62,536 nt of DNA. It comes from Acidisoma sp. L85. Its GTDB lineage: Bacteria > Pseudomonadota > Alphaproteobacteria > Acetobacterales > Acetobacteraceae. Shown here piece after piece: positions 1 to 62,536 of the stretch. Where the stretch lies: contig NZ_LMUQ01000064.1 in assembly GCF_009765865.1 (NCBI RefSeq), positions 106,401-168,936 on the forward strand. The letters run 5' to 3'. Position 1 is the stretch's first letter. Each line of letters starts with the position of its first letter. A model generated the notes under the pieces. That model had not been told where the DNA came from. It was given only the letters and a program-made list of their open reading frames with translations, and ran no database searches. The translations under genes were made by a program, and so were the position numbers.

Positions 1-98
1 GCAGATCCACCGAACTAAAGGAGGCGCACGGGTTTCTCCCGAAGTCGCGCCGCCGCCAAACCCATGCCACTATCGCTCCAGATCTGGGAGCACCAAAG

Positions 99-1106
99 GT
101 GAGCATCAAAATCGGTCTGATCGGCTGCGGCGTCATGGGGCTCGACCATGCGCGGCTCGTCATGAACGCCATCGGCGGAGCGGATCTCTCAGGCATCTAT
201 GATGCCGACCCGGCGCGCGTGAAATCGCTTGCCGAAATGTCTTCGGCGATCCGGACCTTTCCGACACCCGAGGCATTGATCGAGGATCCCGGGATCGACG
301 CGGTGATTATCGCCGCGCCCGACGCGACCCATGCCGCTCTCACGCTCTCGGCGATTTCCGTCCGCAAGCCGGTGCTGTGCGAGAAACCGCTTGCCACCAC
401 GCTCGATCAATGCCGGGAAGTCATCGCGGCTGAGATGGCGACGGGCCGCCGACTCGTCCATGTCGGCTTCATGCGCCGATTCGACCCCGGGTACCGCGCC
501 ATGAAAGCGCAGCTCGACAGCGGGGCTCTCGGCCAGCCCCTCTTCCTGCACTGCGTCCATCGTAACAAGGTCGCGCCAGATTACGTCACCTCCGATCTCG
601 TCATCGCCAATTCGATGGTGCATGAGATGGACATCGCGCGCTTCCTGCTCGGCGAGGAATTCGCGTCAGTCACCCTGACCAGCGCGCGCCGCAGCCGCTT
701 CTCCTCAGCCCGGCAGCCGCAATTCGCCGTGCTGGAAACCGCAGCCGGCGTCGTCGTCAGCATCGAAATGACACCCGACTCACAATATGGCTATGAGGTG
801 CAAGGCGAACTGGTCTGCGAGGAAGGCACCGTCTCTCTCGCGCCCGCGCCGCCTTTCGCGCTGCGCCAGGCCGGGCTGTCGGGATACCCCGTTGAGGAAG
901 ACTGGCGCCCGCGCTTCGCCGACGCCTATCGCATCCAGCTTCAGGAATGGGTCGCGGCGATAACCAGCGGCGAATCCTCTCCGGGATCCACAGCCTGGGA
1001 CGGCTACGCGGCGTCGTTCACTGCTGCGGCCGCGCTTACTTCGCTAGCGACCGGTCAGCGGGAAGCGATCGAAATGCCCGCACGCCCCGCCTTCTACGAC
1101 ACCTGA
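99..1106 (+). CDS. Gfo/Idh/MocA-family NAD(P)-dependent oxidoreductase
   Basis: A 335-residue cytoplasmic oxidoreductase of the Gfo/Idh/MocA family, which oxidises sugars or cyclic polyols such as myo-inositol with NAD(P). The N-terminal Rossmann motif GLIGCGVMG is at residues 6-14. The family EKP motif is at 95-97 and a HEMD motif near 175-178 is where the catalytic His/Asp of inositol dehydrogenases lie. The start is GTG, chosen because GGGAG lies 8 bases upstream and no ATG fits the frame. It is convergent with fumC. The substrate cannot be read from the sequence; inositol or a related polyol is likely because two ribose/inositol-type importers lie later in the window. Confidence 0.88.
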   Translation: MSIKIGLIGCGVMGLDHARLVMNAIGGADLSGIYDADPARVKSLAEMSSAIRTFPTPEALIEDPGIDAVIIAAPDATHAALTLSAISVRKPVLCEKPLATTLDQCREVIAAEMATGRRLVHVGFMRRFDPGYRAMKAQLDSGALGQPLFLHCVHRNKVAPDYVTSDLVIANSMVHEMDIARFLLGEEFASVTLTSARRSRFSSARQPQFAVLETAAGVVVSIEMTPDSQYGYEVQGELVCEEGTVSLAPAPPFALRQAGLSGYPVEEDWRPRFADAYRIQLQEWVAAITSGESSPGSTAWDGYAASFTAAAALTSLATGQREAIEMPARPAFYDT

Positions 1107-1135
1107 GACAGCAGGGCGCCTGCGAAGCCGCGCGC

Positions 1136-2569
1136 CTAATGCGCGGCGCTCGGTGCCAGCATGTCGGCCGGCCTCACCCAGGTGTCGAACTGCTCGCCGG
1201 TGACGAAGCCCAATGTGAGTGCCGCCTCGCGCAGGCTGCTGTTGTCGCGATGCGCCTTCATCGCGATCTTCGCTGACTTCTCGTAGCCGATATGGCGGTT
1301 CAGCGCCGTCACCAGCATCAGCGAGTTTCCAAGGTTCTCTCTAAGGCGCGGCAAGTTCGGTTCGATCCCGCGCGCGCAATGCTGCTCGAAGGCCAGCATC
1401 GAATCCGTCAGCAGCCCCACGGACTCCAGCACATTGTGCACCATGACGGTCTTGTAGACGTTGAGCTGGAAGTTGCCCTGGCTGCCCGCGAAGGCTACCG
1501 CCGCGTCGTTGCCGAAGACCTGCACCGCGACCATCGTCATCGATTCGCACTGCGTCGGATTGATCTTCCCCGGCATGATCGAAGACCCCGGCTCGTTCTC
1601 TGGTATCGTGATCTCGCCGAGCCCGGCGCGCGGGCCGGAGGCGTGCCAGCGCACGTCGTTGGCGATCTTCATCAGCGCGCCCGCCAAGGTCCGCAGCGTG
1701 GCGCTCGCATGCACCATCGCGTCATGCGCCGACAACGCGGCGAATTTGTTGGGCGCGGAGACGAAGGGATGCCCGGTCTCGTCTGCGATATACCGCGCCG
1801 CGACTTCGCCGAAACGCGGATGCGCATTGAGGCCCGTGCCGACGGCCGTGCCGCCGATCGCCAGATCCATCAGCCAGGGCAGGCTCGCCGCGATCGCCCG
1901 CTTGCATTCGTCGAGCTGCGTGACCCAGCCCGAAATCGCCTGACCCAGTGAAATCGGCGTCGCATCCTGTAGATGCGTGCGCCCAATCATGATGACATCG
2001 GCGTAGGCGCGCGCCTTGGCATCGAGCGTATCGCGCAACACCGTGATCGCTGGAAGCAGCTGCTCGGCGATTTCCTGCACGGCCGCGATATACATGACAG
2101 TCGGGAAGGTATCGTTAGATGATTGCCCGCGATTGACATCATCATTCGGATTGATCGGCTTCTTAGTGCCGACAATGCCGCCGGCCATCTGAATGGCGCG
2201 GTTCGCGATGACCTCGTTCGCATTCATGTTGCTCTGAGTTCCAGAGCCAGTCTGGAACACGACGAGCGGAAATTCACCATTCCACCGGCCGTCGATCACC
2301 TCCTGCGCCGCGCGCACGATGAGCTCCACTTTCTCAGCCGGCAATTCGCCAAGCTCGCCATTTGCGAGGGCGGCGCATTTCTTGAGGATGCCGAAAGCGC
2401 GGATGACCGGCGGTGTCCAGGCGAAACGGCCGACACCGATTGGGAAGTTCTCGATCGACCGCTGCGTCTGAGCACCCCAAAGATGATCAGCGGGCACCGC
2501 CACTTCGCCGAGCGAATCGGTTTCGATCCGCGTCCCTGCTGGAGGCTGCGTTGCTGGGATGCCGCTCAT
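1136..2569 (-). CDS. fumC: Class II fumarate hydratase
   Basis: Fumarase C, which interconverts fumarate and (S)-malate in the TCA cycle without an iron-sulfur cluster. The 477-residue length fits the family. Two hallmarks are clear: [13 protein letters not shown] in the N-terminal third and the superfamily signature [11 protein letters not shown] around residue 330. The ATG start follows no strong ribosome-binding site, but the N-terminal residues ([10 protein letters not shown]...WGAQTQRS) align with the usual beginning of FumC. It follows murQ on the same strand with a 32-base gap, so the two may be co-transcribed although their functions are unrelated. Confidence 0.96.
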
Positions 2570-2601
2570 CTACCCGATCCTTGTCTCGTCGTGGCCGCTT
2601 G

Positions 2602-3528
2602 CTACAGCGAAGTCGCCGCCTCTTCCAGCGCCGCCCGAAGGAGGCCGCCATGGCGCAGGAGAAGAGCTTCGGCGCTCGCCGCGTCCACGTCCTTCCGCAC
2701 CATCACAAGGGCGAGCTTGATTCGCCCCTGCGCCTCCTTCAGCGCCGCCTCCGCCCGCTTCGTCGAACAGCCCTCGAGTTCGACGATCATCCGGGCGGCG
2801 CGCCCGGCAAGCTTCGCGTTGGTCGGCCGCATCTCCACCATCCGTCCGCGATAGATGCGGCCGAGCCGTATCATGACCAAGGTGGAAAAAAGGGTGAGTG
2901 CCGCCTTCTGTGCGGTTCCGGCCTTCATACGGGTCGATCCGGCGATCGCCTCAGCGCCTGTATCGAGCAGAACAGCGTGCTCGGCGGCTGCGAGCAACGG
3001 CGTTCCAGGACTATTCGCCATGCCGATGACGAGCATGCCGTGCGCCCGGCCCGCCGTCGCTGCGGACACCGCCCAGGGCGTCGTGCCGCTTGCCGCGAGC
3101 GCGACCATCACGTCCTCCGGCCTCGGATCAAGGGCCGTGAGCGCCGCGACGGCCGCCGCACCGTCATCCTCGGCACCCTCCGCGGCCCTAAGCAGGCTGG
3201 CGGTGCCGCCCGCAATTAGGATGAGACTGCGCTCCGGGGGCCAATCGAAGGTCGGCGGCAGTTCCGCCGCATCGAGCGCCGCCAGTCGGCCGGAGGTTCC
3301 CGCGCCGACATAGATCAACCGGCCTCGCCCTGGCGCCAGACGCGCCGCGGCCGCGTCGGCGGCGGCTGCCAGGCCGGGCAGCGCGGGCCGCAGTGCCGCG
3401 ACAGCCGCCATCTGACCCTCCCACAAAGCCTCGAGCGCGACGGCGCTGTCCCAGAGGTCGAGATCGCGGAAACGCGGTGTGACGCGCTCCGTGGTGGGCA
3501 GCGGCGCTGGAGAATGGGTCGGGCTCAT
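2602..3528 (-). CDS. murQ: N-acetylmuramic acid 6-phosphate etherase
   Basis: MurQ cleaves the lactyl ether of MurNAc-6-phosphate to give GlcNAc-6-phosphate and D-lactate during peptidoglycan recycling. The 308-residue protein has the SIS-domain signature GAGTSGRLAALDAAELPPTF, the acidic EGAEDDG segment that carries the catalytic Glu, and the conserved GSTRMKAGTAQK motif. No anmK, murK or PTS partner is next to it, so the MurNAc-6-P source is elsewhere. It is divergent from zwf; the two start codons are only about 106 bases apart and probably share a promoter region. Confidence 0.94.
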   Translation of the reverse strand: MSPTHSPAPLPTTERVTPRFRDLDLWDSAVALEALWEGQMAAVAALRPALPGLAAAADAAAARLAPGRGRLIYVGAGTSGRLAALDAAELPPTFDWPPERSLILIAGGTASLLRAAEGAEDDGAAAVAALTALDPRPEDVMVALAASGTTPWAVSAATAGRAHGMLVIGMANSPGTPLLAAAEHAVLLDTGAEAIAGSTRMKAGTAQKAALTLFSTLVMIRLGRIYRGRMVEMRPTNAKLAGRAARMIVELEGCSTKRAEAALKEAQGRIKLALVMVRKDVDAASAEALLLRHGGLLRAALEEAATSL

Positions 3529-3634
3529 GCTCCCCGTTGACGGCAGGGCGGCCGCATCGTCAAGCGGCGCGGCTGGTCAATCGGCGCACTGTGGGTATGC
3601 TAGGAGCCTCCGGTCAAAAGGAGCCCATGTCAGC

Positions 3635-5107
3635 ATGGTCGCGCGCATCATCACCGTCGATCCCTTCGATATCGTGGTCTTCGGGGGCTCGGGCGATCTC
3701 GCCCGCCGCAAGCTGCTACCGGCGCTCTACCAGAGGGACCGCAGCGGCCAGGTGCCTGCCGAAGCCCGCGTCATCGGCTCCTCTCGCCGCCATCTCACGG
3801 ATGCCGACTATCAGGCGATGGCACGCGAATCGATCACCGACTTCGTGCCCAAGGATGATATCGACCCCGAGGTGCTTGAGCGGTTCATCGCCCGCGTTGG
3901 CTATGTCTCGATGGACGCCACCGGCACGGACGGCTGGAGCGATCTCGTGGACAAGCTCGCGGATGGCGCGGACCGCGTGCGCGTCTTCTACTTCGCGACG
4001 TCGCCGGAGCTTTTTGGCCCAATCTGCCAGCAGATCGCCGCCCATCACCTCGTTACACCGCTGAGTCGGGTCGTGATGGAGAAGCCGATCGGCAAGGATC
4101 TGGAATCAGCCCAGGAGCTCAACAACGCCATTGGCCGGGTCTTTCTCGAGAGCAGCATCTACCGCATCGACCACTATCTCGGAAAGGAGACGGTACAGAA
4201 CCTCATGGCTCTGCGCTTCGGCAATTCGCTCTTCGAGCCGCTGTGGAATTCCGCCCATATCGACCATGTGCAGATCACGGTCGCCGAGGATCTCGGGCTC
4301 GAAACCCGCGCTGGCTACTACGATACGGCCGGCGCGCTGCGGGACATGATGCAGAACCATATCCTGCAGTTGATGTGCCTGATCGCGATGGAGACGCCGA
4401 CCTCGCTCGACGCCGATACGGTGCGCGACGAGAAGCTGAAAGTGCTGAAGTCGCTGACGAAGATGACCCCGGACCAGGTCGCGCAGCACACCGTCCGCGG
4501 TCAATACACGGCTGGCGCCTCCACGAAAGGACCCGTGCCCGGCTACCTGGACGAGCTTGGGCGTCCCACGAGCATGACGGAGACCTTCGTCGCGGTGAAG
4601 GCGGAGGTCGGAAACTGGCGCTGGGAGGGCGTGCCCTTCTACCTGCGTACCGGCAAGCGCCTGCCAAGCCGCGTGTCGGAGATCGTGGTGCAGTTCCGCG
4701 GCGTCCCGCATCGCGTTTTCGAGCATGGCGCCGGCCAGCTACAGGCAAACCGCCTGGTCATCCGCGTGCAGCCGGATGAGGGCGTGCGGTTATGGCTGAT
4801 GATCAAGGATCCGGGGCCGGGCGGCATGCGCCTGCAATACGTGCCCCTCGATATGAGCTTCGCCAAGGCCTTCTCGGTGCGCAATCCGGATGCCTATGAG
4901 CGGCTGATCATGGATGTCGTCAGGGGCAACCAGACCCTGTTCATGCGCCGCGACGAGGTCGAGGCCGCCTGGGCCTGGATTGACCCGATTCAGGATGCCT
5001 GGGTCGCTTCGGAGGAACTGCCGAAACCCTACCGCGCCGGCACCTGGGGTCCCTCCGCCGCGATCGCCCTGCTCGAACGCGACGGGCGGACTTGGTACGA
5101 GGAATAG
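3635..5107 (+). CDS. zwf: Glucose-6-phosphate 1-dehydrogenase
   Basis: Zwf oxidises glucose-6-phosphate to 6-phosphogluconolactone with NADP(+), the entry to the pentose phosphate and Entner-Doudoroff routes. The 490-residue protein has the nucleotide-binding motif GGSGDLARRKLLPAL at its N-terminus and the substrate signature RIDHYLGKE containing the active His and Lys. An open frame continues 52 codons upstream, but that part overlaps murQ on the other strand and lacks family similarity. ATG 3635 is preferred because AAAAGGAG lies 11 bases upstream and 490 residues is the normal size. It ends at a strong bidirectional hairpin shared with creA. Confidence 0.95.
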   Translation: MVARIITVDPFDIVVFGGSGDLARRKLLPALYQRDRSGQVPAEARVIGSSRRHLTDADYQAMARESITDFVPKDDIDPEVLERFIARVGYVSMDATGTDGWSDLVDKLADGADRVRVFYFATSPELFGPICQQIAAHHLVTPLSRVVMEKPIGKDLESAQELNNAIGRVFLESSIYRIDHYLGKETVQNLMALRFGNSLFEPLWNSAHIDHVQITVAEDLGLETRAGYYDTAGALRDMMQNHILQLMCLIAMETPTSLDADTVRDEKLKVLKSLTKMTPDQVAQHTVRGQYTAGASTKGPVPGYLDELGRPTSMTETFVAVKAEVGNWRWEGVPFYLRTGKRLPSRVSEIVVQFRGVPHRVFEHGAGQLQANRLVIRVQPDEGVRLWLMIKDPGPGGMRLQYVPLDMSFAKAFSVRNPDAYERLIMDVVRGNQTLFMRRDEVEAAWAWIDPIQDAWVASEELPKPYRAGTWGPSAAIALLERDGRTWYEE

Positions 5108-5121
5108 AGGTCGCGAGGGGT

Positions 5122-5149
5122 TGTGCTGTCGGCTCAGTCCGACAGCACA
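5122..5149. terminator. Bidirectional hairpin terminator between zwf and creA
   Basis: A perfect 11-bp stem (TGTGCTGTCGG with CCGACAGCACA) closes a 6-base loop in the 48-base gap between the convergent stop codons of zwf and creA. There is no long T run on either side, so intrinsic termination is inferred from stem strength and position. Confidence 0.7.
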
Positions 5150-5155
5150 CAACGC

Positions 5156-5641
5156 TTACGGACTCGTCGTCGGGATGACCGAGATCGAGTTGAACGGACT
5201 ACCTTCTTTGAGGCGGCTGCTGATGGCGAGGTAGATGACGACCTTCTTGTCCGCGTCCAGCATCCGGAAAATGACGAGGTGCTTGAAGAATACCGAGAGG
5301 CTGGCGGCGAAGACCTGCTGCTTCTTCGGCAGGTTCGCCGGATAGGCAACCGGCCCGACGGCGCGGCAGGCGATCGAGAAGCGCGACGGATCCTCCGCCA
5401 AACCCACGCTGCCCGAGATACCACCCGTAACGGCGCGGGCGAGGTAGCACGAGGCGTTGGGCACATCGGGATCATCGTAGCGGTCCACCACCACGCGGTC
5501 ATTGGCGCCGAGCAAACGGAAGGTGGTGTCCACACCGCCTACGCGCGTTTGCGCCATCGCCGCAGCGGGCAACAGCGCCATCAGGGTCGTGATCAGGAAT
5601 TTCGTTCGCACCGGCGCCATCCGTGAAAGTGTTTTCGTCAT
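5156..5641 (-). CDS. creA: CreA family periplasmic protein
   Basis: A 161-residue exported protein of the CreA family (COG3045), whose biochemical role is not established. A signal peptide occupies about residues 1-31 with a likely cut after PAAAMA. The mature part shows the family pattern: VGGVDTTFRLLG, DDPDVPNASCYLARAVTGG, GLAEDPSRFSIACR and EGSPFNSISVIP. The paired Cys residues suggest a periplasmic disulfide. No Shine-Dalgarno sequence is seen before the first ATG; a second ATG seven codons in (5620) would also leave an intact signal peptide. No creBCD genes are nearby. Confidence 0.85.
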   Translation of the reverse strand: MTKTLSRMAPVRTKFLITTLMALLPAAAMAQTRVGGVDTTFRLLGANDRVVVDRYDDPDVPNASCYLARAVTGGISGSVGLAEDPSRFSIACRAVGPVAYPANLPKKQQVFAASLSVFFKHLVIFRMLDADKKVVIYLAISSRLKEGSPFNSISVIPTTSP

Positions 5642-5733
5642 TTAGCGATGAGGCGCGGCTTTCCCACGCTTGATCGCCCTGCACTTGATCGCTAGGCCAC
5701 GCTCCTGCATCCCGTCAGGAGGATGCAAAGCGA

Positions 5734-5749
5734 GGAAGGCATGCCTTCC
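5734..5749. promoter_or_regulatory. 16-bp perfect palindrome over the translation start region of the MFS gene
   Basis: GGAAGGCATGCCTTCC is fully self-complementary and ends two bases before the ATG of the MFS transporter. It includes the only purine-rich ribosome-binding candidate (GAGGAAGG). It could be a repressor operator or could hide the ribosome-binding site; the sequence does not decide between them. Confidence 0.4.
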
Positions 5750-5751
5750 GC

Positions 5752-6993
5752 ATGACCAAGAAAGCCGAGACCGAGCCGCTCGCGAAGCCAGCGCGATCCA
5801 CGACCGCTCGCCATCGGTCGCGGCAATGGCGCACCGTCAATCGCCCCATCCTCGCGACGGTCGTCTTTACCTTTGCCGCCTATATGATGGTCGGACTGCC
5901 TCTCGCGGTTCTGCCGCCCTTCGTGCGTGGTCCCTTGGGGTTCAGCTCCGTTCTCGCCGGCCTTGCCGTAAGCACGCAGTATCTCGCCACCTTCATCACC
6001 CGCGCACCGGTCGGCCGCCTGACGGACTCGGTTGGCCCGAAACACATCGTCATGTTCGGGCTTAGCGCCTGCGCTGGCAGCGGCGTTCTCACCGCCCTCG
6101 GTGGGTTGTTCCAGTCGCAGCACGTCCTCAGCCTCGTGTTGCTGCTGCTGGGTCGCCTTTGCCTTGGCACCGGTGAGAGCGCTGTCTCGACCGGCGGCAT
6201 CGCCTGGGCCATCGGCAAGGTTGGCGCCACGCATAGCGCCAAGGTCATCTCCTGGAACGGCATCGCGACCTACGGCGGCATCTCGCTCGGAGCCCCGCTC
6301 GGCGTGCTGATCCAAAGTATCGCTGGGTTCAGCACGATCGGCATCGCGGTGGTGGTCGTCGGTTTGGCGGCGCTACCCTTTGCCGCCGCTGGCCCGATTA
6401 CGCGCTTGGTGACAGGCCCTCGGATGTCCTTCGGCAGCGTCTTTGGCCGCATCCTGCCCTACGGCGCGGCGCTGGCGCTGAGTTCGATCGGCTTCGGCGC
6501 CATCGCCTCCTTCATCACGCTCTTTTACGCGAGCCGACACTGGGGCCATGCTGCGCTCGCACTGTCGGCCTTCGGTGGCTGCTTTATCCTCGCCCGCCTC
6601 ATCTTCGTCGGCAGCATCGCGCGCCAGGGCGGCAATCGTGTCGCCCTGGCCTCCTTCCTGGTCGAGTGCGCCGGCCTGGCGCTCCTGTGGCGAGCGGGTG
6701 ATCCAGCCTCCGCCCTCATTGGCGCAGGCCTCGCGGGTTTCGGCTTCGCCCTCGTTTTCCCGGCGCTGGGTGTCGAGATTCTGGCGCGCGTGCCCTCGAC
6801 CAGCCGCGGTGCGGCGATCGGTGCCTTCAGCGTCTTCCTCGACGTCGCCCTCTGCGTTACGGGACCGCTCGCGGGCTTCATCGTCGGCTCCTTCGGCTAC
6901 GCCACCATCTTTCTCGTCGCCGCCTTCGCTGCCGCCATCGCGGCCGTGATCCTCATCATGATGGGCGCGCTGCGCACTCCAGCCAGCCGCTAG
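5752..6993 (+). CDS. MFS transporter, YhhS/YfcJ-like
   Basis: A 413-residue inner-membrane major facilitator with about 12 hydrophobic segments after a basic 30-residue cytoplasmic N-terminus. It resembles the E. coli YhhS/YfcJ group: GLPLAVLPPFVRGPLGFS in the first segment, the loop 2-3 motif GRLTDSVGPK, ISWNGIATYGGISLGAPLGV in segment 5, and GFALVFPALGVE later. Proteins of this group are putative efflux pumps for sugars or drugs; the substrate is unknown. The gene stands alone between creA (divergent) and the alcohol dehydrogenase (same strand, 71-base gap). Confidence 0.87.
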   Translation: MTKKAETEPLAKPARSTTARHRSRQWRTVNRPILATVVFTFAAYMMVGLPLAVLPPFVRGPLGFSSVLAGLAVSTQYLATFITRAPVGRLTDSVGPKHIVMFGLSACAGSGVLTALGGLFQSQHVLSLVLLLLGRLCLGTGESAVSTGGIAWAIGKVGATHSAKVISWNGIATYGGISLGAPLGVLIQSIAGFSTIGIAVVVVGLAALPFAAAGPITRLVTGPRMSFGSVFGRILPYGAALALSSIGFGAIASFITLFYASRHWGHAALALSAFGGCFILARLIFVGSIARQGGNRVALASFLVECAGLALLWRAGDPASALIGAGLAGFGFALVFPALGVEILARVPSTSRGAAIGAFSVFLDVALCVTGPLAGFIVGSFGYATIFLVAAFAAAIAAVILIMMGALRTPASR

Positions 6994-7064
6994 GGCAGGC
7001 GAGCCCGCCTTGCCCAACGCGCCGCCTATGCGGAGACTGGCGGAAACCAAGCGGGAGACGCGCC

Positions 7065-8231
7065 ATGGCGACCGGTCAGCAACCCTTCGAGTTCCGCACA
7101 GTTCCCTCGATCCAGGTCGAGTGGTCCGGCGCGCAAAGACTGGGCGCCCTGCTCGCGCCTCGCTTCGCCGCGCGTCGTGCCCTCATTGTGACGGATGGCG
7201 GTTTGGTCCGCGCCGGGCTCCTCGGGCCGGTTGAAGCCAGTCTGAAAGCAGAAGGCTTTACCGTGGCAGTCTTCGATGCCGTGGTGGCGGACCCGCCCGA
7301 GGCCGTGTTGCTGAGTTGCGTCGAGCAGGCAAAGGCTGCGGGAGTGGACATCGTGATCGGCCTCGGCGGCGGATCTTCGCTGGATGTCGCGAAACTTACC
7401 GCGGTTCTGGTGAGGTCGGATCAGCGCCTTGCCGATATCTATGGCATCGGCAAGGTCCAGGGCGACCGCCTGCCGCTCGTGCTGGTCCCGACCACGGCGG
7501 GCACCGGGTCGGAGGTCACCAACATCACCATCCTGACCACCGGCGAAACCACCAAGATGGGCGTCGTGGCGCCGCAGCTCTTCTGCGACTACGTGCTGCT
7601 CGACGCCGAACTCACCCTCGGCCTGCCCGCGACCCATACCGCCGCGACGGGCATCGACGCGATGGTCCATGCGATCGAGGCCTATACCAGCAAGAACAAG
7701 AAGAACCCGCTCTCGGACGCCCTGGCCCGCGAGGCGCTGCGCCTGCTCAGCACGCATCTCGTCACCGCCTGCCGCGACGGGAAGAACCGCGTGGCGCGAG
7801 AGTCGATGCTGCTGGGTGCCACGCTCGCCGGCCAGGCCTTTACCAATGCGCCGGTCGCGGCGGTTCATGCGCTCGCCTATCCCTTGGGCGGCCACTACCA
7901 TGTGCCGCATGGCCTCTCGAACGCGCTCATGCTCGGCCCGGTGCTGCGCTTCAACTCCGCCGCCGCCGCGCCGCTCTATGCCGAACTCGCGGATGTCGTC
8001 ATCGGCCCGGCCAAGGGTGACGCGCAAAGCCGTGCCTCGGCCTTTGTCGGCGAGATGGAGCGGTTGATGAATGAGAGCGGCGCGCCCCGCCGCCTCCGCG
8101 ATGTCGGAGTGACCGACAACAGCCTGGCCTTGCTTGCCTCTGACGCCATGAAACAAGGGCGGCTGCTCGTGAACAATCCGGTGGAGGTTACCGAGGCCGA
8201 TGCCCTCGCCCTCTATCGAGAGGCCTTCTAG
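7065..8231 (+). CDS. Iron-containing alcohol dehydrogenase
   Basis: A 388-residue group III (Fe-ADH) alcohol dehydrogenase that interconverts alcohols and aldehydes or ketones with NAD(P)H. It has the dinucleotide motif GLGGGSSLDVAK, the PTTAGTGSEVT segment, and metal-binding residues in TGIDAMVHAIEAY and the AHALAYPLGGHYHVPHG region, which supplies the His ligands. The length matches the family. ATG 7065 is preceded by GGGAGACGCGCC. The HIT gene starts 12 bases after its stop, so the two are likely one transcript. The actual alcohol is not predictable. Confidence 0.92.
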   Translation: MATGQQPFEFRTVPSIQVEWSGAQRLGALLAPRFAARRALIVTDGGLVRAGLLGPVEASLKAEGFTVAVFDAVVADPPEAVLLSCVEQAKAAGVDIVIGLGGGSSLDVAKLTAVLVRSDQRLADIYGIGKVQGDRLPLVLVPTTAGTGSEVTNITILTTGETTKMGVVAPQLFCDYVLLDAELTLGLPATHTAATGIDAMVHAIEAYTSKNKKNPLSDALAREALRLLSTHLVTACRDGKNRVARESMLLGATLAGQAFTNAPVAAVHALAYPLGGHYHVPHGLSNALMLGPVLRFNSAAAAPLYAELADVVIGPAKGDAQSRASAFVGEMERLMNESGAPRRLRDVGVTDNSLALLASDAMKQGRLLVNNPVEVTEADALALYREAF

Positions 8232-8243
8232 GGAGACTGGATC

Positions 8244-8624
8244 ATGCCCGTCAGCGGCCTCGGCAACTATGACGACCAGAACATCTTCGCGCGCATTCTG
8301 CGTGGCGAAATCCCGAACCGCACGGTGTTCGAGGATGAGACGGTGCTCGCCTTCCACGACATCGCGCCCCAGGCGGCGGTGCATGTGCTGGTGATCCCCA
8401 AGCGCCCCTACATCTCCTTCGCGGATTTCGCGAAAGCACCGGCTGACGAAGTCGCCGCGTTCTGGCGCGCGGTGGGCCGCGTCGCCGGCGAGCTTGGGTT
8501 GGAGGAAGGCGGCTATCGCCTGCTCACCAATATGGGCGCCGACGCCGGACAGGAAGTGCCGCATTTCCACGTCCACATCTTCGGCGGCGAGCCGCTCGGC
8601 CGGATGATCCAACCGCGGGGCTGA
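8244..8624 (+). CDS. HIT family nucleotide-binding protein
   Basis: A 126-residue histidine-triad protein of the HINT branch, likely a purine nucleoside phosphoramidase acting in the cytoplasm. It shows NIFARILRGEIPNRTVFEDE at the start, the middle segment ALFHD-like AFHDIAPQAAVHVLVIPK, and the catalytic triad HFHVHIFGG near residues 110-118. The start ATG follows GGGAGACTGGATC. It sits 12 bases after the Fe-ADH stop. A cloverleaf repeat begins 44 bases after its stop. Confidence 0.93.
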   Translation: MPVSGLGNYDDQNIFARILRGEIPNRTVFEDETVLAFHDIAPQAAVHVLVIPKRPYISFADFAKAPADEVAAFWRAVGRVAGELGLEEGGYRLLTNMGADAGQEVPHFHVHIFGGEPLGRMIQPRG

Positions 8625-8667
8625 CGCGCCCGCGAGTGCGGCGGCTAACGCGGTCCAACGGATAGTC

Positions 8668-8785
8668 CGTCATGGCATGCGCAGGCATGCCATCCACGCC
8701 TTACCTTCGCTACGCGGGTGAAGGCGCGGATGCCCGGCCTTCGCCGCGCATGACATGGTGGGGTACGCGCCGTTCAGACCAAAGT
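8668..8785 (+). repeat. Cloverleaf palindromic repeat, copy R1
   Basis: Core at 8668-8755: CGTCAT, then hairpin GGCATGC/GCATGCC with loop GCAG, then ATCCACGCCTT pairing with AAGGCGCGGAT, then hairpin GCCCGGC/GCCGCGC (one mismatch), then ATGACA. The conserved tail runs to about 8785 (GTTCAGACCAAAG). It lies between the HIT gene and the metQ-like operon. Confidence 0.85.
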
Positions 8786-8817
8786 CGTTCTGATTTAGGC
8801 ACCGCTTCGACGCGGGT

Positions 8818-8847
8818 TTGACTGGTAATAACGCTTTTAGGTAGGAT
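8818..8847 (+). promoter_or_regulatory. Candidate sigma-70-type promoter of the metQ-like operon
   Basis: TTGACT (8818-8823) and TAGGAT (8842-8847) are 18 bases apart in an AT-rich patch that contrasts with the surrounding GC. The patch ends at AAGGA (8881-8885), 7 bases before the ATG of the substrate-binding protein gene. The match is by eye to the -35/-10 consensus. Confidence 0.55.
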
Positions 8848-8892
8848 ATTTTGTAATCCACCATATCAAATCTACCAACGAAGGATCAGCGT

Positions 8893-9729
8893 ATGTCCCA
8901 AGGAGAATACGCGCTTACGATGCCTCGACGAGGAAGGCGTCGCGCTGTCGCGGCAGGGCTGGTGGCGCTTGGCCTGTTCCTGCTCGGCCTCGTCGCCCAT
9001 GCCCGCGCCGATGAGGTATTGCGGATCGCCGGGACACCTGGCCCGATGGCGGAGGTGCTGCGTCACGCCGCCGACCTCGCCGCCAAGCAAGGGCTGAAGG
9101 TGCAGGTGGTACAATTCTCGGATTGGGTGACGCCCAATGTCGCGGTCAACGAGGGCTCGGTCGAGGCCAATCTCTATGAGCACAAGCCGTTCCTGAACGC
9201 GGCCATCAAGGCTCGTCACTTCAACCTCGTGCCCGTCGCCTCGGCGGTCGTGATGCCGATGGGCCTGTTCTCGCATAAGCTCAAAAGTCTGGACCAGCTG
9301 CAAAATGGCGAACAGGTGGCGATCGCCAATGATCCGGTGAACCGCGCGCGGGGCCTGCAGCTGTTTGAGAAGGCGAGGCTCATCACGCTCACGCCCGGCA
9401 TCGGCGATGCCGCGACGGTGAAGAACGTGACCTCCAACCCGAAGCATCTGCGGTTCATCGAACTGGAAGCGCCGCAGCTCGCCCGCGCGCTGGACGACGT
9501 GAAGGTTGCCCAGGTGAGCTACACCTTTCTCATCGCATCCGGCGGCGATCCTAATTCAGCGCTGATCGAAGATGGCGCTGGCAACCAGCATTATGCGTTG
9601 TTCTTTGTATCCAGGCCTCAAGACGCGCAGGATCCGAAACTGCTGAAGTTCATTCAGATCTTCCGGTCCGACGATGAGCGTGCCTTCATTCTCAAGCGCT
9701 ACGCTGGCGCCATTTCCCCGGCTTGGTGA
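8893..9729 (+). CDS. MetQ/NlpA-family ABC transporter substrate-binding protein
   Basis: A 278-residue periplasmic binding protein of the NlpA/MetQ family, which normally captures methionine or related sulfur compounds. A basic N-terminus (PRRGRRR) and a hydrophobic stretch lead to a signal peptidase I-type site after AHARA. There is no lipobox Cys, unlike the lipoprotein MetQ of E. coli. The family motif is seen in [20 protein letters not shown] and [25 protein letters not shown] is also typical. ATG 8893 is chosen for its AAGGA site. It starts an operon with metN- and metI-like genes and two organosulfur monooxygenases, so the ligand may be an organosulfur compound and not methionine. Confidence 0.9.
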
Positions 9730-9734
9730 TCGCG

Positions 9735-10571
9735 ATGGACCAGACGGTTCTCGACTGGCAGCCGGACCACCGTGACCAGTCGGCGCCCGTACTGCGCGTC
9801 GGCAAGGTCTCGCGCCGCTTCGGCGGCGTGACCGCGCTCGACGATATCTCCTTCACGCTGGGCGCCGGCCAGGTGCTTGGCATCATCGGTCGTTCGGGCG
9901 CCGGGAAATCCACCCTCATCCGCTGCCTCAACGGGCTGGAGCGGCCGGATGCCGGACGCATCGAGATCGAGGGACGCGACGTCACGAACCTCTCCGAACG
10001 CGGCTGGCAAAAGGAACGCCAGCGGATCGGCATGATCTTCCAACACTTCAACCTGCTTTCCACCCGCACGGTGATCCAGAATGTCGCGCTCCCGCTCAAG
10101 CTCGCGGGTGTAGCCAAAGCCGAGCGGCTGGCGCGGGCAACGGCGCTGCTTGACCTCGTGGGCCTGGCCGACAAGGCCCACGCCTATCCGGCGCATCTCT
10201 CCGGCGGCCAGAAGCAACGTGTCGGCATCGCCCGAGCCTTGGCCTCGGACCCCGCGCTGCTGCTGTGCGACGAAGCGACCTCGGCGCTCGACCCGGAGAC
10301 GACCCTCTCGATCCTCGCTTTGCTCCGGCGGATCAACGAGGAGATGGGCCTGACCATTGTCCTCATCACCCACGAGATGAACGTCGCCCGGCGCATCGCC
10401 GACCGCGTGCTGGTGCTCGCCGACGGCCGAGTCGCGGAGGAGGGACCGGTGCGGGAGGTCCTGATGGCGCCGCGCGCCGAGGAGACCCGCCAGTTGCTCG
10501 CCGCCGCCAGCCTCGGCTTCGAGGATGCGGGCCGGCCGGTGCGGGAGGTGCCGCATGGCCATTTCGCTTGA
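9735..10571 (+). CDS. MetN-like ABC transporter ATP-binding protein
   Basis: A 278-residue ATPase that powers the MetI-like permease. Walker [10 protein letters not shown] is at about residues 52-60, the Q-loop in [14 protein letters not shown], the signature [15 protein letters not shown], and Walker [15 protein letters not shown]. These match the MetN (methionine uptake) branch. The C-terminus is short and I do not see a full methionine-sensing ACT-like NIL domain: the protein ends about 50 residues after the H-loop ([15 protein letters not shown]). ATG 9735 lies six bases after the metQ-like stop; an overlapping TTG (9723) or GTG (9726) start is possible. Confidence 0.9.
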
Positions 10572-11205
10572 CGATCTGCTGACGGCGCTGTGGCAGACGC
10601 TCGAAATGGTCGGCGTCTCCAGCGTGATCGCGGCATTGCTCGGCCTGCCGCTCGCCTTGGTCATGGTTGCGACCAGCCGGCGCGGCATCGCGCCCCAGGG
10701 TGCGATCAACATGGCGCTGTCCGCCGTCGTCAACGCTATTCGCTCGGTGCCCTTCATCATCCTGCTGGTGGCGCTGATCCCCGTCACGCGCCTCATCGCC
10801 GGCACCTCGATCGGCACCGAGGCGGCCATCGTGCCGCTGACCATTGCGGCGACCCCCTATTTCGCGCGCATCGTCGAGGTTTCGCTGCGGGAGGTCGATG
10901 GCGGTTTGATCGAGGCGGTGAGGGCCATGGGCGGCAGCCGCCTCGCGGTGATGCGGGAGGTGTTGATCCCCGAGGCGCTGCCGGGCCTCATCGCCGGCTT
11001 CGTGGTGACGCTGGTGACCATGATCGGCGCTTCGGCCATGGCGGGCGTCGTTGGCGCGGGCGGGCTGGGTGACCTTGCCATCCGCTACGGCTACGATGAG
11101 TTTGACACGGGCGTCATCATCGTGGTGGTCGCTGTGCTGATCGCCTTGGTTGCGGGGGTGCAATTCCTCGGCGACCGGCTGGTTGTCCGCGTCGACCATC
11201 GCTGA
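10555..11205 (+). CDS. MetI-like ABC transporter permease
   Basis: A 216-residue inner-membrane permease with five to six hydrophobic segments. It has the MetI-type EAA loop [20 protein letters not shown] and [17 protein letters not shown] in the second membrane segment, typical of methionine-family permeases. It overlaps the end of the ATPase gene by 17 bases, which indicates translational coupling. ATG 10555 follows a GGGAGG ribosome-binding site inside the upstream gene. It completes a three-gene importer and is followed 14 bases later by the acyl-CoA-dehydrogenase-like monooxygenase gene. Confidence 0.92.
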
Positions 11206-11219
11206 AGGACTTTCGATCG

Positions 11220-12485
11220 ATGAGTGAGGCTCTTCGTGTAGCGCTGCCCACGGCACCGGCCGCGGCCCTCGATCCACGCGCGGCACCGCCGCTGCCGTTG
11301 CCGACCGTCCGGCCGCCTTTGCTGAACGCGGTGCAGGCCATCGAGGCTGCTCATGCCTTCGCCGCCTCCATCAAGGATGGCGCGGCGGAACGCGACCGGG
11401 ACCGGCTTCTGCCCATCGCGGAGATCGAACGCTTCTCGGCAACCGGCCTCTGGGGGCTGAGCATTCCGCAAGCCTATGGCGGCCTCTCGCTGCCCTGGAC
11501 CGTGATCGCCGAAGTGTTCCGGATCGTCTCGGCGGCTGACCCGTCGATCGGCCAGATCCCGCAGAACCACTATGCTTTCCTCAACCTCCTGCGCGCCGAA
11601 CCTGACGAGGAGCGGAAGCGCTACTTCTTCGGCAAGGTTCTGGAGGGCTATCGCTACGGCAATGCGCTGGTCGAAGTGGGAACCAAGACGGCCGCCGAGT
11701 GGAAGACCCGTATCATCCCGGATGGCGGCGGCTTCGTTCTCGAAGGCACCAAGTTCTACTGTACTGGCGCGCTATTCGCGCATCTCGTGCCGGTGGTGAT
11801 GCGGACCGAGGACGGTGCTGTGCTCCGCGCCATAGTGCCGCGCAATGCCCCTGGCCTTACCGTGATCGATGACTGGTCGAGCTTCGGGCAGCGCACGACG
11901 GCTAGCGGCACGGTCAGGCTCGACCATGTGCGGATCTCGGCTTTCGATGTCATCGGGCTGAATGGATTGGGCGATAAGCCCACCGTTTATGGACCTGTCT
12001 CCCAGATCATGCAGGCTGCCATCGATGCGGGCATCGCGGCGGGGGCCCTCGCGGATACGATGGAGTTCGTGCGCACGAAGTCGCGGCCCTGGATCGACAG
12101 CGGCAAGGAGAAGGCCGCCGAGGATCCTTTCACCATCAGCCAGATCGGCGACACGCAGATCCGGCTGCACGCGGCGGAGATGATGCTGGAACGCGCCGGT
12201 CGCATCATCGATGAGGTGCTGCTGGACGAGAATCCGGAAAGCATCGCCCGCGCCTCCATCGCGGTGGCGGAAGCGAAGGTGGTGACAACGGAGGTCGCCA
12301 TGCATGCGACGAACAGCTTGTTCGAGCTTGCGGGCACCAGTTCTACGCTGGGTAAATACAATTTCGACCGGCATTGGCGGAACGCGCGCGTGCATACGCT
12401 GCACGATCCGGTCCGCTGGAAATACTTCGCGGTCGGCGACTACGCACTCAATGGCACGCCACCCCCGGTGCATAGCTGGATCTGA
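11220..12485 (+). CDS. SfnB/DszC-like acyl-CoA dehydrogenase-fold flavin monooxygenase
   Basis: A 421-residue flavoprotein with the acyl-CoA dehydrogenase fold, closest by eye to the SfnB/DszC group that uses reduced flavin and oxygen on organosulfur compounds. It shows GLWGLSIPQAYGGLSLPW, QIPQNHYAFLNLLR, the middle beta domain with LEGTKFYCTGALFAHLVPV, and a C-terminal helical domain ending LHDPVRWKYFAVGDYALNG. Typical SfnB proteins are about 400 residues, so the 40-residue proline-rich start is slightly long. It follows the MetQNI-like importer by 14 bases. The role is inferred: oxidation of an imported sulfone, sulfoxide or thioether. No flavin reductase gene is adjacent. Confidence 0.82.
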   Translation: MSEALRVALPTAPAAALDPRAAPPLPLPTVRPPLLNAVQAIEAAHAFAASIKDGAAERDRDRLLPIAEIERFSATGLWGLSIPQAYGGLSLPWTVIAEVFRIVSAADPSIGQIPQNHYAFLNLLRAEPDEERKRYFFGKVLEGYRYGNALVEVGTKTAAEWKTRIIPDGGGFVLEGTKFYCTGALFAHLVPVVMRTEDGAVLRAIVPRNAPGLTVIDDWSSFGQRTTASGTVRLDHVRISAFDVIGLNGLGDKPTVYGPVSQIMQAAIDAGIAAGALADTMEFVRTKSRPWIDSGKEKAAEDPFTISQIGDTQIRLHAAEMMLERAGRIIDEVLLDENPESIARASIAVAEAKVVTTEVAMHATNSLFELAGTSSTLGKYNFDRHWRNARVHTLHDPVRWKYFAVGDYALNGTPPPVHSWI

Positions 12486-12539
12486 GCGGGGCCAGCGAAG
12501 AGCGACACTTGCGGAACGAGCCGCGCTGATTGGACGCAG

Positions 12540-13946
12540 ATGACCAAGCCCATCCTGCTCAACGCCTTCGCGATGAACACCCTCACGCATCAGTCGCCGG
12601 GGCTGTGGCGTCACCCCCGCGACCGTTCGCGCGAGTTCAATCGCCTGCCGATCTGGCTGGAACTCGCGAAGCTGTGGGAGCGTGGGCTGTTCGACGGGGT
12701 GTTCCTCGCCGATGTGCTGGGTCCCTACGACGTCTATGGCGGCAATGCGGATGGGGCGGTTCGTAGCGGCGCGCAATTGCCGACCAACGATCCTATGATG
12801 CTGATCCCCGCGATGGCCGCCGTCACCCAAAACCTCGGTTTCGGCGTCACCGTCTCGCTCAGCTACGAGCCGCCCTATCTCATGGCGCGGCGTCTTTCGA
12901 CGCTGGATCACCTTACAGATGGCCGCGTCGGCTGGAATATCGTGACGAGCTATCTCGACAGCGCCGCTCGCGCCCTGGGCCAGCCACGCCAGCGCGCCCA
13001 TGACGACCGCTATGCCATCGCCGAGGATTATATGACGGCGATCTACAAGTTGTGGGAGCAGAGCTGGGAGGAGGGCGCGGTGGTCGCCGATCCCGTGCGC
13101 GGCTATGGCGACCCCAGCCGCGTGCATGTGGTGCGTCATTCCAGCGAACATCTCAGTATGGAGGCGCTGCATCTCTGCGAGCCCTCGCCCCAGCGGACGC
13201 CGATGCTGTACCAGGCCGGCAGTTCCCCGCCGGGCCAGGCTTTCGCGGCGCGTCACGCCGAATGCGTCTTTGTCTCTGGCCCCTCCGCGGCGGTCATCGG
13301 GCCGCGCGTCGCCAAGCTGCGCGCGGCGTTGGTCGCGGCTGGGCGCCGGCCGGATAGCATCAAGGTTTTCGCCCTCGCGACCGTCGTCGTGGCGCCGACC
13401 ACCGCCCAGGCGCGCGAAAAACTTGCCGACTACCGCGACTATGTCGATCACGAGGGCGCCCTGGTGCTCATGGGCGGTTGGATGGGCGTGGACTTCGCCG
13501 GCTATGCCTTCGACCAGAAGATCCGCTTCATCGAGAACGACGCCGGCCGCGCGGCGATGGAGAACTTCACCCGGGGCGATCCCGGCCGTGAATGGACGGT
13601 GCGGGAAGTGGCCGAGCATGTCGCGATCGGTGGCGCCGGACCGGTCTTCGTCGGCAGCCCCTCCGATGTCGCGGAGACGATGCAGGCCTGGATAAAGGAA
13701 ACCGACGTCGACGGCTTCAACCTCGCCTATGCCCTGCTGCCCGAGAGCTTCGAGGATGCGGTGAACTTGCTGGTCCCCGAGCTGCAATCGCGTGGCCTCT
13801 ACAAGACGGCCTATGCCCCCGGCACCTTGCGGGACAAGCTGTTCGGCGAGGGTCCGCTCCTTGCCGACCCCCATCCGGCGGCCACTGCGCGCCGCCTGTC
13901 GCATTCGGCCGCCGCCGCTGTCGTTTCCGATCCAGTCGCCGTCTGA
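12540..13946 (+). CDS. LLM-class flavin monooxygenase, DmoA/NtaA/SnaA-like
   Basis: A 468-residue bacterial luciferase-like monooxygenase using FMNH2 and oxygen, of the NtaA/SnaA/DszA branch that also holds dimethylsulfide monooxygenase DmoA. Diagnostic segments are LNAFAMNTLTHQSPGLWRHP at the N-terminus, GLFDGVFLADVLGPYDVY, YEPPYLMARRLSTLDHLTDG, RVGWNIVTSYLDSAARALG and the C-terminal PVFVGSPSDVAETMQAW. The length fits the branch. It lies 54 bases after the SfnB-like gene. Together with the importer it suggests uptake and C-S bond cleavage of an organosulfur compound as a sulfur source. The precise substrate is not deducible. Confidence 0.87.
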   Translation: MTKPILLNAFAMNTLTHQSPGLWRHPRDRSREFNRLPIWLELAKLWERGLFDGVFLADVLGPYDVYGGNADGAVRSGAQLPTNDPMMLIPAMAAVTQNLGFGVTVSLSYEPPYLMARRLSTLDHLTDGRVGWNIVTSYLDSAARALGQPRQRAHDDRYAIAEDYMTAIYKLWEQSWEEGAVVADPVRGYGDPSRVHVVRHSSEHLSMEALHLCEPSPQRTPMLYQAGSSPPGQAFAARHAECVFVSGPSAAVIGPRVAKLRAALVAAGRRPDSIKVFALATVVVAPTTAQAREKLADYRDYVDHEGALVLMGGWMGVDFAGYAFDQKIRFIENDAGRAAMENFTRGDPGREWTVREVAEHVAIGGAGPVFVGSPSDVAETMQAWIKETDVDGFNLAYALLPESFEDAVNLLVPELQSRGLYKTAYAPGTLRDKLFGEGPLLADPHPAATARRLSHSAAAAVVSDPVAV

Positions 13947-14040
13947 GCAAAGCGCCAGGAGGGGGCGGGTTGCGCGGGGGCTTCTTGGGACGATAGGAAG
14001 GCCCCTGAACTCGTAGCGAGTGTGTGGCGGTGGAGGCCTG

Positions 14041-14790
14041 ATGAAGATCCTGGTGCCGGTTAAGCGGGTGGTGGATTACAACGTCCGCGTCCGGGTGAAG
14101 GCGGATGGCTCCGGCGTCGAGCTCGCCAATGTCAAGATGTCGATGAACCCGTTCGACGAGATCGCCGTCGAGGAAGCGCTGCGTCTGCGCGAAGCCGGCA
14201 AGGCGACCGAGATCGTGGCCGTCTCCATCGGTCCGCTGCAATCGCAGGAAACCATCCGCACCGCGCTCGCCATGGGCGCCGACCGCGGCATCCTGGTCGA
14301 AGTCACGGAAGCGGTGGAACCGCTGACGGTCGCCAAGATCCTCAAGGCGATCGTGGAGCAGGAGCAGCCCGGCCTGGTAATCCTCGGCAAGCAGGCGATC
14401 GACGATGATTGCGGCCAGACGGGCCAGATGTTGTCGGCGCTGCTGGGCTGGTCCCAGGGCACCTATGCCTCGAAGATCGAGATCGGAGATGGCCGGATCG
14501 CGGTGACGCGGGAAGTCGATGGCGGATTGCAGACCGTCGACCTGAAGCTGCCGGCTATCGTGACGACGGATCTGCGTCTCAACGAGCCGCGCTATGCGAG
14601 CCTGCCCAACATCATGAAGGCCAAGAAAAAGCCGATCGAGATGAAGAAGGCGGCGGATTTCGGCATCGACACCACGCCTCGGCTCAAGGTGCTGAAGACC
14701 GTCGAGCCGGCGGGCCGTAAGGCTGGCGTTATCGTGGGATCGGTCGGCGAGCTTGTCGCCAAGCTGCGCGACGAAGCCGGCGTGATCTGA
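14041..14790 (+). CDS. etfB: Electron transfer flavoprotein, beta subunit
   Basis: EtfB, the 249-residue AMP-binding subunit of the ETF heterodimer that carries electrons from acyl-CoA and other dehydrogenases to ETF-quinone oxidoreductase. It begins [20 protein letters not shown] and has [14 protein letters not shown], the AMP-site segment [17 protein letters not shown], and the recognition loop region [12 protein letters not shown]. An in-frame start seven codons upstream exists, but ATG 14041 follows GGTGGAGG and gives the standard N-terminus. etfA follows after 55 bases. Confidence 0.96.
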
Positions 14791-14845
14791 CGCAAGCACG
14801 ACGGGACTGAGAACGCCGGCTTGCCGGACGGAAGAGGATAGGCTG

Positions 14846-15775
14846 ATGAAGACGCTCGTTCTGGCGGATCACGACAATGCCAGCCTCAAGGAGGTCACGG
14901 CCCGCGCCGTCACCGCCGCTCAGGCGCTGGGCGGTGAGGTCGATGTACTGGTTGCCGGGCAGGGCGCCCGCGCCGCCGCTGAGCAAGCCGCCAAGCTCGC
15001 GGGGGTTTCGCGCGTGCGGCTGGCCGAGGATGCGGCGCTCGCCCATCAGCTCGCCGAGCCATTGGCGGCGCTGCTGGTCTCGCTGGCGCCCGAATATGAT
15101 GTGCTGGCCGCGCCCGCGACAGCCATGGGCAAATCGGTGATGCCGCGCGTCGCGGCCCTGCTCGACGTCATGCAGGTGTCGGACGTCATTCGCGTCATCA
15201 GCGCGGACACTTTCGAGCGGCCGATCTATGCCGGTAATGCCATCCAGACGGTGCAGTCGGCTGACGCGAAGAAGGTGCTGACAATACGTACGGCAACCTT
15301 CGCGCCGGCGGAGAGCAGCGGCTCCGCGCCGATCGACAGTGTGACGGCGGCGGCGGATCCGGGTCTGTCTGGCTTCGTCGGCGAGAGCCTGTCGCGGTCG
15401 GAGCGGCCTGAATTGCCCTCGGCCAAGATCGTCGTTTCGGGCGGCCGGGCGCTGGGCTCCTCGGAAAAGTTTCAGGAGTTCATTATCCCGCTCGCCGACA
15501 AGCTGGGCGCGGCCATTGGTGCTTCGCGCGCGGCCGTCGATGCGGGTTATGCGCCGAATGACCAGCAGGTCGGGCAGACCGGCAAGGTGGTCGCGCCGGA
15601 TCTGTACATCGCCGTTGGCATTTCGGGCGCAATCCAGCATCTCGCCGGCATGAAGGACAGCAAGATCATCGTCGCCATCAACAAGGATGCTGAGGCGCCG
15701 ATTTTTCAGGTCGCCGATTACGGCTTGGTCGGCGATCTGTTCACGCTGCTGCCGGATCTCGTGAAGGCGCTCTGA
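14846..15775 (+). CDS. etfA: Electron transfer flavoprotein, alpha subunit
   Basis: EtfA, the 309-residue FAD-binding subunit. The C-terminal FAD domain is clear: [35 protein letters not shown], and [20 protein letters not shown], followed by [19 protein letters not shown]. The ATG follows GGAAGAGGATAGGCTG. It forms an operon with etfB. The low-GC hypothetical gene on the opposite strand ends only 23 bases downstream, so this is the left edge of the unusual patch. Confidence 0.96.
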
Positions 15776-15797
15776 ACGACTACGTTTGATCAGCGCG

Positions 15798-16937
15798 TTA
15801 TCCTCGGCCGTTGACGGCGGCTCGGCCCCGCTCGACCAGCGCCTGGAAGCGGGCATGCTTTATGCTCTCAAGATATTTATTGGTGGGATTTGGGTTTGGG
15901 AGCCAGTGGATGCCGTTGAAGCTGTAAGCATCCTGCCGCAACAGGACGGCAGTGGGAAAAGGATTCGAGAAGATATATTTGGTGACGTTTGAAGGCAGGT
16001 CCGCCAAATTTTGACTGTAGTTTACTGTGCTTGGTTGAGTGAATGTAATCACGCCTGGAGCTGGCCCTCTATTATAATGGGTCCAGCTTTGCCCATGAAC
16101 TTCGGACCCGCGAAGGCCCACTTTGAGCAGGTGATCCAGCGAGGGAAAGAAAAACTCGCCATTTGCCCAGTCCTGAGCGGGAATGGTTGGCTGCCGATCA
16201 ACATCCAAAAAATATTTGTCGATCGCTGACTGCGAGATGGAACTCGTCGTTGAGGTCGTTGAGGTCGTTGAGGTCGTTGAGGTCGTTGAGGTCGTTGAGG
16301 TCGTTATTGGCGGCGATGGCAGCAGGCCCGCGACCTGCGCGGATGCCGCCGCTTTCCTTTTGACCATCTCAAAGTTGATCAGGTCGTCTCGAATCGGCAG
16401 GCCGCGATAGAGCTCCTTCAGCACGCTGCGCCTGCAATCCGAGAGCGCCTCCTCGACGTACGGCACGAGGCGCCAGTTCTGCGCCATAGCCCAGTAAGTA
16501 GCCTGTTCCCGCGTGTTCCTCATCCTGGCGTTGAAGTCTCTGGCCGCTTGCAATGCTTTGAGGACGCCCTGAAATTCACCTGCTCTTTGGCCGCTATTGC
16601 CATTCTTGAAGGCAAACCTGACGTCTTCGAGGAAACCATCGACCACCCCGTTGGTGGATCTCGGCGCGGAGCGAAAATCGTCCATCTCCATAAGGCGTTG
16701 CACGAGTCCCTCGGTCTGGAGTCTGAGGTAGTAGCTTTGGAGATCTGTGAGATTGTTGCTCGCGATGGGAAGATACGAGGCAGCCGTCTGTCTTACTGCG
16801 GGGACCTGCCCGGGAAGCGATAAGAGCTGAGAGCCAATTTGGACGGGGGGAGCCACCGGGAAAAACGGACCAGCGATGGAACCCATTTGCGAACCCGCCG
16901 ATAGCGGGGTTGTTCCGTTGAGCGCTGGCGCGTACAT
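15798..16937 (-). CDS. Hypothetical protein with a (TTS)n low-complexity linker
   Basis: I do not recognise this 379-residue protein. The N-terminal 70 residues are rich in Pro, Gly, Ser and Ala, followed by a mostly helical part (LQSYYLRLQTEGLVQRLMEMDD through LKELYRGLPIRDDLINFEMV; shown here only by its ends) and a linker of repeated Thr-Thr-Ser triplets encoded by seven 9-bp DNA repeats. The C-terminal 130 residues hold several aromatic residues (QSWTHYNRGPAPGVITFTQP). No signal peptide is seen. GC content and codon choice look lower than in neighbours. The open frame can start further upstream at 17033, inside the GMC gene; ATG 16937, just past that gene's stop, is preferred. Acquisition by transfer is likely. 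Confidence 0.55.
   Translation of the reverse strand: MYAPALNGTTPLSAGSQMGSIAGPFFPVAPPVQIGSQLLSLPGQVPAVRQTAASYLPIASNNLTDLQSYYLRLQTEGLVQRLMEMDDFRSAPRSTNGVVDGFLEDVRFAFKNGNSGQRAGEFQGVLKALQAARDFNARMRNTREQATYWAMAQNWRLVPYVEEALSDCRRSVLKELYRGLPIRDDLINFEMVKRKAAASAQVAGLLPSPPITTSTTSTTSTTSTTSTTSTTSSISQSAIDKYFLDVDRQPTIPAQDWANGEFFFPSLDHLLKVGLRGSEVHGQSWTHYNRGPAPGVITFTQPSTVNYSQNLADLPSNVTKYIFSNPFPTAVLLRQDAYSFNGIHWLPNPNPTNKYLESIKHARFQALVERGRAAVNGRG
16252..16314. repeat. Seven perfect 9-bp tandem repeats (GAGGTCGTT)
   Basis: Seven uninterrupted copies of GAGGTCGTT, with an imperfect eighth unit (CTCGTCGTT) immediately before. The unit is a multiple of three, so changes in copy number keep the reading frame of the overlapping minus-strand gene, in which it encodes Thr-Thr-Ser triplets. 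Confidence 0.95.
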
Positions 16938-16950
16938 GCCGACATCCGTC

Positions 16951-18630
16951 TCATTGAGTGCAAACACCGCAAATACTGGACGAATACTTACCGATCGGTT
17001 TCCAATTGCTATCTTCAACGACCATCTTCGCACCTTGTTCAGCGATCATGGCGGTGGGCGTGTTGGTATTGCCCGAGGTGATGGTCGGCATGATCGACGC
17101 GTCGATGACGCGGAGGCCCGCGATTCCCAGCACGCGAAGACGTTCATCGACCACCGCGAGCGGATCGCTCGGCAGCCCCATCTTCGCCGTGCCGACGGGG
17201 TGGAAGATCGTCGTGCCGATAATGCCCGCCGCGCGATGGAGCGACTCGTCGTCATCGCCCACCGTCGGGCCGGGCAGGTATTCCTCGGGCGAGAAGGGCG
17301 CGACCGCCTTCTGCGACATCAGCCGCCGCGTCACGCGGATGGCGTCGGCCGCGACGCGGCGATCCTCTTCCGTCGTCAGATAATGCGGCGCGATCATGGG
17401 CGCGTCGCGCGGCTCGGCGGAGCGCAGCCGAACCGTGCCGCGCGAGGTCGGGCGCAGGTTGCAGGCCGAGACCGTAATGGCGGCGAAGCGATGGAGCGGA
17501 TCGCCGAACTTGTCGAGCGACAACGGTTGAATGTGAAACTGGATGTTGGCGCGCTCCTGTCGCGGATCGGATCGCGTGAAGATCCCCAATTGCGACGGCG
17601 CCATGGTCAGTGGTCCTCGCCGGCGCAGCGCGTAGTCGATGCCCATCCAGCCACGCCGGAACAGCGAATAATAGATGTCGTTCATCGTCCGCACGCCGCG
17701 CATCTTGTAGATGGCGCGCTGCTGAAGATGGTCCTGCAAATTGCCGCCGACGCCGCGCAGCGCGTGAACCATCGCGATGCCGTGCGGGGCAATCGCCTCC
17801 GCATCGCCGACGCCCGAAAGCTGCAGGATTTGCGGCGAGCCGATGGCGCCCGCGCAAAGGATCACCTCCCGCGCTTTCGCCTCGGTGCGCGCGCCGTTAC
17901 GCAGGAAACGGATACCCGTGGCTCGCTTGCCCTCGAAAATCACGCGCTCGACATGCACGCCGGTTTCCAGTCGCAGATTCGGGCGGTGCAGAACCGGCTT
18001 GAGAAAACCGCGTGCGGCCGACCAGCGGCGACCATGTTTCTGGTTGACGTGGAACGGCCCGGAACCCTCGTTATCGCCGGTATTGAAGTCGTCGATCTTA
18101 CGGATGCCCATCTGCGCCGCCGCCTCACGCACCGCTTCTAGCACCGCCCAGGCGATGCGCGGCGCCTCGACGCGCCAGCCGCCGCCGACGCCATGGAATT
18201 CGCTCGCGCCGAGAAAATGGTCCTCCAGCCGCTTGAACGCTGGCAGCACGTCGTCCCATCCCCAGCCGGTCAAGCCGAGCTGCCGCCAATGGTCGTAATC
18301 CGCCCCCTGCCCGCGCATCGCGACCATCGCGTTGATCGAGGATGACCCGCCGATGACCCGGCCGCGCGGATAGGCAAGCGACCGGCCGTTGAGCCCGGCT
18401 TCGGGTTCCGTGCGGAACATCCAGTCGGCGCGCGGATTGCCGATGGCGAAGAGATAGCCGACCGGGATGTGGAACCAAATCCAATTGTCCATGCCGCCTG
18501 CCTCCAGCAGCAGGACCCGGCGGCGCGGATCGGCGGAAAGCCGGTTCGCCACGATGCAGCCGGCGGTTCCGGCGCCTACGATGATGGTGTCGTAATCGCC
18601 GTCGAGAAGGCTCGTCATGGACGGTGCCAC
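16951..18630 (-). CDS. GMC family FAD-dependent oxidoreductase (choline dehydrogenase-like)
   Basis: A 559-residue flavoprotein of the glucose-methanol-choline family, oxidising an alcohol with FAD. The Rossmann motif is VGAGTAGCIVANRLS (about residues 17-31), with the family signatures YPRGRVIGGSSSINAMVAMRG and GAIGSPQILQLSGVG, and the active-site His region TTIFHPVGTAKMG. The native-looking end GNTNTPTAMIAEQGAKM is followed by about 20 extra residues (VVEDSNWKPIGKYSSS...) with lower GC coding, which suggests the original stop was replaced at a junction near 17020. The gene follows fdsD on the same strand by 33 bases. The substrate is unknown. Confidence 0.88.
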   Translation of the reverse strand: MAPSMTSLLDGDYDTIIVGAGTAGCIVANRLSADPRRRVLLLEAGGMDNWIWFHIPVGYLFAIGNPRADWMFRTEPEAGLNGRSLAYPRGRVIGGSSSINAMVAMRGQGADYDHWRQLGLTGWGWDDVLPAFKRLEDHFLGASEFHGVGGGWRVEAPRIAWAVLEAVREAAAQMGIRKIDDFNTGDNEGSGPFHVNQKHGRRWSAARGFLKPVLHRPNLRLETGVHVERVIFEGKRATGIRFLRNGARTEAKAREVILCAGAIGSPQILQLSGVGDAEAIAPHGIAMVHALRGVGGNLQDHLQQRAIYKMRGVRTMNDIYYSLFRRGWMGIDYALRRRGPLTMAPSQLGIFTRSDPRQERANIQFHIQPLSLDKFGDPLHRFAAITVSACNLRPTSRGTVRLRSAEPRDAPMIAPHYLTTEEDRRVAADAIRVTRRLMSQKAVAPFSPEEYLPGPTVGDDDESLHRAAGIIGTTIFHPVGTAKMGLPSDPLAVVDERLRVLGIAGLRVIDASIMPTITSGNTNTPTAMIAEQGAKMVVEDSNWKPIGKYSSSICGVCTQ

Positions 18631-18663
18631 GACCGAGGGGCCGGTTGCGTCACGCGCTTTTCC

Positions 18664-18945
18664 TCAACCGGCGTCGCTTGCCATCTGACCAACCTCGTCA
18701 GGACCCGCGGTTTCCTTCCGCGCCGGGTTTTCCGCCGGACTATCCGCAGCCAAAGCGCTCACCACCAGCGGATCGATTCCCGGCGCGCCTGCCGCGATCT
18801 GCGCCGCGAAGGTGCGTCGCATCTTCGGCGTCCAAAAGGATTCGAGATGCTTGGCGATGCCCGCCATGGCCTCGTCATCCGGATAGGAGCGGAAGAAGCT
18901 GGCGATCTGGTTCGCCATGCGGATCAGCTTGTCGTCGCCGCTCAC
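18664..18945 (-). CDS. fdsD: NAD-dependent formate dehydrogenase, delta subunit
   Basis: FdsD, a 93-residue small subunit of the soluble NAD-dependent molybdenum formate dehydrogenase. It begins DDKLIRMANQIASFFRSYPD and has the family segment IAKHLESFWTPKMRRTF, as in other FdsD/FdhD-delta proteins. The start is GTG 18945, which overlaps the fdsA stop as GTGA, a sign of translational coupling. The Pro/Glu-rich C-terminal 30 residues are not conserved in the family. In the usual fdsGBACD order an fdsC (sulfurtransferase/chaperone) gene precedes fdsD; here it is absent. Confidence 0.88.
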   Translation of the reverse strand: MSGDDKLIRMANQIASFFRSYPDDEAMAGIAKHLESFWTPKMRRTFAAQIAAGAPGIDPLVVSALAADSPAENPARKETAGPDEVGQMASDAG

Positions 18946-21788
18946 TCGGCGGGCGCCTCTTCGAGCGAGGCTAGGCGCATCAGGCTGAAATCCTCCTCCG
19001 CGTTTTTCTCCTGCCAGGCGGAGATATGGTTCGTGCGGCGCACCTGCACCGCCGTCACCTTGTATTCCGGGCAATTGGTCGCCCAGTCGGTGTGATCCGT
19101 CGTCACCACATTCGCGCCCGTCGAGGCATGGTGGAAGGTCGTATAAACCACGCCCGGCTGCATCCGCTCGCTGATCCGCGCGGGCAATGTAATGTCGCCC
19201 GAACGGCTGGCGAGCGAGACCAGTTCGCCGTTCTTGATGCCGCGATGCTCGGCGTCGAAGGGGTGGATTTCGAGCACATCCTCCTCATGCCAGCGGCTAT
19301 TCTCGGTCCTGCGCGTCTGCGCGCCGACATTGTATTGGCTGAGGATGCGGCCGGTGGTGAGGATCAGCGGGAAACGCGCGCCGGTGCGTTCCTCCGTCGG
19401 CACGAATTCCGTGATCATGAAACGCCCTTGCCCGCGCACGAAGCGATCGACATGCATCATCGGCGTGCCGGTCGGCGACGCCTCGTTGCAGGGCCACTGG
19501 ATCGAACCCAGCGTGTCGAGCTTCTGATACGACACCCCGGAGAAAGTCGGCGTGAGCCGCGCGACCTCGTCCATGATCTCGGACGGATGCGTGTAGTTCA
19601 TGGGGAAGCCCAGCGCATTGGAGAGAGCCATCGTCGCCTCCCAATCCGCGAGACCGCCCAGCGGAGTCATGACGCGGCGCACGCGGTTGATCCGGCGCTC
19701 GGCATTGGTGAAGGTGCCGTCCTTCTCCAGGAAAGACGAACCCGGCAGGAAGACGTGGGCGTATTTCGCGGTCTCGTTCAGGAACAAATCCTGGATGACG
19801 ACGCATTCCATGGCGCGCAGCCCGGCGGTGACATGCTGCGTGTCCGGATCCGACTGCGCGATGTCCTCGCCCTGGATATAGAGGCCCTTGAAGCCGCCGC
19901 CCACCGCTTCGTCCAGCATATTGGGAATCCGCAGGCCCGGCTCGCCGGAAAGCGGCACACCCCAGATCGCCTCGAAGCTTTCGCGCACCGCGTCATTTGC
20001 CACATGGCGGTAACCCGGGAATTCGTGCGGAAAGCTGCCCATGTCGCAGGAGCCCTGCACGTTATTCTGCCCGCGCAGGGGATTAACGCCAGCGCCGAGT
20101 TTTCCGATATTCCCGGTCACCATCGCGAGATTCGCCATGGCCATGACGGTGGTCGAGCCCTGGCTGTGTTCCGTGACGCCGAGGCCGTAATAGATCCCCG
20201 CATTGCCGCCGGTTGCGTAGAGTCGTGCCGCTCCACGAACGTCGGCGGCGGGAACACCGGTTACGTCCTGCACGGCCTCGGGCGCATTGTCAGGCCGCGC
20301 GACGAAGCGCGCCCAGGTCTCGAAGGCCGGCATTTCGCAGCGGGCGCGGACGTAATCCTCGTCGATCAGCCCTTCCGTCACCACGACATGCGCCATCGCA
20401 TTGAGCAGCGCGACATTTGAGCCCGGCATGAGCTGCAGGTGATAATCGGCCGCGACATGCGGCGTGCGCACCAGATCGATGCGGCGCGGATCGGCGACGA
20501 TCAGCCTGGCCCCCGCTCGCAAACGCCGCTTCATGCGGGAGGCGAAGACCGGATGCCCATCCGTCGGGTTGGCGCCGATCACCAGGACGACATCGGCATG
20601 ATCGACCGAAGCGAAATCCTGCGTGCCAGCCGAGGTGCCGAGCGTCGACATAAGCCCGTAGCCGGTCGGCGAGTGGCAGACCCGGGCGCAGGTATCGACG
20701 TTATTATTGCCGAAGGCACCGCGCACGAGTTTCTGGACGAGATAGGTTTCCTCGTTGGTGCAGCGAGAGGACGTGATGCCGCCGATCGAGTCGCGGCCAT
20801 ATTCCGCCTGAATGCGCTTGAACTCGGAGGCCGCGTGGTCGATCGCTTCCTTCCAGGTGACTTCACGCCAGGGATCGGTGATCTTGGCGCGGATCATCGG
20901 CTTGGTCTTGCGGTCCTTATGCGTCGCATAGCCGAAAGCGAAGCGGCCTTTCACGCAGCTATGCCCGGCATTGGCCTTGCCGTCCTTGAACGGCACCATG
21001 CGCACGACGGTCTCGCCCTTCATCTCCGCCTTGAAGGAACAGCCGACGCCGCAATAGGCGCAGGTGGTGACAACGGAATGTTCCGGCACGCCGATTTCGA
21101 TGACGCTTTTCTCGTTCAGCGTCGCGGTCGGGCAGGCCTGCACGCAGGCGCCACAGGAGACGCATTCCGAGCCCATGAAGTCGGTGCCGCCGGGCGAAAT
21201 CTTCGAATCGAAGCCACGCGCCAGCATGGTCAGCGCGAAGGTGCCTTGCACTTCCTCGCAGGCGCGGACGCAGCGCGAGCAGGCGATGCATTTCGACGCC
21301 TCGAAGGTGAAATACGGGTTGCTCTCGTCCTTCGCGGCGCTGAGATGGTTGGCGCCGTCATAGCCGTAGCGGACCTCGCGCAGGCCCACTTTGCCTGCCA
21401 TGTCCTGCAACTCGCAATCGCCATTGGCCGAGCAGGTCAGGCAATCCAGCGGATGGTCGGAGATATAGAGCTCCATGACACCTTTGCGGCGCTTGGCGAT
21501 CTCTGGCGATTGGGTATGCACCACCATGTTTTCTTCGGCCGGCGTTGTGCAGGAGGCCGGATAGCCGCGCCGTCCCTCGATCTGCACGAGGCACAGGCGG
21601 CAAGACCCGAAGGGCTCCAGATTATCGGTGGCGCAAAGCTTTGGGATCTGCGTGCCGAGGCCCATCGCCGCCGCCATGACCGAGGTACCGCGCGGCACGG
21701 AAACCGCCTGGCCGTCGATGGTGAGCGTCACGCGTTCCGGCGAAAGACGGATCGGCGTGCCGTAATCGGTTTCGCGGATCAGGGACAT
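18942..21788 (-). CDS. fdsA: NAD-dependent formate dehydrogenase, alpha (catalytic) subunit
   Basis: FdsA, the 948-residue catalytic subunit that oxidises formate to CO2 at a bis-MGD molybdenum centre and passes electrons through several Fe-S clusters. An N-terminal [2Fe-2S] domain (CRLCLVQIEG, and ASCTTPAEENM) is followed by the His/Cys cluster (DCLTCSANGDCELQ), two 4Fe-4S motifs (CIACSRCVRACEEVQG; CVSCGACVQACPT) and another cluster (CAYCGVGCSF). The molybdenum ligand is Cys in CARVCHSPTGYGL, so no selenocysteine is used. MSLIRETDYG follows a GAGGAGGG ribosome-binding site. It lies 36 bases after fdsB. The enzyme supplies NADH from C1 oxidation in the cytoplasm. Confidence 0.96.
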   Translation of the reverse strand: MSLIRETDYGTPIRLSPERVTLTIDGQAVSVPRGTSVMAAAMGLGTQIPKLCATDNLEPFGSCRLCLVQIEGRRGYPASCTTPAEENMVVHTQSPEIAKRRKGVMELYISDHPLDCLTCSANGDCELQDMAGKVGLREVRYGYDGANHLSAAKDESNPYFTFEASKCIACSRCVRACEEVQGTFALTMLARGFDSKISPGGTDFMGSECVSCGACVQACPTATLNEKSVIEIGVPEHSVVTTCAYCGVGCSFKAEMKGETVVRMVPFKDGKANAGHSCVKGRFAFGYATHKDRKTKPMIRAKITDPWREVTWKEAIDHAASEFKRIQAEYGRDSIGGITSSRCTNEETYLVQKLVRGAFGNNNVDTCARVCHSPTGYGLMSTLGTSAGTQDFASVDHADVVLVIGANPTDGHPVFASRMKRRLRAGARLIVADPRRIDLVRTPHVAADYHLQLMPGSNVALLNAMAHVVVTEGLIDEDYVRARCEMPAFETWARFVARPDNAPEAVQDVTGVPAADVRGAARLYATGGNAGIYYGLGVTEHSQGSTTVMAMANLAMVTGNIGKLGAGVNPLRGQNNVQGSCDMGSFPHEFPGYRHVANDAVRESFEAIWGVPLSGEPGLRIPNMLDEAVGGGFKGLYIQGEDIAQSDPDTQHVTAGLRAMECVVIQDLFLNETAKYAHVFLPGSSFLEKDGTFTNAERRINRVRRVMTPLGGLADWEATMALSNALGFPMNYTHPSEIMDEVARLTPTFSGVSYQKLDTLGSIQWPCNEASPTGTPMMHVDRFVRGQGRFMITEFVPTEERTGARFPLILTTGRILSQYNVGAQTRRTENSRWHEEDVLEIHPFDAEHRGIKNGELVSLASRSGDITLPARISERMQPGVVYTTFHHASTGANVVTTDHTDWATNCPEYKVTAVQVRRTNHISAWQEKNAEEDFSLMRLASLEEAPAE

Positions 21789-21824
21789 GCTGATGCCCTC
21801 CTCGTTTTCGCCATCGTCATTCGC

Positions 21825-23381
21825 TTACTCCGCCGCCGCTGGCAGGTGCCGCGCACGATCGAAATCCTCGGGGAAATGGGTAAGGGCGCTGCGCACCGGC
21901 ACCGGTGTCAGGCCGCCCATGGCGCAGAGCGATGCGTCGGTCATGAGTTCGCACAGATCATCGAGCACCGCGAAGTTGCGGTCGAGATCGACGCCGGCCG
22001 TGATGCGGTCCATCACTTCGACGCCACGTACCGCGCCGATGCGGCAGGGCGTGCATTTGCCGCAGCTTTCATGGGCGCAGAATTCGAAGGCGAAGCGCGC
22101 CTGGGCGGCGAGATCCACGCTGTCATCGAAGACCGTGACACCGCCATGGCCGAGCAACCCGCCTGCCTTGGCGAAAGCCTCGTAATCCAGTGGCGTGTCG
22201 AGCATCGCATCCGGAAAATAGGCACCCAGAGGCCCGCCGACCTGAACCGCGCGAAAGGGCCGGCCGGTGCGTGTGCCCTGGCCCCAATCCTCGACGATTT
22301 CCCGCAAGCTCACGCCGAAGGGCAGTTCGATGAGGCCGCCGCGCGCGACATTGCCCGCGAGCTGCACCGGCAGGGTGCCGAGTGACCGGCCCATCCCCAA
22401 AGCGGCATAGGCAGCCGCGCCGTTCGCCATGATCCAGGGCACGCTCGCCAGGGAAAGAACATTGTTGACCACGGTGGGTTTGCCGAACAGCCCTTGGATC
22501 GCCGGCAGTGGCGGCTTCGCGCGCACCATGCCGCGCTTGCCTTCCAGACTGTCGAGCAAGGAGGTTTCCTCGCCGCAGATATAGGCGCCCGCGCCCATCC
22601 GCACCTCGATATCGAAGGCGTGGCCGGAGCCTTGGATATCGGCGCCGAGATAGCCCGCTCGCTGTGCCGCGGCGATGGCGCGGTTCAGCGCGCGGATGGC
22701 GTGGGGATATTCGGACCGCGTGTAGATGAAGCCCTTGGTGGCGCCCACGGCCACGGCGGCGATGGTCATGCCCTCGATGAGGGACAGCGGATCGCCTTCC
22801 ATCAGCATGCGGTCGGCGAAGGTGCCGCTGTCGCCCTCATCGGCATTGCAGACGATGTATTTGCGGTCGGCCTGGGCCAGCGCCACGGTGTTCCACTTGA
22901 TGCCGGTGGGAAAGCCCGCGCCGCCCCGGCCGCGCAGACCCGATAGCTTCACCTCATCGATGATGACAGGCCCCTCGGCGGCCAGAGCGCGGTCGAGCCC
23001 GGCATAGCCGCCATGGGCGCGATAATCCTCGACCGAGGCCGGATCGACGATGCCGCAGCGCGCGAAGGTCAGGCGCGTCTGGCGCGCGAACCAGGGGTGG
23101 TCTTCCGGCCGGCCAATCCGCTTGGGATGGTCGCCGCCCGTCAGCATCCCCGTATCGAGCAGACCCACGACATCCGCCGTGGTGACCGGCCCGTAGCCGA
23201 TGCGCCCCTCGGGCGTTTCGACTTCCAGCAACGGTTCCAGCCACACCGCGCCGCGCGTGCCGGTGCGAATCACATCGAGGGTGAGGCCCCGCGCCGCCGC
23301 CTCACGCTCCAGCACTCGCATCACCTGATCGGCGCCGAGCGCCACGGCCGCCGCGTCGCAAGGGAGGTAGAGCCTCGTCAT
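21825..23381 (-). CDS. fdsB: NAD-dependent formate dehydrogenase, beta subunit
   Basis: FdsB, a 518-residue FMN and NAD-binding subunit related to NuoF, where electrons from formate reach NAD. It has a short thioredoxin-like N-terminal domain, the nucleotide motif LSGLRGRGGAGFPTGIKW, CNADEGDSGTFADR, the FMN-site GAGAYICGEETSLLDSLEG and the 4Fe-4S motif ESCGKCTPCRIG. The open frame runs 80 codons further upstream in a frame that overlaps fdsG; ATG 23381 is chosen because it overlaps the fdsG stop as ATGA and begins with the conserved MTRLYLPCDAAA. Confidence 0.95.
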   Translation of the reverse strand: MTRLYLPCDAAAVALGADQVMRVLEREAAARGLTLDVIRTGTRGAVWLEPLLEVETPEGRIGYGPVTTADVVGLLDTGMLTGGDHPKRIGRPEDHPWFARQTRLTFARCGIVDPASVEDYRAHGGYAGLDRALAAEGPVIIDEVKLSGLRGRGGAGFPTGIKWNTVALAQADRKYIVCNADEGDSGTFADRMLMEGDPLSLIEGMTIAAVAVGATKGFIYTRSEYPHAIRALNRAIAAAQRAGYLGADIQGSGHAFDIEVRMGAGAYICGEETSLLDSLEGKRGMVRAKPPLPAIQGLFGKPTVVNNVLSLASVPWIMANGAAAYAALGMGRSLGTLPVQLAGNVARGGLIELPFGVSLREIVEDWGQGTRTGRPFRAVQVGGPLGAYFPDAMLDTPLDYEAFAKAGGLLGHGGVTVFDDSVDLAAQARFAFEFCAHESCGKCTPCRIGAVRGVEVMDRITAGVDLDRNFAVLDDLCELMTDASLCAMGGLTPVPVRSALTHFPEDFDRARHLPAAAE

Positions 23382-23899
23382 GCCACGGCCTCCGCCGCCA
23401 GGGCGTCCGTGACTTGGGCGAGAAGAGGCGGCGTCAGCCGGGCCAGCGGCTCGCCATCCAGCAATGCCGCCGGGGCGCAGGCACAGAGGCCGAGGCAGAA
23501 GGCGGCTTCCACGGTCAGCGCGCCATCGGCGGTCGTGCCGCCCCAGTCGAGCTCCAAGCGGCCAAGCACATCGGCGGCCAGGGCGACGGCGCCCATCGAC
23601 TGGCAAGCCTCGGCGCGGCACAGCTTCAGCACATGGCGGCCGGGAGGCGCCTCACGGAAATCCTGGTAGAAGCTCACCACGCCCAGGACCTCGGCGCGGG
23701 AAAGGTTGAGATGCTCCGCGATCAGCGGCACGGCGGCACGCGGGACATGCCCGAAGGCCTCCTGAAGCGCATGCAGGATGGGCAGAAGCGGTCCTTCCAA
23801 CCCGCCATGCGTAGCGAGGATTTGGCGGGCGGTTTCCTCGTCCCACGGCGCCACGCCCTGCAAAAGCTCGGAGAGAGGAGATGGTCGAGAGATCGTCAT
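23378..23899 (-). CDS. fdsG: NAD-dependent formate dehydrogenase, gamma subunit
   Basis: FdsG, a 173-residue subunit related to NuoE, carrying one [2Fe-2S] cluster. The four Cys ligands are in LCRAEACQSMG and CLGLCACAP. LLPILHALQEAFGHVP and LNLSRAEVLGVVSFYQDFRE are typical of the thioredoxin-like fold of this family. It is the first gene of fdsGBAD; translational overlaps link it to fdsB. The first 20 residues (MTISRPSPLSELLQG...) are less conserved. Confidence 0.95.
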   Translation of the reverse strand: MTISRPSPLSELLQGVAPWDEETARQILATHGGLEGPLLPILHALQEAFGHVPRAAVPLIAEHLNLSRAEVLGVVSFYQDFREAPPGRHVLKLCRAEACQSMGAVALAADVLGRLELDWGGTTADGALTVEAAFCLGLCACAPAALLDGEPLARLTPPLLAQVTDALAAEAVA

Positions 23900-24220
23900 G
23901 CGCTTCCCGCGAAGAGCTTTCGTTTCGGTTTGCTCGCTGTGCCGGTTTTCGCAGCCGCCACCAACGCTCCCTAGGACGAACCGCCGAGGGAAGGCTTGTC
24001 CGTCCCCGTCATACAGCGGGGGAAGACAGACCTAGCCTACCGTGAATCTGGCATGCCAGGCCAGCGCCGTGCCCCAAAGGCCAGCGCGCACGGCCCCGCG
24101 ACCTGGGCAAGCGTCGCCTGGGCGAGTTGTGGAGCGAGCGTCGCCCCCCTTAAGCTGGCGGACGACCATGGAAAAGCAGCATGAACTCACCCGCCTCGCT
24201 CGCCGCCATCCCGCAGACCT
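23900..24220. other. 321-base divergent intergenic region between fdsG and the penicillin acylase gene
   Basis: This stretch must hold the fds promoter (minus strand) and that of the acylase (plus strand). I see no clear -35/-10 pair, operator or convincing small gene. A 60-codon plus-strand frame (24042-24224) overlaps the acylase start but looks like Ala/Arg/Pro-rich chance coding. Confidence 0.5.
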
Positions 24221-26575
24221 ATGACTGACCGGACCTACAGCATCCCTGGCCTCACCGGCCCTGCGGAAATCAGGGTGGATCGCTGGGGTATTCCGCATAT
24301 CCGCGCGGCCTCCCGGCTGGATGCCTTCCTGGTCCAGGGCTTCAACGCCGCGCGGGACCGGCTTTGGCAACTCGATCTTTGGCGCAAGCGTGGCCTTGGC
24401 TTGCTGGCGGCAGATCACGGCCCCGGCTTCCTGGCTCAGGACCGGGCCTGCCGCCTGTTCCTCTATCGCGGCGACATGGACGCCGAATGGGCGGCGAATG
24501 GGCCGGAAGCCAAGCAGATCGTCACGGCCTTCGTCGCCGGTATCAACGCTTTCGTGACCCTCGCCGAGACCGACGCACGCCTGATGCCCCCCGAATTCCC
24601 AGCACTCGGCCTGACGCCGGCCCGTTGGCAGGCCGAGGACGTGGTGCGCATCCGCAGCCATGCGCTCGTAGCCAATCTCGCGTCGGAGGTCGCGCGTGCC
24701 CGCGTCACCCAGGCTGGCGGCGATGTGGCCGCCGACGCCCTCCGCCGTCACCTCTCGCCCGACTGGACGCCGATCGAGGTGCCAAAGCTTGATGCGCCGC
24801 TACCCCCCGACCTGCTCGCGCAACATCTGCTGGCGAGAGCCGAGCCGAGCATCTCGCCGGAACGCCGTGCGGCGACGCTGGATGCCGCCTGGGCATGGAC
24901 CAGGCTCGACGACACTGGCCGGGTCACGCGCGGCGCTGGCGGCAACCCGGCGCCGGCGGCCGAAGGCTCGAACAACTGGGTCGTTTCCGGCACGCGTACG
25001 GAAACCGGCCGCCCGATCCTGGCGAGCGACCCGCACCGCGCCTATGGCACGCCCTCGCTACGCTACATCGCCCATCTGACCGCGCCGGGGCTGGATGTGA
25101 TCGGCGCCGGGGAGCCTGCTCTGCCCGGCGTCTCCCTCGGCCACAACGCCGACCTCGCCTTCGCGCTGACGATCTTCCCGGCCGACCAGGAAGACCTCAT
25201 GGTCTACGAGACGGACCCGGCCGACCCCACGCGCTACCGTTACGGCGACGGCTGGGAGACGATGCGGATCATCACCGATTACATTCCTGTGCGTGGCGAA
25301 GCCGACCAGCCGGTGAAGCTCGCGTTCACGCGCCACGGTCCGGTGATCTGCGAGGACGCGGCGCATCACCGCGCCTATGCCGTCCGCAGCGTCTGGTCGG
25401 AGCCGGGTGCCGCTGCCTATCTCGGCAGCCTCCGTTACCTCGATGCGAAGACGGCGGGAGAATTCACCGCGGCGCTCGATCACTGGAAGGTGCCGCCGGT
25501 CAATCAGGTTCATGCCGATACCGCCGGCCATATCGGCTGGCGGGTCGCCGCCGCCGTGCCTCGCCGCGCGAATTGGGACGGGCTGAGCCCTGTCCCGGGC
25601 GATGGCCGTTACGAATGGGATGGCTTCCACCCCGGCGCCGATCTTCCCGGCCGCCTCGATCCGCCGCAGGGCTTCATCGCCACCGCCAACGAGATGAACC
25701 TGCCGCCCGATTATCCCAACGCGCAGCGCCGCCTCGGTTTCGAATGGAGCGAGCCATTCCGCGCCGACCGCCTGCATACGCTGCTGGCCGAGGTGAAGCC
25801 GATGAGCCTCGACCTGTCGCGGCGCCTGCAGAGCGATCTCGCCTCCGAACCTGCCAGGCGCCTCCTGGCTTTGGTCGCGGCGCGCGGGCTCGGCCATCCG
25901 GTTTTCGTCGATTGGGACAGGCGAATCACCGCTGATAGTGCCGCCGCTGCGCTCTTCGAGGTTTGGTGGAGCCGCCATCTGCTGCCCGGCGTCGTCGCGG
26001 CACTGGCGCCCTCGCCGGCGGTCGCGGCTTTGATCGCTATCGGCGACGAGGTTTCCGTTCTTGGCGCCCTAGAGCATTCCGCGCCACATTGGACCGAGGC
26101 GGCGCGGGATGCGCTGATGCGCGACACGCTGGCGGCGGCGGATGAGGATTGCGCGCGGCTGATGGGTCCGGATCGCGCCGCATGGGCCTGGGGGCGGCTG
26201 CACCAACTGCGCTTCGCTCACGCGCTTGGGCAGATTCTTCCGGAAATCGGCGGGCGTAGACTTGACGTCGGTCCCGTGCCGATCGGCGGGTCGAACACGA
26301 CCGTCGGTCTCGCCGAATATCGCGATACGGATTTCGGTATCATTTTCGGCGCGTCGTTCCGCATGGTTCTGGATGTAGGAGACTGGGATCGCAGCCTCGC
26401 CATCAACGCGCCGGGCCAAGCGGGCAATCCCGCCTCCCGACACTATGACGATCTCACGCCGCTCTGGGCCGCCGGCGATTGCGTGCCGCTGTTATTTTCC
26501 GACGAGGCAGTGGAGGCGGCAACTGTTGCGCGCATCCATCTGTTACCCAGCGACGGGTTCGGCCGCAGAACGTGA
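24221..26575 (+). CDS. Penicillin acylase family protein (Ntn-hydrolase)
   Basis: A 784-residue N-terminal-nucleophile hydrolase of the penicillin acylase family. It would mature by self-cleavage before Ser250 in the motif EGSNNW, giving an alpha chain of about 250 and a beta chain of about 535 residues. The alpha chain has the family pattern DRWGIPHIRAASRLDAF and FNAARDRLWQLDLWR. The beta chain contains ASDPHRAYGTPSLRY and the oxyanion-type Asn segment TANEMNLPPDYP. No signal peptide is seen, so it would be cytoplasmic, unlike periplasmic penicillin G acylase. Substrates of such homologues include acyl-homoserine lactones and other amides; the specificity here is unknown. Confidence 0.9.
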   Translation: MTDRTYSIPGLTGPAEIRVDRWGIPHIRAASRLDAFLVQGFNAARDRLWQLDLWRKRGLGLLAADHGPGFLAQDRACRLFLYRGDMDAEWAANGPEAKQIVTAFVAGINAFVTLAETDARLMPPEFPALGLTPARWQAEDVVRIRSHALVANLASEVARARVTQAGGDVAADALRRHLSPDWTPIEVPKLDAPLPPDLLAQHLLARAEPSISPERRAATLDAAWAWTRLDDTGRVTRGAGGNPAPAAEGSNNWVVSGTRTETGRPILASDPHRAYGTPSLRYIAHLTAPGLDVIGAGEPALPGVSLGHNADLAFALTIFPADQEDLMVYETDPADPTRYRYGDGWETMRIITDYIPVRGEADQPVKLAFTRHGPVICEDAAHHRAYAVRSVWSEPGAAAYLGSLRYLDAKTAGEFTAALDHWKVPPVNQVHADTAGHIGWRVAAAVPRRANWDGLSPVPGDGRYEWDGFHPGADLPGRLDPPQGFIATANEMNLPPDYPNAQRRLGFEWSEPFRADRLHTLLAEVKPMSLDLSRRLQSDLASEPARRLLALVAARGLGHPVFVDWDRRITADSAAAALFEVWWSRHLLPGVVAALAPSPAVAALIAIGDEVSVLGALEHSAPHWTEAARDALMRDTLAAADEDCARLMGPDRAAWAWGRLHQLRFAHALGQILPEIGGRRLDVGPVPIGGSNTTVGLAEYRDTDFGIIFGASFRMVLDVGDWDRSLAINAPGQAGNPASRHYDDLTPLWAAGDCVPLLFSDEAVEAATVARIHLLPSDGFGRRT

Positions 26576-26607
26576 CGATCTCATACAGTACCGTAACCCA
26601 AACGACC

Positions 26608-26742
26608 CGACATGGCACACGAAGGCGCGCGGGGGCACCCCGTGCCATCCACGCCTTGCCTTGTCACGCAAGCAGGGCGTGGATGCCCGGCCTTCGCCGA
26701 GCATGACGTGGTGGAACGAGCAGGGTTCAAGCTAAAGACATG
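26608..26742 (+). repeat. Cloverleaf palindromic repeat, copy R2
   Basis: Core at 26608-26708. The first hairpin is enlarged (GGCAC...GTGCC with extra GC-rich bases between the arms); ATCCACGCCTT pairs with a CGTGGAT arm and the second hairpin is GCCCGGC/GCCGAGC with one mismatch. ATGACG closes it. The tail GGTTCAAGCTAAAGACAT ends at about 26742, six bases before the stop of the SMP-30-like gene. It lies between convergent genes. Confidence 0.85.
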
Positions 26743-26747
26743 CCATC

Positions 26748-27653
26748 CTACTGGTTCGGGATGGAATAAATCTTGCCAAGGTAAGGGGATTTGTCGATCT
26801 GATCGAGCGCCGTCACATAAACCGTCTTGTCGTCAGGACTGAAAGCCAGGTTCGGCACTTGAGGGGATGGCAGGCTCAGCGTGCGAAGCAGCTTGCCGTC
26901 CGCGTTCACGATAAAGATCTTCCCGACCAGGGGAGCCTTCACGTCACGCGGACTCTGCCCGATGTAGATCTCGCCCTTCGAGTCGATCTTCACGCCATCC
27001 GGCCAGATATGCACGACATGGTTGGTAAGATCATCCAGGTTCAGGAAAACGCGCCGATCCGATAGTGAGCCGTCCTCGGCGATCTTGAATTGCAGCAGCC
27101 TGTTATCCTCGGTTTCGACGACATAGAGGATCTTTCCGTCGTTCGAGACCACGAGACCATTGGCATTATGCAGATCCACCGCCTCCTGCGTGATGGTTTC
27201 GTCTTTGGCGATGTAGAATACCTTGCCGTCGATCACCGGTCCCTGATCGCCCGAGGCGGTGAAATAGATCCCGCCCTTCTTGTCCGGGGCGAAATCATTC
27301 GGCCCGACGAACTTGTTGCCATCCTTGTCCTGCGTATAGGGTTTCAGCGTCTTGCCCTCGGCCGAAACTCGCCCGATCGTGCCGTTATCGTAGCAGGTGA
27401 CGATGAAGTCGCCGCGCACGGTGGGAACCACGGCGGATTCGCCGCAACCCTTGTCGGTATTGAAGATGACGTTCTTCGTGCCGTCCCAGGTTGTGATCGT
27501 GTTGCGGTCATATTCGATGTACCAGAGCTTGCCCTTGTACCAAACTGGCCCTTCAGGATAATGCGCATCATTGTTCAGAATCTTGATGCCATCGGCATGA
27601 GCAAAAGACGCCAGACTGGTCGCGAAGAACAGTCCGAGCAGGAACTTCTTCAA
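26748..27653 (-). CDS. Exported SMP-30/gluconolactonase-like protein
   Basis: A 301-residue protein of the SMP-30/gluconolactonase/LRE family, a six-bladed beta-propeller that usually hydrolyses sugar lactones with a bound divalent metal. The signal peptide (MKKFLLGLFFATSLASFAHA) implies a periplasmic location. Metal-site segments are visible: PEGPVW with the Glu ligand, VGPNDFAPD, ANGLVVSNDGKILYVVE and GVKIDSKGEIYIG. It lies 35 bases downstream of the binding-protein gene on the same strand, so it may act on the imported compound or a lactone derivative in the periplasm. Confidence 0.85.
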   Translation of the reverse strand: MKKFLLGLFFATSLASFAHADGIKILNNDAHYPEGPVWYKGKLWYIEYDRNTITTWDGTKNVIFNTDKGCGESAVVPTVRGDFIVTCYDNGTIGRVSAEGKTLKPYTQDKDGNKFVGPNDFAPDKKGGIYFTASGDQGPVIDGKVFYIAKDETITQEAVDLHNANGLVVSNDGKILYVVETEDNRLLQFKIAEDGSLSDRRVFLNLDDLTNHVVHIWPDGVKIDSKGEIYIGQSPRDVKAPLVGKIFIVNADGKLLRTLSLPSPQVPNLAFSPDDKTVYVTALDQIDKSPYLGKIYSIPNQ

Positions 27654-27688
27654 CGGAATCTCCTTGGGTTCGGGTGCTGGCGCACGGC

Positions 27689-29350
27689 TCAGCCGAAGGT
27701 GGCTTGCGACAGGAAAAGGCGGTTGGCGATTGGAGGAATACCGGTCAGGCCCTTCTTCACCGGCACAAGGTAATCGTAGAAATAGGCGAAGATGATCGGC
27801 GTCTCGTCGAGCAGCAGCGTTTGGATCTGCTTTGCGAGCACACGTTGACCGCCGAGGTCGGGTGCCTTGCCGTATTGGCCGACAAGCGCGTCATAGGTCG
27901 GGTTCTTGAAATGCGCCGCGTTCCAGGTGCCGTCGCTGAGCAGCGGCGCGCGCATGAAGACATTCGGCACGCCGCGATGACCATAATCCGTGATGCCCAG
28001 GGTGCTATCGAGCCAGTCGGATTTGCCGAAGACCGCCGTGCCGTAATAGGCGCTCTGATTCTCGACATTCAGTTTGATGTCAATGCCGACATGCTTCGCG
28101 AAGTCCTGGATCAGTACGGCGTAGTCCGGAATTTCGATATATTGCTCGGTTGTCAGCGTGACCTTGAAGCCCTTTGGAACACCGGCGGCAGCCAGCAATT
28201 GCTTCGCTTTGCCAAGATCCTGCTCGCGTTGCGGCAAGGAGTGATCGGTCATCGGAAAAGCGGGGGCAAAGGGGCTGTCATTGCCGACAACCGCCAGGCC
28301 ACGGAACAGTCCCTTGACCAGCTTCGCTCGGTTGAGCGTCAGCGCCAGAGCCTGCCGTACGCGCTTATCGGCGAAGGGGCCGACATCGCACCGCATATGA
28401 ACTTGCTCATGGCCGGAGCTGCGCTCGCGAATGATCTCGAAGCGTGGGTCGTTTAGAAGTGCCTGCCCGCCCGATACCGGGATCTGCGCCAGAACATCGA
28501 CCTCGCCGCCCTGCATCGCGAGAATCTGTGGTTGCAGATCCGCGTAGAAGGTGAACTCCGTGCGATCAGGCAGTGCCTTCGCGCCCCAATAATCCGGATT
28601 GCGTACAAAGGACGCGCCGACCCGTGCCTTGTATTTGTCGAGCTTGAACGGTCCTGTGCCATCCCAGTTGTTTTCGAAGTCGCCCTTGTAGCTCGCCGGG
28701 AGGATGACGCAGTTGTAGTTGTCCGAGGACACCACGTAGGGAAATGCGCCATACGGCGTGTCGAGATGGAAGGCGACCGTCAGGTCATCGACCTTCTTGC
28801 TATTGCCCGGTGACAGAATACCCTTGAACGCGGAAAGCGCATTGGATGCATTCTTCGGGTCGCAAAGACGATCGATGCTGGCGACGACGTCTTCGGCCTT
28901 CATCGTAGCACCGCTGTGGAACTTCACGCCGCTGCGCAGCTTGAACGTCCAGACGGAACCGTCCGAATTATGCGTCCAGCTCTCAGCGAGAACCGGCCGC
29001 AACGTGAAATCCGGCCGCAGGACCGTCAGGAACTCGCCGGTCTGGATGAGAAGTTCGAGACCGCCATTATCCGCGATCGTCACCGGATTGATCGAGGCCG
29101 CGGGTGTCGTCAGCCCGACACGGATCGTGCCGCCCGGCTTTCCCGCCGCTCGCGCTGCGCTGGGTTCCGCGAACATCCCATAGGCGGAGGCCACGCCACC
29201 GAGCAGCGGAAGAGATAGGCCAAGCAGGCTTCCCTGGCGCAGAAAAGTGCGGCGGTCGATGCGGCCCGACGCCAATTCATCAATCAGGTCGTTATCGATT
29301 GCGTCAAGCCGGCGGCGGAGTTTCTCGATCGAGTTTCTATCGGCTGCCAT
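27689..29350 (-). CDS. ABC transporter substrate-binding protein, peptide/nickel/opine family (SBP_bac_5)
   Basis: A 553-residue solute-binding protein of family 5 (DppA/OppA type). The N-terminus contains a Tat signal, DRRTFLRQGSLLGLSLPLLG, ending near SAARAAGKP, so it is exported folded. Family segments include GGTIRVGLTTPAASINPV, LAESWTHNSDGSVWTFKLR, GVKFHSGATMKAEDVVASID and the central WDGTGPFKLDKY. The upstream 34 residues before the Tat motif are charged and unusual. No permease or ATPase gene lies nearby, so the rest of the importer must be elsewhere. A candidate operator is centred 125 bases upstream. Confidence 0.9.
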   Translation of the reverse strand: MAADRNSIEKLRRRLDAIDNDLIDELASGRIDRRTFLRQGSLLGLSLPLLGGVASAYGMFAEPSAARAAGKPGGTIRVGLTTPAASINPVTIADNGGLELLIQTGEFLTVLRPDFTLRPVLAESWTHNSDGSVWTFKLRSGVKFHSGATMKAEDVVASIDRLCDPKNASNALSAFKGILSPGNSKKVDDLTVAFHLDTPYGAFPYVVSSDNYNCVILPASYKGDFENNWDGTGPFKLDKYKARVGASFVRNPDYWGAKALPDRTEFTFYADLQPQILAMQGGEVDVLAQIPVSGGQALLNDPRFEIIRERSSGHEQVHMRCDVGPFADKRVRQALALTLNRAKLVKGLFRGLAVVGNDSPFAPAFPMTDHSLPQREQDLGKAKQLLAAAGVPKGFKVTLTTEQYIEIPDYAVLIQDFAKHVGIDIKLNVENQSAYYGTAVFGKSDWLDSTLGITDYGHRGVPNVFMRAPLLSDGTWNAAHFKNPTYDALVGQYGKAPDLGGQRVLAKQIQTLLLDETPIIFAYFYDYLVPVKKGLTGIPPIANRLFLSQATFG

Positions 29351-29468
29351 GGTGGTCTCCTATTGGGAGGTGCGGCGATGCAGCTCCGTGGTGACGATGT
29401 ACAGGCGTCGAAGGGGCAGTTCCGTCGGCGCGGCTTGGCGCCTTCCAGCGGTTCCCGCATCAAACACG

Positions 29469-29482
29469 TTTGTTACAACAAA
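29469..29482. promoter_or_regulatory. Candidate operator TTTGTT-N2-AACAAA
   Basis: A perfect inverted repeat with 6-base arms around AC, in an AT-richer patch of the 291-base gap between the DAO-type oxidase gene and the binding-protein gene. The spacing and TTGTnnnACAA-like core recall GntR-family operators. It is about 119 bases upstream of the binding-protein start. No GntR gene is in the window. Confidence 0.4.
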
Positions 29483-29641
29483 TGTAATGCAGGAAATGGG
29501 CCACGGTTTACGAAATATGGCGAACTCCACATACAAGAGAGAAACTTCTGAGGAACGCGGAACGGGAAAACTACGCTACTCAACCCAGGGTTTAAGACCA
29601 AGAATTCCGGTCGGCGGCTGAAGAAAGCAAGCCCCGGCTAT

Positions 29642-30799
29642 TCACCCGGTTACTGTCTCGCGCCAGCCCTGCAAGCTTTGCCAATCGGCTTCCAATCGTC
29701 GGAAGCGTGAGAGGGAGAAGCTGGAAATATCGGCAAACCCGCAGGCGCCGCGCAAAACAAGATCGCAAATAGCGCGCCCCGATGCCGGAGAAAGCCCGAA
29801 GCCGATGCTCGACAATGTCGCGATCACGACATTCCCGGTCGCCTCCGGCTTGTCCAGTATCGGCCGCCCATCAGGTGTGTTCTCGATAATGCCGGCCCAG
29901 CTTCGAATGATCCGGGCATGTGCCGCTCGTGGAAACATCCGGGCCAGGCGCCCCGCGATATTCGCCATCAATGGCGTACTGGATGGCGGACCGGCAGCCT
30001 CGCCGAATTCAATCCATTCGTGTGGTCCGCCCCCATAGGCGAGGTTGCCACGCAGGGTTTGCCGCCCATACAGGCCGTTGCCGTCAACGCCGCCAATCGG
30101 CATCAGCGGCAGCGGCTCGGTCACGATCATCTCGGCTCTAGCGGCAACCATGGGCACATCGAGATCCAGCATTGCCGCAAGCCGCCCGGTTGCCGGGCCT
30201 GCTGCGATGACGACCTGATCGCATTCGATCTCGCCCTGGTCAGTCATCACACCAATCACGCGGCCTCCGGCGCGCCGAAAACCCCGCACGCTGGTATGCT
30301 GCATGACCCGCCCGCCGAGATCCTGCATCGCCCAGGCATAGGCTTGAACCGTGCGGTGCGGATTAGCATGACCGCCGAAGTCGTAGAAATAACCGCCGAC
30401 CGCATCCTCACCGGCAAGCGGCACCATCTCGAGAACCTCTCGCGCATCGAGAAGGGTCGAGGCGAAGCCCTGTCGTGCGGCGTTGCGAACGGCGCGTCCG
30501 TAAAGCTCAAGCTGGTGCTCGTCATAGGCGATGCGAATCCGCTTTGCCTGGAATTCAGTCGGATAACCGAGCAGCCCATCCATTTGCGGCCATAGTCGCT
30601 GCTCCTCGACAAAGAGCGGGCTGAAATGATGCGAGCAGCCTCCGCCGTTGCGTCCCGACGCGCCCCATCCGATGATGCCGCGATCCAGCACAACAACATC
30701 CACACCTTCGCGCGCCAGCCACCAGCCCGCGCTCAAACCCGTCGCACCACCGCCGATCACCGCAACAGTCGCGCCGCGCGGAGACTGGGACAGGCTCAT
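29642..30799 (-). CDS. FAD-dependent amine/amino-acid oxidase, DAO family (opine-oxidase beta-subunit-like)
   Basis: A 385-residue flavoprotein of the DAO family. The FAD motif is VIGGGATGLSAGWWLAREG (about residues 14-32), followed by GASGRNGGGCSHHFSP where the flavin is usually contacted, and a C-terminal GNVVIATLSSIGFGLSPASG. The paired order with an upstream gene for a pyridine-nucleotide-type FAD protein matches the subunit pairs OoxA/OoxB, NoxA/NoxB (opine oxidases) and HcnB/HcnC. Its ATG overlaps the stop of that gene as ATGA, so equal subunit synthesis is likely. The expected reaction is oxidation of a secondary amine or amino acid; substrate unknown. Confidence 0.85.
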   Translation of the reverse strand: MSLSQSPRGATVAVIGGGATGLSAGWWLAREGVDVVVLDRGIIGWGASGRNGGGCSHHFSPLFVEEQRLWPQMDGLLGYPTEFQAKRIRIAYDEHQLELYGRAVRNAARQGFASTLLDAREVLEMVPLAGEDAVGGYFYDFGGHANPHRTVQAYAWAMQDLGGRVMQHTSVRGFRRAGGRVIGVMTDQGEIECDQVVIAAGPATGRLAAMLDLDVPMVAARAEMIVTEPLPLMPIGGVDGNGLYGRQTLRGNLAYGGGPHEWIEFGEAAGPPSSTPLMANIAGRLARMFPRAAHARIIRSWAGIIENTPDGRPILDKPEATGNVVIATLSSIGFGLSPASGRAICDLVLRGACGFADISSFSLSRFRRLEADWQSLQGWRETVTG

Positions 30800-32421
30800 T
30801 CGCTTGCCACCTCCGCATCCTGATCGCGTTCTCCTGCGGTGTAAGTTTCAGGCACATCCCAATACGGAACATATTGGGACGGCATGCCAAACCATGTGTC
30901 CCAGTGCTCTGCCATGGCAGCAGATTCGGAAGAGGCGAGCGCGGCGAGGTTCAGCCGCATAGGGCGAACGGGCGCGCGATGGGTCGCGGCGGGGATGCTC
31001 TCCAAAGGAACATTGGCCGCCAGAGCAAGAAGTGCGGCAACTTGTTCGCGGCATCGCCGTCCCTGGCAAACACCCATCCCCGCGCGCGTCAATCGCTTGA
31101 CCTGATCAGGATGCGGCGGCGAGTCGCCGAGCAGGCTGTGGAGGTCGCGCCGATTCCGCCGCACCGGATCCGCCTCACTCGCAGGCGGCAGGTCCTCCCA
31201 TCCGAGATAGCGCGGCGGCCGGACTTCGAGAATTTCATGCGCCGTCACTTCCTCGCATTGGCATACGTGGGCGGCGCCTTCGGAGTCGATCACCGCGGCC
31301 TGTACCCAGCGAAGACGATACTCGCCGAAATCGGGGGTTGGGCCGCCGCTAGTCTCCGCCTGCACCTGTTCTGTCTGAGATGCGGCGCGGCGCCCTTCCG
31401 CGCGGGCGATCTCGGGATCAAGCGTTTTCGCGGCCCAGATGCCGGCGCAGTCGCCAACCGCGAAGATGCCAACTTTGGTCGTGCGCTGCGCGCCATCCAA
31501 AACCGGAACGACACCACCTCGTCCGCCGTCGAAAACCGTTTGGCAGCCTACGGAATCGAGCAACTCGATGACCGGAACAGCGCCGACGCCGAGCAGCACC
31601 GTATCGCAAGCAATCGTCAGCTCGGCGCCATCGGAATCACTCGCGCGCCACGGAGAAGCGATCACCGCCTCGACGGATTCCTGTGCACCCACCGCTTCGC
31701 GCGGCACATAGCCAAACAGCCCCCGCGTTCCGCCAGCCGCCAACTGCGCCCACAAAACTGGCGATCCGAGTGGCTCGAAGACGTGGTCAATGACCGCGGC
31801 GATCTCGACCCCCGCATCACGCAGTTCGAGCGCGGACTGCAATGCCTCGGTGCTGCTTCCCAGCACCACTGCCCGGCGTGCCTGTAAGGCGCCATAGCGT
31901 TTCGCCAACCGAACGGCGGCCGTGATGCCAACAACGCCGTTCTTCTCCCATCCGGCGAAGGAGAGGCCCATATCGCGCCGGCCCGCCGCGACGATGATCT
32001 GCTCCGCGCCGACCATCCAGGACCGATCGCCATCCATCAGCCCCGCGACGGGTCCAGGCAGCCAGCCAACATCGGGTCCAGGCGCATAGACCCCCCAGCA
32101 TGTTGTGCCGAGGCGAATATCGATGCCGGCGTCGAAAGCCTCGCTGAATGCCGGTTCGCTCTCGACGACGGCTTCAAGCATTGCATTGCGGTTGCGCACG
32201 GCATTCGTCATGCCGCCACCAAAATGCAGCGGAACATTCTCGCCCATCGTCTCGGCACTCAATGGATTCTCATCAACGAGGATGACGGACCGCCCGAGGC
32301 TAGCCGCCTGAAGCGCCGCCGCGAGACCGGCGGGCCCTGCTCCGATAATCAGAACCTGCGTTCGCTCATGCACCGGAAGATCGGTGCCCGCGATCGATTT
32401 CGGGTCAGGCCGAAAAGGCAT
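30796..32421 (-). CDS. NAD(P)/FAD-dependent oxidoreductase with BFD-like [2Fe-2S] domain (opine-oxidase alpha-subunit-like)
   Basis: A 541-residue flavoprotein with two Rossmann parts: LIIGAGPAGLAAALQAASLG near the start and AVVLGSSTEALQSALELRDAG in the middle, plus IFAVGDCAG before the Fe-S domain. The C-terminal third has a BFD-like cluster pattern, CQCEEV ... GVCQGRRC, expected to hold [2Fe-2S]. This architecture is that of OoxA/NoxA/HcnB. An in-frame ATG at 32439 exists, but ATG 32421 is preferred because AGGAGG lies five bases before it. It overlaps the DAO-type gene by four bases. No separate ferredoxin-like small subunit is encoded nearby. Confidence 0.87.
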   Translation of the reverse strand: MPFRPDPKSIAGTDLPVHERTQVLIIGAGPAGLAAALQAASLGRSVILVDENPLSAETMGENVPLHFGGGMTNAVRNRNAMLEAVVESEPAFSEAFDAGIDIRLGTTCWGVYAPGPDVGWLPGPVAGLMDGDRSWMVGAEQIIVAAGRRDMGLSFAGWEKNGVVGITAAVRLAKRYGALQARRAVVLGSSTEALQSALELRDAGVEIAAVIDHVFEPLGSPVLWAQLAAGGTRGLFGYVPREAVGAQESVEAVIASPWRASDSDGAELTIACDTVLLGVGAVPVIELLDSVGCQTVFDGGRGGVVPVLDGAQRTTKVGIFAVGDCAGIWAAKTLDPEIARAEGRRAASQTEQVQAETSGGPTPDFGEYRLRWVQAAVIDSEGAAHVCQCEEVTAHEILEVRPPRYLGWEDLPPASEADPVRRNRRDLHSLLGDSPPHPDQVKRLTRAGMGVCQGRRCREQVAALLALAANVPLESIPAATHRAPVRPMRLNLAALASSESAAMAEHWDTWFGMPSQYVPYWDVPETYTAGERDQDAEVASE

Positions 32422-32454
32422 ATCGCCTCCTGATCGCAAACAATGAAGGAGGCG

Positions 32455-33420
32455 TCACGGCAGTGCCCTTTGCGGCAAAGGCGGCGATCGCGACAGCGGG
32501 ATCGCACTTCCTGCCGCGAGTGAGGTCTCTCGGGCACGCGTCGCCTTTCCGGCGGGGCGCGTTGCCTCGGAACTCGGGGTGCGGCCGAACATGGCGCGAT
32601 AGGCATGGGCGAAATGGCTCGCATTCGCGAAGCCTGTCGCCAGCGCGACCTCCACCATGGGCATCGGCGTCTGACGCAGCAGCATCCGGGCATGTTCGAG
32701 ACGCAGCCTTAGATAATAGGCGGCGGGCGTGACGCCGAAATGCCTGCGGAAGAGCCGCTCGACCTGGCGCAGGGAAACGCCCGCGACTGCTGACAGTTCC
32801 GCGCCCGTCCCCGGCTGTTCGAGATAGGCGTCCATATAGGCGAGGACTCGCAGGAGAGCCGGGTTTCTGACACCGAAACGCTCCGAAGCGGACATGCGTT
32901 GCGGATGTCCACCTTCACGCACTTCGGTTTGCATGAACCAGTCACTCACCGCCATGGCGAGCGCGCTGCCATGTTCGTGGGCAATCAGTGCATGCATCAT
33001 GTCCAGCGGCGCCGCTCCACCCGAGCAGGTGAGCCGATCGCGATCAATCTCGAACAGACATTTGCGCAAGTTGAGGTCGGGAAATTCCTCGTTGAATCCG
33101 GCCGACAATTCCCAATGCAGCGTGAAGCGATAGCCGTTCAGCAGCCCTGCGCGAGCGAGAATGTACGGACCAGCCGAAACCCCGCCCATCCGAACGCCTT
33201 GCCGCGCCAGCACCGCCAAACGCCGCAGAGTTGTGGGATCGCGAAAGCTCATGGCCGAGGCACCCGCGCAGACAATCAACCAGTCGAGGTCGCGCGAAGA
33301 CGCCCAGTCGAGATCGGGCGTCACCGTCAGGCCGTTCGACGCCTCGACCGGCGTTCCTTCCGGTGTCAGGTGATGCCATTCATAGAGCGGGTGTTCCGCG
33401 ATGGCGTTGGCGGCGCGCAA
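32455..33420 (-). CDS. GlxA-type transcriptional regulator (DJ-1/PfpI domain plus AraC HTH); start uncertain
   Basis: A regulator with an N-terminal DJ-1/PfpI-like (class I amidotransferase) domain and a C-terminal AraC-type DNA-binding domain: LSAVAGVSLRQVERLFRRHFG and VALATGFANASHFAHAYRAMFG are the two helix-turn-helix segments. Such regulators often control arginine, betaine or carnitine catabolism. The given start is TTG 33420, but the conserved family N-terminus (RIGFLLIPGFALLPYASA) is encoded upstream in the same frame to about 33500, with no ATG, GTG or TTG before the stop at 33568. A non-canonical start, a frameshift or a sequencing error is likely. It probably controls the adjacent catabolic genes. 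Confidence 0.8.
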   Translation of the reverse strand: MRAANAIAEHPLYEWHHLTPEGTPVEASNGLTVTPDLDWASSRDLDWLIVCAGASAMSFRDPTTLRRLAVLARQGVRMGGVSAGPYILARAGLLNGYRFTLHWELSAGFNEEFPDLNLRKCLFEIDRDRLTCSGGAAPLDMMHALIAHEHGSALAMAVSDWFMQTEVREGGHPQRMSASERFGVRNPALLRVLAYMDAYLEQPGTGAELSAVAGVSLRQVERLFRRHFGVTPAAYYLRLRLEHARMLLRQTPMPMVEVALATGFANASHFAHAYRAMFGRTPSSEATRPAGKATRARETSLAAGSAIPLSRSPPLPQRALP

Positions 33421-33512
33421 CGGCTCAATCGCGGAAGCGTAAGGCAGCAGCGCGAAGCCGGGGATCAGCAGAAAGCCGATCCGCGTGGTGCGCTCCGATC
33501 TGGCGGGGGCGA

Positions 33513-34793
33513 TTATGAAGACCGCCCGTCGCGATTGGGCGACCGGGAAAGGCCATCGAGATGATGGTCAAGCTTCTCGCAATACCAATCGACGAATTTC
33601 AGCACGCCCGCTTCCAGGGAGGGCGAATAGGGGCCCGGCCGATAGCCGCTCGATCGGACGCCGGCTTGGTTGCGTTCGACCAGCGCCTTGTCCTGATCAT
33701 TGGTGATCGTCCAGACCTTCAGAAGATTGCTGAGGTCGTAGTCGCGGCCTTCGACGGCGTCCGCATCGACCAGCCACTTGGTCGTCACCAGCGTCTCCTC
33801 GGGGCCGAGCGGAAGCATGCGGATCAGCACTGTGTAGTCGTTCAGGCAATGGTTGAAGGTCGAGGGGTAATGGACCCAGCGCAGCGAACCATAAGCATCC
33901 GCCGGCGCCTGGCCGAGTGGACGGCCAACCGCGATCTTGCCGTCCATCGTCATGGACCGGGCATCGCCGGTGAGCGGCAGGCGGACGGCCCGGTGGGTTG
34001 GCCCCTCGCTGACGCTCGGCCCGAATCCCGCGGTTTCCCACTTGTCCCAATAGGACCTGATATTCGTCGCCTGATCCGGATTGGCGAAATCGTAGATGTC
34101 GAGGAACGTCAGCATCAGCTCGTCATGGCCGGTGGCGCAGTGATAGCACTCGCGAGAGTTCTCCATCACCATTTTCCAGTTGCCGTATTCGACAAGATCG
34201 GCCTCGAACGCCACCTTCGCGTGTTCGAGTGCGTGTGGCGCAAGCTGTTGGGTCAGCGCCTCCTGATAGGGCGCGAAATCCGGCGGATCGTCGGCGAGGC
34301 AAACATAGATCGTGCCGCCGACCGTCCGGACATGCACGCTGACAAGGGGAAACTCCTCGGGGTTGAAGTCTTCCGGCATGTGTTTGGCGTGGGCGAGGGT
34401 GCCATCCAGCCGGTAGGTCCAGCGGTGATAGGGGCAGATGAGCGCCGGTGTATGTCCTTTGGCGGCATCGCAGAGCTTGAAGCCACGATGACGGCAGGTG
34501 TTGAAGAACGCGCGCACCTCACCTTTGCGGTCGCGCAACACGATGATCGGGCTGTTGCCGATGGTGACCGTGAGGAAATTGCCAGGTTTCGGGATCTCGC
34601 AGAGAGCGCCGACGAAGATCCACTCGCGTTCGAAGATCGCCGCGATGTCGAGGGCATAGATGTCAGGGTCGGTGTAGAAGGCGCCCGGCAAGCCATGGCG
34701 CGGGCGCCGTGCACGGAGCAGATCGCGCACCGAGGCGGCACCTCCGGCGAATGTCTGTCGTTCCAAGGTTGCGCTGGTGGAGATCATGGGCAT
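33513..34793 (-). CDS. Rieske non-heme iron oxygenase, alpha subunit (GbcA/Stc2-like)
   Basis: A 426-residue ring-hydroxylating-type oxygenase subunit. The Rieske [2Fe-2S] motif is CRHRGFKLCD...CPYHRWTY, and the mononuclear iron site lies in ENSRECYHCATGHDE. The overall pattern (GAFYTDPDIYALDIAAIFEREW; ICPYHRWTYRLDGTL) resembles oxygenases that N-demethylate glycine betaine or stachydrine (proline betaine), not aromatic dioxygenases. An in-frame TTG at 34826 exists; ATG 34793 (or 34787) is preferred. No reductase partner gene (GbcB type) is adjacent. It is divergent from the D-2-hydroxyacid dehydrogenase with about 32 bases between starts. Confidence 0.85.
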   Translation of the reverse strand: MPMISTSATLERQTFAGGAASVRDLLRARRPRHGLPGAFYTDPDIYALDIAAIFEREWIFVGALCEIPKPGNFLTVTIGNSPIIVLRDRKGEVRAFFNTCRHRGFKLCDAAKGHTPALICPYHRWTYRLDGTLAHAKHMPEDFNPEEFPLVSVHVRTVGGTIYVCLADDPPDFAPYQEALTQQLAPHALEHAKVAFEADLVEYGNWKMVMENSRECYHCATGHDELMLTFLDIYDFANPDQATNIRSYWDKWETAGFGPSVSEGPTHRAVRLPLTGDARSMTMDGKIAVGRPLGQAPADAYGSLRWVHYPSTFNHCLNDYTVLIRMLPLGPEETLVTTKWLVDADAVEGRDYDLSNLLKVWTITNDQDKALVERNQAGVRSSGYRPGPYSPSLEAGVLKFVDWYCEKLDHHLDGLSRSPNRDGRSS

Positions 34794-34825
34794 TTCTTGC
34801 CGTCGTGCTGAGAGAGTGTTGACCA

Positions 34826-35728
34826 ATGAAACTCGCCTTCCCCGATTGCAGCGCGGAGATGGCTGCCGCTTTCGATCCGGAGATCCGCGCCCTGCTTCCG
34901 ACGCTGGATGTGCGGCTTGCCGAGCCTGGCGCGGAAGGATTGGTGGCGGCTGCGCAAGGCTGCGCCGGCCTCGTTCTGTTGCGGACTAAAGTCGACGCCC
35001 GCACTCTCGCGGCATTGCCGGATCTGCGCGTGATTTCCTACCTCAGCACCGGCGTCGGAAGCTGGGTGGATCTCGCGGCGGCGCAGGCGCGCGGCATCGC
35101 CGTGCATCGTGTGAAGGGTTATGGCGACGGTTCGGTGGCCGAGCACGCGCTTGGCCTGATCTTCGCGGCGCGGCGCGGTATAGCCGCCATGGATCGCGGC
35201 ATGCGGGCCGGCCAATGGGCGCCACAACTCGGCCGGGACATCGCCGGAGCACGTCTGGGCGTTCTGGGGCTTGGCGGCGTCGGCCGTGCCCTGGCGGTTC
35301 TGGGCAAGGCGGTGGGCTGCGAGGTCGTTGGCTGGAATCGCTCGCCGCCGCCTGATGCGCCCTGCACCTTGCTGGAGTTCGACGAAGTATTGGCGACGTC
35401 CGATATCGTCTCGCTGCATCTCGGGCTGGATGAATCGACCCGTGGCATCATTAATCGCCAGCGGATTGCTTTGCTGAAAAGTGGTGCGGTCCTGGTGAAC
35501 ACGGCGCGCGGCGGCTTGGTGGATGAGGAAGCGCTTGTGGCCCGCTTGAGAAAAGGCGACCTGCATGCGGGCCTCGATGTTTTCGCGCAGGAGCCGCTGC
35601 CGCCGGGTCATGTTCTGACCACCCTCGACAGCGTCACGCTGTCCCCCCACGCCGCATGGTTCACGGTGGAGGCGACGCGCCGTCTGTTGCGCGCGGGCAT
35701 CGTCTCGCTGCGAGACGCCCTGAGCTGA
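34826..35728 (+). CDS. D-isomer-specific 2-hydroxyacid dehydrogenase family protein
   Basis: A 300-residue NAD-dependent dehydrogenase of the D-2-hydroxyacid family, reducing a 2-oxoacid or oxidising a D-2-hydroxyacid. The nucleotide motif GVLGLGGVGRALAVLGKAVG and the family residues are seen: Arg in VNTARGGLVDEEAL, Glu in DVFAQEPLPPGHVL, and His in LSPHAAWFT. The N-terminal catalytic domain is short, so the protein is 10-20 residues below usual length. It is the only plus-strand gene in this block and converges with the PuuE-like gene. Confidence 0.88.
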   Translation: MKLAFPDCSAEMAAAFDPEIRALLPTLDVRLAEPGAEGLVAAAQGCAGLVLLRTKVDARTLAALPDLRVISYLSTGVGSWVDLAAAQARGIAVHRVKGYGDGSVAEHALGLIFAARRGIAAMDRGMRAGQWAPQLGRDIAGARLGVLGLGGVGRALAVLGKAVGCEVVGWNRSPPPDAPCTLLEFDEVLATSDIVSLHLGLDESTRGIINRQRIALLKSGAVLVNTARGGLVDEEALVARLRKGDLHAGLDVFAQEPLPPGHVLTTLDSVTLSPHAAWFTVEATRRLLRAGIVSLRDALS

Positions 35729-35873
35729 GGGACCCGCAGAGTAAAGGGACCGGTCGCCAAGGGATACTGTGCCGAGGCGACTGTTTCAGGCGCAACGAAA
35801 TCCACTGATGCCGTGCTCCGATGCAGGGGAAAGACTGCCCCTCATCAAAGCACCGTGTTGTCGTAAATACGAC

Positions 35874-36812
35874 CTAAACTTGCGTCTGGCCGACGGAGTG
35901 GGCCGGGTGACGGGCGATCCAGTGCCGCGCGATGGAGGAGCGGTCGCACAGCCAGACGCCGTCGTGGGTCTGGATATGATCGAGTAGCCGCGCCAGCGCG
36001 CCAATCCGGCCGGGGCGGCCGATGATCCTGGCGTGTAGGCCGATCGACATCATGCGCGGGCGGCCCTCGGCGCCTTGGCGATACAGCCAATCGAAAGCGT
36101 CGCGGCAATAGGTGAAGAAGTCGTCGCCCGTGCTGAAATCAGCGCCGCGCGGCAGGCGGCTGTCATTGTTGTCGAGGCTGTAAGGGACGATCAGATGCGC
36201 GCGGCCATCCACCTTTGTCCAATAGGGAAGATCGTCGTTATAGGCGTCGCTGTCGTAGAGGAAACCGCCAGCCTCCACGACCAGCCGACGGGTATTGGGG
36301 CCAGGCCGGCCGGTGTACCAGCCAAGCGGCCGGCGCCCGATCATGCGGGTTATGACCTCGATATTGCGGGCGATATCCGCGCGCTCGACTTCCTCCGGGA
36401 CCTGCTGGTAGTCGATCCAGCGCTGCCCGTGGCAGGCGACTTCCAGGCCGCTGGCGGCGATCTCGGCGGCCGCATCGGGGTTGCGTTCAAGCGCCATGCC
36501 GACGCCGTAAATCGTCGCATCGACGCCGCGCTCGCGGAACAGGCGCATGATCTCCCAGAAACCCACGCGGCTGCCGTATTCGAACATGGATTCGACGTTG
36601 AGATCGCGCAGTCCTTGCAGGGGAGGGACCGCGCCGAGATCGGTGAGCACATATTCCGAATGCGGGTCGCCGTGCAGCACCGAGTACTCGCCGCCTTCCT
36701 CGTAGTTCAGCACGATGGAGACTGCGATCTTGGCGTCATTCGGCCAGCGCGGATGTGGCGGGCGGCCGCCATAGCCGAGGAGATCGCGAGGATAGGGTTC
36801 GGCTGAGATCAT
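35874..36812 (-). CDS. PuuE-type allantoinase/polysaccharide deacetylase family protein
   Basis: A 312-residue member of the carbohydrate esterase 4 fold, in the PuuE branch that hydrolyses allantoin to allantoate without the metal centre of classic allantoinases. Strong family segments: YPRDLLGYGGRPPHPRWP, VLNYEEGGEYSVLHGD, ESMFEYGSRVGFWEIMRLF, GWYTGRPGPNTRRLVVE, GGFLYDSDAYNDDLPYW. A longer open frame begins at 36953 inside the next gene, but ATG 36812 gives the standard N-terminus. With the M20 amidohydrolase 1 kb away it could form an allantoin or other cyclic-ureide degradation pair. Confidence 0.88.
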   Translation of the reverse strand: MISAEPYPRDLLGYGGRPPHPRWPNDAKIAVSIVLNYEEGGEYSVLHGDPHSEYVLTDLGAVPPLQGLRDLNVESMFEYGSRVGFWEIMRLFRERGVDATIYGVGMALERNPDAAAEIAASGLEVACHGQRWIDYQQVPEEVERADIARNIEVITRMIGRRPLGWYTGRPGPNTRRLVVEAGGFLYDSDAYNDDLPYWTKVDGRAHLIVPYSLDNNDSRLPRGADFSTGDDFFTYCRDAFDWLYRQGAEGRPRMMSIGLHARIIGRPGRIGALARLLDHIQTHDGVWLCDRSSIARHWIARHPAHSVGQTQV

Positions 36813-36840
36813 TGCTGTGCCCGAGTCATTCGATGCTCTG

Positions 36841-37872
36841 TCAGGTGGCCGATCGCCGCGCGGCGATCCAGTCCATATAGCCATGAAACGCTTCGCGCGT
36901 CGGGCGGGGCGTCCAGCCGGTATCGGCAGCGATGCGCGAGATATCGTAGGCACCCCACATGCCGCCGGTCAGGCTCGCATCATTGAGGATGTCGGCCCGC
37001 TCGCCATGCGCGATCTCGGCGGTGAATCCAGGCGTCTTCTCGGCGGCCCAGTCAACAAGTTCACGGATCGTCGTGACGTGGCCGGCGGCTATGTTGTAGG
37101 CCGAAAATCGCAGTTTCGGCGCGTGCAGCAGCGCAAGGATTGCGGTAGCCACATCCTCCGCATGAATATAGTCACCGACGACATCGAGCGAATTCGCGCG
37201 CACGGGGCTGGCGCCGTCGAGCGCCATGTGGGCGATGCGATTGGGAATATGGCGGAAGTTGCGGCTCGCCGTCGCGCGGTCCATTGTGCCGTAGACCGAT
37301 GACAACCGGACGGAGGCGGTGGAGAGCCCGAACAGGTCGCCATAGCGTTCGGTGATGAGTTCCGATGCCAGCTTCGAGATTCCGTAGAGCTTTCGCGGCA
37401 TGACATAGCCATCCTCGGGCAAAGGCTCACCGGGACGATCGGGACCGTGATGCTTGTAGACCGCGCCGGAGCTGACATAGATGACGCGTTGCAGACCGGG
37501 CAATGCGCGGGCCCAATCCAGCACGGCCACGGTTCCCATGATGTTGACGTCGATGATGCGGGCAGGATTTTCCGCTTCGGGCTCCCGCTTCGCCTCGGCC
37601 GCTGAACCGCGCGACAGCGGCGTCACGGTCGCGCCGTGGACGATGTGCGTTATGTCAAACCCCGCCAGCGCATCGCGCCAGCTTTCCGGCCGCGTGACAT
37701 CCGCGACAATGACGGACAGGCGATCTGCCACCGGCGCGAAATAGCGCAACGCCTCAGCGTCGAGCGGTGCGGTGTCCAGAGCCACCAGCCGCAGGGTTGG
37801 GTCGGACTCCAGCCAGCGCCGCGCTAGCACGCTCATCACGAAGCCCGTCGCCCCAGTCACCAATACGGTCAT
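36841..37872 (-). CDS. NAD-dependent epimerase/dehydratase (extended SDR)
   Basis: A 343-residue extended short-chain dehydrogenase. The nucleotide motif GATGFV is at residues 7-12, the catalytic YGISK follows VMPRKL, and YVSSGAVY marks the active-site Ser/Thr strand. Family members act on nucleotide sugars, but several catabolic homologues dehydrogenate free sugar acids. It lies between the PuuE-like gene (28-base gap) and the M20 amidohydrolase (13-base gap) on the same strand, so it belongs to that operon; its role there is unknown. Confidence 0.83.
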   Translation of the reverse strand: MTVLVTGATGFVMSVLARRWLESDPTLRLVALDTAPLDAEALRYFAPVADRLSVIVADVTRPESWRDALAGFDITHIVHGATVTPLSRGSAAEAKREPEAENPARIIDVNIMGTVAVLDWARALPGLQRVIYVSSGAVYKHHGPDRPGEPLPEDGYVMPRKLYGISKLASELITERYGDLFGLSTASVRLSSVYGTMDRATASRNFRHIPNRIAHMALDGASPVRANSLDVVGDYIHAEDVATAILALLHAPKLRFSAYNIAAGHVTTIRELVDWAAEKTPGFTAEIAHGERADILNDASLTGGMWGAYDISRIAADTGWTPRPTREAFHGYMDWIAARRSAT

Positions 37873-37885
37873 CGCGAATCTTCTC

Positions 37886-39145
37886 TCATATCGGGAAATC
37901 GACGAGCAGGCTGATCAGCGTCTGTGTCGCGACACCGAAGTCATCCAGCGTCATCGCCTCATCCGGGTTGTGACTGCCATTCTCGTTACGGATGAAGATC
38001 ATGGCGCTCGGGATCCCCATTTGCGCGAAGACCGCCGCGTCATGGCCTGCGCCGCTCGCCATCTCGAAAGGCGCGTCGAGCAGACCCATGATCTTCGCAC
38101 GCAGTCTTGTGTCCATGAGTGCCGGTGGCGAATCGCTAGTGGTGCCGAGATCGAAGCTCACCCGATAATCTCGCCCGATACGTTCAGCCGCATCTCGCGC
38201 CTCGGCCGCCACGATGTTCATGGTGGTGTCCGACGTGCTGCGGATATCCAGAACGAAGCGCGTTTCTCCGGCGATCTTGCTGGGGCCGTGCATTGTGGCG
38301 TCGGTGTAAAACTCACCCGAGGTCAGCACGAGATCCGCGCCGGCCGCTTCCTCACGCAGCCACACTGCTTCCATCTGATGCAGAAGTGCGACTGTCGCGG
38401 CCACCGCATCGCGGCGATAGGGGCGGGCGACGGCGCCGGAATGCGCATAGGCGCCGACGCACCGCGCATTGCGGAACCGTTTGCAGCCCCGGATGCCGGT
38501 GACCACGGCAACCGGCAGGCCCTCGTTGACGAGCGTCGGACCCTGCTCGATGTGCAGCTCCAGATAGGCGCGGATGCTATTTGGTTCGATGAGGTGACGC
38601 CGCTCGCGAATTGCGCTGGGATCGAAGCCTTGCGCGGCCAATGTCGCCTCTAGAGTGAGTCCGGTATCCGCGCGCGCGACCGACAGGCAATCCGGATCAA
38701 GCAGCCCGAGAGCCCCGGCGCTCCCGACATAAGCGATATCGAACCAAGCGGATTCCTCGGCGCGGATGCCCATCACGGCGATGTCGCAACGCGGCACGAA
38801 ACCGCCGCTTCGCAATGCCGAGAGGGCGCAAAGCCCTGCTACGACACCCGCCGCGCCATCGAAATTGCCGCCCTGAGGCACGCTGTCGAGGTGGGAGCCG
38901 ATGATGATGCGCGGCGCCGCGCGGTCAAGGCCCGGCAGTGTCATCGTCAGGTTGCCGATGGCATCGACCGCGCATTCCAGACCGATCGCGACGGCCCTGC
39001 GCCTCAGAATGTCATGAGCCGCCTGCTCACCCGCGCCGTAGCTATCGCGAACGATACCGCGTCCGACGCGCGTGGCCAGCGCCAGCTCATCGAAGATCGC
39101 GCCGGCGAGGTCGGGATCGAATTGAATGATGTCGTTAATCGGCAA
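37886..39145 (-). CDS. M20 family Zn-dependent amidohydrolase (allantoate/N-carbamoyl type)
   Basis: A 419-residue hydrolase of the M20 (hydantoinase/carbamylase) family: the group includes allantoate amidohydrolase, N-carbamoyl-L-amino-acid hydrolase and beta-ureidopropionase. Metal ligands are in GSHLDSVPQGGNFDGAAGV and AEESAWFD, with LELHIEQGPTL and the C-terminal SGAGHDAAVFAQMGIPSAMIF completing the pattern. The usual Glu-Glu pair is present as EE in RAEESA. Its operon with the PuuE homologue suggests hydrolysis of a ureido acid. ATG 39145 begins the operon; divergent from the SDR gene. Confidence 0.87.
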   Translation of the reverse strand: MPINDIIQFDPDLAGAIFDELALATRVGRGIVRDSYGAGEQAAHDILRRRAVAIGLECAVDAIGNLTMTLPGLDRAAPRIIIGSHLDSVPQGGNFDGAAGVVAGLCALSALRSGGFVPRCDIAVMGIRAEESAWFDIAYVGSAGALGLLDPDCLSVARADTGLTLEATLAAQGFDPSAIRERRHLIEPNSIRAYLELHIEQGPTLVNEGLPVAVVTGIRGCKRFRNARCVGAYAHSGAVARPYRRDAVAATVALLHQMEAVWLREEAAGADLVLTSGEFYTDATMHGPSKIAGETRFVLDIRSTSDTTMNIVAAEARDAAERIGRDYRVSFDLGTTSDSPPALMDTRLRAKIMGLLDAPFEMASGAGHDAAVFAQMGIPSAMIFIRNENGSHNPDEAMTLDDFGVATQTLISLLVDFPI

Positions 39146-39236
39146 GATCCTCGAAAACTGGTTGCTCGCTCTGCAAGTTCAGCGAGAATGCGTGTCACGT
39201 CAGCGACAATTTCATCCAGCCATGGAACCACCATGA

Positions 39237-40013
39237 ATGTCTAGTTTGCTCGCCGGAAAGATCGCCGTCGTCACCGGAGCAAGTGCCGGGATCGGTCGCG
39301 CTATCGCCCTCAGCTTCGCGGCAGAGGGGGCGACGGTCGCGCTCGCCGATATCACTACCGAACCGCTGGAAGGCGGCGAGCCGACGCTCGATCTGATTAC
39401 CCGTGCGGGCGGCAAGGGCATTTTCGAAACCGTCGATGTCTCGAAATGGGAGGATCTCGACCGGCTCGTGACGAAAACGGTGGCGCTCTATGGCCGGCTC
39501 GATGTCATGGTCAACAACGCGGCGATCTATTCGGGAACGCCGCTGCTGGATACGACGATCGAGCAGTGGGAGCATGTCATGGCGGTCAATATGACCGGCA
39601 TGTTCCTCGGCTGTAAGCGCGCGGTGCAACAGATGATCTCGCAGGAGCCTCGGGAGGAGGTGCGGGGGCGGCTGATCAATCTTGGCTCGCAGCAGGGTAT
39701 CGTGACCTCGCCGCGCGATACGCCCTATGGCGTCAGCAAGGCGGGCGCCATCTATCTCACGCGGCAGATCGCCGTTGACTATGCCAAGGACCTGATCGTC
39801 TGCAATTCGATCTCGCCGGGCAAGGTCGTGACCGGCAAGCCGGGGCTGCCGATGGATCCCGCTCTGATGGAGAATGCCCGACGCCGCACGCCCTGGCCGC
39901 GTCTCGGCCGGCCGCAGGACATCGCGAATGCCGCCGTGTTCCTGGCGAGCGACCGCGCCACCTTCATGACCGGCTCGAACCTCGTGGTCGATGGCGGTTG
40001 GCTGGCCGCCTGA
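39237..40013 (+). CDS. Short-chain dehydrogenase/reductase
   Basis: A 258-residue classical SDR. The cofactor motif TGASAGIG is at residues 14-21, NNAAIYSG is the NNAG motif, the catalytic Ser lies in LGSQQGI and the YGVSK motif gives Tyr and Lys. It ends with the standard GSNLVVDGGW. It is convergent with the ribose-type permease gene (stop codons 3 bases apart) and divergent from the M20 gene. It may oxidise a sugar or polyol brought in by the neighbouring importer; this is inference. Confidence 0.9.
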   Translation: MSSLLAGKIAVVTGASAGIGRAIALSFAAEGATVALADITTEPLEGGEPTLDLITRAGGKGIFETVDVSKWEDLDRLVTKTVALYGRLDVMVNNAAIYSGTPLLDTTIEQWEHVMAVNMTGMFLGCKRAVQQMISQEPREEVRGRLINLGSQQGIVTSPRDTPYGVSKAGAIYLTRQIAVDYAKDLIVCNSISPGKVVTGKPGLPMDPALMENARRRTPWPRLGRPQDIANAAVFLASDRATFMTGSNLVVDGGWLAA

Positions 40014-40016
40014 TCC

Positions 40017-41003
40017 TCAGCCGCCGCGGCGCTTCTGGTTGAGGCTGTCGATCAGCACCGCACCGAAGATCACCGCGCCCTGGATGAACTGCACCCAGAA
40101 GGGCTGCACGTTTTTCAGCGTAAGACCGTTGTTGATCAGGCCGATGATCAGCACGCCCAGCAGCGTACCCAGGATGCTGCCCTTGCCCCCGAACAGGGAC
40201 GCGCCGCCGATAACCACGGCCGCGATCGCGTTCAGCTCCAGCCCCACCGCCGCGATCGGCTGCGCGCTGTCCAGCCGCCCAGCCAGCACCACGCCGCCCA
40301 GCCCCGCCAGCGCGCCGCTGATGATGTAGACGATGGCGAGCGTGCGCGTCACGGGAATGCCCGCCAGCCGCGCGGCGTCGCGATTACCGCCCACGGCATA
40401 GACCTCGGCGCCGAACACCGTGCGTGCCAGCACCAGGCCCGCGATCAGGAACACCGCCGCCGCGATCAGTGCCGCGACCGGGAAGGGGCCGATATTGCCG
40501 CCGCCGATATTGTCGAAGGCGTCCGGGAAGGAGAAAATCGTATTGCCGTTGGTGACGATGAAGGCGAGGCCGCGCGCCATGGCGAGCACCGCGAGGCTCA
40601 CGATGAAGGGCGCCATGTTCAGCGTCGTCACCGCGAAGGCGATGAAGCCGCCCGACAACGCGCCGATGCCCACACCCAGCAGCACCGCGATGGGCACCGG
40701 GATATGCGCGTTGAGCGCGAGCCCCGCCATCACGCCGGTAAAGGCCACCACCGAACCCACGGATAGGTCGATGCCGCCCGTTACGATGACGAAAGTCTCG
40801 CCCACCGCCACGATGCCGATCAGCGAACTGGCAAGCAGGATCGAGAGCAGATTGGCGGAGGTCAGGAAGGACGGCGTCGTTATCGCCAGATAGACCGAAA
40901 TCGCGACGAAACCCACCACGATGGTCAGCTCGTTGATGGCGCGCGTCACCGAGGAGAGACCGAAGTTTCGCTTCGGGGCGGGGGAGGTTTGACCGGATGC
41001 CAT
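40017..41003 (-). CDS. Ribose-type sugar ABC transporter permease
   Basis: A 328-residue inner-membrane permease of the RbsC/XylH family with 8-10 hydrophobic segments. Family marks are FVIVTGGIDLSVGSVVAFTGVM, FIVSLAVLAMARGLAFIVTNG and VVIGGASLFGGKGSILGTLLG. A longer open frame (to 41840) is Arg/Pro-rich chance coding over the ATPase gene; ATG 41003 gives the normal cytoplasmic start. It is the last gene of a binding protein-ATPase-permease operon. Confidence 0.93.
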   Translation of the reverse strand: MASGQTSPAPKRNFGLSSVTRAINELTIVVGFVAISVYLAITTPSFLTSANLLSILLASSLIGIVAVGETFVIVTGGIDLSVGSVVAFTGVMAGLALNAHIPVPIAVLLGVGIGALSGGFIAFAVTTLNMAPFIVSLAVLAMARGLAFIVTNGNTIFSFPDAFDNIGGGNIGPFPVAALIAAAVFLIAGLVLARTVFGAEVYAVGGNRDAARLAGIPVTRTLAIVYIISGALAGLGGVVLAGRLDSAQPIAAVGLELNAIAAVVIGGASLFGGKGSILGTLLGVLIIGLINNGLTLKNVQPFWVQFIQGAVIFGAVLIDSLNQKRRGG

Positions 41004-41032
41004 CGACAGCCTTCTCTTTAACGGACGCCGCG

Positions 41033-42520
41033 TCAGCCGAGGGCTGCGAGGGCCATGATGCGTTCCTGGCTGAAATCGGCCTTGGCGACCATCCCGGCGA
41101 TGCGGCCTGTCCGCATCACCAGGACACGATCGCAGAGACCCAGCAGCTCCAGCATGTCGGAAGACACGACCAGGATCGCCGCTCCGCGCTCCGCCAAGGC
41201 GTTGATGAGCCGATAGACCTCGACTTTCGCACCCACATCGATACCGCGCGTCGGCTCGTCGAGCAGGAAGATGCGCGGCTTCGTGGTCAAGGCGCGAGAC
41301 AGTACGACCTTCTGCTGGTTGCCGCCCGACAGCGACCGGACAAGCTGGCGAATGCCCGGCGTGCGGATGCGCAGGTCTTCGACAGCGTGCTCCGCCAGCC
41401 GGTCGATCCGGCCTTGCGCGAGGATCGAGCGCAGCCAGGAAACCTTGGTGAGGGTGGACATCGCGACATTGGTGCGGAGCGAGAAGGGCATCACCAGACC
41501 CTCGCCCTTGCGGTCCTCTGGCACTAGCGCGACCCCGGCGGAAAGCGCCTGGCGCGGCGAGCGAATATGGCGCTCCCGCGACTCGACATGGATCTTGCCC
41601 TTGGTCGCGGGTAGGGCGCCGTAGATCGTCTTGAGCACTTCGGTTCGGCCCGCGCCGATCAGGCCGCCGAGGCCGACCACCTCGCCGGCCCGAAGCTCGA
41701 AGGAGACATCCTCGAAGCGGCCGGCGGAACTGAGCCCCTCGACCTGGAGCAGCACTTCGCCCAGCGTGGCGTGGCGGGCGGGGAACAGCGCCTCGATCGG
41801 GCGATTGACCATCGCCTGGATCAGCGCGTCCTCGGTCCAATCCTTGGTCGCTCGGGTTTCCACGGCGGCGCCGTCGCGCAGCACCGTCACGCGGTCGCAG
41901 ATCTCGAAGACTTCTTCCAGATGGTGGCTGATGAAGACCAGCCCGACGCCGGCATTCCGCAGCGTCGCGATCGTGGCGAACAGGATGCGCTGCTCGGCCG
42001 TGGTCAGCGTCGCCGTCGGCTCGTCCATGACGATGACCCGCGCCTCGCGGGACAGCGCGCGGGCGATCTCCACCAGCTGCTGCTGCGCGATGCCGAGCCG
42101 GCGAACCAGCGTGCGTGGCGAAACGGAGAGGCCGACGCGGGCGAGCAACCGGCTCGCCTCGCGGTTCAGCGCGGCGCGGCGTATCCCGCCGAGCCTGCCG
42201 CGCGGCAGATGGCCGAGGAAGATGTTCTCGGCCACCGAACGCTCGGGGATGAGGCTGAGTTCCTGGTGGATCACGATGATCCCGGCATCCAACGCGTCTT
42301 TGGGACGCCTTGGGCTGAATGGCACGCCCTCAAGATGCAACTGGCCCGCATCGGGGCGAAACACCCCGGCGAGAATCTTCATCAAGGTGGACTTCCCGGC
42401 GCCATTCTCGCCGACGATACCGAGCACCTCCCCCCGGTCGAGGGAGATGCTGACATCGGAGAGAGCTTTCACCCCGGGGAACCCCATGGAGATGCCCTGC
42501 ATCTCCAGCAGCCGCGTCAT
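41033..42520 (-). CDS. Ribose-type sugar ABC transporter ATP-binding protein (two ATPase domains)
   Basis: A 495-residue tandem ATPase of the RbsA/MglA type. The first domain has Walker A GENGAGKST (37-45) and Walker B VIVMDEPTATLT. The second has degenerate Walker A (LGGLIGAGRTEVLK), signature LSGGNQQKVVLSRAL and Walker B IFLLDEPTRGIDVG. An upstream open frame exists, but ATG 42520 (MTRLLEMQG) gives the usual start. It lies 30 bases before the permease. The 270-base gap upstream, to the binding-protein gene, contains two cloverleaf repeats. Confidence 0.94.
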   Translation of the reverse strand: MTRLLEMQGISMGFPGVKALSDVSISLDRGEVLGIVGENGAGKSTLMKILAGVFRPDAGQLHLEGVPFSPRRPKDALDAGIIVIHQELSLIPERSVAENIFLGHLPRGRLGGIRRAALNREASRLLARVGLSVSPRTLVRRLGIAQQQLVEIARALSREARVIVMDEPTATLTTAEQRILFATIATLRNAGVGLVFISHHLEEVFEICDRVTVLRDGAAVETRATKDWTEDALIQAMVNRPIEALFPARHATLGEVLLQVEGLSSAGRFEDVSFELRAGEVVGLGGLIGAGRTEVLKTIYGALPATKGKIHVESRERHIRSPRQALSAGVALVPEDRKGEGLVMPFSLRTNVAMSTLTKVSWLRSILAQGRIDRLAEHAVEDLRIRTPGIRQLVRSLSGGNQQKVVLSRALTTKPRIFLLDEPTRGIDVGAKVEVYRLINALAERGAAILVVSSDMLELLGLCDRVLVMRTGRIAGMVAKADFSQERIMALAALG

Positions 42521-42567
42521 GCTGTCAGGCCCGCATTTGCGCGGGGTCTTACGGCCAAGTCCTGTTG

Positions 42568-42632
42568 CCATCCACGCCTGCCCACGACTTCACTAGGAAG
42601 GCGTGGATGCTCGGCCTTCGCCGAGCATGACG
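42568..42632 (+). repeat. Cloverleaf palindromic repeat, copy R3a (right half)
   Basis: A truncated copy: ATCCACGCCT pairs with AGGCGTGGAT, then hairpin GCTCGGC-CTTC-GCCGAGC and ATGACG. The first hairpin and CGTCAT are missing. It lies between the sugar binding-protein gene and its ATPase gene. Confidence 0.8.
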
Positions 42633-42692
42633 AATGGGTTGGGTTGAGCGGGCGGCTCACCGGCTCAAGGGACAGGCTGGCCTCGAGAGTAT

Positions 42693-42760
42693 CGTCATGG
42701 CACGCGAGGGCGTGCCATCCACGCCTTGCCTTAGTCGAGCAAATAAGTCCTGGACGCCCG
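42693..42760 (+). repeat. Cloverleaf palindromic repeat, copy R3b (left half intact)
   Basis: CGTCAT is followed by hairpin GGCACGC-GAGG-GCGTGCC and ATCCACGCCTT, but the right half is degenerate (TGGACGCCCG). It sits 33 bases beyond the stop codon of the sugar binding-protein gene, and 61 bases from R3a. Confidence 0.75.
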
Positions 42761-42792
42761 ATCCTCACCGCATCCAACAACATATTGTCGCC

Positions 42793-43812
42793 TTACTGGC
42801 TCACCTCGTCGCCCCACAGGCCATAGGCCTTGGCCGCCGGGCTATCGATCGTCTCTTTCGTCAGCAGCATATGCGGCCAGAATTGATGCGCGGGGATGCT
42901 TGCCTTGTCGCCATGCAGATAGGCCTCGACATAGGCGACCGACTGCTTGGCCATGGTCAGGGGGTTCTGCGACAGCGTGCCATCCATCTGGCCCTTGCGG
43001 ATGGCGCTCAGCGCCTGCTCGGTGCCGTCGATGCTGATGATCACGATGTGCTTCGGATCGCCGATCGGCGCGAATCGGTTGGCCTGGCGGATCGCGCGGA
43101 TGGCGCCGACCGCGTTGTCGTCATTGCCGTTGAACACCGCGTCGATGTCGTTATGGGCCGCGAGAAGCTGGGTCATGATGTTGAAGGCCTTGTCGGCATC
43201 GAAATCCGCCGCCTGCTTGGCCACCAGCTTGAGGTCCGGATTGTCCTTTTGCAGCACCGCCAGCTCGGCGGCGAAGCCTTGCTCGCGCTCATCGCCCGCC
43301 GTGGTGCCGAGGAGACCTTCGAGATCGACCACATTGCCCTTCACCGAGCCGTAGCGCTTCTTGAGCTGCTCCGCGATGAAGTCGGCGCCCTCCTTGCCGA
43401 GCGCCACGTTGTCGGTCTCGAGGAAGTTCACCTGGCAATCGCCGCAGGCGGCGCCACGGTCCAGCGTGAAGACCGGAATGCCCTTCTTATTGGCTTCCTT
43501 CACCACCGGCACGATGGAATTGGCGTTGATCGGGTTGAGGATCAGCGCCGCCACATGCTGGTTGATGAGGTCGGTGACCTGGTTGGTCTGGGTATTCGCA
43601 TCGCCATTGGCGCTGGTATTGATGAGCTTGAGGTCAGGATGTTGGGCGATCCCGGCCTGCACGCCCTTCGTCATCCCCTGGAAGAAAGGATTGGCGAGGG
43701 TGGCGACGCTGAGCCCGACCGTATAGCTGTCGGCCGCATGGGCTGCCGAGGCGGCCCATGCGAGACACGAGACAGCGGCAATCGCCGCGAGATTCTGCTT
43801 GAGTTTGGACAT
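42793..43812 (-). CDS. Ribose-type sugar ABC transporter substrate-binding protein
   Basis: A 339-residue periplasmic binding protein of the RbsB family. The signal peptide ends at SAAHAAD (about residues 24-27). Family marks are GLSVATLANPFFQGM, VAALILNPINANSIVPVV, GIPVFTLDRGA, the helix-rich GDEREQGF, and FNGNDDNAVGAIRAI. Two Cys in ACGDCQVNF could form a disulfide near the pocket, uncommon for RbsB. It is the first gene of the sugar importer operon, with an inverted repeat in its leader. The ligand is likely a pentose, hexose or polyol. Confidence 0.93.
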   Translation of the reverse strand: MSKLKQNLAAIAAVSCLAWAASAAHAADSYTVGLSVATLANPFFQGMTKGVQAGIAQHPDLKLINTSANGDANTQTNQVTDLINQHVAALILNPINANSIVPVVKEANKKGIPVFTLDRGAACGDCQVNFLETDNVALGKEGADFIAEQLKKRYGSVKGNVVDLEGLLGTTAGDEREQGFAAELAVLQKDNPDLKLVAKQAADFDADKAFNIMTQLLAAHNDIDAVFNGNDDNAVGAIRAIRQANRFAPIGDPKHIVIISIDGTEQALSAIRKGQMDGTLSQNPLTMAKQSVAYVEAYLHGDKASIPAHQFWPHMLLTKETIDSPAAKAYGLWGDEVSQ

Positions 43813-44230
43813 GAGTTCTCCCTCGCGCCGAGACTTTTCGCTTTTTTACGCGGCGTTGATTAGGACAGTAGATAGCCCCCCTGGCAGCGTCAACGCGGCG
43901 AAACTCGCCGTCGGCGGCAAACCAGATATGCCTCAAACGAGACAATTTGAGCCACGGAGCAATTGAAGGGTCGGAGTCCAACAGACCTCGCACGCTCCCA
44001 ATGACACTTTTGCTTCAGCACGCCCGCCTCGCCGTGCGGAAGGCAAAAGCCGCGGCCCGAGACCATTTTCCCCCGGGGGGACACGTGCTAATTGAGGACT
44101 AAGCCTGACCGACATTCACCCAATGGCGGATCGGGAGGCTGGCCGAAGTGGAAGGTGCGCCGTGGCGTGCCAGGACCACGAGGACGCATCCGATCCGGCA
44201 ACCCTAGACCAGCGGTAAAGGAACCAACCC
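43813..44230. promoter_or_regulatory. 418-base divergent regulatory region between the sugar-importer operon and tal
   Basis: The region serves the importer operon (minus) and transaldolase (plus). Near the importer start, CGCGGCGTTGA (43849-43859) and TCAACGCGGCG (43890-43900) form a 10-of-11 inverted repeat with a 30-base spacer, and CGGCGA-AAC-TCGCCG (43896-43910) is a perfect small hairpin overlapping it. Either may be an operator or leader structure. Close to tal, AAAGGAA lies 8 bases before ATG. I see no gene here. Confidence 0.45.
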
Positions 44231-45313
44231 ATGGCCTCAGACGCACCGAAGACTCTGAACCGGCTGGGCCAAAGCTTGTGGCTCGACAACATCACGCGCG
44301 ATCTTCTCGATAGCGGCACGCTTAAGCGCTACATCGACGAGCTGTCGGTCACGGGCCTGACCTCCAACCCGACCATCTTCGACAACGCCATCTCGAAGAG
44401 CAAATGGTACGACAAGGAAATCATCTCGCAGCTCGATAGCGGCGCCAAGGGCGAGGGCCTGTTCTTCAACATGGCCGTGCAGGACCTGAGCCGCGCGGCG
44501 GATCTGTTCCTCCCGGTGTACGAGCGCACGGGCACGGTGGACGGCTTCGTCTCGCTCGAAGTGTCACCGGTCTTCGCCTATGACACCAAGGCGACGGTCG
44601 ATCAGGCCAAGACGCTGCACAAGCAGGCGAACAAGCCGAACCTCTTTATCAAGATCCCCGGCACGCCCGAGGGCCTGCCCGCGATCGAGGATGCGATCTT
44701 CGCCGGCATCCCCATCAACGTGACGCTGCTGTTCTCCACCGACCAGTACAAGCTCGCCGCCGATGCCTATATGAAGGGACTGGAGCGCCGGGTCGCCGCC
44801 GGTCTGTCGGCCGATGTGCGCTCCGTCGCCTCGCTGTTCATCAGCCGGTGGGATGCGTCCGTGACCGAGAAGGTCCCGGCCGAGATCCGCAATACCCTCG
44901 GCCTCGCGGTCGGCGCGCAGTGCTACAAGGCCTATCGCGACATCATCGAGAGTGACCGTTTCCAGCGTCTGCAGAATGTCGGTGCCCACGCACAGCGCCT
45001 GCTCTTCGCTAGCACCGGCACGAAGGACAAGAACGCGTCCGACACGCTGTATATCGCGGGCTTGGCCGCTCCGAACACGGTCAATACGATGCCGGAAGGC
45101 ACGCTGCTGGCCTTCGCCGATCACGGCAAGTCAGCGACCGCCCTGCCGCGTGACGGCGGTAACGCCGAGGAAGTTCTGGCCGCGCATGTGAAAGCGGGCA
45201 TCGACCTCAGCGCGCTATCGACCGAGCTGCAATCAGCTGGCGCCAAGGGCTTCGTGAAGTCCTGGACCGAGCTGATGGGCGCGATCGAGTCCAAGAGCAA
45301 AGTGCTCGCTTAG
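44231..45313 (+). CDS. tal: Transaldolase
   Basis: Transaldolase, a 360-residue cytoplasmic enzyme that moves a dihydroxyacetone unit between sedoheptulose-7-phosphate and glyceraldehyde-3-phosphate. The Schiff-base Lys is in LFIKIPGTPEGL. The first signature, GLTSNPTIFDNAIS, and the strand FVSLEVSPVFAYDT are complete. The length and sequence are those of the long (TalB-unlike, actinobacterial/alphaproteobacterial) type, not the 220-residue type. RBS AAAGGAA precedes ATG by 8 bases. A strong hairpin follows the stop. It would work with the adjacent pentose/polyol importer. Confidence 0.95.
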   Translation: MASDAPKTLNRLGQSLWLDNITRDLLDSGTLKRYIDELSVTGLTSNPTIFDNAISKSKWYDKEIISQLDSGAKGEGLFFNMAVQDLSRAADLFLPVYERTGTVDGFVSLEVSPVFAYDTKATVDQAKTLHKQANKPNLFIKIPGTPEGLPAIEDAIFAGIPINVTLLFSTDQYKLAADAYMKGLERRVAAGLSADVRSVASLFISRWDASVTEKVPAEIRNTLGLAVGAQCYKAYRDIIESDRFQRLQNVGAHAQRLLFASTGTKDKNASDTLYIAGLAAPNTVNTMPEGTLLAFADHGKSATALPRDGGNAEEVLAAHVKAGIDLSALSTELQSAGAKGFVKSWTELMGAIESKSKVLA

Positions 45314-45329
45314 TCTTCGAACGACCAAA

Positions 45330-45359
45330 CCCCTCTCGTCGCACAGGTGGCGAGAGGGG
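45330..45359 (+). terminator. Hairpin terminator after tal
   Basis: CCCCTCTCG and CGAGAGGGG form a perfect 9-bp stem around a 12-base loop, 17 bases after the tal stop. The T-run after it is weak (GCGCTTTACTGTT). Confidence 0.7.
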
Positions 45360-45450
45360 CGCTTTACTGTTCCGTGCCGATAGAGCGTTGCCACCGGCCT
45401 GATCCTGATCTAGCTGGCTGGAAAGACTCTCGGCGAGGAGACTTCCCAAA

Positions 45451-46437
45451 GTGCATATTCTCATCCTAGGCGCTGCCGGCATGCTCGGCCGCAAGCTCAC
45501 CGATCGGCTGGTGAGCGGGACGGCGGGCCTGTCGCCCGACACACTGACGCTGGTCGATGTCGTTGAGCCGCTGGCGCCCGCCGGCTTCAAGGGCAATGTG
45601 ACGCGTCAGGCGGTGGACCTTTCGGCCGCCGGCGTTGTCGATCGCTTCGTCGCGACGCGCCCCGACATCATCTTCCACCTCGCCGCCATCGTTTCCGGCG
45701 AGGCCGAGGCGGACATGGACAAGGGTTACCGCGTCAATCTCGATGGCACGCGGTATCTGCTGGAGGCCATCCGGCAGGAAGGCGCGCGAGCCAATACGGA
45801 GAAGTATTACCCGAGGGTGGTCTTCACTTCCTCGATCGCGGTTTTCGGCACGCCGATGCCGCCGGTCATTCCGGATGACTTCAACCTCACGCCGCTCTCC
45901 AGCTATGGCACCCAGAAGGCCATCGGCGAACTGTTGCTGGCGGATTACAGCCGCCGAGGCTTCCTCGATGGCATCGGCCTTCGCCTGCCGACCATCTGCG
46001 TGCGGCCGGGCAAGCCGAACCTGGCGGCATCCGGCTTCTTCTCCTCCATCATCCGCGAGCCTTTGGTGGGTCAGCCGGCGGTGCTGCCGGTCAGCGACAA
46101 GGTACGCCACTGGTTCGCCAGCCCGCGCGCCGCGATTGGCTTCCTCATCCATGCCGCGACCTGCGACCTCGCGCCCTTGGGCGGCAGGCGAAGCCTGGCG
46201 TTGCCGGGCGTCACGGCCACCGTCGCCGAGGAGATCGAGGCGCTGCGAAGCGTCGCCGGCGAGGCCGCGACCCGGCTGATCACCCGCAAAGCCGATCCCG
46301 CGATCGAACGTCTCGTCAGCAATTGGCCAGAGGCTTTCGACACCCAGCGCGCACTCGCGCTCGGTTTCCGCGCCGATGCGTCCTTCGAGGCGATCGTGCG
46401 CGTGCATATCGAGGAAGAGCTGGGCGGCCGCGTTTAG
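45451..46437 (+). CDS. DenD-like NAD-dependent dehydrogenase (extended SDR)
   Basis: A 328-residue extended SDR resembling D-erythronate dehydrogenase DenD, which makes 2-oxo-D-erythronate in tetronate catabolism. Motifs: LGAAGMLGRKL at residues 6-16, LAAIVSGEAEADMDKGYRVN typical of this branch, and the catalytic YGTQK. The end of the protein (ASFEAIVRVHIEEEL) also fits. The start GTG 45451 follows GAGGAG by 9 bases. It lies after tal, but the tal terminator and a 137-base gap suggest a separate transcript. The other genes of the tetronate pathway (OtnK, OtnC, OtnI) are not in the window. Confidence 0.82.
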   Translation: MHILILGAAGMLGRKLTDRLVSGTAGLSPDTLTLVDVVEPLAPAGFKGNVTRQAVDLSAAGVVDRFVATRPDIIFHLAAIVSGEAEADMDKGYRVNLDGTRYLLEAIRQEGARANTEKYYPRVVFTSSIAVFGTPMPPVIPDDFNLTPLSSYGTQKAIGELLLADYSRRGFLDGIGLRLPTICVRPGKPNLAASGFFSSIIREPLVGQPAVLPVSDKVRHWFASPRAAIGFLIHAATCDLAPLGGRRSLALPGVTATVAEEIEALRSVAGEAATRLITRKADPAIERLVSNWPEAFDTQRALALGFRADASFEAIVRVHIEEELGGRV

Positions 46438-46467
46438 CGTCGGTGTCTTCGACGCTAAGCCGCGGCC

Positions 46468-46612
46468 AAAGGATCCGTCATTTCACGCAAAGGCGGGGCG
46501 GCCCCCCGCGTGCCGTCCATGCCTCGCCTTCGTCGAGCAAGGAAGGCGTGGATGCTCGGCCTTCGCCGAGCATGACGTGGCGGAATTGGCGCGGTTCAAA
46601 CCAAAGACATCC
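46468..46612 (+). repeat. Cloverleaf palindromic repeat, copy R4
   Basis: Core at 46476-46577. The first hairpin is divergent and enlarged (TTTCACGC...GCGTGCC); GTCCATGCCT pairs imperfectly with AGGCGTGGAT; the second hairpin is GCTCGGC-CTTC-GCCGAGC, closed by ATGACG. Head AAAGGATCCGTCA and tail GGTTCAAACCAAAGACATCC are clear. It lies between the DenD-like gene and the glycosyltransferase gene. Confidence 0.85.
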
Positions 46613-46681
46613 TTCGCACGGATCACGACAGGCTCCTTATCCTCTGCGCCAGACCCGAACGCCCTGACGCGGAGAGTGGCC

Positions 46682-47605
46682 ATGCGCATCCTCTTCATCT
46701 CGTCCAATCGCATTGGGGATGCCGTCATTACCTGCGGCGTTCTGGATCACCTCATCCGAACCTACCCCGAAGCGCGCTTCACCATCGCCTGCGGTCCTGC
46801 CGCACGGGACGTTTTCGCGCGGATGCCGAACCACGAGCGCACGATCATCGTCGTCAAGCATCGGCGCGACCTGCATTGGTTGAGGCTGTGGCGCGACGCG
46901 GCCTTTACCTTCTGGGATCTCGTGGTCGATATGCGCGGCTCCCTCATCGCCTATCTTCTGCCGACGCGCAGGCGTGCCGTGCGGCGGCGGGTTCCGGGGC
47001 GGATGTACGAGCAATACGCCGCCATCCTCAAAATTAAACCGCCACCGCTGCCGATCGTCTGGACGGCGCCGGAGGATCGCGCGAAGGCGGCAACGCTGTT
47101 GCCGCCGGGCCGGCCAGTGATCGGCTTCGGCGCGACCGCGAATTGGGCGCCGAAGGTCTGGGCCGCCGACCGTTTCGCGGAACTGTTTCGCAGGCTCGCC
47201 GAGGGACCGCTGCCGAATGCCATCCCCGCCGTCTTCGCGGGACCTGGAGACGCGGAGCGCGACATGGCCGCACCTTTGCTCGCGGCACTGCCGGGCGCGC
47301 TCGACTTCCGTGGCAACCTCATCATCCCGGAGGTGGCCGCCTGCATCCAGCGCTGCGCCCTCTATGTCGGCAATGACAGCGGGCTCATGCACCTCGCCGC
47401 CGCGTCCGAAACACCGACGATCGGTTTGTGCGGGACGACGATCGATCGTGCGGAGGAAATGGCCCCGGCCGGCAAGCATGCGGCCTGGGCCTTGGCGGAC
47501 GGACCGTCGATGGAGAGCCTTTCCGTCGATACGGCCTACGCGGCCTGCATGCGAATGCTGGACACGGTGCCGGAGCGGACGGCGACGATATTGGCGGCGC
47601 GTTGA
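46682..47605 (+). CDS. Glycosyltransferase family 9 (heptosyltransferase-like)
   Basis: A 307-residue GT-B-fold protein like the ADP-heptose:LPS heptosyltransferases that build the LPS core at the inner face of the inner membrane. Markers are SSNRIGDAVITCGVL near the N-terminus, GFGATANWAPKVWAADRFAEL, and the C-terminal nucleotide site YVGNDSGLMHLAAASETP. An open frame extends 102 codons upstream through the R4 repeat, but ATG 46682 gives the family start and excludes the repeat. No other LPS genes are adjacent. Confidence 0.88.
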   Translation: MRILFISSNRIGDAVITCGVLDHLIRTYPEARFTIACGPAARDVFARMPNHERTIIVVKHRRDLHWLRLWRDAAFTFWDLVVDMRGSLIAYLLPTRRRAVRRRVPGRMYEQYAAILKIKPPPLPIVWTAPEDRAKAATLLPPGRPVIGFGATANWAPKVWAADRFAELFRRLAEGPLPNAIPAVFAGPGDAERDMAAPLLAALPGALDFRGNLIIPEVAACIQRCALYVGNDSGLMHLAAASETPTIGLCGTTIDRAEEMAPAGKHAAWALADGPSMESLSVDTAYAACMRMLDTVPERTATILAAR

Positions 47606-47610
47606 GGCGG

Positions 47611-47740
47611 GATGTCTTTGGTTTGAACCGCGCTCATCCCACCACGTCATGCTCGGCGAAGGCCGAGCATCCACGCCTTTGCTTGCTTCACGAAGGTAAG
47701 GCGTGGATGGCACGCCTTCGCGTGCCATGACGGATCTTTC
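47611..47740 (-). repeat. Cloverleaf palindromic repeat, copy R5 (best preserved)
   Basis: Core at 47645-47732 (88 bp), inverted relative to the other copies. The outer stem CGTCAT/ATGACG is intact; hairpins are GCTCGGC-GAAG-GCCGAGC, ATCCACGCCTT with AAGGCGTGGAT around a 20-base loop, and GGCACGC-CTTC-GCGTGCC, all without mismatches. The tail GATGTCTTTGGTTTGAACC is on the left, the head GGATCTTTC on the right. It lies between convergent genes. Confidence 0.92.
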
Positions 47741-47780
47741 GGGTCGCGGCTCGCATCAGTGCATCACGTTCGCACCACGC

Positions 47781-48275
47781 CTAACCCGTTGGCGTTGAGC
47801 GCAGCCGGTCGAGTGCCGTACCGGCCAGGATGAAGCTGTCGTCGTGGTCTTTCAGGACGAAGCCGATCCGCTCGTAGAAGGCGCGTGCCGAGGCGTTCAT
47901 CCGATCGACTTCGAGCAGGATGAAGCCGCAATCCTCGTGAGCCTCGCGCGCCAGCACCGCGCGCAAGAGCGCGATGCCGAGGCCCGCGCCTCGCTGCGCT
48001 TCGTCCACATAAAGATCGGATAAGTAAACGCCCGGCCGCCCTCGCCATGCCGAGAACAGCCAGGAGTAAAGGCAGAAGCCGACCAGCCCATGCGCCTGTT
48101 CCGCCACCAGGATGGTGAAGCGGCCTCGCCCCGCAGCCCCGTGCGCAAGCAGATCCGCGGCGGTCGTCCTGGGGACGAAGCCCGGTTCGATGTGTTCGGC
48201 GAGTTTGCGAATCATCGCCGCGACCGCGCCAAGCTCGTCTACCTTCGCCTCCCTGATAAGAGCCGACGAACTCAA
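47781..48275 (-). CDS. GNAT family N-acetyltransferase
   Basis: A 164-residue acetyltransferase of the GNAT fold, acetylating an amine with acetyl-CoA. The acetyl-CoA site is DEAQRGAGLGIALL (Q/R-x-x-G-x-G/A), preceded by the strand VYLSDLYV and followed by LEVDRMNASARAFYERIGF. The start is TTG 48275, overlapping the aminotransferase stop as TTGA; upstream codons in the same frame belong to the overlapping aminotransferase gene. The tight overlap suggests an operon with the aminotransferase and possibly a shared amine substrate. Confidence 0.82.
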   Translation of the reverse strand: MSSSALIREAKVDELGAVAAMIRKLAEHIEPGFVPRTTAADLLAHGAAGRGRFTILVAEQAHGLVGFCLYSWLFSAWRGRPGVYLSDLYVDEAQRGAGLGIALLRAVLAREAHEDCGFILLEVDRMNASARAFYERIGFVLKDHDDSFILAGTALDRLRSTPTG

Positions 48276-49630
48276 GCCGATGCCCCAGCCGGCAGACCAG
48301 CTCCCCTCGCGAAGTCGAGGAGGCTCGCGGTGATCCCATCCATGATCTCGTCGATCTGCGCCTCCGTCACGATGAGCGGCGGACAAACCATGAAGTGATC
48401 GCCGATACGGCCACCCCGTGTGCGGCGCGAATAGAGGATTAGCCCACGCTCGTACGCGATATCGATCAGCCGCAGATGGGCGTTCAGCTCAGCCGGGAGC
48501 GGCGCCATCGTCTCCCGATCCGCCACCAGCTCGAAGGCCAGCAGCAGCCCCTTGCCGCGCACGTCGCCGATAAATGGGAAACGCTGCATGAGCGCCTGAA
48601 GCCGCGCCTTCAGCCGTTCACCTCGATCCTGCGCCGCTTCCAACAGGTCCAGCCGATCGATCTCCTCGATCACCGCGAGGCCGGCGGCACAGGCGAGGGG
48701 ATTGCCGGCATAGGTATGGCCGTGCATGAAGCCGCCATTGTCGATCACGGCATTGGCGATCCGCGCGTCAGCCACCATCGCGCCGAGCGGCACGTAACCC
48801 GCACCCAGCCCCTTCGAGAGTGCGATAAGATCGGGCCGTACGCCCCAATGGTCCAGCGCCAGATATTTCCCGGTGCGGCCGGCGCCGCTCATTACCTCGT
48901 CGCTGATCAGCAGGATGTCGAACTCGTCACAGATGGCGCGGATCTCGGCATGGTAGCTGTCCGGCGCCACCAGCGCTCCGGTCGAGGCGCCGCCCACCGG
49001 CTCCATGATGAAGGCGAGCACCGTCTCCGGCCCCTGCCGCAGAATCTCCTCCCGCAGCATCCGCGCATAACGCAGCCCGCGTTCCTCGGCCGAGAGGCTG
49101 TCCCGGTCGAGGTAGCAAGTCGGCGCAGGGATCTTCGGCATCTCGCGCATCATCGGCGCGAAAGGCGCACTCATCAGTGACATGCCTGTGACTGAAAGGG
49201 CGCCCAGGGTCGTGCCGTGATACGAAGGGAAGCGCGAGATGACCTTCCAGCGCTGCGCCTCACCGATCGCCAGCGCATATTGGCGGGCGAGCTTGAGGCA
49301 ACTCTCCACCGCCTCCGAACCGCCCGAGACGAAGAAGACGCGGTCGAGCCCCGGCGGCATCTTCGTTGCGATCCGGTTGGCGAGTTGCTCAGCCGGTTCG
49401 TTCTCGAAATGCAGGCGATAGCCGAAGGTCGAACGGTCCATCTGCCGCCGCATCGCTTCCAGCACGGCCGGGTTGGAGTGCCCGATGTTGGAGACCATCG
49501 AGCCGCTGGAACCGTCGAGGTAGCGCTTGCCGTTCTGGTCCCAGAGATAGACGCCCTCGGCCCGATCGAGCAGGGGCCGCCGCAGCCGCGTCTGGTAGAA
49601 CAGTTTCGACGCGGATTGATCCGTCGGCAT
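48272..49630 (-). CDS. Class III (PLP-dependent) aminotransferase
   Basis: A 452-residue PLP enzyme of the omega-transaminase family (acetylornithine/GABA/beta-alanine type). The PLP Lys is in LIALSKGLGAGYVPLGAM; the Asp contacting the pyridine N is in ILLISDEVMSGAGRTG; FFVSGGSEAVESCLKLAR and SYHGTTLGALSVTG are the phosphate-site segments. ATG 49630 is chosen over an in-frame start 21 bases upstream because GGGGGAGG precedes it by 5 bases. It is divergent from the M20 dipeptidase and co-transcribed with the GNAT gene. The amine substrate is unknown. Confidence 0.9.
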   Translation of the reverse strand: MPTDQSASKLFYQTRLRRPLLDRAEGVYLWDQNGKRYLDGSSGSMVSNIGHSNPAVLEAMRRQMDRSTFGYRLHFENEPAEQLANRIATKMPPGLDRVFFVSGGSEAVESCLKLARQYALAIGEAQRWKVISRFPSYHGTTLGALSVTGMSLMSAPFAPMMREMPKIPAPTCYLDRDSLSAEERGLRYARMLREEILRQGPETVLAFIMEPVGGASTGALVAPDSYHAEIRAICDEFDILLISDEVMSGAGRTGKYLALDHWGVRPDLIALSKGLGAGYVPLGAMVADARIANAVIDNGGFMHGHTYAGNPLACAAGLAVIEEIDRLDLLEAAQDRGERLKARLQALMQRFPFIGDVRGKGLLLAFELVADRETMAPLPAELNAHLRLIDIAYERGLILYSRRTRGGRIGDHFMVCPPLIVTEAQIDEIMDGITASLLDFARGAGLPAGASA

Positions 49631-49748
49631 AACGCCTCCCCCTATCGCCACACCCTAGCTTCGGCCGGGACGCCGCATTTGCCCAGGCCCGCGAGGCGTG
49701 CTTGAGACAGTTGATCCGCTGACGACCCCAAGCATCGAGGCCCTTACG

Positions 49749-51131
49749 ATGACCGACCTGAATGCCGTGCTCGACGCCGCCGATAATGGTCTGGATCGCA
49801 GCCTCGACCGGCTCTTTGAATTCCTGCGAATCCCATCAATCTCCGCCGATGCCGCCTATGCGGCGGATTGCCGCCGGGCCGCCGATTGGGCCGCTGCCGC
49901 GCTGACCGAAATTGGCTTCGAGGCCTCGGCACGGAAGGCGCTGGGGCAGCCCATCGTCGTCGGCCACCGCCGCACCGGTCGCGCTGGCGCGCCGCATGTC
50001 CTGTTCTACGGCCATTACGACGTGCAGCCGCCCGACCCGCTGGATCTTTGGACCTCGCCGCCCTTCGAGCCGCAACGTGTGCCGGGTCCGCGCGGTGAGG
50101 CGATCGTTGGGCGCGGCGCGTCGGACGACAAAGGCCAGGTGATGACCTTCGTGGAAGCCTGCCGCGCTTTCATCGAAACGCGGGGCGAATTGCCCATCGA
50201 CGTCACCGTGTTGCTCGAGGGCGAGGAGGAATCCGCTGCCCTCAGCCTGGTGCCCTTCCTCACCGAGAACCGGGAGGAGCTGAAAGCCGATTTCTGTCTC
50301 ATCTGCGATACCGACCTTTGGAATGCGGAGACCCCCGCGATCACCACGATGCTGCGCGGCATTGTCTATGAGGAAGTCACCATTCGCGCGGCGTCGATGG
50401 ACCTGCATTCCGGCATGTATGGCGGCGCGGCGCAGAATCCGATCCGTGTGCTGGCCCGCATCATCGCCGACTTACATGACGCCGAGGGTCGCGTGACGCT
50501 CCCCGGTTTCTACGACGACGTGCGGGAATTACCGCCGGAGGTGAAAGCGGGCTGGGACGCGTTGGGCTTCGACGATGCCGGTTTCCTCGGCGCGGTCGGC
50601 CTGTCGGTTCCGGCCGGCGAACGGGGGCGCTCCGTGCTGGAGCAAATCACCACACGGCCGACCTGCGACGTGAATGGCATCCTGGGTGGCTACACGGGGG
50701 AGGGGGCGAAGACCGTCATCCCCTCCGAAGCCTCCGCCAAGATTTCCTTCCGTATGGTGGGCGGGCAGGATCCGAAGGCGGTGCAGGCGGCCTTCCGGCA
50801 ATTCGTGACGGAGCGTCTGCCGGCCGACTGCGAGGCCCGTTTCCTCGGCCACGGCAATAGCCCGGCCGTGACAGTGCCTTCCGACGGCGAACATGTGCGG
50901 CGCACACAGGCGGCCCTGACCGAAGAGTGGGGCAAGGCGGCCGCGATCATCGGTTCGGGTGGGTCGATCCCCGTGGTGGGCGACCTTCAGCACGTTCTCG
51001 GCATCGACTCGCTGTTGGTCGGCTTCGCGATGGACGACGACCGCATCCATTCGCCTAACGAAAAATACGACTTACGCAGCTTCCAGAACGGAATCCGCTC
51101 GTGGATCAGGATCCTCGACGCTCTGAAGTGA
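49749..51131 (+). CDS. M20 family dipeptidase (metallopeptidase)
   Basis: A 460-residue metallopeptidase of the M20 family, CNDP/DapE-like dipeptidase branch. The first metal ligands are in FYGHYDVQPPDPLDLW; the second set in GRGASDDKGQV and the catalytic Glu in LLEGEEESA; DLHSGMYGGAAQNP carries the His of the dimerisation lid. An in-frame start at 49698 exists; ATG 49749 (MTDLNAVLDAAD) fits homologues better. It stands alone between the divergent aminotransferase and the convergent Rrf2 gene. Confidence 0.9.
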   Translation: MTDLNAVLDAADNGLDRSLDRLFEFLRIPSISADAAYAADCRRAADWAAAALTEIGFEASARKALGQPIVVGHRRTGRAGAPHVLFYGHYDVQPPDPLDLWTSPPFEPQRVPGPRGEAIVGRGASDDKGQVMTFVEACRAFIETRGELPIDVTVLLEGEEESAALSLVPFLTENREELKADFCLICDTDLWNAETPAITTMLRGIVYEEVTIRAASMDLHSGMYGGAAQNPIRVLARIIADLHDAEGRVTLPGFYDDVRELPPEVKAGWDALGFDDAGFLGAVGLSVPAGERGRSVLEQITTRPTCDVNGILGGYTGEGAKTVIPSEASAKISFRMVGGQDPKAVQAAFRQFVTERLPADCEARFLGHGNSPAVTVPSDGEHVRRTQAALTEEWGKAAAIIGSGGSIPVVGDLQHVLGIDSLLVGFAMDDDRIHSPNEKYDLRSFQNGIRSWIRILDALK

Positions 51132-51196
51132 CCAACCGACGTTGAGCATTGCAATCGCCCGCTCGGATCTCGCCGGGCGAAATGGTGAGAGCTGCT

Positions 51197-51652
51197 TCAG
51201 ATCGCGAAGACGATCGGCGCATGGGCCGGGCGCTTCAGGCCCGAAACCTGGGCGCGCTGGATGAGCGCCTCCAGCGTAATGGCCTGCAAATGGGCATGGA
51301 CATGCTGTTCCAGCTCGACCCACAGAGGCTCGACCGCCGCCGTCTGCAACTCGCCGCCTGCTTCCGTGACGGTTTCCTCCGCGCCGTCGCCTCCCGTCAC
51401 CGCTTCCACGATCTCGGCGAGGTTGATTTGACGGGCGCTGCGGCCCAGACGGTAACCGCCTTTCGGGCCGCGCGTGCTGTCCAGCAGGCCGACTCGGGCG
51501 AGTCCCTGCAGAACCGGCTCGATTCCACGCCGAGCCATCGCCAAACGGTCTGCGATATCACCAGCGCTTTCAAGGCGCTGCCGGCCGGCGTGCCATCCTA
51601 TATCCAGCATGACCGCGATAGCGGTATAGGCCCGTTCGCGACGCATGAGCAT
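51197..51652 (-). CDS. Rrf2-family transcriptional regulator without Fe-S cysteines
   Basis: A 151-residue winged-helix regulator of the Rrf2 family. The DNA-binding part reads RRERAYTAIAVMLDIGWHAG, ADRLAMARRGIEPVLQGLARVGLLDSTRGPKGGY (partial: ends only given) and the dimer helix IVEAVTGG. The region that in IscR, NsrR and RirA carries three Cys ligands has none here (GGDGAEETVTEAGGELQTAA), so it does not bind a cluster in that way. The ATG follows AAGGAGA by 8 bases; the long open frame upstream overlaps cysK. It is divergent from cysK with only 65 bases between starts, as with CymR-type control of cysteine synthesis. Confidence 0.85.
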   Translation of the reverse strand: MLMRRERAYTAIAVMLDIGWHAGRQRLESAGDIADRLAMARRGIEPVLQGLARVGLLDSTRGPKGGYRLGRSARQINLAEIVEAVTGGDGAEETVTEAGGELQTAAVEPLWVELEQHVHAHLQAITLEALIQRAQVSGLKRPAHAPIVFAI

Positions 51653-51705
51653 CGACGTTCTCTCCTTGATCGCGGCGAAGCTAAGAAATTCACTTCCTCC
51701 GAGGG

Positions 51706-51712
51706 TTATATA
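51706..51712 (+). promoter_or_regulatory. Candidate -10 element of cysK (TTATATA), implying a leaderless or very short leader mRNA
   Basis: TTATATA ends 5 bases before the cysK ATG. A start of transcription 6-8 bases downstream would fall on or next to the ATG, and no Shine-Dalgarno site precedes the ATG. The complementary strand in this 65-base gap (ATAACCCTCGGAGGAAG) is a candidate site for the divergent Rrf2 regulator. Confidence 0.35.
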
Positions 51713-51717
51713 GGACA

Positions 51718-52758
51718 ATGACGGGTTCGGTAGGAGTCGCTGGCAGGAAAAAAGGCCGGTCGACGGAAATTGCGCGAGAAAACGAACAAGCACGGGCCGC
51801 CCACGCCGTATCGGTGCCGCGCGGGCGGATTTATGGCAGCATTCTCGATGCCATCGGCGGCACGCCACTCATTCGCCTCGCACGGTTCAAGGCTGAGGAT
51901 GGCCTCAGCGCGGACGTGCTCCTCAAGCTCGAATATCTCAATCCGCTGGGCTCGGTGAAGGACCGCATCGGCCTGGCGATGATCGAGGCCGCCGAACGGG
52001 ATGGTCTGATCGAGCCTGGCCGCAGCCTCATCGTCGAACCGACGTCCGGCAATACCGGCATTGCCCTCGCCTTCGTCGCGGCCGCCAAGGGCTATGCGCT
52101 GACCGTGGTGATGCCGGATTCCGCCTCCATCGAGCGGCAGAAGATGCTGCGCTTCATGGGCGCGACCCTGGAACTCACGCCCGCGCGGATGGGCATGGCC
52201 GGGGCGATCAGCCGGGCCGAGGCGATCATTGCGAAGTCACCGGGTTCGTGGATGGCGCGGCAATTCGACAATCCGGCCAACCCGGCCATCCATGCAGCAA
52301 CGACCGCCGAGGAGATCTGGGCGGATACGGGCGGCGAGGTCGATATCGTCGTCGCCGGCGCCGGCACCGGCGGGACGCTTACGGGCATCGCACGCGTTCT
52401 AAAGGCCCGGCGGCCTGGCATGCGCATCATCGCGGTCGAGCCCGCGGAAAGCGCAGTGCTCTCGGGCGACGATCCCGGGCCCCATGAGATCCAGGGCATC
52501 GGGCCTGGTTTTTGCCCCATCAACCTCGAAATGGAGCGGATCGACCAGGTAATTCCGGTCTCGGAGCGGGATGCCATGCAGGAGTCCCGCCGCTGTGCGC
52601 GGCTTGAGGGCATCCCGATCGGGATCTCCTCGGGCGCCGTACTCCATGCGGCACTGCGGCTGGCGAAGGATCCGGCCAATGAGGGGAAGAACATCGTGGC
52701 GATCGCGGCCTCCTCGGCCGAGCGTTATCTCTCCACGAATCTCTTCGCCGGACTGTAA
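51718..52758 (+). CDS. cysK: Cysteine synthase A
   Basis: CysK, a PLP enzyme making cysteine from O-acetylserine and sulfide. The PLP Lys is in NPLGSVKDRIG, the substrate loop is PTSGNTGIAL, and the phosphate loop GAGTGGTLTGIARV is complete, followed by IGISSGAVLHAAL. At 346 residues it has about 35 extra N-terminal residues (basic and Ala-rich) compared with normal CysK; ATG 51718 is the first in-frame start after the divergent promoter, and no internal ATG before the conserved GRIYGSILDAIGGTPL segment is supported by a ribosome-binding site. It is divergent from the Rrf2 regulator. Confidence 0.93.
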   Translation: MTGSVGVAGRKKGRSTEIARENEQARAAHAVSVPRGRIYGSILDAIGGTPLIRLARFKAEDGLSADVLLKLEYLNPLGSVKDRIGLAMIEAAERDGLIEPGRSLIVEPTSGNTGIALAFVAAAKGYALTVVMPDSASIERQKMLRFMGATLELTPARMGMAGAISRAEAIIAKSPGSWMARQFDNPANPAIHAATTAEEIWADTGGEVDIVVAGAGTGGTLTGIARVLKARRPGMRIIAVEPAESAVLSGDDPGPHEIQGIGPGFCPINLEMERIDQVIPVSERDAMQESRRCARLEGIPIGISSGAVLHAALRLAKDPANEGKNIVAIAASSAERYLSTNLFAGL

Positions 52759-52885
52759 AGGCTAGGTCGCTATAACGAAGTTGTGACGCTATTGCATGGC
52801 TGGATGCTGCGCTGCGGCATAGACTGTCAGGGCCCTCGGACATATGTTGCATCGCAGCATAACCATGCCGAGGAGGCATTTAGCC

Positions 52886-53104
52886 GTGGCATCTCTTACC
52901 CATTCTCGTCACCGCAGCATCGGCCGCGCTTTGGCCGACAGCGTCAGCGCCGTGACCTTCAGCATCCAGGCTCGCTTCGCAGAAGCGAAGGAGCGCCGCC
53001 GGATCTCCAAGGAGCTGTCGATGTACACGGATCGCGAGCTGCAGGAACTCGGCTTCAGCCGCAACGACATCCCTGCGATCGCGGCCGGCCACTACCGCCG
53101 CTAA
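52886..53104 (+). CDS. DUF1127 domain-containing protein
   Basis: A 72-residue basic protein with a C-terminal DUF1127 (YjiS-like) domain, LSMYTDRELQELGFSRNDIP. Small DUF1127 proteins of alphaproteobacteria have been linked to phosphate, carbon and small-RNA turnover; the role here is unknown. The start is GTG 52886 because GAGGAGG lies 10 bases before it; ATG 52865 and ATG 52844 are in frame but lack a good site. The gap before it (52759-52885) has no gene. It converges with the exported protein gene; the R6 repeat lies between them. Confidence 0.85.
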   Translation: MASLTHSRHRSIGRALADSVSAVTFSIQARFAEAKERRRISKELSMYTDRELQELGFSRNDIPAIAAGHYRR

Positions 53105-53163
53105 GTTGTAACGGGAGCTCGGCGCGGATAAGGCGCCGGGGCTCCCGAGGCCTCAACCGCGAT

Positions 53164-53309
53164 CAAAGATTCGTCATGGCATGCGAAGGCATGCCATCCA
53201 CGCCTTGCGGCGACGGCCCCGCCTTTGTCATGCAAGCGAAGGCGTGGATGCTCGGCCTTCGCCGAGCATGACGAGGTCGAGTGAGTACGGCTCAGTACCA
53301 AAGACACCC
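53164..53309 (+). repeat. Cloverleaf palindromic repeat, copy R6
   Basis: Core at 53172-53273. Outer CGTCAT/ATGACG, hairpin GGCATGC-GAAG-GCATGCC, ATCCACGCCTT with AAGGCGTGGAT around a long loop, and hairpin GCTCGGC-CTTC-GCCGAGC are all intact. Head CAAAGATTCGTCAT and tail CAGTACCAAAGACACCC flank it. It lies between convergent genes; the tail ends 9 bases before the next stop codon. Confidence 0.92.
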
Positions 53310-53317
53310 AGCCCAAC

Positions 53318-53998
53318 CTATCGGGTTGGCGGCGAGCCCAGCACGCCGGCGGTATAGCTTTCGACGACCTCCGCGATCGGCAGCCCGGAAACGGCGTGAA
53401 GAACCGCCTCGTTCGTGATGACGTGAGCGGGGAAGGCGAGATCCCCGCGAATATCCGGCGCCGCCGAACGCGACGACCAGAAAACTTGCGACGACAGTGT
53501 CGTCCGCCGGAAATGCAGCGCGCTGATGACCCGCCCAAAAGGCGTGTCGGTGCTTTGGAGCAGCCGGTTCATCTCGGTCGTAAGCCGGTCGGCGACGTAC
53601 CAGTTGTCTGCTTCCGAGAGCAACTGGCCCCCGCATAGCAGACGAACATGCCGGTAGTGGATCGTCTCGCCCGAGGTGATGCGGAGGTGGGTCCGCACAT
53701 CGGGCGGCGCGGGTTTATCCGGAGCCGGTGGCCGCTCGGCAATGACGCGAGGGTCCCGCGCGATCTGGTAGGTCTTGCACCAGCTTTCGAGCACCGCCGT
53801 CGCGCTCGGCTGCGTCAGCAATAGGTTTTCGAGGCGCTTTAGGCGGAACTCGGCCTCGGCCCGCGACGCCGGGTTGTCAGGCCACGCGACCGCGTGGTCA
53901 GCCGCCTTCACGGGATACGCCTGCAACAGCAGCAATGAGAGCGCCGCGAGACCCGTCGGCAGGCGCCACCGGGGGCGGCGTTTGGGATGCGGGTCCAT
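53318..53998 (-). CDS. Exported protein with chorismate lyase-like fold (UbiC-like)
   Basis: A 226-residue protein with a signal peptide (hydrophobic LPTGLAALSLLLLQ, cut near PVKAADH). The mature part follows the chorismate lyase (UbiC) pattern: SATAVLESWCKTYQIA at the start, RHVRLLCGGQLLSEADNWYV, and TTEMNRLLQSTDTPFGRVIS, equivalent to the UbiC strand-loop-helix ending TPLGRYLF. UbiC itself is cytoplasmic and makes 4-hydroxybenzoate, so an exported homologue implies another ligand or reaction. The Arg and Glu of the UbiC active site cannot be assigned with certainty. It lies 8 bases after accC on the same strand and converges with DUF1127. Confidence 0.65.
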   Translation of the reverse strand: MDPHPKRRPRWRLPTGLAALSLLLLQAYPVKAADHAVAWPDNPASRAEAEFRLKRLENLLLTQPSATAVLESWCKTYQIARDPRVIAERPPAPDKPAPPDVRTHLRITSGETIHYRHVRLLCGGQLLSEADNWYVADRLTTEMNRLLQSTDTPFGRVISALHFRRTTLSSQVFWSSRSAAPDIRGDLAFPAHVITNEAVLHAVSGLPIAEVVESYTAGVLGSPPTR

Positions 53999-54005
53999 CG
54001 GCCAC

Positions 54006-55346
54006 TCAGCCGCCCGCGACGAGACGCTCGAGCCAGTGGATCGTGTAGTCGCCAGCCTGAAAGGTCGGATCGTCCAGGATCCGGCGATGCAGGGGCAGGG
54101 TGGTTTTGACGCCGCTCACCACGAACTCGTCGATCGCACGCCGCATGCGCGCTATGGCCTGCGCGCGGTTGGGCGCGTGGACGATCAGCTTGGCAATCAT
54201 CGAATCGTAATAAGGCGGCACCCGGTAGCCGCCATAGAGCGCGCTATCGACCCGCACCCCGAGTCCGCCCGGCGGATGGTAGACGCTCACCACGCCCGGC
54301 GTGGGCATGAAGGTCTCGGGATCCTCGGCATTCACGCGGCATTCGATGGCATGGCCGGAGAACTGGATGTCCTCCTGCGCGTAGCCAAGCGGCTCCCCGA
54401 CGGCGATGCGGATCTGCTCGCGCACCAGATCGACGTTGCAGACCATTTCGGTGATCGGATGCTCGACCTGCAGACGCGTGTTCATCTCGATGAAGGCGAA
54501 CTGCCCGTCCTGATACAGGAATTCGAGTGTCCCGGCGTTGCGGTAGCCGAGTTCCTTGAGCGCATTGGTCACTGTCACACCCAGCGCGTCGCGCTGCTCG
54601 GCGGACAAAGCAGGCGAACCGGCCTCTTCCAGAACCTTCTGATGGCGGCGTTGCAGCGAGCAGTCACGCTCTCCGAAATGAACCACATTGCCGTGGGTGT
54701 CGGCGAGCACCTGCATCTCGATATGGCGCGGCCGGTCGAGATACTTCTCCATGTATACGGCGTCGTTGCCGAAGGCCGCCTTGGATTCCGCGCGGGCCAC
54801 GGACCAGGCTTCGGAGAGGTCGGCGGCGGTCGGCGCGACCTTCATGCCACGTCCGCCACCGCCCGCCGCCGCCTTGATCAGCACCGGGTAGCCGATGCGG
54901 GACGCGACTTCCCGCGCCGCTTCCAGATCGGGCAAGGCGCCATCTGATCCCGGCACCAGCGGCACGCCCAGCCGCATCATCGCCGTCTTGGCCGCGATCT
55001 TGTCGCCCATCATGCGGATGTGGTCGGCCGAGGGGCCGATGAAGGCGAAGCCATGCACCTCCACCATCTCCGCGAAGCTAGCATTCTCGCTGAGGAAGCC
55101 ATAGCCAGGATGGATGGCGTCGGCCCCCGTGACGCTCGCGGCAGAAAGAATTGCCTGTATGTTGAGATAGCTGTCCCGCGCCGCCGGCGGCCCGATACAG
55201 ACGCTTTCATCCGCGAGGCGCACATGCATCGCGTCGGCATCGGCCGTCGAATGCACGGCGACGGAGGCAATCCCCATCTCGCGGCAGGCGCGCTGGATGC
55301 GAAGCGCGATTTCTCCGCGATTGGCGATCAGGATTTTGCGGAACAT
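54006..55346 (-). CDS. accC: Acetyl-CoA carboxylase, biotin carboxylase subunit
   Basis: AccC carboxylates biotin on AccB with ATP and bicarbonate, the first half of malonyl-CoA synthesis. The 446-residue protein has the N-terminal [28 protein letters not shown], the Gly-rich ATP lid [13 protein letters not shown], the second signature [16 protein letters not shown], and the catalytic [12 protein letters not shown]. It follows accB after 8 bases in the conserved alphaproteobacterial order aroQ-accB-accC. Confidence 0.97.
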
Positions 55347-55354
55347 CGCGTGTG

Positions 55355-55822
55355 TCAGTCGACGATCATGAGGAGTTCGCCGAACTCCACCGGTGTCGCG
55401 GTGCGCACCACGATCTGGGAGACAGTGCCCGCGCGCGGCGCCTTGATCTGGTTGAAGGTCTTCATCGCTTCGATGAGAAGCAGCGTCTGGCCAGCCTCCA
55501 CCCGTTGCCCAAGAGTAACGAACGGAGGTGTCTCAGGATCGGAGGAAAGATAGGCGATACCCACCATGGGGCTGGCGACGGCGCCCGGGTGATCAACCTC
55601 GGGTTCTGCGATGGTTTCCGGCAGGGCGCGCGGTGGGACAGCGACCGGAGCAGGCGGCGGTGCGGCAGCCACGGGTGCATGGTGCATAGCGACGGTGGCC
55701 GGCGTCCGCACGATGCGGATGCGGCGATCCTTCTCCGCTATCTCGATCTCGGTCAGGCCCGTTTCGTCGAGAATGGCGGCGAGTTCGCGGATATCCTCGG
55801 GCTCGAACGACAACCGGCTCAT
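55355..55822 (-). CDS. accB: Acetyl-CoA carboxylase, biotin carboxyl carrier protein
   Basis: AccB, 155 residues, carries biotin on the Lys in [13 protein letters not shown] near its C-terminus (EAMKT in place of EAMKM, common in alphaproteobacteria). The N-terminus [18 protein letters not shown] is typical, followed by a Pro/Ala-rich linker and [19 protein letters not shown], the start of the biotinyl domain. ATG 55822 overlaps the aroQ stop as ATGA. Longer upstream frames run over aroQ in another frame and are not real. Confidence 0.96.
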
Positions 55823-56268
55823 GAACGATCCTCCAGCAGCCGGGCCATCGCGGTCAATGCCAGGGCGTAACCATGTGTTCCGAATCCGCACAGCACACCC
55901 GTTGCCATTGTCGACACATAAGAATGGTGCCGGAATTGCTCCCGACGATGGATATTCGAGATATGCACCTCGATGACGGGTAACTCCGTAGATAGCAGCG
56001 CATCGAGCAGCGCGACCGAGGTATGGCTGTAGCCGGCCGGGTTGATCACGATCCCCTGTGCCCGTCCCCGGCATTCCTGGACCCACGAGATCAACTCGCC
56101 CTCGCCATTGGTCTGGCGGAAATCGATCGCCAGGTCGAGGCCCTCGGCTGTCTCAGCGCAAAGCTGTTCGATGTCATCGAGCGTCGCGGCACCGTAAATC
56201 TGCGGCTGCCGCAAGCCGAGCATGTTGAGGTTGGGGCCGTTGAGCACGGCAACGAGAGGGGCGACCAT
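55819..56268 (-). CDS. aroQ: 3-dehydroquinate dehydratase, type II
   Basis: AroQ removes water from 3-dehydroquinate to give 3-dehydroshikimate in aromatic biosynthesis. The 149-residue length is that of type II enzymes. The catalytic Tyr is in LGLRQPQIYG and the His in EVHISNIHRRE; NGPNLNMLG opens the active site and NPAGYSHTSVALLDAL follows. GTG 56271 is a possible start one codon earlier. It begins the aroQ-accB-accC operon. Confidence 0.96.
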   Translation of the reverse strand: MVAPLVAVLNGPNLNMLGLRQPQIYGAATLDDIEQLCAETAEGLDLAIDFRQTNGEGELISWVQECRGRAQGIVINPAGYSHTSVALLDALLSTELPVIEVHISNIHRREQFRHHSYVSTMATGVLCGFGTHGYALALTAMARLLEDRS

Positions 56269-56325
56269 CACCCGCGCCTAGCATAGCGGATTGCCGGGGC
56301 CAATGGCTTCCCGCCCGTGCCGCCC

Positions 56326-57153
56326 TCAGAGAAGCTCACAGGCCTCGTCAAAGGTGAGGCGCGGGTTGCGTGGGCCTTCGGGCGGAATGCCATAGCCGAG
56401 CGACACCAGGAAGTTGGACCGCCAGCCGCGCGGGTCGAGAAAGAGCTGGTCGACGCGATTGGTATCGACCCCCGACATCGGCCAGCAGTCGAGCCCGAGC
56501 AGGCGTGCCGCCGCGATAAGGTAGCCGCCTTGCAGCGTGCCGTTGCGAAAGGCGGTCTCCTGCGAGAACTCGTCGTTCCAGGCGAACCAGGACCGCGCAT
56601 CGGCCTGCGGATAGAGGCGGAAGAGATTGTCGTAGAAAACCGGGTCATAGGCGACGATCACCGTGACCGGCGCGGCCATGACGCCCTCGACATTGCCCGG
56701 CGACAGGGTCTGCCGCAGCTTCTCCTTGGCCTCCCGGCTGCGCAGGAACAGGAAACGGGCAGGCGAGGAATTGGCCGAGGTCGGCCCGAGCTTGGCGAGA
56801 TCGTAGAGCCGGCGGAGGGTGCTGTCCTCGACCGGACGGTCAGTCCAGCCGATCGGGGTCCGCGCGTCGATAAAGAGCAGCGGGAGGCCGGGGACTTCAC
56901 GGTCGGCCTCGGTGAAGTCAGGCGCCGGGATGACCTCGGGCGCGGCCTCGATCTCGGTCTCGGGCTCAGTCGGGAAGGCGATATCCTCGTCGCCGGTCGG
57001 CACGATAGGCTCATCGACGGCAGCCACGCGTTCGGGCTCGTGCGGTAAAACGATGTCCTCATCGCCGGTGGGCACGACAGGAGCTTCTACGGAGACGTGC
57101 TCGGCGCTTGCTTTTGCGACGCTGGCAGTTTCAGGTTCAAGCGTCTCAGCCAT
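56326..57153 (-). CDS. RutE-like nitroreductase with repeat-bearing N-terminal extension
   Basis: A 275-residue FMN-dependent nitroreductase; the C-terminal 185 residues match the RutE branch (3-hydroxypropanoate dehydrogenase/malonic semialdehyde reductase): [36 protein letters not shown] and [20 protein letters not shown]. The N-terminal 90 residues are acidic, Pro-rich and unlike RutE. They contain two 17-residue repeats, at about 25-41 and 49-65, each built on PTGDEDI. The start ATG 57153 follows GGAG by 9 bases. The rest of the rut pyrimidine pathway is not present here. Confidence 0.83.
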
Positions 57154-57281
57154 CGCACCGGTCTCCACGAAAGCCGGAGTGATAGCACGCGCCCCGCCTC
57201 GGGCAATGCCGGCCGGACTTCGCGGATAGCGCGCCTTCGCGGCGGGTAAGCCCGATTGCTCCGGCGACCGCAGCCCGATGC

Positions 57282-57839
57282 CTAAAGCTCGACCTGCTCC
57301 ACGGACGTCACTTCCGGCACGTAGTGGCGCAGCATGTTCTCGATGCCGTGCTTCAGCGTGGCGCGGGAGGAGGGGCAGCCGCTGCAGGCGCCCTGCATGT
57401 GCAGTTTCACAACGCCATCGCGATAGCCATGGAACACGATGTCGCCGCCGTCGCTTGCGACTGCCGGGCGAACCCGCGTATCCAGCAATTCCTTGATCTG
57501 GTCGACGATCTCGCGGTCCTCGGGGAGGATCTCCTCCTCGGCGATCACGGCGGCTTCGTTCACCACCGGGCGACCGGAGAGGAAATGCTCCATCAGCGTG
57601 CCGAGCACCTGCGGCTTAAGCTCCGCCCAATCCTCATCCTCGGTCTTGGTGACCGTGATGAAGTCCTGGCCGAGGAAGACGCGCGAAATGCCGGGCAGCT
57701 CGAAGAGCGCGCTCGCCAGCGGGCTGCGATCCGCGGCGTAGGGGCTCGCGAAATCGGCGGTGGATGCACCCATCACGTCCCGCCCGGGCAGAAACTTAAG
57801 CGTCGCGGGATTGGGGGTGCCTTCAGTCTCGATGAACAT
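57282..57839 (-). CDS. NifU-family Fe-S cluster carrier (Nfu type)
   Basis: A 185-residue Nfu-type protein that carries an Fe-S cluster to target apoproteins. The N-terminal Nfu_N domain begins [19 protein letters not shown], and the C-terminal NifU domain holds the cluster Cys pair in [13 protein letters not shown], after [16 protein letters not shown]. The two-domain arrangement is typical of alphaproteobacterial and mitochondrial Nfu proteins. Single gene, same strand as the nitroreductase 128 bases downstream. An isolated housekeeping gene relevant to the Fe-S enzymes in this window, such as the formate dehydrogenase. Confidence 0.93.
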
Positions 57840-58000
57840 GGCGGTTTCGGCGCTCCGGGAGGGATATGCGCGGGATACAGGACCCCGCTGGTCCGGTACC
57901 CTTCATCCTCCTCGGCGTGCGGCAATGCAAGACGAAGCTGACGGGCGGAGGTCTGCCAGACGCTTCCGGCAGGGCTCCGCTAGTCTCTCAGGGACCGTTT

Positions 58001-58088
58001 GAGTCTGCGCGGGCCCTCGCCCCCATCCGGCCACCCACGACAGTATGCTGATGGGTGACCGGGTGGGGGTGAGGGCCGGCGCAGACTC
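58001..58088. repeat. 37-bp inverted repeat with 14-base loop
   Basis: Arms at 58001-58037 and 58052-58088 match at 33 of 37 positions: GAGTCTGCGC begins one arm and GCGCAGACTC ends the other. This large palindrome differs from the cloverleaf repeats. It lies 3' of the second importer operon and upstream of the Nfu gene. Confidence 0.9.
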
Positions 58089-58090
58089 GG

Positions 58091-58113
58091 AAAATGCGCG
58101 GGCAGCGCATTTT
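58091..58113 (-). terminator. Hairpin terminator of the second sugar-importer operon
   Basis: AAAATGCGC and GCGCATTTT make a perfect 9-bp stem around a 5-base loop, 11 bases after the stop of the ATPase gene on the minus strand. On that strand the stem ends in TTTT, as in intrinsic terminators. The 37-bp inverted repeat follows at once. Confidence 0.65.
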
Positions 58114-58124
58114 CAAATGGTCTC

Positions 58125-58916
58125 TCAGGCGCCGCGCACGATCTTGTAGTTGCGCTTCACCACTTCTAGCAGCTCCGGCACCGAGGTCTCGGCCGATTTG
58201 GCCTGGAAGGTTACCTCGCCATGCTGGAACAGCATCACCCGATCGCAGACTTCCAGCGTCTGCGCGTAGTTATGCGCGATCATGATCAACGATAGGTCGC
58301 CACGCTTCTTCAGCCGGTCGATCAAATCCAGGATCAGGCCGGATTCACGGGCCCCCATCGCCGCGAGAGGCTCGTCCAGCAACAGGATACGGGCATTGGA
58401 ATAGACCGCCCGCGCGATCGCCACCGCCTGCCGCTGTCCGCCCGACAGCATCGCCACCTCTTCATCGACCGAGGGGATGTTGACGCCGATATCCTCCAGC
58501 GCCTCGACGGCCCGGCGCCGCATGCTCTTGTTGTCGAGCAGCCGGAAGGGCCAGGGCCGCAGCGGCTCCCGGTTGAGGAACATGTTGTGGTAGATCGACA
58601 AGCCCGGGATCAGCGCCAGATCCTGGTAGACGCATTCGATGCCGAGCGCCCGCGCGTGATCCACCGACTTCAGCGCGACCTGCTTGCCATCCACCGTCAT
58701 TGTTCCGCTGGTCGGCGACTGGAAGCCGGTCAGGATCTTGATGAGCGTCGATTTGCCCGCGCCGTTATCGCCCAGGATGCCCAGCATCTCGCCGGGCTTG
58801 AGATAGAGCGACACGCCATTGAGCGCCGTCACCGCGCCGAAACGCTTGACGATATTCTCGGCCCGCAGCGCTTCGGGACCGGTGGCCGGCGGCAAGCCGA
58901 TGGCTGCTTGGCTCAT
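58125..58916 (-). CDS. Sugar ABC transporter ATP-binding protein (single domain, FrcA-like)
   Basis: A 263-residue single-domain ATPase: Walker A GDNGAGKST (49-57), signature MLSGGQRQAVAIARAV, Walker B ILLLDEPLAAMG. Single-domain sugar ATPases like FrcA are rarer than tandem RbsA-type ATPases, and this one differs from the first importer of the window. The start ATG 58916 overlaps the permease stop as ATGA. The longer open frame upstream (to 59714) is Arg-rich chance coding over the permease gene. It is the last gene of a binding protein-permease-ATPase operon. Confidence 0.92.
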   Translation of the reverse strand: MSQAAIGLPPATGPEALRAENIVKRFGAVTALNGVSLYLKPGEMLGILGDNGAGKSTLIKILTGFQSPTSGTMTVDGKQVALKSVDHARALGIECVYQDLALIPGLSIYHNMFLNREPLRPWPFRLLDNKSMRRRAVEALEDIGVNIPSVDEEVAMLSGGQRQAVAIARAVYSNARILLLDEPLAAMGARESGLILDLIDRLKKRGDLSLIMIAHNYAQTLEVCDRVMLFQHGEVTFQAKSAETSVPELLEVVKRNYKIVRGA

Positions 58917-59917
58917 AGCTTCCGCCCTGCGCGACGCAGCCGCGCGACATGGATGTTGAAGACCATGGCGATGAGGATCGCGCCGCCGATGATCATGTCG
59001 AAGGTATAGGCATTGATGCCGTCGATGGTGAAACCGTCCTGCAGCACGCCCAGCACAAGCCCGCCGACCAACCCGCCGATGATAGTGCCTGAGCCGCCCA
59101 TCAGCGAGGTTCCGCCGATGACGCTGGCCGCGACCGCGAGGAACATCATATTCGTGCCGCCCGCGAGCGGGTCGGTCGAGCCGATGCGATAGGCTTCCAC
59201 GATGCCGGCGAAGGCGCCCAGCACGCTGGTCAGCACGAAATTGCCGATCTTGATCTTCGGCACGTTGATGCCGGATTCGGCGGCGGCCAGAACATTGCCG
59301 CCGACCGCGATTGTATGCAGCCCCCAGCGCGTATTGCGCAGCACGACATGCATGATGGCGACGATGATCACCGCCCAGATGATCTCGGCATAACCCGCCG
59401 CTCCCATGATCTTGGCGAAGGCTGGGCTGCCGGGCGTATCGACGGGGAAGCCTTTGGAGATCGTCAGCGTCAGGCCATTGATCAGGAACAATGTGCCGAG
59501 CGTCGTGACGAAGGACGGCACCCGAAGCTTGACGGTAATGAAGCCATTGATGAGTCCGATGCAACCCGCGACGGCGAGCGCTATCAGCATCGCAATGATG
59601 ATCGGAAGACCCAGCGAGGTCGCGCAGAAATACATGATGAAGGGCGCGATGGCGAAGACCATGCCCACCGACAGGTCGATCTCGCCGCAGATCAGCAGCA
59701 TGATCTCGCCGCAAGCGATAATTACCGGTGCGGAGATGAATTGCGACAGAGTCTGAAGATTGGCGTTCGTAATGAAATTGCTGTTGGAGATCTCGAAATA
59801 GATAATCAGCAAAATCGCCACGACGACGATGCTGGCTTCGCGGAAACGTAGGAAGCCATGCAGGGTCCGCGCGGCGATACCGGGGCCCGCAGAGAGAGGC
59901 TGTTGATGTGCGCTCAC
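58913..59917 (-). CDS. Sugar ABC transporter permease (RbsC/FrcC-like)
   Basis: A 334-residue inner-membrane permease with 8-10 hydrophobic segments. Family segments are IMLLICGEIDLSVGMVFAIAPF, VPSFVTTLGTLFLINGLTLT and VIGGTSLMGGSGTIIGGLVGG. The start is GTG 59917. It lies 70 bases after the binding-protein gene and overlaps the ATPase gene by 4 bases. The order binding protein-permease-ATPase is that of frcBCA (fructose) in rhizobia, but the sugar is unknown. Confidence 0.92.
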   Translation of the reverse strand: MSAHQQPLSAGPGIAARTLHGFLRFREASIVVVAILLIIYFEISNSNFITNANLQTLSQFISAPVIIACGEIMLLICGEIDLSVGMVFAIAPFIMYFCATSLGLPIIIAMLIALAVAGCIGLINGFITVKLRVPSFVTTLGTLFLINGLTLTISKGFPVDTPGSPAFAKIMGAAGYAEIIWAVIIVAIMHVVLRNTRWGLHTIAVGGNVLAAAESGINVPKIKIGNFVLTSVLGAFAGIVEAYRIGSTDPLAGGTNMMFLAVAASVIGGTSLMGGSGTIIGGLVGGLVLGVLQDGFTIDGINAYTFDMIIGGAILIAMVFNIHVARLRRAGRKL

Positions 59918-59987
59918 GATAATTCCAATACGCAGTAGCCGCCCGAAGGCCGGATGAGGCGAGCGGATGAACCGCTCGCCTCCATAA

Positions 59988-61094
59988 TCAGCCGGAGATC
60001 GGGCCGGACGACGTTACGATCTGTTGCTGGCCAGAATTGCCCTCGTAGCGAGTCTTCGTCGCCAGATAGGGCTTCACGCCGTCCTTGTTGATGAACTTCA
60101 GGCCGGTATTGATATCGGCCGGTCCAACCAATCCGCCGGATGCCTTGAACAGGAACATCTCGAGCACCGTGTAGAAGCCTTGGAGGTAGGGCTGCTGGTC
60201 GATGGTGAAATCCATCTGGCCCTGGCTGATCAGCTCCAGCGTTTTCGGCAGCAGGTCGAAACCGCCGCCATGCACGCCCTTCGCGACGAGGCCATACTGC
60301 GCCATCGTTTCGGCCACACCGAGGGTGGTGCCGCCATCGACGGCATACATGCCCTTCACGTCCTGGTGGCCGAGGTAATACGCCTTGACCTTGCTGATCT
60401 CCTCATTGACCGTCGGGCCGCTGGCGATTTCCTCGATCGTGATGTCCTTGCCGGACTTGGCGATCGCCGCCTTGGCGCCGTCGAAACGCGGCTGGATATT
60501 CAGCTGGCCCGGTGTCGCGATGAATAGCGCCACCTTGCCGGAGCCCACTTCGTCGGCGATGCGCAGGCCCATCTGATAGCCGGCCTGGTAGAGATCCTGC
60601 CCGATATAGGCGAGGCGCTTGTTGGAGCTGCCCAGCGGCACATCGGCATTATAGGCGAAAACCGGAATGCCGGCGGCGAGGGCGCGATCTGTCGGGCCGT
60701 CAAAGGCTTTCGGATCGACAAGGCATGCCGCGATGGCATCCGCCTTGCCCGCGATGGCGGCATTCATGGAGTTGACCATCTGGGCGGCATCGCTGGTTTG
60801 CGATCCGGTCCATTGATAGGTGCATCCCAGCAGCGCGCAGGCATCGGCGATGCCGTATTGCGTCGGCACGAAGAAGGGGTTCGTCGTCACGTGATTGACG
60901 AAGACGAACTTCCAGCGCGGATGCTCCGGGAAGGCGGTGGAGGCAGCGCGCGCCTGCCTCGCCACACCCGCGAGCAGAGCGGCGGCGGAGCCGGCAATGG
61001 CACCCGTCAGCATGCCGCGCCGCTGTAACCCCTGCGGCGCCGCAGATTCCTCGACAGTTTCGCTTGGCGTCTGTTGATCGCGATCCAAATCCAT
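59988..61094 (-). CDS. Sugar ABC transporter substrate-binding protein (RbsB-like)
   Basis: A 368-residue periplasmic binding protein. The N-terminal 28 residues are acidic and precede QRRGMLTGAIAGSAAALLAG, a Tat-like signal (twin Arg, then a hydrophobic run) cut near RQARAA. The mature part resembles inositol/ribose/autoinducer-2-type binding proteins: VFVNHVTTNPFFVPTQYGIADAC, DAIAACLVDPKAFDGP, GIPVFAYNADVPLGSSN, DEVGSGKVALFIATPG. It is the first gene of the importer; the 197 bases upstream to the divergent UraD-like gene hold its promoter, not recognised by eye. Confidence 0.92.
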   Translation of the reverse strand: MDLDRDQQTPSETVEESAAPQGLQRRGMLTGAIAGSAAALLAGVARQARAASTAFPEHPRWKFVFVNHVTTNPFFVPTQYGIADACALLGCTYQWTGSQTSDAAQMVNSMNAAIAGKADAIAACLVDPKAFDGPTDRALAAGIPVFAYNADVPLGSSNKRLAYIGQDLYQAGYQMGLRIADEVGSGKVALFIATPGQLNIQPRFDGAKAAIAKSGKDITIEEIASGPTVNEEISKVKAYYLGHQDVKGMYAVDGGTTLGVAETMAQYGLVAKGVHGGGFDLLPKTLELISQGQMDFTIDQQPYLQGFYTVLEMFLFKASGGLVGPADINTGLKFINKDGVKPYLATKTRYEGNSGQQQIVTSSGPISG

Positions 61095-61291
61095 AGTGTC
61101 CCTCCGTGACCGCTGATCCGGCGCGACCTGAGGCCACGCCGCCAGACGGGGTTTTTGCTTGAAAACGGGGGCGCTCGAACCCGCCCACGCGCCACGACCT
61201 GGCTGCCGTTGCGAGGAGACATTGAAGCGCCAGCTTTTGCCCTGTCAATGGTCGGACAAGTGACCGGCCGTGTATCCTTAGGGAGACTTCC

Positions 61292-61780
61292 ATGACGACA
61301 CCCGAAGACGGTTCCGGACGCCAGCCGATGGCGGCCGTGAACGAGATGCCGACGGAGGAGTTCGTCGAGGCTTTCAGCGATCTCTGCGGCAGCGGCTGGA
61401 TTGCCCCGCGGTTGGCAGGGCAGCGGCCTTTCGCGTCGCGCCACCTCATGCTCAGCGCCTTGACCGCGGTGGTCAGAAACGCGCCCGAGGAAGATCAGAA
61501 GGCGTTGCTGGCTTGTTTCGCGGCCGCGCCGAGTTTGCCCAAGGACGATGCTGAGACCGCTAAGCGGCGATCAGCTTACGAAGCGCGATTTGGCCAGCCC
61601 TTCATCATGGCGCCTGATGGAGGTCGCTCACACGAGGCCGTCAAAGCCGCACTCCGGGCGCGCCTCCACGCGACCGAGGCCGAGGAGCGGCAGACGGCGA
61701 TTGATGAAATTGTGAAGATTATCGGCGCACGTCTGGATCGCCTCGTCGCGGATGGACCGGGAGGCGAACGGGCTGCCTAG
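61292..61780 (+). CDS. UraD/OHCU decarboxylase-like protein lacking catalytic residues
   Basis: A 162-residue protein similar to UraD, which decarboxylates OHCU in purine (urate) degradation. Shared family features are MPTEEFVEAFSDLCGSG, APRLAGQRPFASRHLML, APEEDQKALLACF, the block AYEARFGQPFIMAPDGG, and the C-terminal helix EIVKIIGARLDRLV. The catalytic His segment (HPDLA in the family) is replaced by AAAPS, and the SxxEQxxAG helix with the catalytic Glu is missing as a deletion of some 20-25 residues. So it should not be an active UraD. ATG follows AGGGAG. It is divergent from the sugar-importer operon. Confidence 0.7.
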   Translation: MTTPEDGSGRQPMAAVNEMPTEEFVEAFSDLCGSGWIAPRLAGQRPFASRHLMLSALTAVVRNAPEEDQKALLACFAAAPSLPKDDAETAKRRSAYEARFGQPFIMAPDGGRSHEAVKAALRARLHATEAEERQTAIDEIVKIIGARLDRLVADGPGGERAA

Positions 61781-61845
61781 GTGACTCGCACTGGAGCCGC
61801 CTAGCGCAGCACATCCATTGTTTGAGCAGCGCCCACTGTTTACCT

Positions 61846-61929
61846 CGTCATGCTCTGCGAAGGCAGAGCATCCACGCCTTGCTTGCCCGACGAAGAAGGC
61901 GTCATGGCACGCCTTCGCGTGCCATGACG
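61846..61929 (-). repeat. Cloverleaf palindromic repeat, copy R7
   Basis: Outer CGTCAT/ATGACG intact. Hairpin GCTCTGC-GAAG-GCAGAGC differs from the usual GCTCGGC/GCCGAGC by a compensating G:C to T:A change. ATCCACGCCTT faces an altered partner (AAGGCGTCAT). The other hairpin is GGCACGC-CTTC-GCGTGCC. The conserved tail is absent. It lies between convergent genes. Confidence 0.9.
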
Positions 61930-61956
61930 AGGGGTAGCGCTCCAGTAATAGGCGCC

Positions 61957-62295
61957 TTACTGCGCCGCCACGTCCTGTCGCTCGGCGCCACCCACCGCCT
62001 CGAACCCCTCGAAATCCGGGTGCCCAAGCGTGAGTGGTTTCGCCTGCCCGGCCCCGGCATGGGCCTGGCGAAACGCTTCCGACCGGGTCCAGGCCTCGAA
62101 ATCGGCTGGCGACTTCCAGATCGTGTGGGAGGCGTAGAGGATATGATCCTCGCGTTCAGGTCCCCGCAGCAGGTTGAAGCTGACGAAGCCGGGCACGGTG
62201 TGGAGTTGGCTGTCGCGCCCGATCCAGCGTTGCTCGAAAGCCGCCACCTCATCCTTGATGACGCGGAAGCGGTTCATTGCGACGAACATAGCCAT
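61957..62295 (-). CDS. Antibiotic biosynthesis monooxygenase (ABM) domain protein
   Basis: A 112-residue dimeric alpha/beta-barrel protein with an ABM domain. FVAMNRFRVIKDEVAAFEQRW is the first strand and helix, TVPGFVSFNLLRG the middle strands, and SHTIWKSPADFEAWTRSEAF the Trp-rich strand and helix typical of heme-degrading (IsdG/HmoA-like) members. The catalytic Asn and His of heme oxygenases are plausible but not certain. The start is ATG 62295 or 62289. It is followed by the HNH gene upstream on the same strand, 3 bases away. Confidence 0.85.
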   Translation of the reverse strand: MAMFVAMNRFRVIKDEVAAFEQRWIGRDSQLHTVPGFVSFNLLRGPEREDHILYASHTIWKSPADFEAWTRSEAFRQAHAGAGQAKPLTLGHPDFEGFEAVGGAERQDVAAQ

Positions 62296-62298
62296 AGG

Positions 62299-62536
62299 TC
62301 AGTTCTCCAGCTCGCTATCCCAGTAGAGATAGTCGCGCCAGCTCTGATGTAGATAGTTTGGCGGAAACGCGCGCCCGGTTTCCTGCAGTTCCCAGGTGGT
62401 TGGCTGCCGCGGCGTGCGGCGCGGCACCATGTGGCACTCGCGCGGCAGGCGGGAACCTTTGCGCAAATTACACCCGCCGCAGGCGGTCACCACATTATCC
62501 CAGGTCGTCCGCCCACCTCGGCAACGCGGGATGACG
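62299..62536 (-). CDS. HNH endonuclease, 5' end beyond the window edge
   Basis: The C-terminal ~79 residues of an HNH endonuclease family protein; the frame is open to the window end. VIPRCRGGRTTWDNVV and TACGGCNLRKGSRLP are the second half of the HNH motif, including the Asn and the second pair of zinc-binding Cys; the first His and Cys pair lie outside. Homologues usually have VPRSRGG; here a Cys replaces Ser. The protein ends SWRDYLYWDSELEN. It probably is a stand-alone housekeeping HNH protein and not an intron or phage enzyme, since no mobile element genes surround it. Confidence 0.85.
   Translation of the reverse strand, partial: VIPRCRGGRTTWDNVVTACGGCNLRKGSRLPRECHMVPRRTPRQPTTWELQETGRAFPPNYLHQSWRDYLYWDSELEN

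Follow-up and report, generated by a model that had tools for sequence, protein, structure and literature searches.

A CGTC-tagged REP heterodimer of Acidisoma as the probable core of an IS630-type mini-transposon found at YTAR sites

Introduction

REPs that carry a CGTC tag were described by Di Nocera, De Gregorio and Rocco (2013, PMC3733652), and in the sections of that paper drawn on here they "apparently lack a dedicated transposase" as a class. The same sections give them a stem of 8-9 bp starting with AT, a loop of 4-5 nt, a CCA tail and, as the prevailing arrangement, head-to-head dimers that are often heterodimers, and report them mostly from alphaproteobacteria, as here, and as missing in Acetobacteraceae. 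In H. neapolitanus, palindromes around the dimers were interpreted there as targets.

Other described repeats resemble parts of the element reported below. Br-REP1 and Br-REP2 of Bradyrhizobium (Hahn et al. 2016, PMC5082802) likewise comprise three palindromes (three stem-loops) and lie in the overlapping 3'-UTRs of convergent genes at about 200 sites; they differ in sequence, and the relevant sections of that paper mention neither terminal repeats nor TA ends nor a transposase. QMITE2 of Coxiella burnetii (PMC5896051) is, like the Acidisoma unit, a MITE (150-190 bp) that encloses a REP, and is thus a precedent for a REP-bearing MITE; its small copies without terminal repeats resemble plain REPs. 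However, its REP is of the GTAG type, its direct repeats are of 7-11 nt and variable sequence, and an IS630 link goes unmentioned in the sections of PMC5896051 consulted. Correia/NEMIS and RUP, as covered by part of a review (PMC2229807), share with the Acidisoma unit a length of 100-200 bp, terminal inverted repeats and TA ends, and an IS630 transposase (IS630-Spn1) was suggested as the mover of RUP on the grounds of similar ends. They have no REP heterodimer at heart, and that part of the review mentions no YTAR or stop-codon preference.

In this report, we analysed a window, that is, one whole stretch of 62,536 nt from Acidisoma sp. L85 (NZ_LMUQ01000064.1, 106,401-168,936, forward strand), together with its genome (G000). 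A preliminary description of the window had reported a dispersed repeat and left open whether the structure was already known. We found that its module fits a CGTC REP and its core a head-to-head heterodimer in the sense of PMC3733652, so far as the sections cited define these, and that the core lies within a larger unit whose outer terminal repeats, TA ends and IS630 resemblance the description had missed.

Results

The eight copies first reported, at 8668, 26608, 42568, 42693, 46476, 47645, 53172 and 61846, are all present. All eight are also matched, on both strands, by a covariance model trained on 65 doublets from the genome, of which two are window copies (E 7.9e-22 to 0.0031). They represent one repeat family, as had been claimed: the genome holds not a few but 145 instances of the half-module pattern CGTCATG-N(10..26)-CATCCACGCCTT, versus 0 for the reversed control. 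Their intergenic, mostly 3' siting agrees with the Pfam-supported neighbouring genes. A density of about one copy per 9 kb describes the window (8 copies in 62.5 kb) but not an even spacing, since 400 kb of contig C83 holds 12 places matched by the model, including two short ones of 49 and 52 nt. The features are these:

8668..8755, minus strand: CGTC-REP heterodimer core, C arm right and A arm left (93.9 bits)
26608..26708, minus strand: core, A arm with an additional GC-rich hairpin (68.5 bits)
26709..26750, minus strand: C-side terminal repeat, 42 nt, whose final triplet is the TAG stop of a converging gene
42568..42632, minus strand: half to whole core (covariance model match 42515-42632)
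42693..42779, minus strand: core, A module intact and C module decayed (56.1 bits)
46435..46475, minus strand: A-side terminal repeat, 41 nt, whose opening triplet is the TAG stop of an epimerase gene (45451-46437)
46476..46577, minus strand: core, A arm with an additional GGCGGGGCGGCCCC-type hairpin (66.8 bits)
47603..47644, plus strand: C-side terminal repeat, 42 nt, whose opening triplet, now TGA, is the stop codon of a glycosyltransferase gene (end at 47605)
47645..47732, plus strand: core, top-scoring copy, cloverleaf as DNA and RNA (111.9 bits)
53172..53273, minus strand: core, central loop enlarged, cloverleaf as DNA and RNA (99.6 bits)
53274..53320, minus strand: C-side flank, 47 nt (five more than usual), the end assignment less certain
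61846..61929, plus strand: core, right module rearranged, with the outer stem lost and the A hairpin longer (79.7 bits)

Two copies call for qualification. The 42568 copy is matched by the model, but it has a poorly formed left arm, and its CGTCATG, at 42515, falls at the start codon of an ABC gene, so "half-core" is an equally apt name. The core of the 42693 copy is present, to about 42779, but its partner has decayed. This pair sits between two codirectional genes, in an intergenic space of about 280 nt versus 14-41 nt in three congeners.

The 88-bp core fits a head-to-head heterodimer of CGTC-tagged REPs as the cited sections of PMC3733652 present them. CGTC lies outside each unit's own hairpin, columns 1-4 of alignment A1 being invariant or nearly so, and the two tags of a dimer pair together as the outer stem. 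The unit ATGCTCGGC-GAAG-GCCGAGCAT-CCA has a 9-bp stem, a 4-nt loop and a CCA tail; the four 2013 families there pair 9-bp stems with 5-nt loops, and hence none is matched exactly. Common to both are the tag, the AT-initial stem, the CCA tail and a 4-nt loop, as well as head-to-head dimers, complementary spacer ends, heterodimers and siting at gene ends. The difference is that the Acidisoma dimer is enclosed in a terminally repeated MITE with IS630-like ends, whereas the published class is given no dedicated transposase.

The two outer hairpins are indeed inverted copies of one module, but unequal ones. Identical arms occur in 0/92 doublets of the G000 sequence analysed and arms of different class in 88/92, versus a random-pairing expectation of 9.7% identical and 39% same-class arms. 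Exact A modules have a partner among these doublets in 39 cases of 42. A C+E subfamily accounts for 15 of the 92 and has no clear flanks by eye.

A paired four-way structure is maintained by compensatory changes: in 24 of the 29 pairs, both partners have changed. In six genomes, 97.0% of cells are paired; the value is 75.9% for shuffles and 32-45% for slid controls. The alignment behind these figures, of 119 rows, was fitted to the model and includes both strands of most copies. Related genomes keep the pairing with different letters; the opposite outcome, sequence kept and pairing lost, did not occur. The cloverleaf thus stands as a consensus fold, but it is not the minimum-energy fold of every copy. 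Among the six window copies folded, it is the DNA minimum for two, on one strand (47645 and 53172), and the RNA minimum in 7 of 12 strand-folds. Other folds are preferred by 26608 and by one strand of 8668, and 61846 has no outer stem. G-U versus A-C mismatches, considered as a possible sign of RNA function, are visible, with one variant dominating. No Rfam family scored above its gathering threshold in the window.

The borders first drawn were too narrow: most A-arm copies run on for about 41-42 nt per side into conserved flanks that end in TAG and CTA. Both flanks exceed 60% identity to the consensus in 39 of 45 A+C copies, and neither does in three. In the congener G002, near-identical 161-bp copies with sharp TA borders occupy unrelated sites. 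There, a search motif that itself began with TA and allowed up to 3 mismatches found 36 elements with both ends (35 loci), TA standing at both; Y precedes the left TA in 35/36 and R follows the right TA in 36/36. In G000, a terminal motif is recognisable on only 37/146 long-form sides, and Y precedes TA in 35 of these. Judged by these ends, the unit reads as a mini-transposon (MITE) lying in YTAR with TA at both ends.

The flanks travel with the cores. In 905 kb, mostly regions around cores with 462 kb chosen otherwise, 47/49 left-flank and 32/32 right-flank matches lie at recorded cores, and the remaining two left-flank matches adjoin degraded or single modules. Freestanding outer palindromes, as pre-existing targets, were not among these matches. 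Unpaired G002 ends were also considered as a trace of an autonomous element and rejected: 17 of 18 such regions contain short elements whose ends are paired, and a contig end truncates the remaining one.

YTAR contains TAA or TAG read on either strand and occurs 1.8 times per kb in the GC-rich Acidisoma genome. Being scarce and holding a stop both ways, it makes many of the sites that break no gene stop codons. In G002, open frames of at least 100 codons stop at 24/54 testable ends, and no other offset from -100 to +60 gives more than 3 such stops. At least one stop-codon end is found in 12/19 testable elements, versus 234/729 YTAR sites in 400 kb of G000 (Fisher p = 0.011) and 73/248 YTAR sites in the G002 loci, element ends included. 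Relative to random YTAR sites the excess is about twofold; a choice of YTAR together with selection can account for it, and special aiming at stop codons is unneeded. In G000 such a stop lies 40-44 nt from the core on 38/144 long-form sides, and TAG makes up 27 of these 38 versus 36/118 stops elsewhere within 120 nt.

Window copies illustrate the pattern. The gene converging on the 26608 copy is an SMP-30/gluconolactonase gene (26748-27653, minus strand); the base past the TA of this end is not the expected Y. The epimerase gene beside the 46476 copy stops 3-4 codons before the ends of its orthologues in three congeners. Bases 53318-53320 are the TAG stop of a minus-strand ORF (53318-53998, no Pfam match), and for the 8668 copy TA at the expected C-side end is at 8797.

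One filled/empty pair was seen directly: G004 has GGCCGTTAACCCTTG where G002 has GGCGGC-TAG...TTA-GCCCTTG, and the converging genes both have their stop in this TTAA. The insert includes a 17-nt partial second end. This pair, the one place where the TA duplication itself is visible, supports insertion in a shared stop. When eight G002 elements were compared with G004, it was joined by three sites with the same stop and no element, two with an element in G004 too, and two that are not comparable. At the three sites the G004 stop is at the same codon position but is TGA, so the ancestral YTAR is not visible; G003 has CCCTAA at one.

A RAYT-type transposase had been expected. Y1_Tnp (PF01797) is not detected in the Acidisoma genome, 5 of 14 control genomes being positive, nor in any of G001-G003, and a RAYT was rejected for the own genome on this basis. 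Of eight genomes searched besides these controls, one has it (G004, which has a related repeat family). In Rhizobiales, tnpA-Y1 genes are none or few according to the section of PMC6006769 cited.

An IS630-type IS at locus L286 of the Acidisoma genome (1050 bp, two overlapping frames, DDE_3) has ends that are similar, not identical, to those of the element: 22/28 identities on the C side and 19/28 on the A side (shuffle p < 5e-5 and 5e-4), and 21/28 and 17/28 when matched crosswise. As a query against the 905 kb (up to 9 mismatches), its left end gave 21 matches, of which 15 are at element flanks, 10 of these at a distance of exactly 42 nt from a C-side core. The right end gave 15, with 10 at flanks. 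Reversed controls gave one per end. A terminal-repeat search of 38 transposase loci with 9-base exact seeds missed IS630 ends. Among 18 PF13358 loci, where only ends starting TAGAG, TAGGG, TAAAG or TAGAA were admitted, four have paired ends and two (L286 and L290) resemble the element.

In G002, an IS630 with G002-type ends was not found, the four PF13358 matches lying on small contigs. G002 element ends match, marginally (E 0.5-2), annotated IS630 ends in plasmids of Agrobacterium vitis and Roseomonas gilardii, and the latter IS630 occupies the TAG stop of an MFS gene. Matches fell on annotated IS630 in 2 of 5 records in one search and in 1 of the best 10 of 28 in another; two other Agrobacterium plasmid matches, on inspection, had no IS630 annotated. 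Whole elements used as BLAST queries had no match in plasmids. In viral contigs the G002 end gave 0 stretches and the C module 2.

The core is conserved above its own ends. In the same 45 copies, identity is 97.6% and 97.3% for the modules versus 75.2% and 74.0% for their flanks. When 42 exact A modules are chosen without requiring a partner, identity is 95.6% for the best partner and 71.8% for the A-side flank (p = 1.8e-8; random levels 69.8% and about 55%). As the REP modules are about 96-98% alike and the flanks down to 72-75%, the core was probably kept after insertion.

Discussion

We propose that a full copy is a non-autonomous MITE of IS630 type, moved in trans, that landed in YTAR and whose core was later kept, a reading that we consider well favoured. 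The unit would be some 160-200 bp long and would run from TA through an imperfect terminal inverted repeat of about 40 nt, the head-to-head heterodimer with its paired spacer (the cloverleaf) and a second such repeat to TA. An IS630-family (DDE) transposase, which we infer to be of the type found in the Acidisoma genome, may cut at the terminal repeats. Insertion would take place at the TA within YTAR and, presumably in general, double it; the G with which the element begins would restore TAG at either side. The terminal repeats would then drift, with the REP modules staying near-invariant. For the genes on either side, which often converge, the cloverleaf may act as a 3'-end structure that works in both directions, and this is the probable reason that the modules persist.

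One could instead hold that the core alone is mobile, as a REPIN-like dimer served by the tyrosine transposase RAYT, and that the outer repeats are prior target palindromes, the idea put forward for H. neapolitanus. The much better conservation of modules than of flanks speaks for this, as do dimers without shared flanks (the C+E subfamily, and those of G060 and G062 below). Nevertheless, PF01797 is not detected in G000 or in G001-G003, the flanks are not found without cores in the 905 kb, and the G002 copies are near identical over their full 161 bp with sharp TA ends; we find this alternative unlikely. The same improbability attaches to a structured RNA or bidirectional terminator/mRNA-end element that was selected at gene ends and spread by recombination rather than transposition. 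It would account for the 3' siting, the strong covariation and a core conserved above its own flanks, but near-identical copies at unrelated sites, precise TA borders and the filled/empty orthologous pair are signs of insertion, and no Rfam family matched. Possibly the two ideas combine, with an element mobile first and its structure kept thereafter.

A MITE of an IS5-type element, rather than of IS630, is the least probable reading, and indeed very improbable. IS5-type (PF13586) transposases are present in 4/4 genomes searched, and two IS5-type elements of G002 have ends starting GAGCGC. These ends, however, continue GAGCGCMTTTCAAAACC, unlike the mini-elements, their flanks read by eye as a 3-bp TNA repeat where the mini-elements share TA only, and the IS630 ends are the better match.

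The IS630-type reading offers, for at least one bacterial genus, a testable answer to the 2013 question of what moves CGTC repeats, and suggests how a repeat class without a known mover can spread. Further, it describes a simple route to harmlessness for a transposon, in which the target word holds a stop on both strands and the element's first base rebuilds the codon. With equal arms nearly absent and the core conserved above its ends, what the folded core does can be addressed by direct experiment. Among the literature matches listed, from a search covering few subscription journals, no paper linked CGTC REPs with IS630 or described the YTAR/stop-codon pattern.

With a general detector, 80 named loci gave 7 cloverleaf-like dimers and the reversed control gave 1. 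Neither in Sphingomonas hankookensis (G060) nor in an alphaproteobacterial MAG (G062) do the dimers share flanks, as judged by eye, and the MITE reading therefore does not cover the whole CGTC class. It is conceivable, if rather doubtful, that CGTC REP dimers as a class are remnants of IS630-type MITEs that were moved by their terminal repeats into YTAR stops, the ends having decayed and the cloverleaf having been kept as a two-way 3'-end element; older families would in this way be REPs without a transposase. Unequal arms are not a universal rule, as a dimer of S. hankookensis (L347) is a homodimer that forms a perfect inverted repeat of 29 bp.

Copies, arms and fold

All eight copies proposed for the window, which lies on contig C2 of the 6.38-Mb Acidisoma sp. 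L85 genome, were recovered by sequence check and by the covariance model. The half-module pattern occurs 145 times genome-wide, and never when read backwards. Covariance-model matches number 150 in this genome (all 150 candidates scored; both strands counted), and 38, 50 and 33 in the congeners G003, G004 and G002; a fourth congener, G001, gave none. We recorded 92 doublets in 905 kb of the genome; most of this sequence surrounds copies, and the window plus 400 kb of contig C83 chosen regardless of copies also form part of it. The doublets have arms of three kinds, A (GGCAYGC), C (GCTCGGC) and E (CCTCSGC or CTTCGGC), which combine as A+C (65), C+E (15), A+E (8), A+A (2), E+E (1) and C+C (1). 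No doublet has identical arms (0/92; random pairing expectation, 9.7%), and the longest perfect inverted repeat per doublet measures 11 bp at the median and 23 at most. This absence may in part reflect plain descent from a heterodimeric founder. In Sphingomonas hankookensis, a CGTC homodimer (locus L347) has a 29-bp perfect inverted repeat, and equal arms are thus tolerated there. An exact 28-base C module also occurs on two viral contigs from IMG/VR (L400:1405-1432 and L401:5755-5782).

The four-way cloverleaf of the preliminary description stands as a consensus, being the plan returned by RNAalifold for 65 doublets, but not every copy prefers it (it is adopted by 2/6 as DNA and in 7/12 strand-folds as RNA). 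The proposed base pairing is retained in relatives: in an alignment fitted to the model, with 119 matches from 52 sources in six genomes and both strands counted, 97.0% of cells are paired (slid controls, 32-45%). Both partners have changed at 24 of 29 pairs. Pairing has therefore been kept while the letters change. In some arms an extra GC-rich hairpin of the GGCGGGGCGGCCCC type sits on the loop side of the stem (window 26608-26708 and 46476-46577).

Flanks and insertion sites

Copies with an A arm carry conserved flanks of about 41-42 nt that start with TAG and end with CTA. Consensus sequences are TAGAGCGGGATGTCTTTGGTTTGAACCGTGCTCATTCCACCA for the C side and TAGAGCGTGATGATCTAATACTGAACCGCGACCCAAAGATC for the A side when read inwards; together they make up an imperfect terminal inverted repeat. 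In 39 of 45 A+C copies the two flanks are each more than 60% identical to consensus, and within the 905 kb flanks of this kind were found only next to a core, a degraded module or a single module. By eye, none of the 15 C+E doublets has a clear flank. The dimers of S. hankookensis and of an alphaproteobacterial MAG, also judged by eye, share none, so the reading as a MITE is shown for this genus only.

G002 contains near-identical 161-bp units with the same plan in different letters, alongside another family whose members measure 168-198 bp; at loci L268 and L283 the 198-bp elements have both arms longer than in the 170-bp form. Among the 36 G002 elements with both ends, Y precedes the left TA in 35 and R follows the right TA in 36, which gives YTAR as the target, with TA at both ends. 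At L268 and L278 adjoining element ends share one TA, a pattern that insertion of one element into the terminal TA of its neighbour would produce. For eight G002 elements, the corresponding G004 sites were inspected. One of them is occupied in G002 and vacant in G004; here the insertion lies in a TTAA with which both converging genes terminate, the insert includes a partial second end of 17 nt, and each gene still has a stop. At three sites the G004 orthologue, without element, ends at the same codon, but as TGA (at one of these G003 has CCCTAA). Two sites hold an element in G004 as well, and two more were not comparable. In the window, copies 42568 and 42693 lie in a gap of about 280 nt; the corresponding gap measures 14-41 nt in G001, G002 and G003.

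Stop codons at element ends

Element ends frequently coincide with gene stops. In G002, 24 of 54 testable ends serve as the stop codon of an open frame no shorter than 100 codons. At least one end of this kind is present in 12 of 19 testable elements, compared with 234 of 729 YTAR sites in 400 kb of the L85 genome (p = 0.011). YTAR density in those 400 kb is 1.8 per kb, with about 8 expected from base composition alone. In L85 a stop stands at the expected distance on 38 of 144 sides, and 27 of these 38 are TAG. Three window cases lie exactly 41-42 nt from the core and a further one lies at 47 nt:

26748-26750, element end and gene stop, TAG
46435-46437, element end and gene stop, TAG
47603-47605, element end and gene stop, now TGA
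53318-53320, element end and gene stop, TAG, 47 nt from the core

Compared with its counterparts in three congeners, the gene that ends at 46437 has 3-4 codons fewer; the element thus seems to have supplied a new stop there. The ends of GTAG REPs, as described in PMC3733652, also often give TAG stops. There the source is the REP end, whereas here it is the terminal repeat plus the target word.

A candidate mover

A RAYT (Y1_Tnp, PF01797) had been expected to accompany the repeats, but no RAYT gene was detected in the L85 genome. One Y1_Tnp gene occurs in G004 (L121). We examined IS630 ends at 18 DDE_3 (PF13358) loci of the genus. Two IS630 elements occur in the L85 genome, 1050 and 1041 bp long and with TAGAGCAGGATGGTTTTGGCTTGAATC and TAGAGCGTGATGCATTTAGCTTGAAGC as their ends:

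L286:979-2028, IS630 element with its transposase in two overlapping frames, and a matching IS in L290; inserted in CTAA and CTAG

Their ends are identical to the two mini-element ends at 22/28 and 19/28 positions (shuffle p < 5e-5 and 5e-4). The crosswise comparison gives 21/28 and 17/28 and so does not separate the two sides clearly. With one IS end as query, 15 of 21 matches fall at element flanks (reversed control, 1); the best of the remaining six has 5 mismatches. The outer bases are Y and R in 4/4 IS630 elements with ends found, in a search that itself required TA.

G002 ends gave marginal matches to plasmids, including ends of annotated IS630 elements. Two of five matched records, in Agrobacterium vitis, fall on such ends; two other Agrobacterium matches have no annotated IS630. 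With a second query, an annotated IS630 end in Roseomonas gilardii accounts for one of the best 10 of 28 plasmid matches. One end of the Roseomonas element reads TAGAGTCTGTCAGGTT, and a similar end (20/30) lies some 1.05 kb from it; the element is bordered by C-TA and TA-G and sits on the TAG stop of an MFS gene. G002 itself yielded no IS630 with G002-type ends among the DDE_3 loci examined. In PMC2229807 the pneumococcal RUP is assigned to IS630-Spn1 on the strength of similar ends and TA targets, and the mini-element resembles RUP in both. Separately, the IS5-type transposase loci L308 and L312 of G002 have ends GAGCGCMTTTCAAAACC and an apparent TNA duplication (TTA, TAA).

Place among REPs and conservation of the core

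Lichenicola cladoniae belongs to the Acetobacteraceae. A 2025 survey gives 1,369 REPs for it, so REPs as such are not new to this family. Each module fits the CGTC REP as outlined in PMC3733652 (CGTC tag, stem starting AT, loop, CCA tail), and the core fits its head-to-head heterodimer with a paired spacer. To the question left open there in 2013, what moves the CGTC repeats, the proposed IS630-type mover is a testable answer, at least for this genus. QMITE2 of Coxiella, whose REP is of the GTAG type, provides a precedent for a MITE with a REP as its central part (PMC5896051).

Among the 45 A+C copies that lack extra hairpins, identity to consensus is 97.6% and 97.3% for the two modules and 75.2% and 74.0% for the two flanks (random, 55%). 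Because the doublets had been found through their modules, the comparison was redone without that demand: for 42 exact A modules, 39 of them in recorded doublets, the best nearby partner averages 95.6% identity (random, 69.8%), compared with 71.8% for the A-side flank (p = 1.8e-8). A simple burst with even drift afterwards would not leave module identity so far above that of the flanks. Either selection on the core or repeated homogenisation would explain it. We prefer, and infer, a core that would serve as a two-way 3'-end structure between genes.

Two further features of the window are a tandem repeat and a biotin carboxylase gene; the best named matches of the latter all carry the label Acetobacteraceae or the name of a genus of that family, so the host very likely belongs there too:

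16246-16308, tandem repeat of the nine-base unit GTCGTTGAG, present in roughly six to seven copies, within the open frame 15798-17033 (minus strand)
54006-55346, biotin carboxylase gene, its 13 best named matches at 78-82% identity
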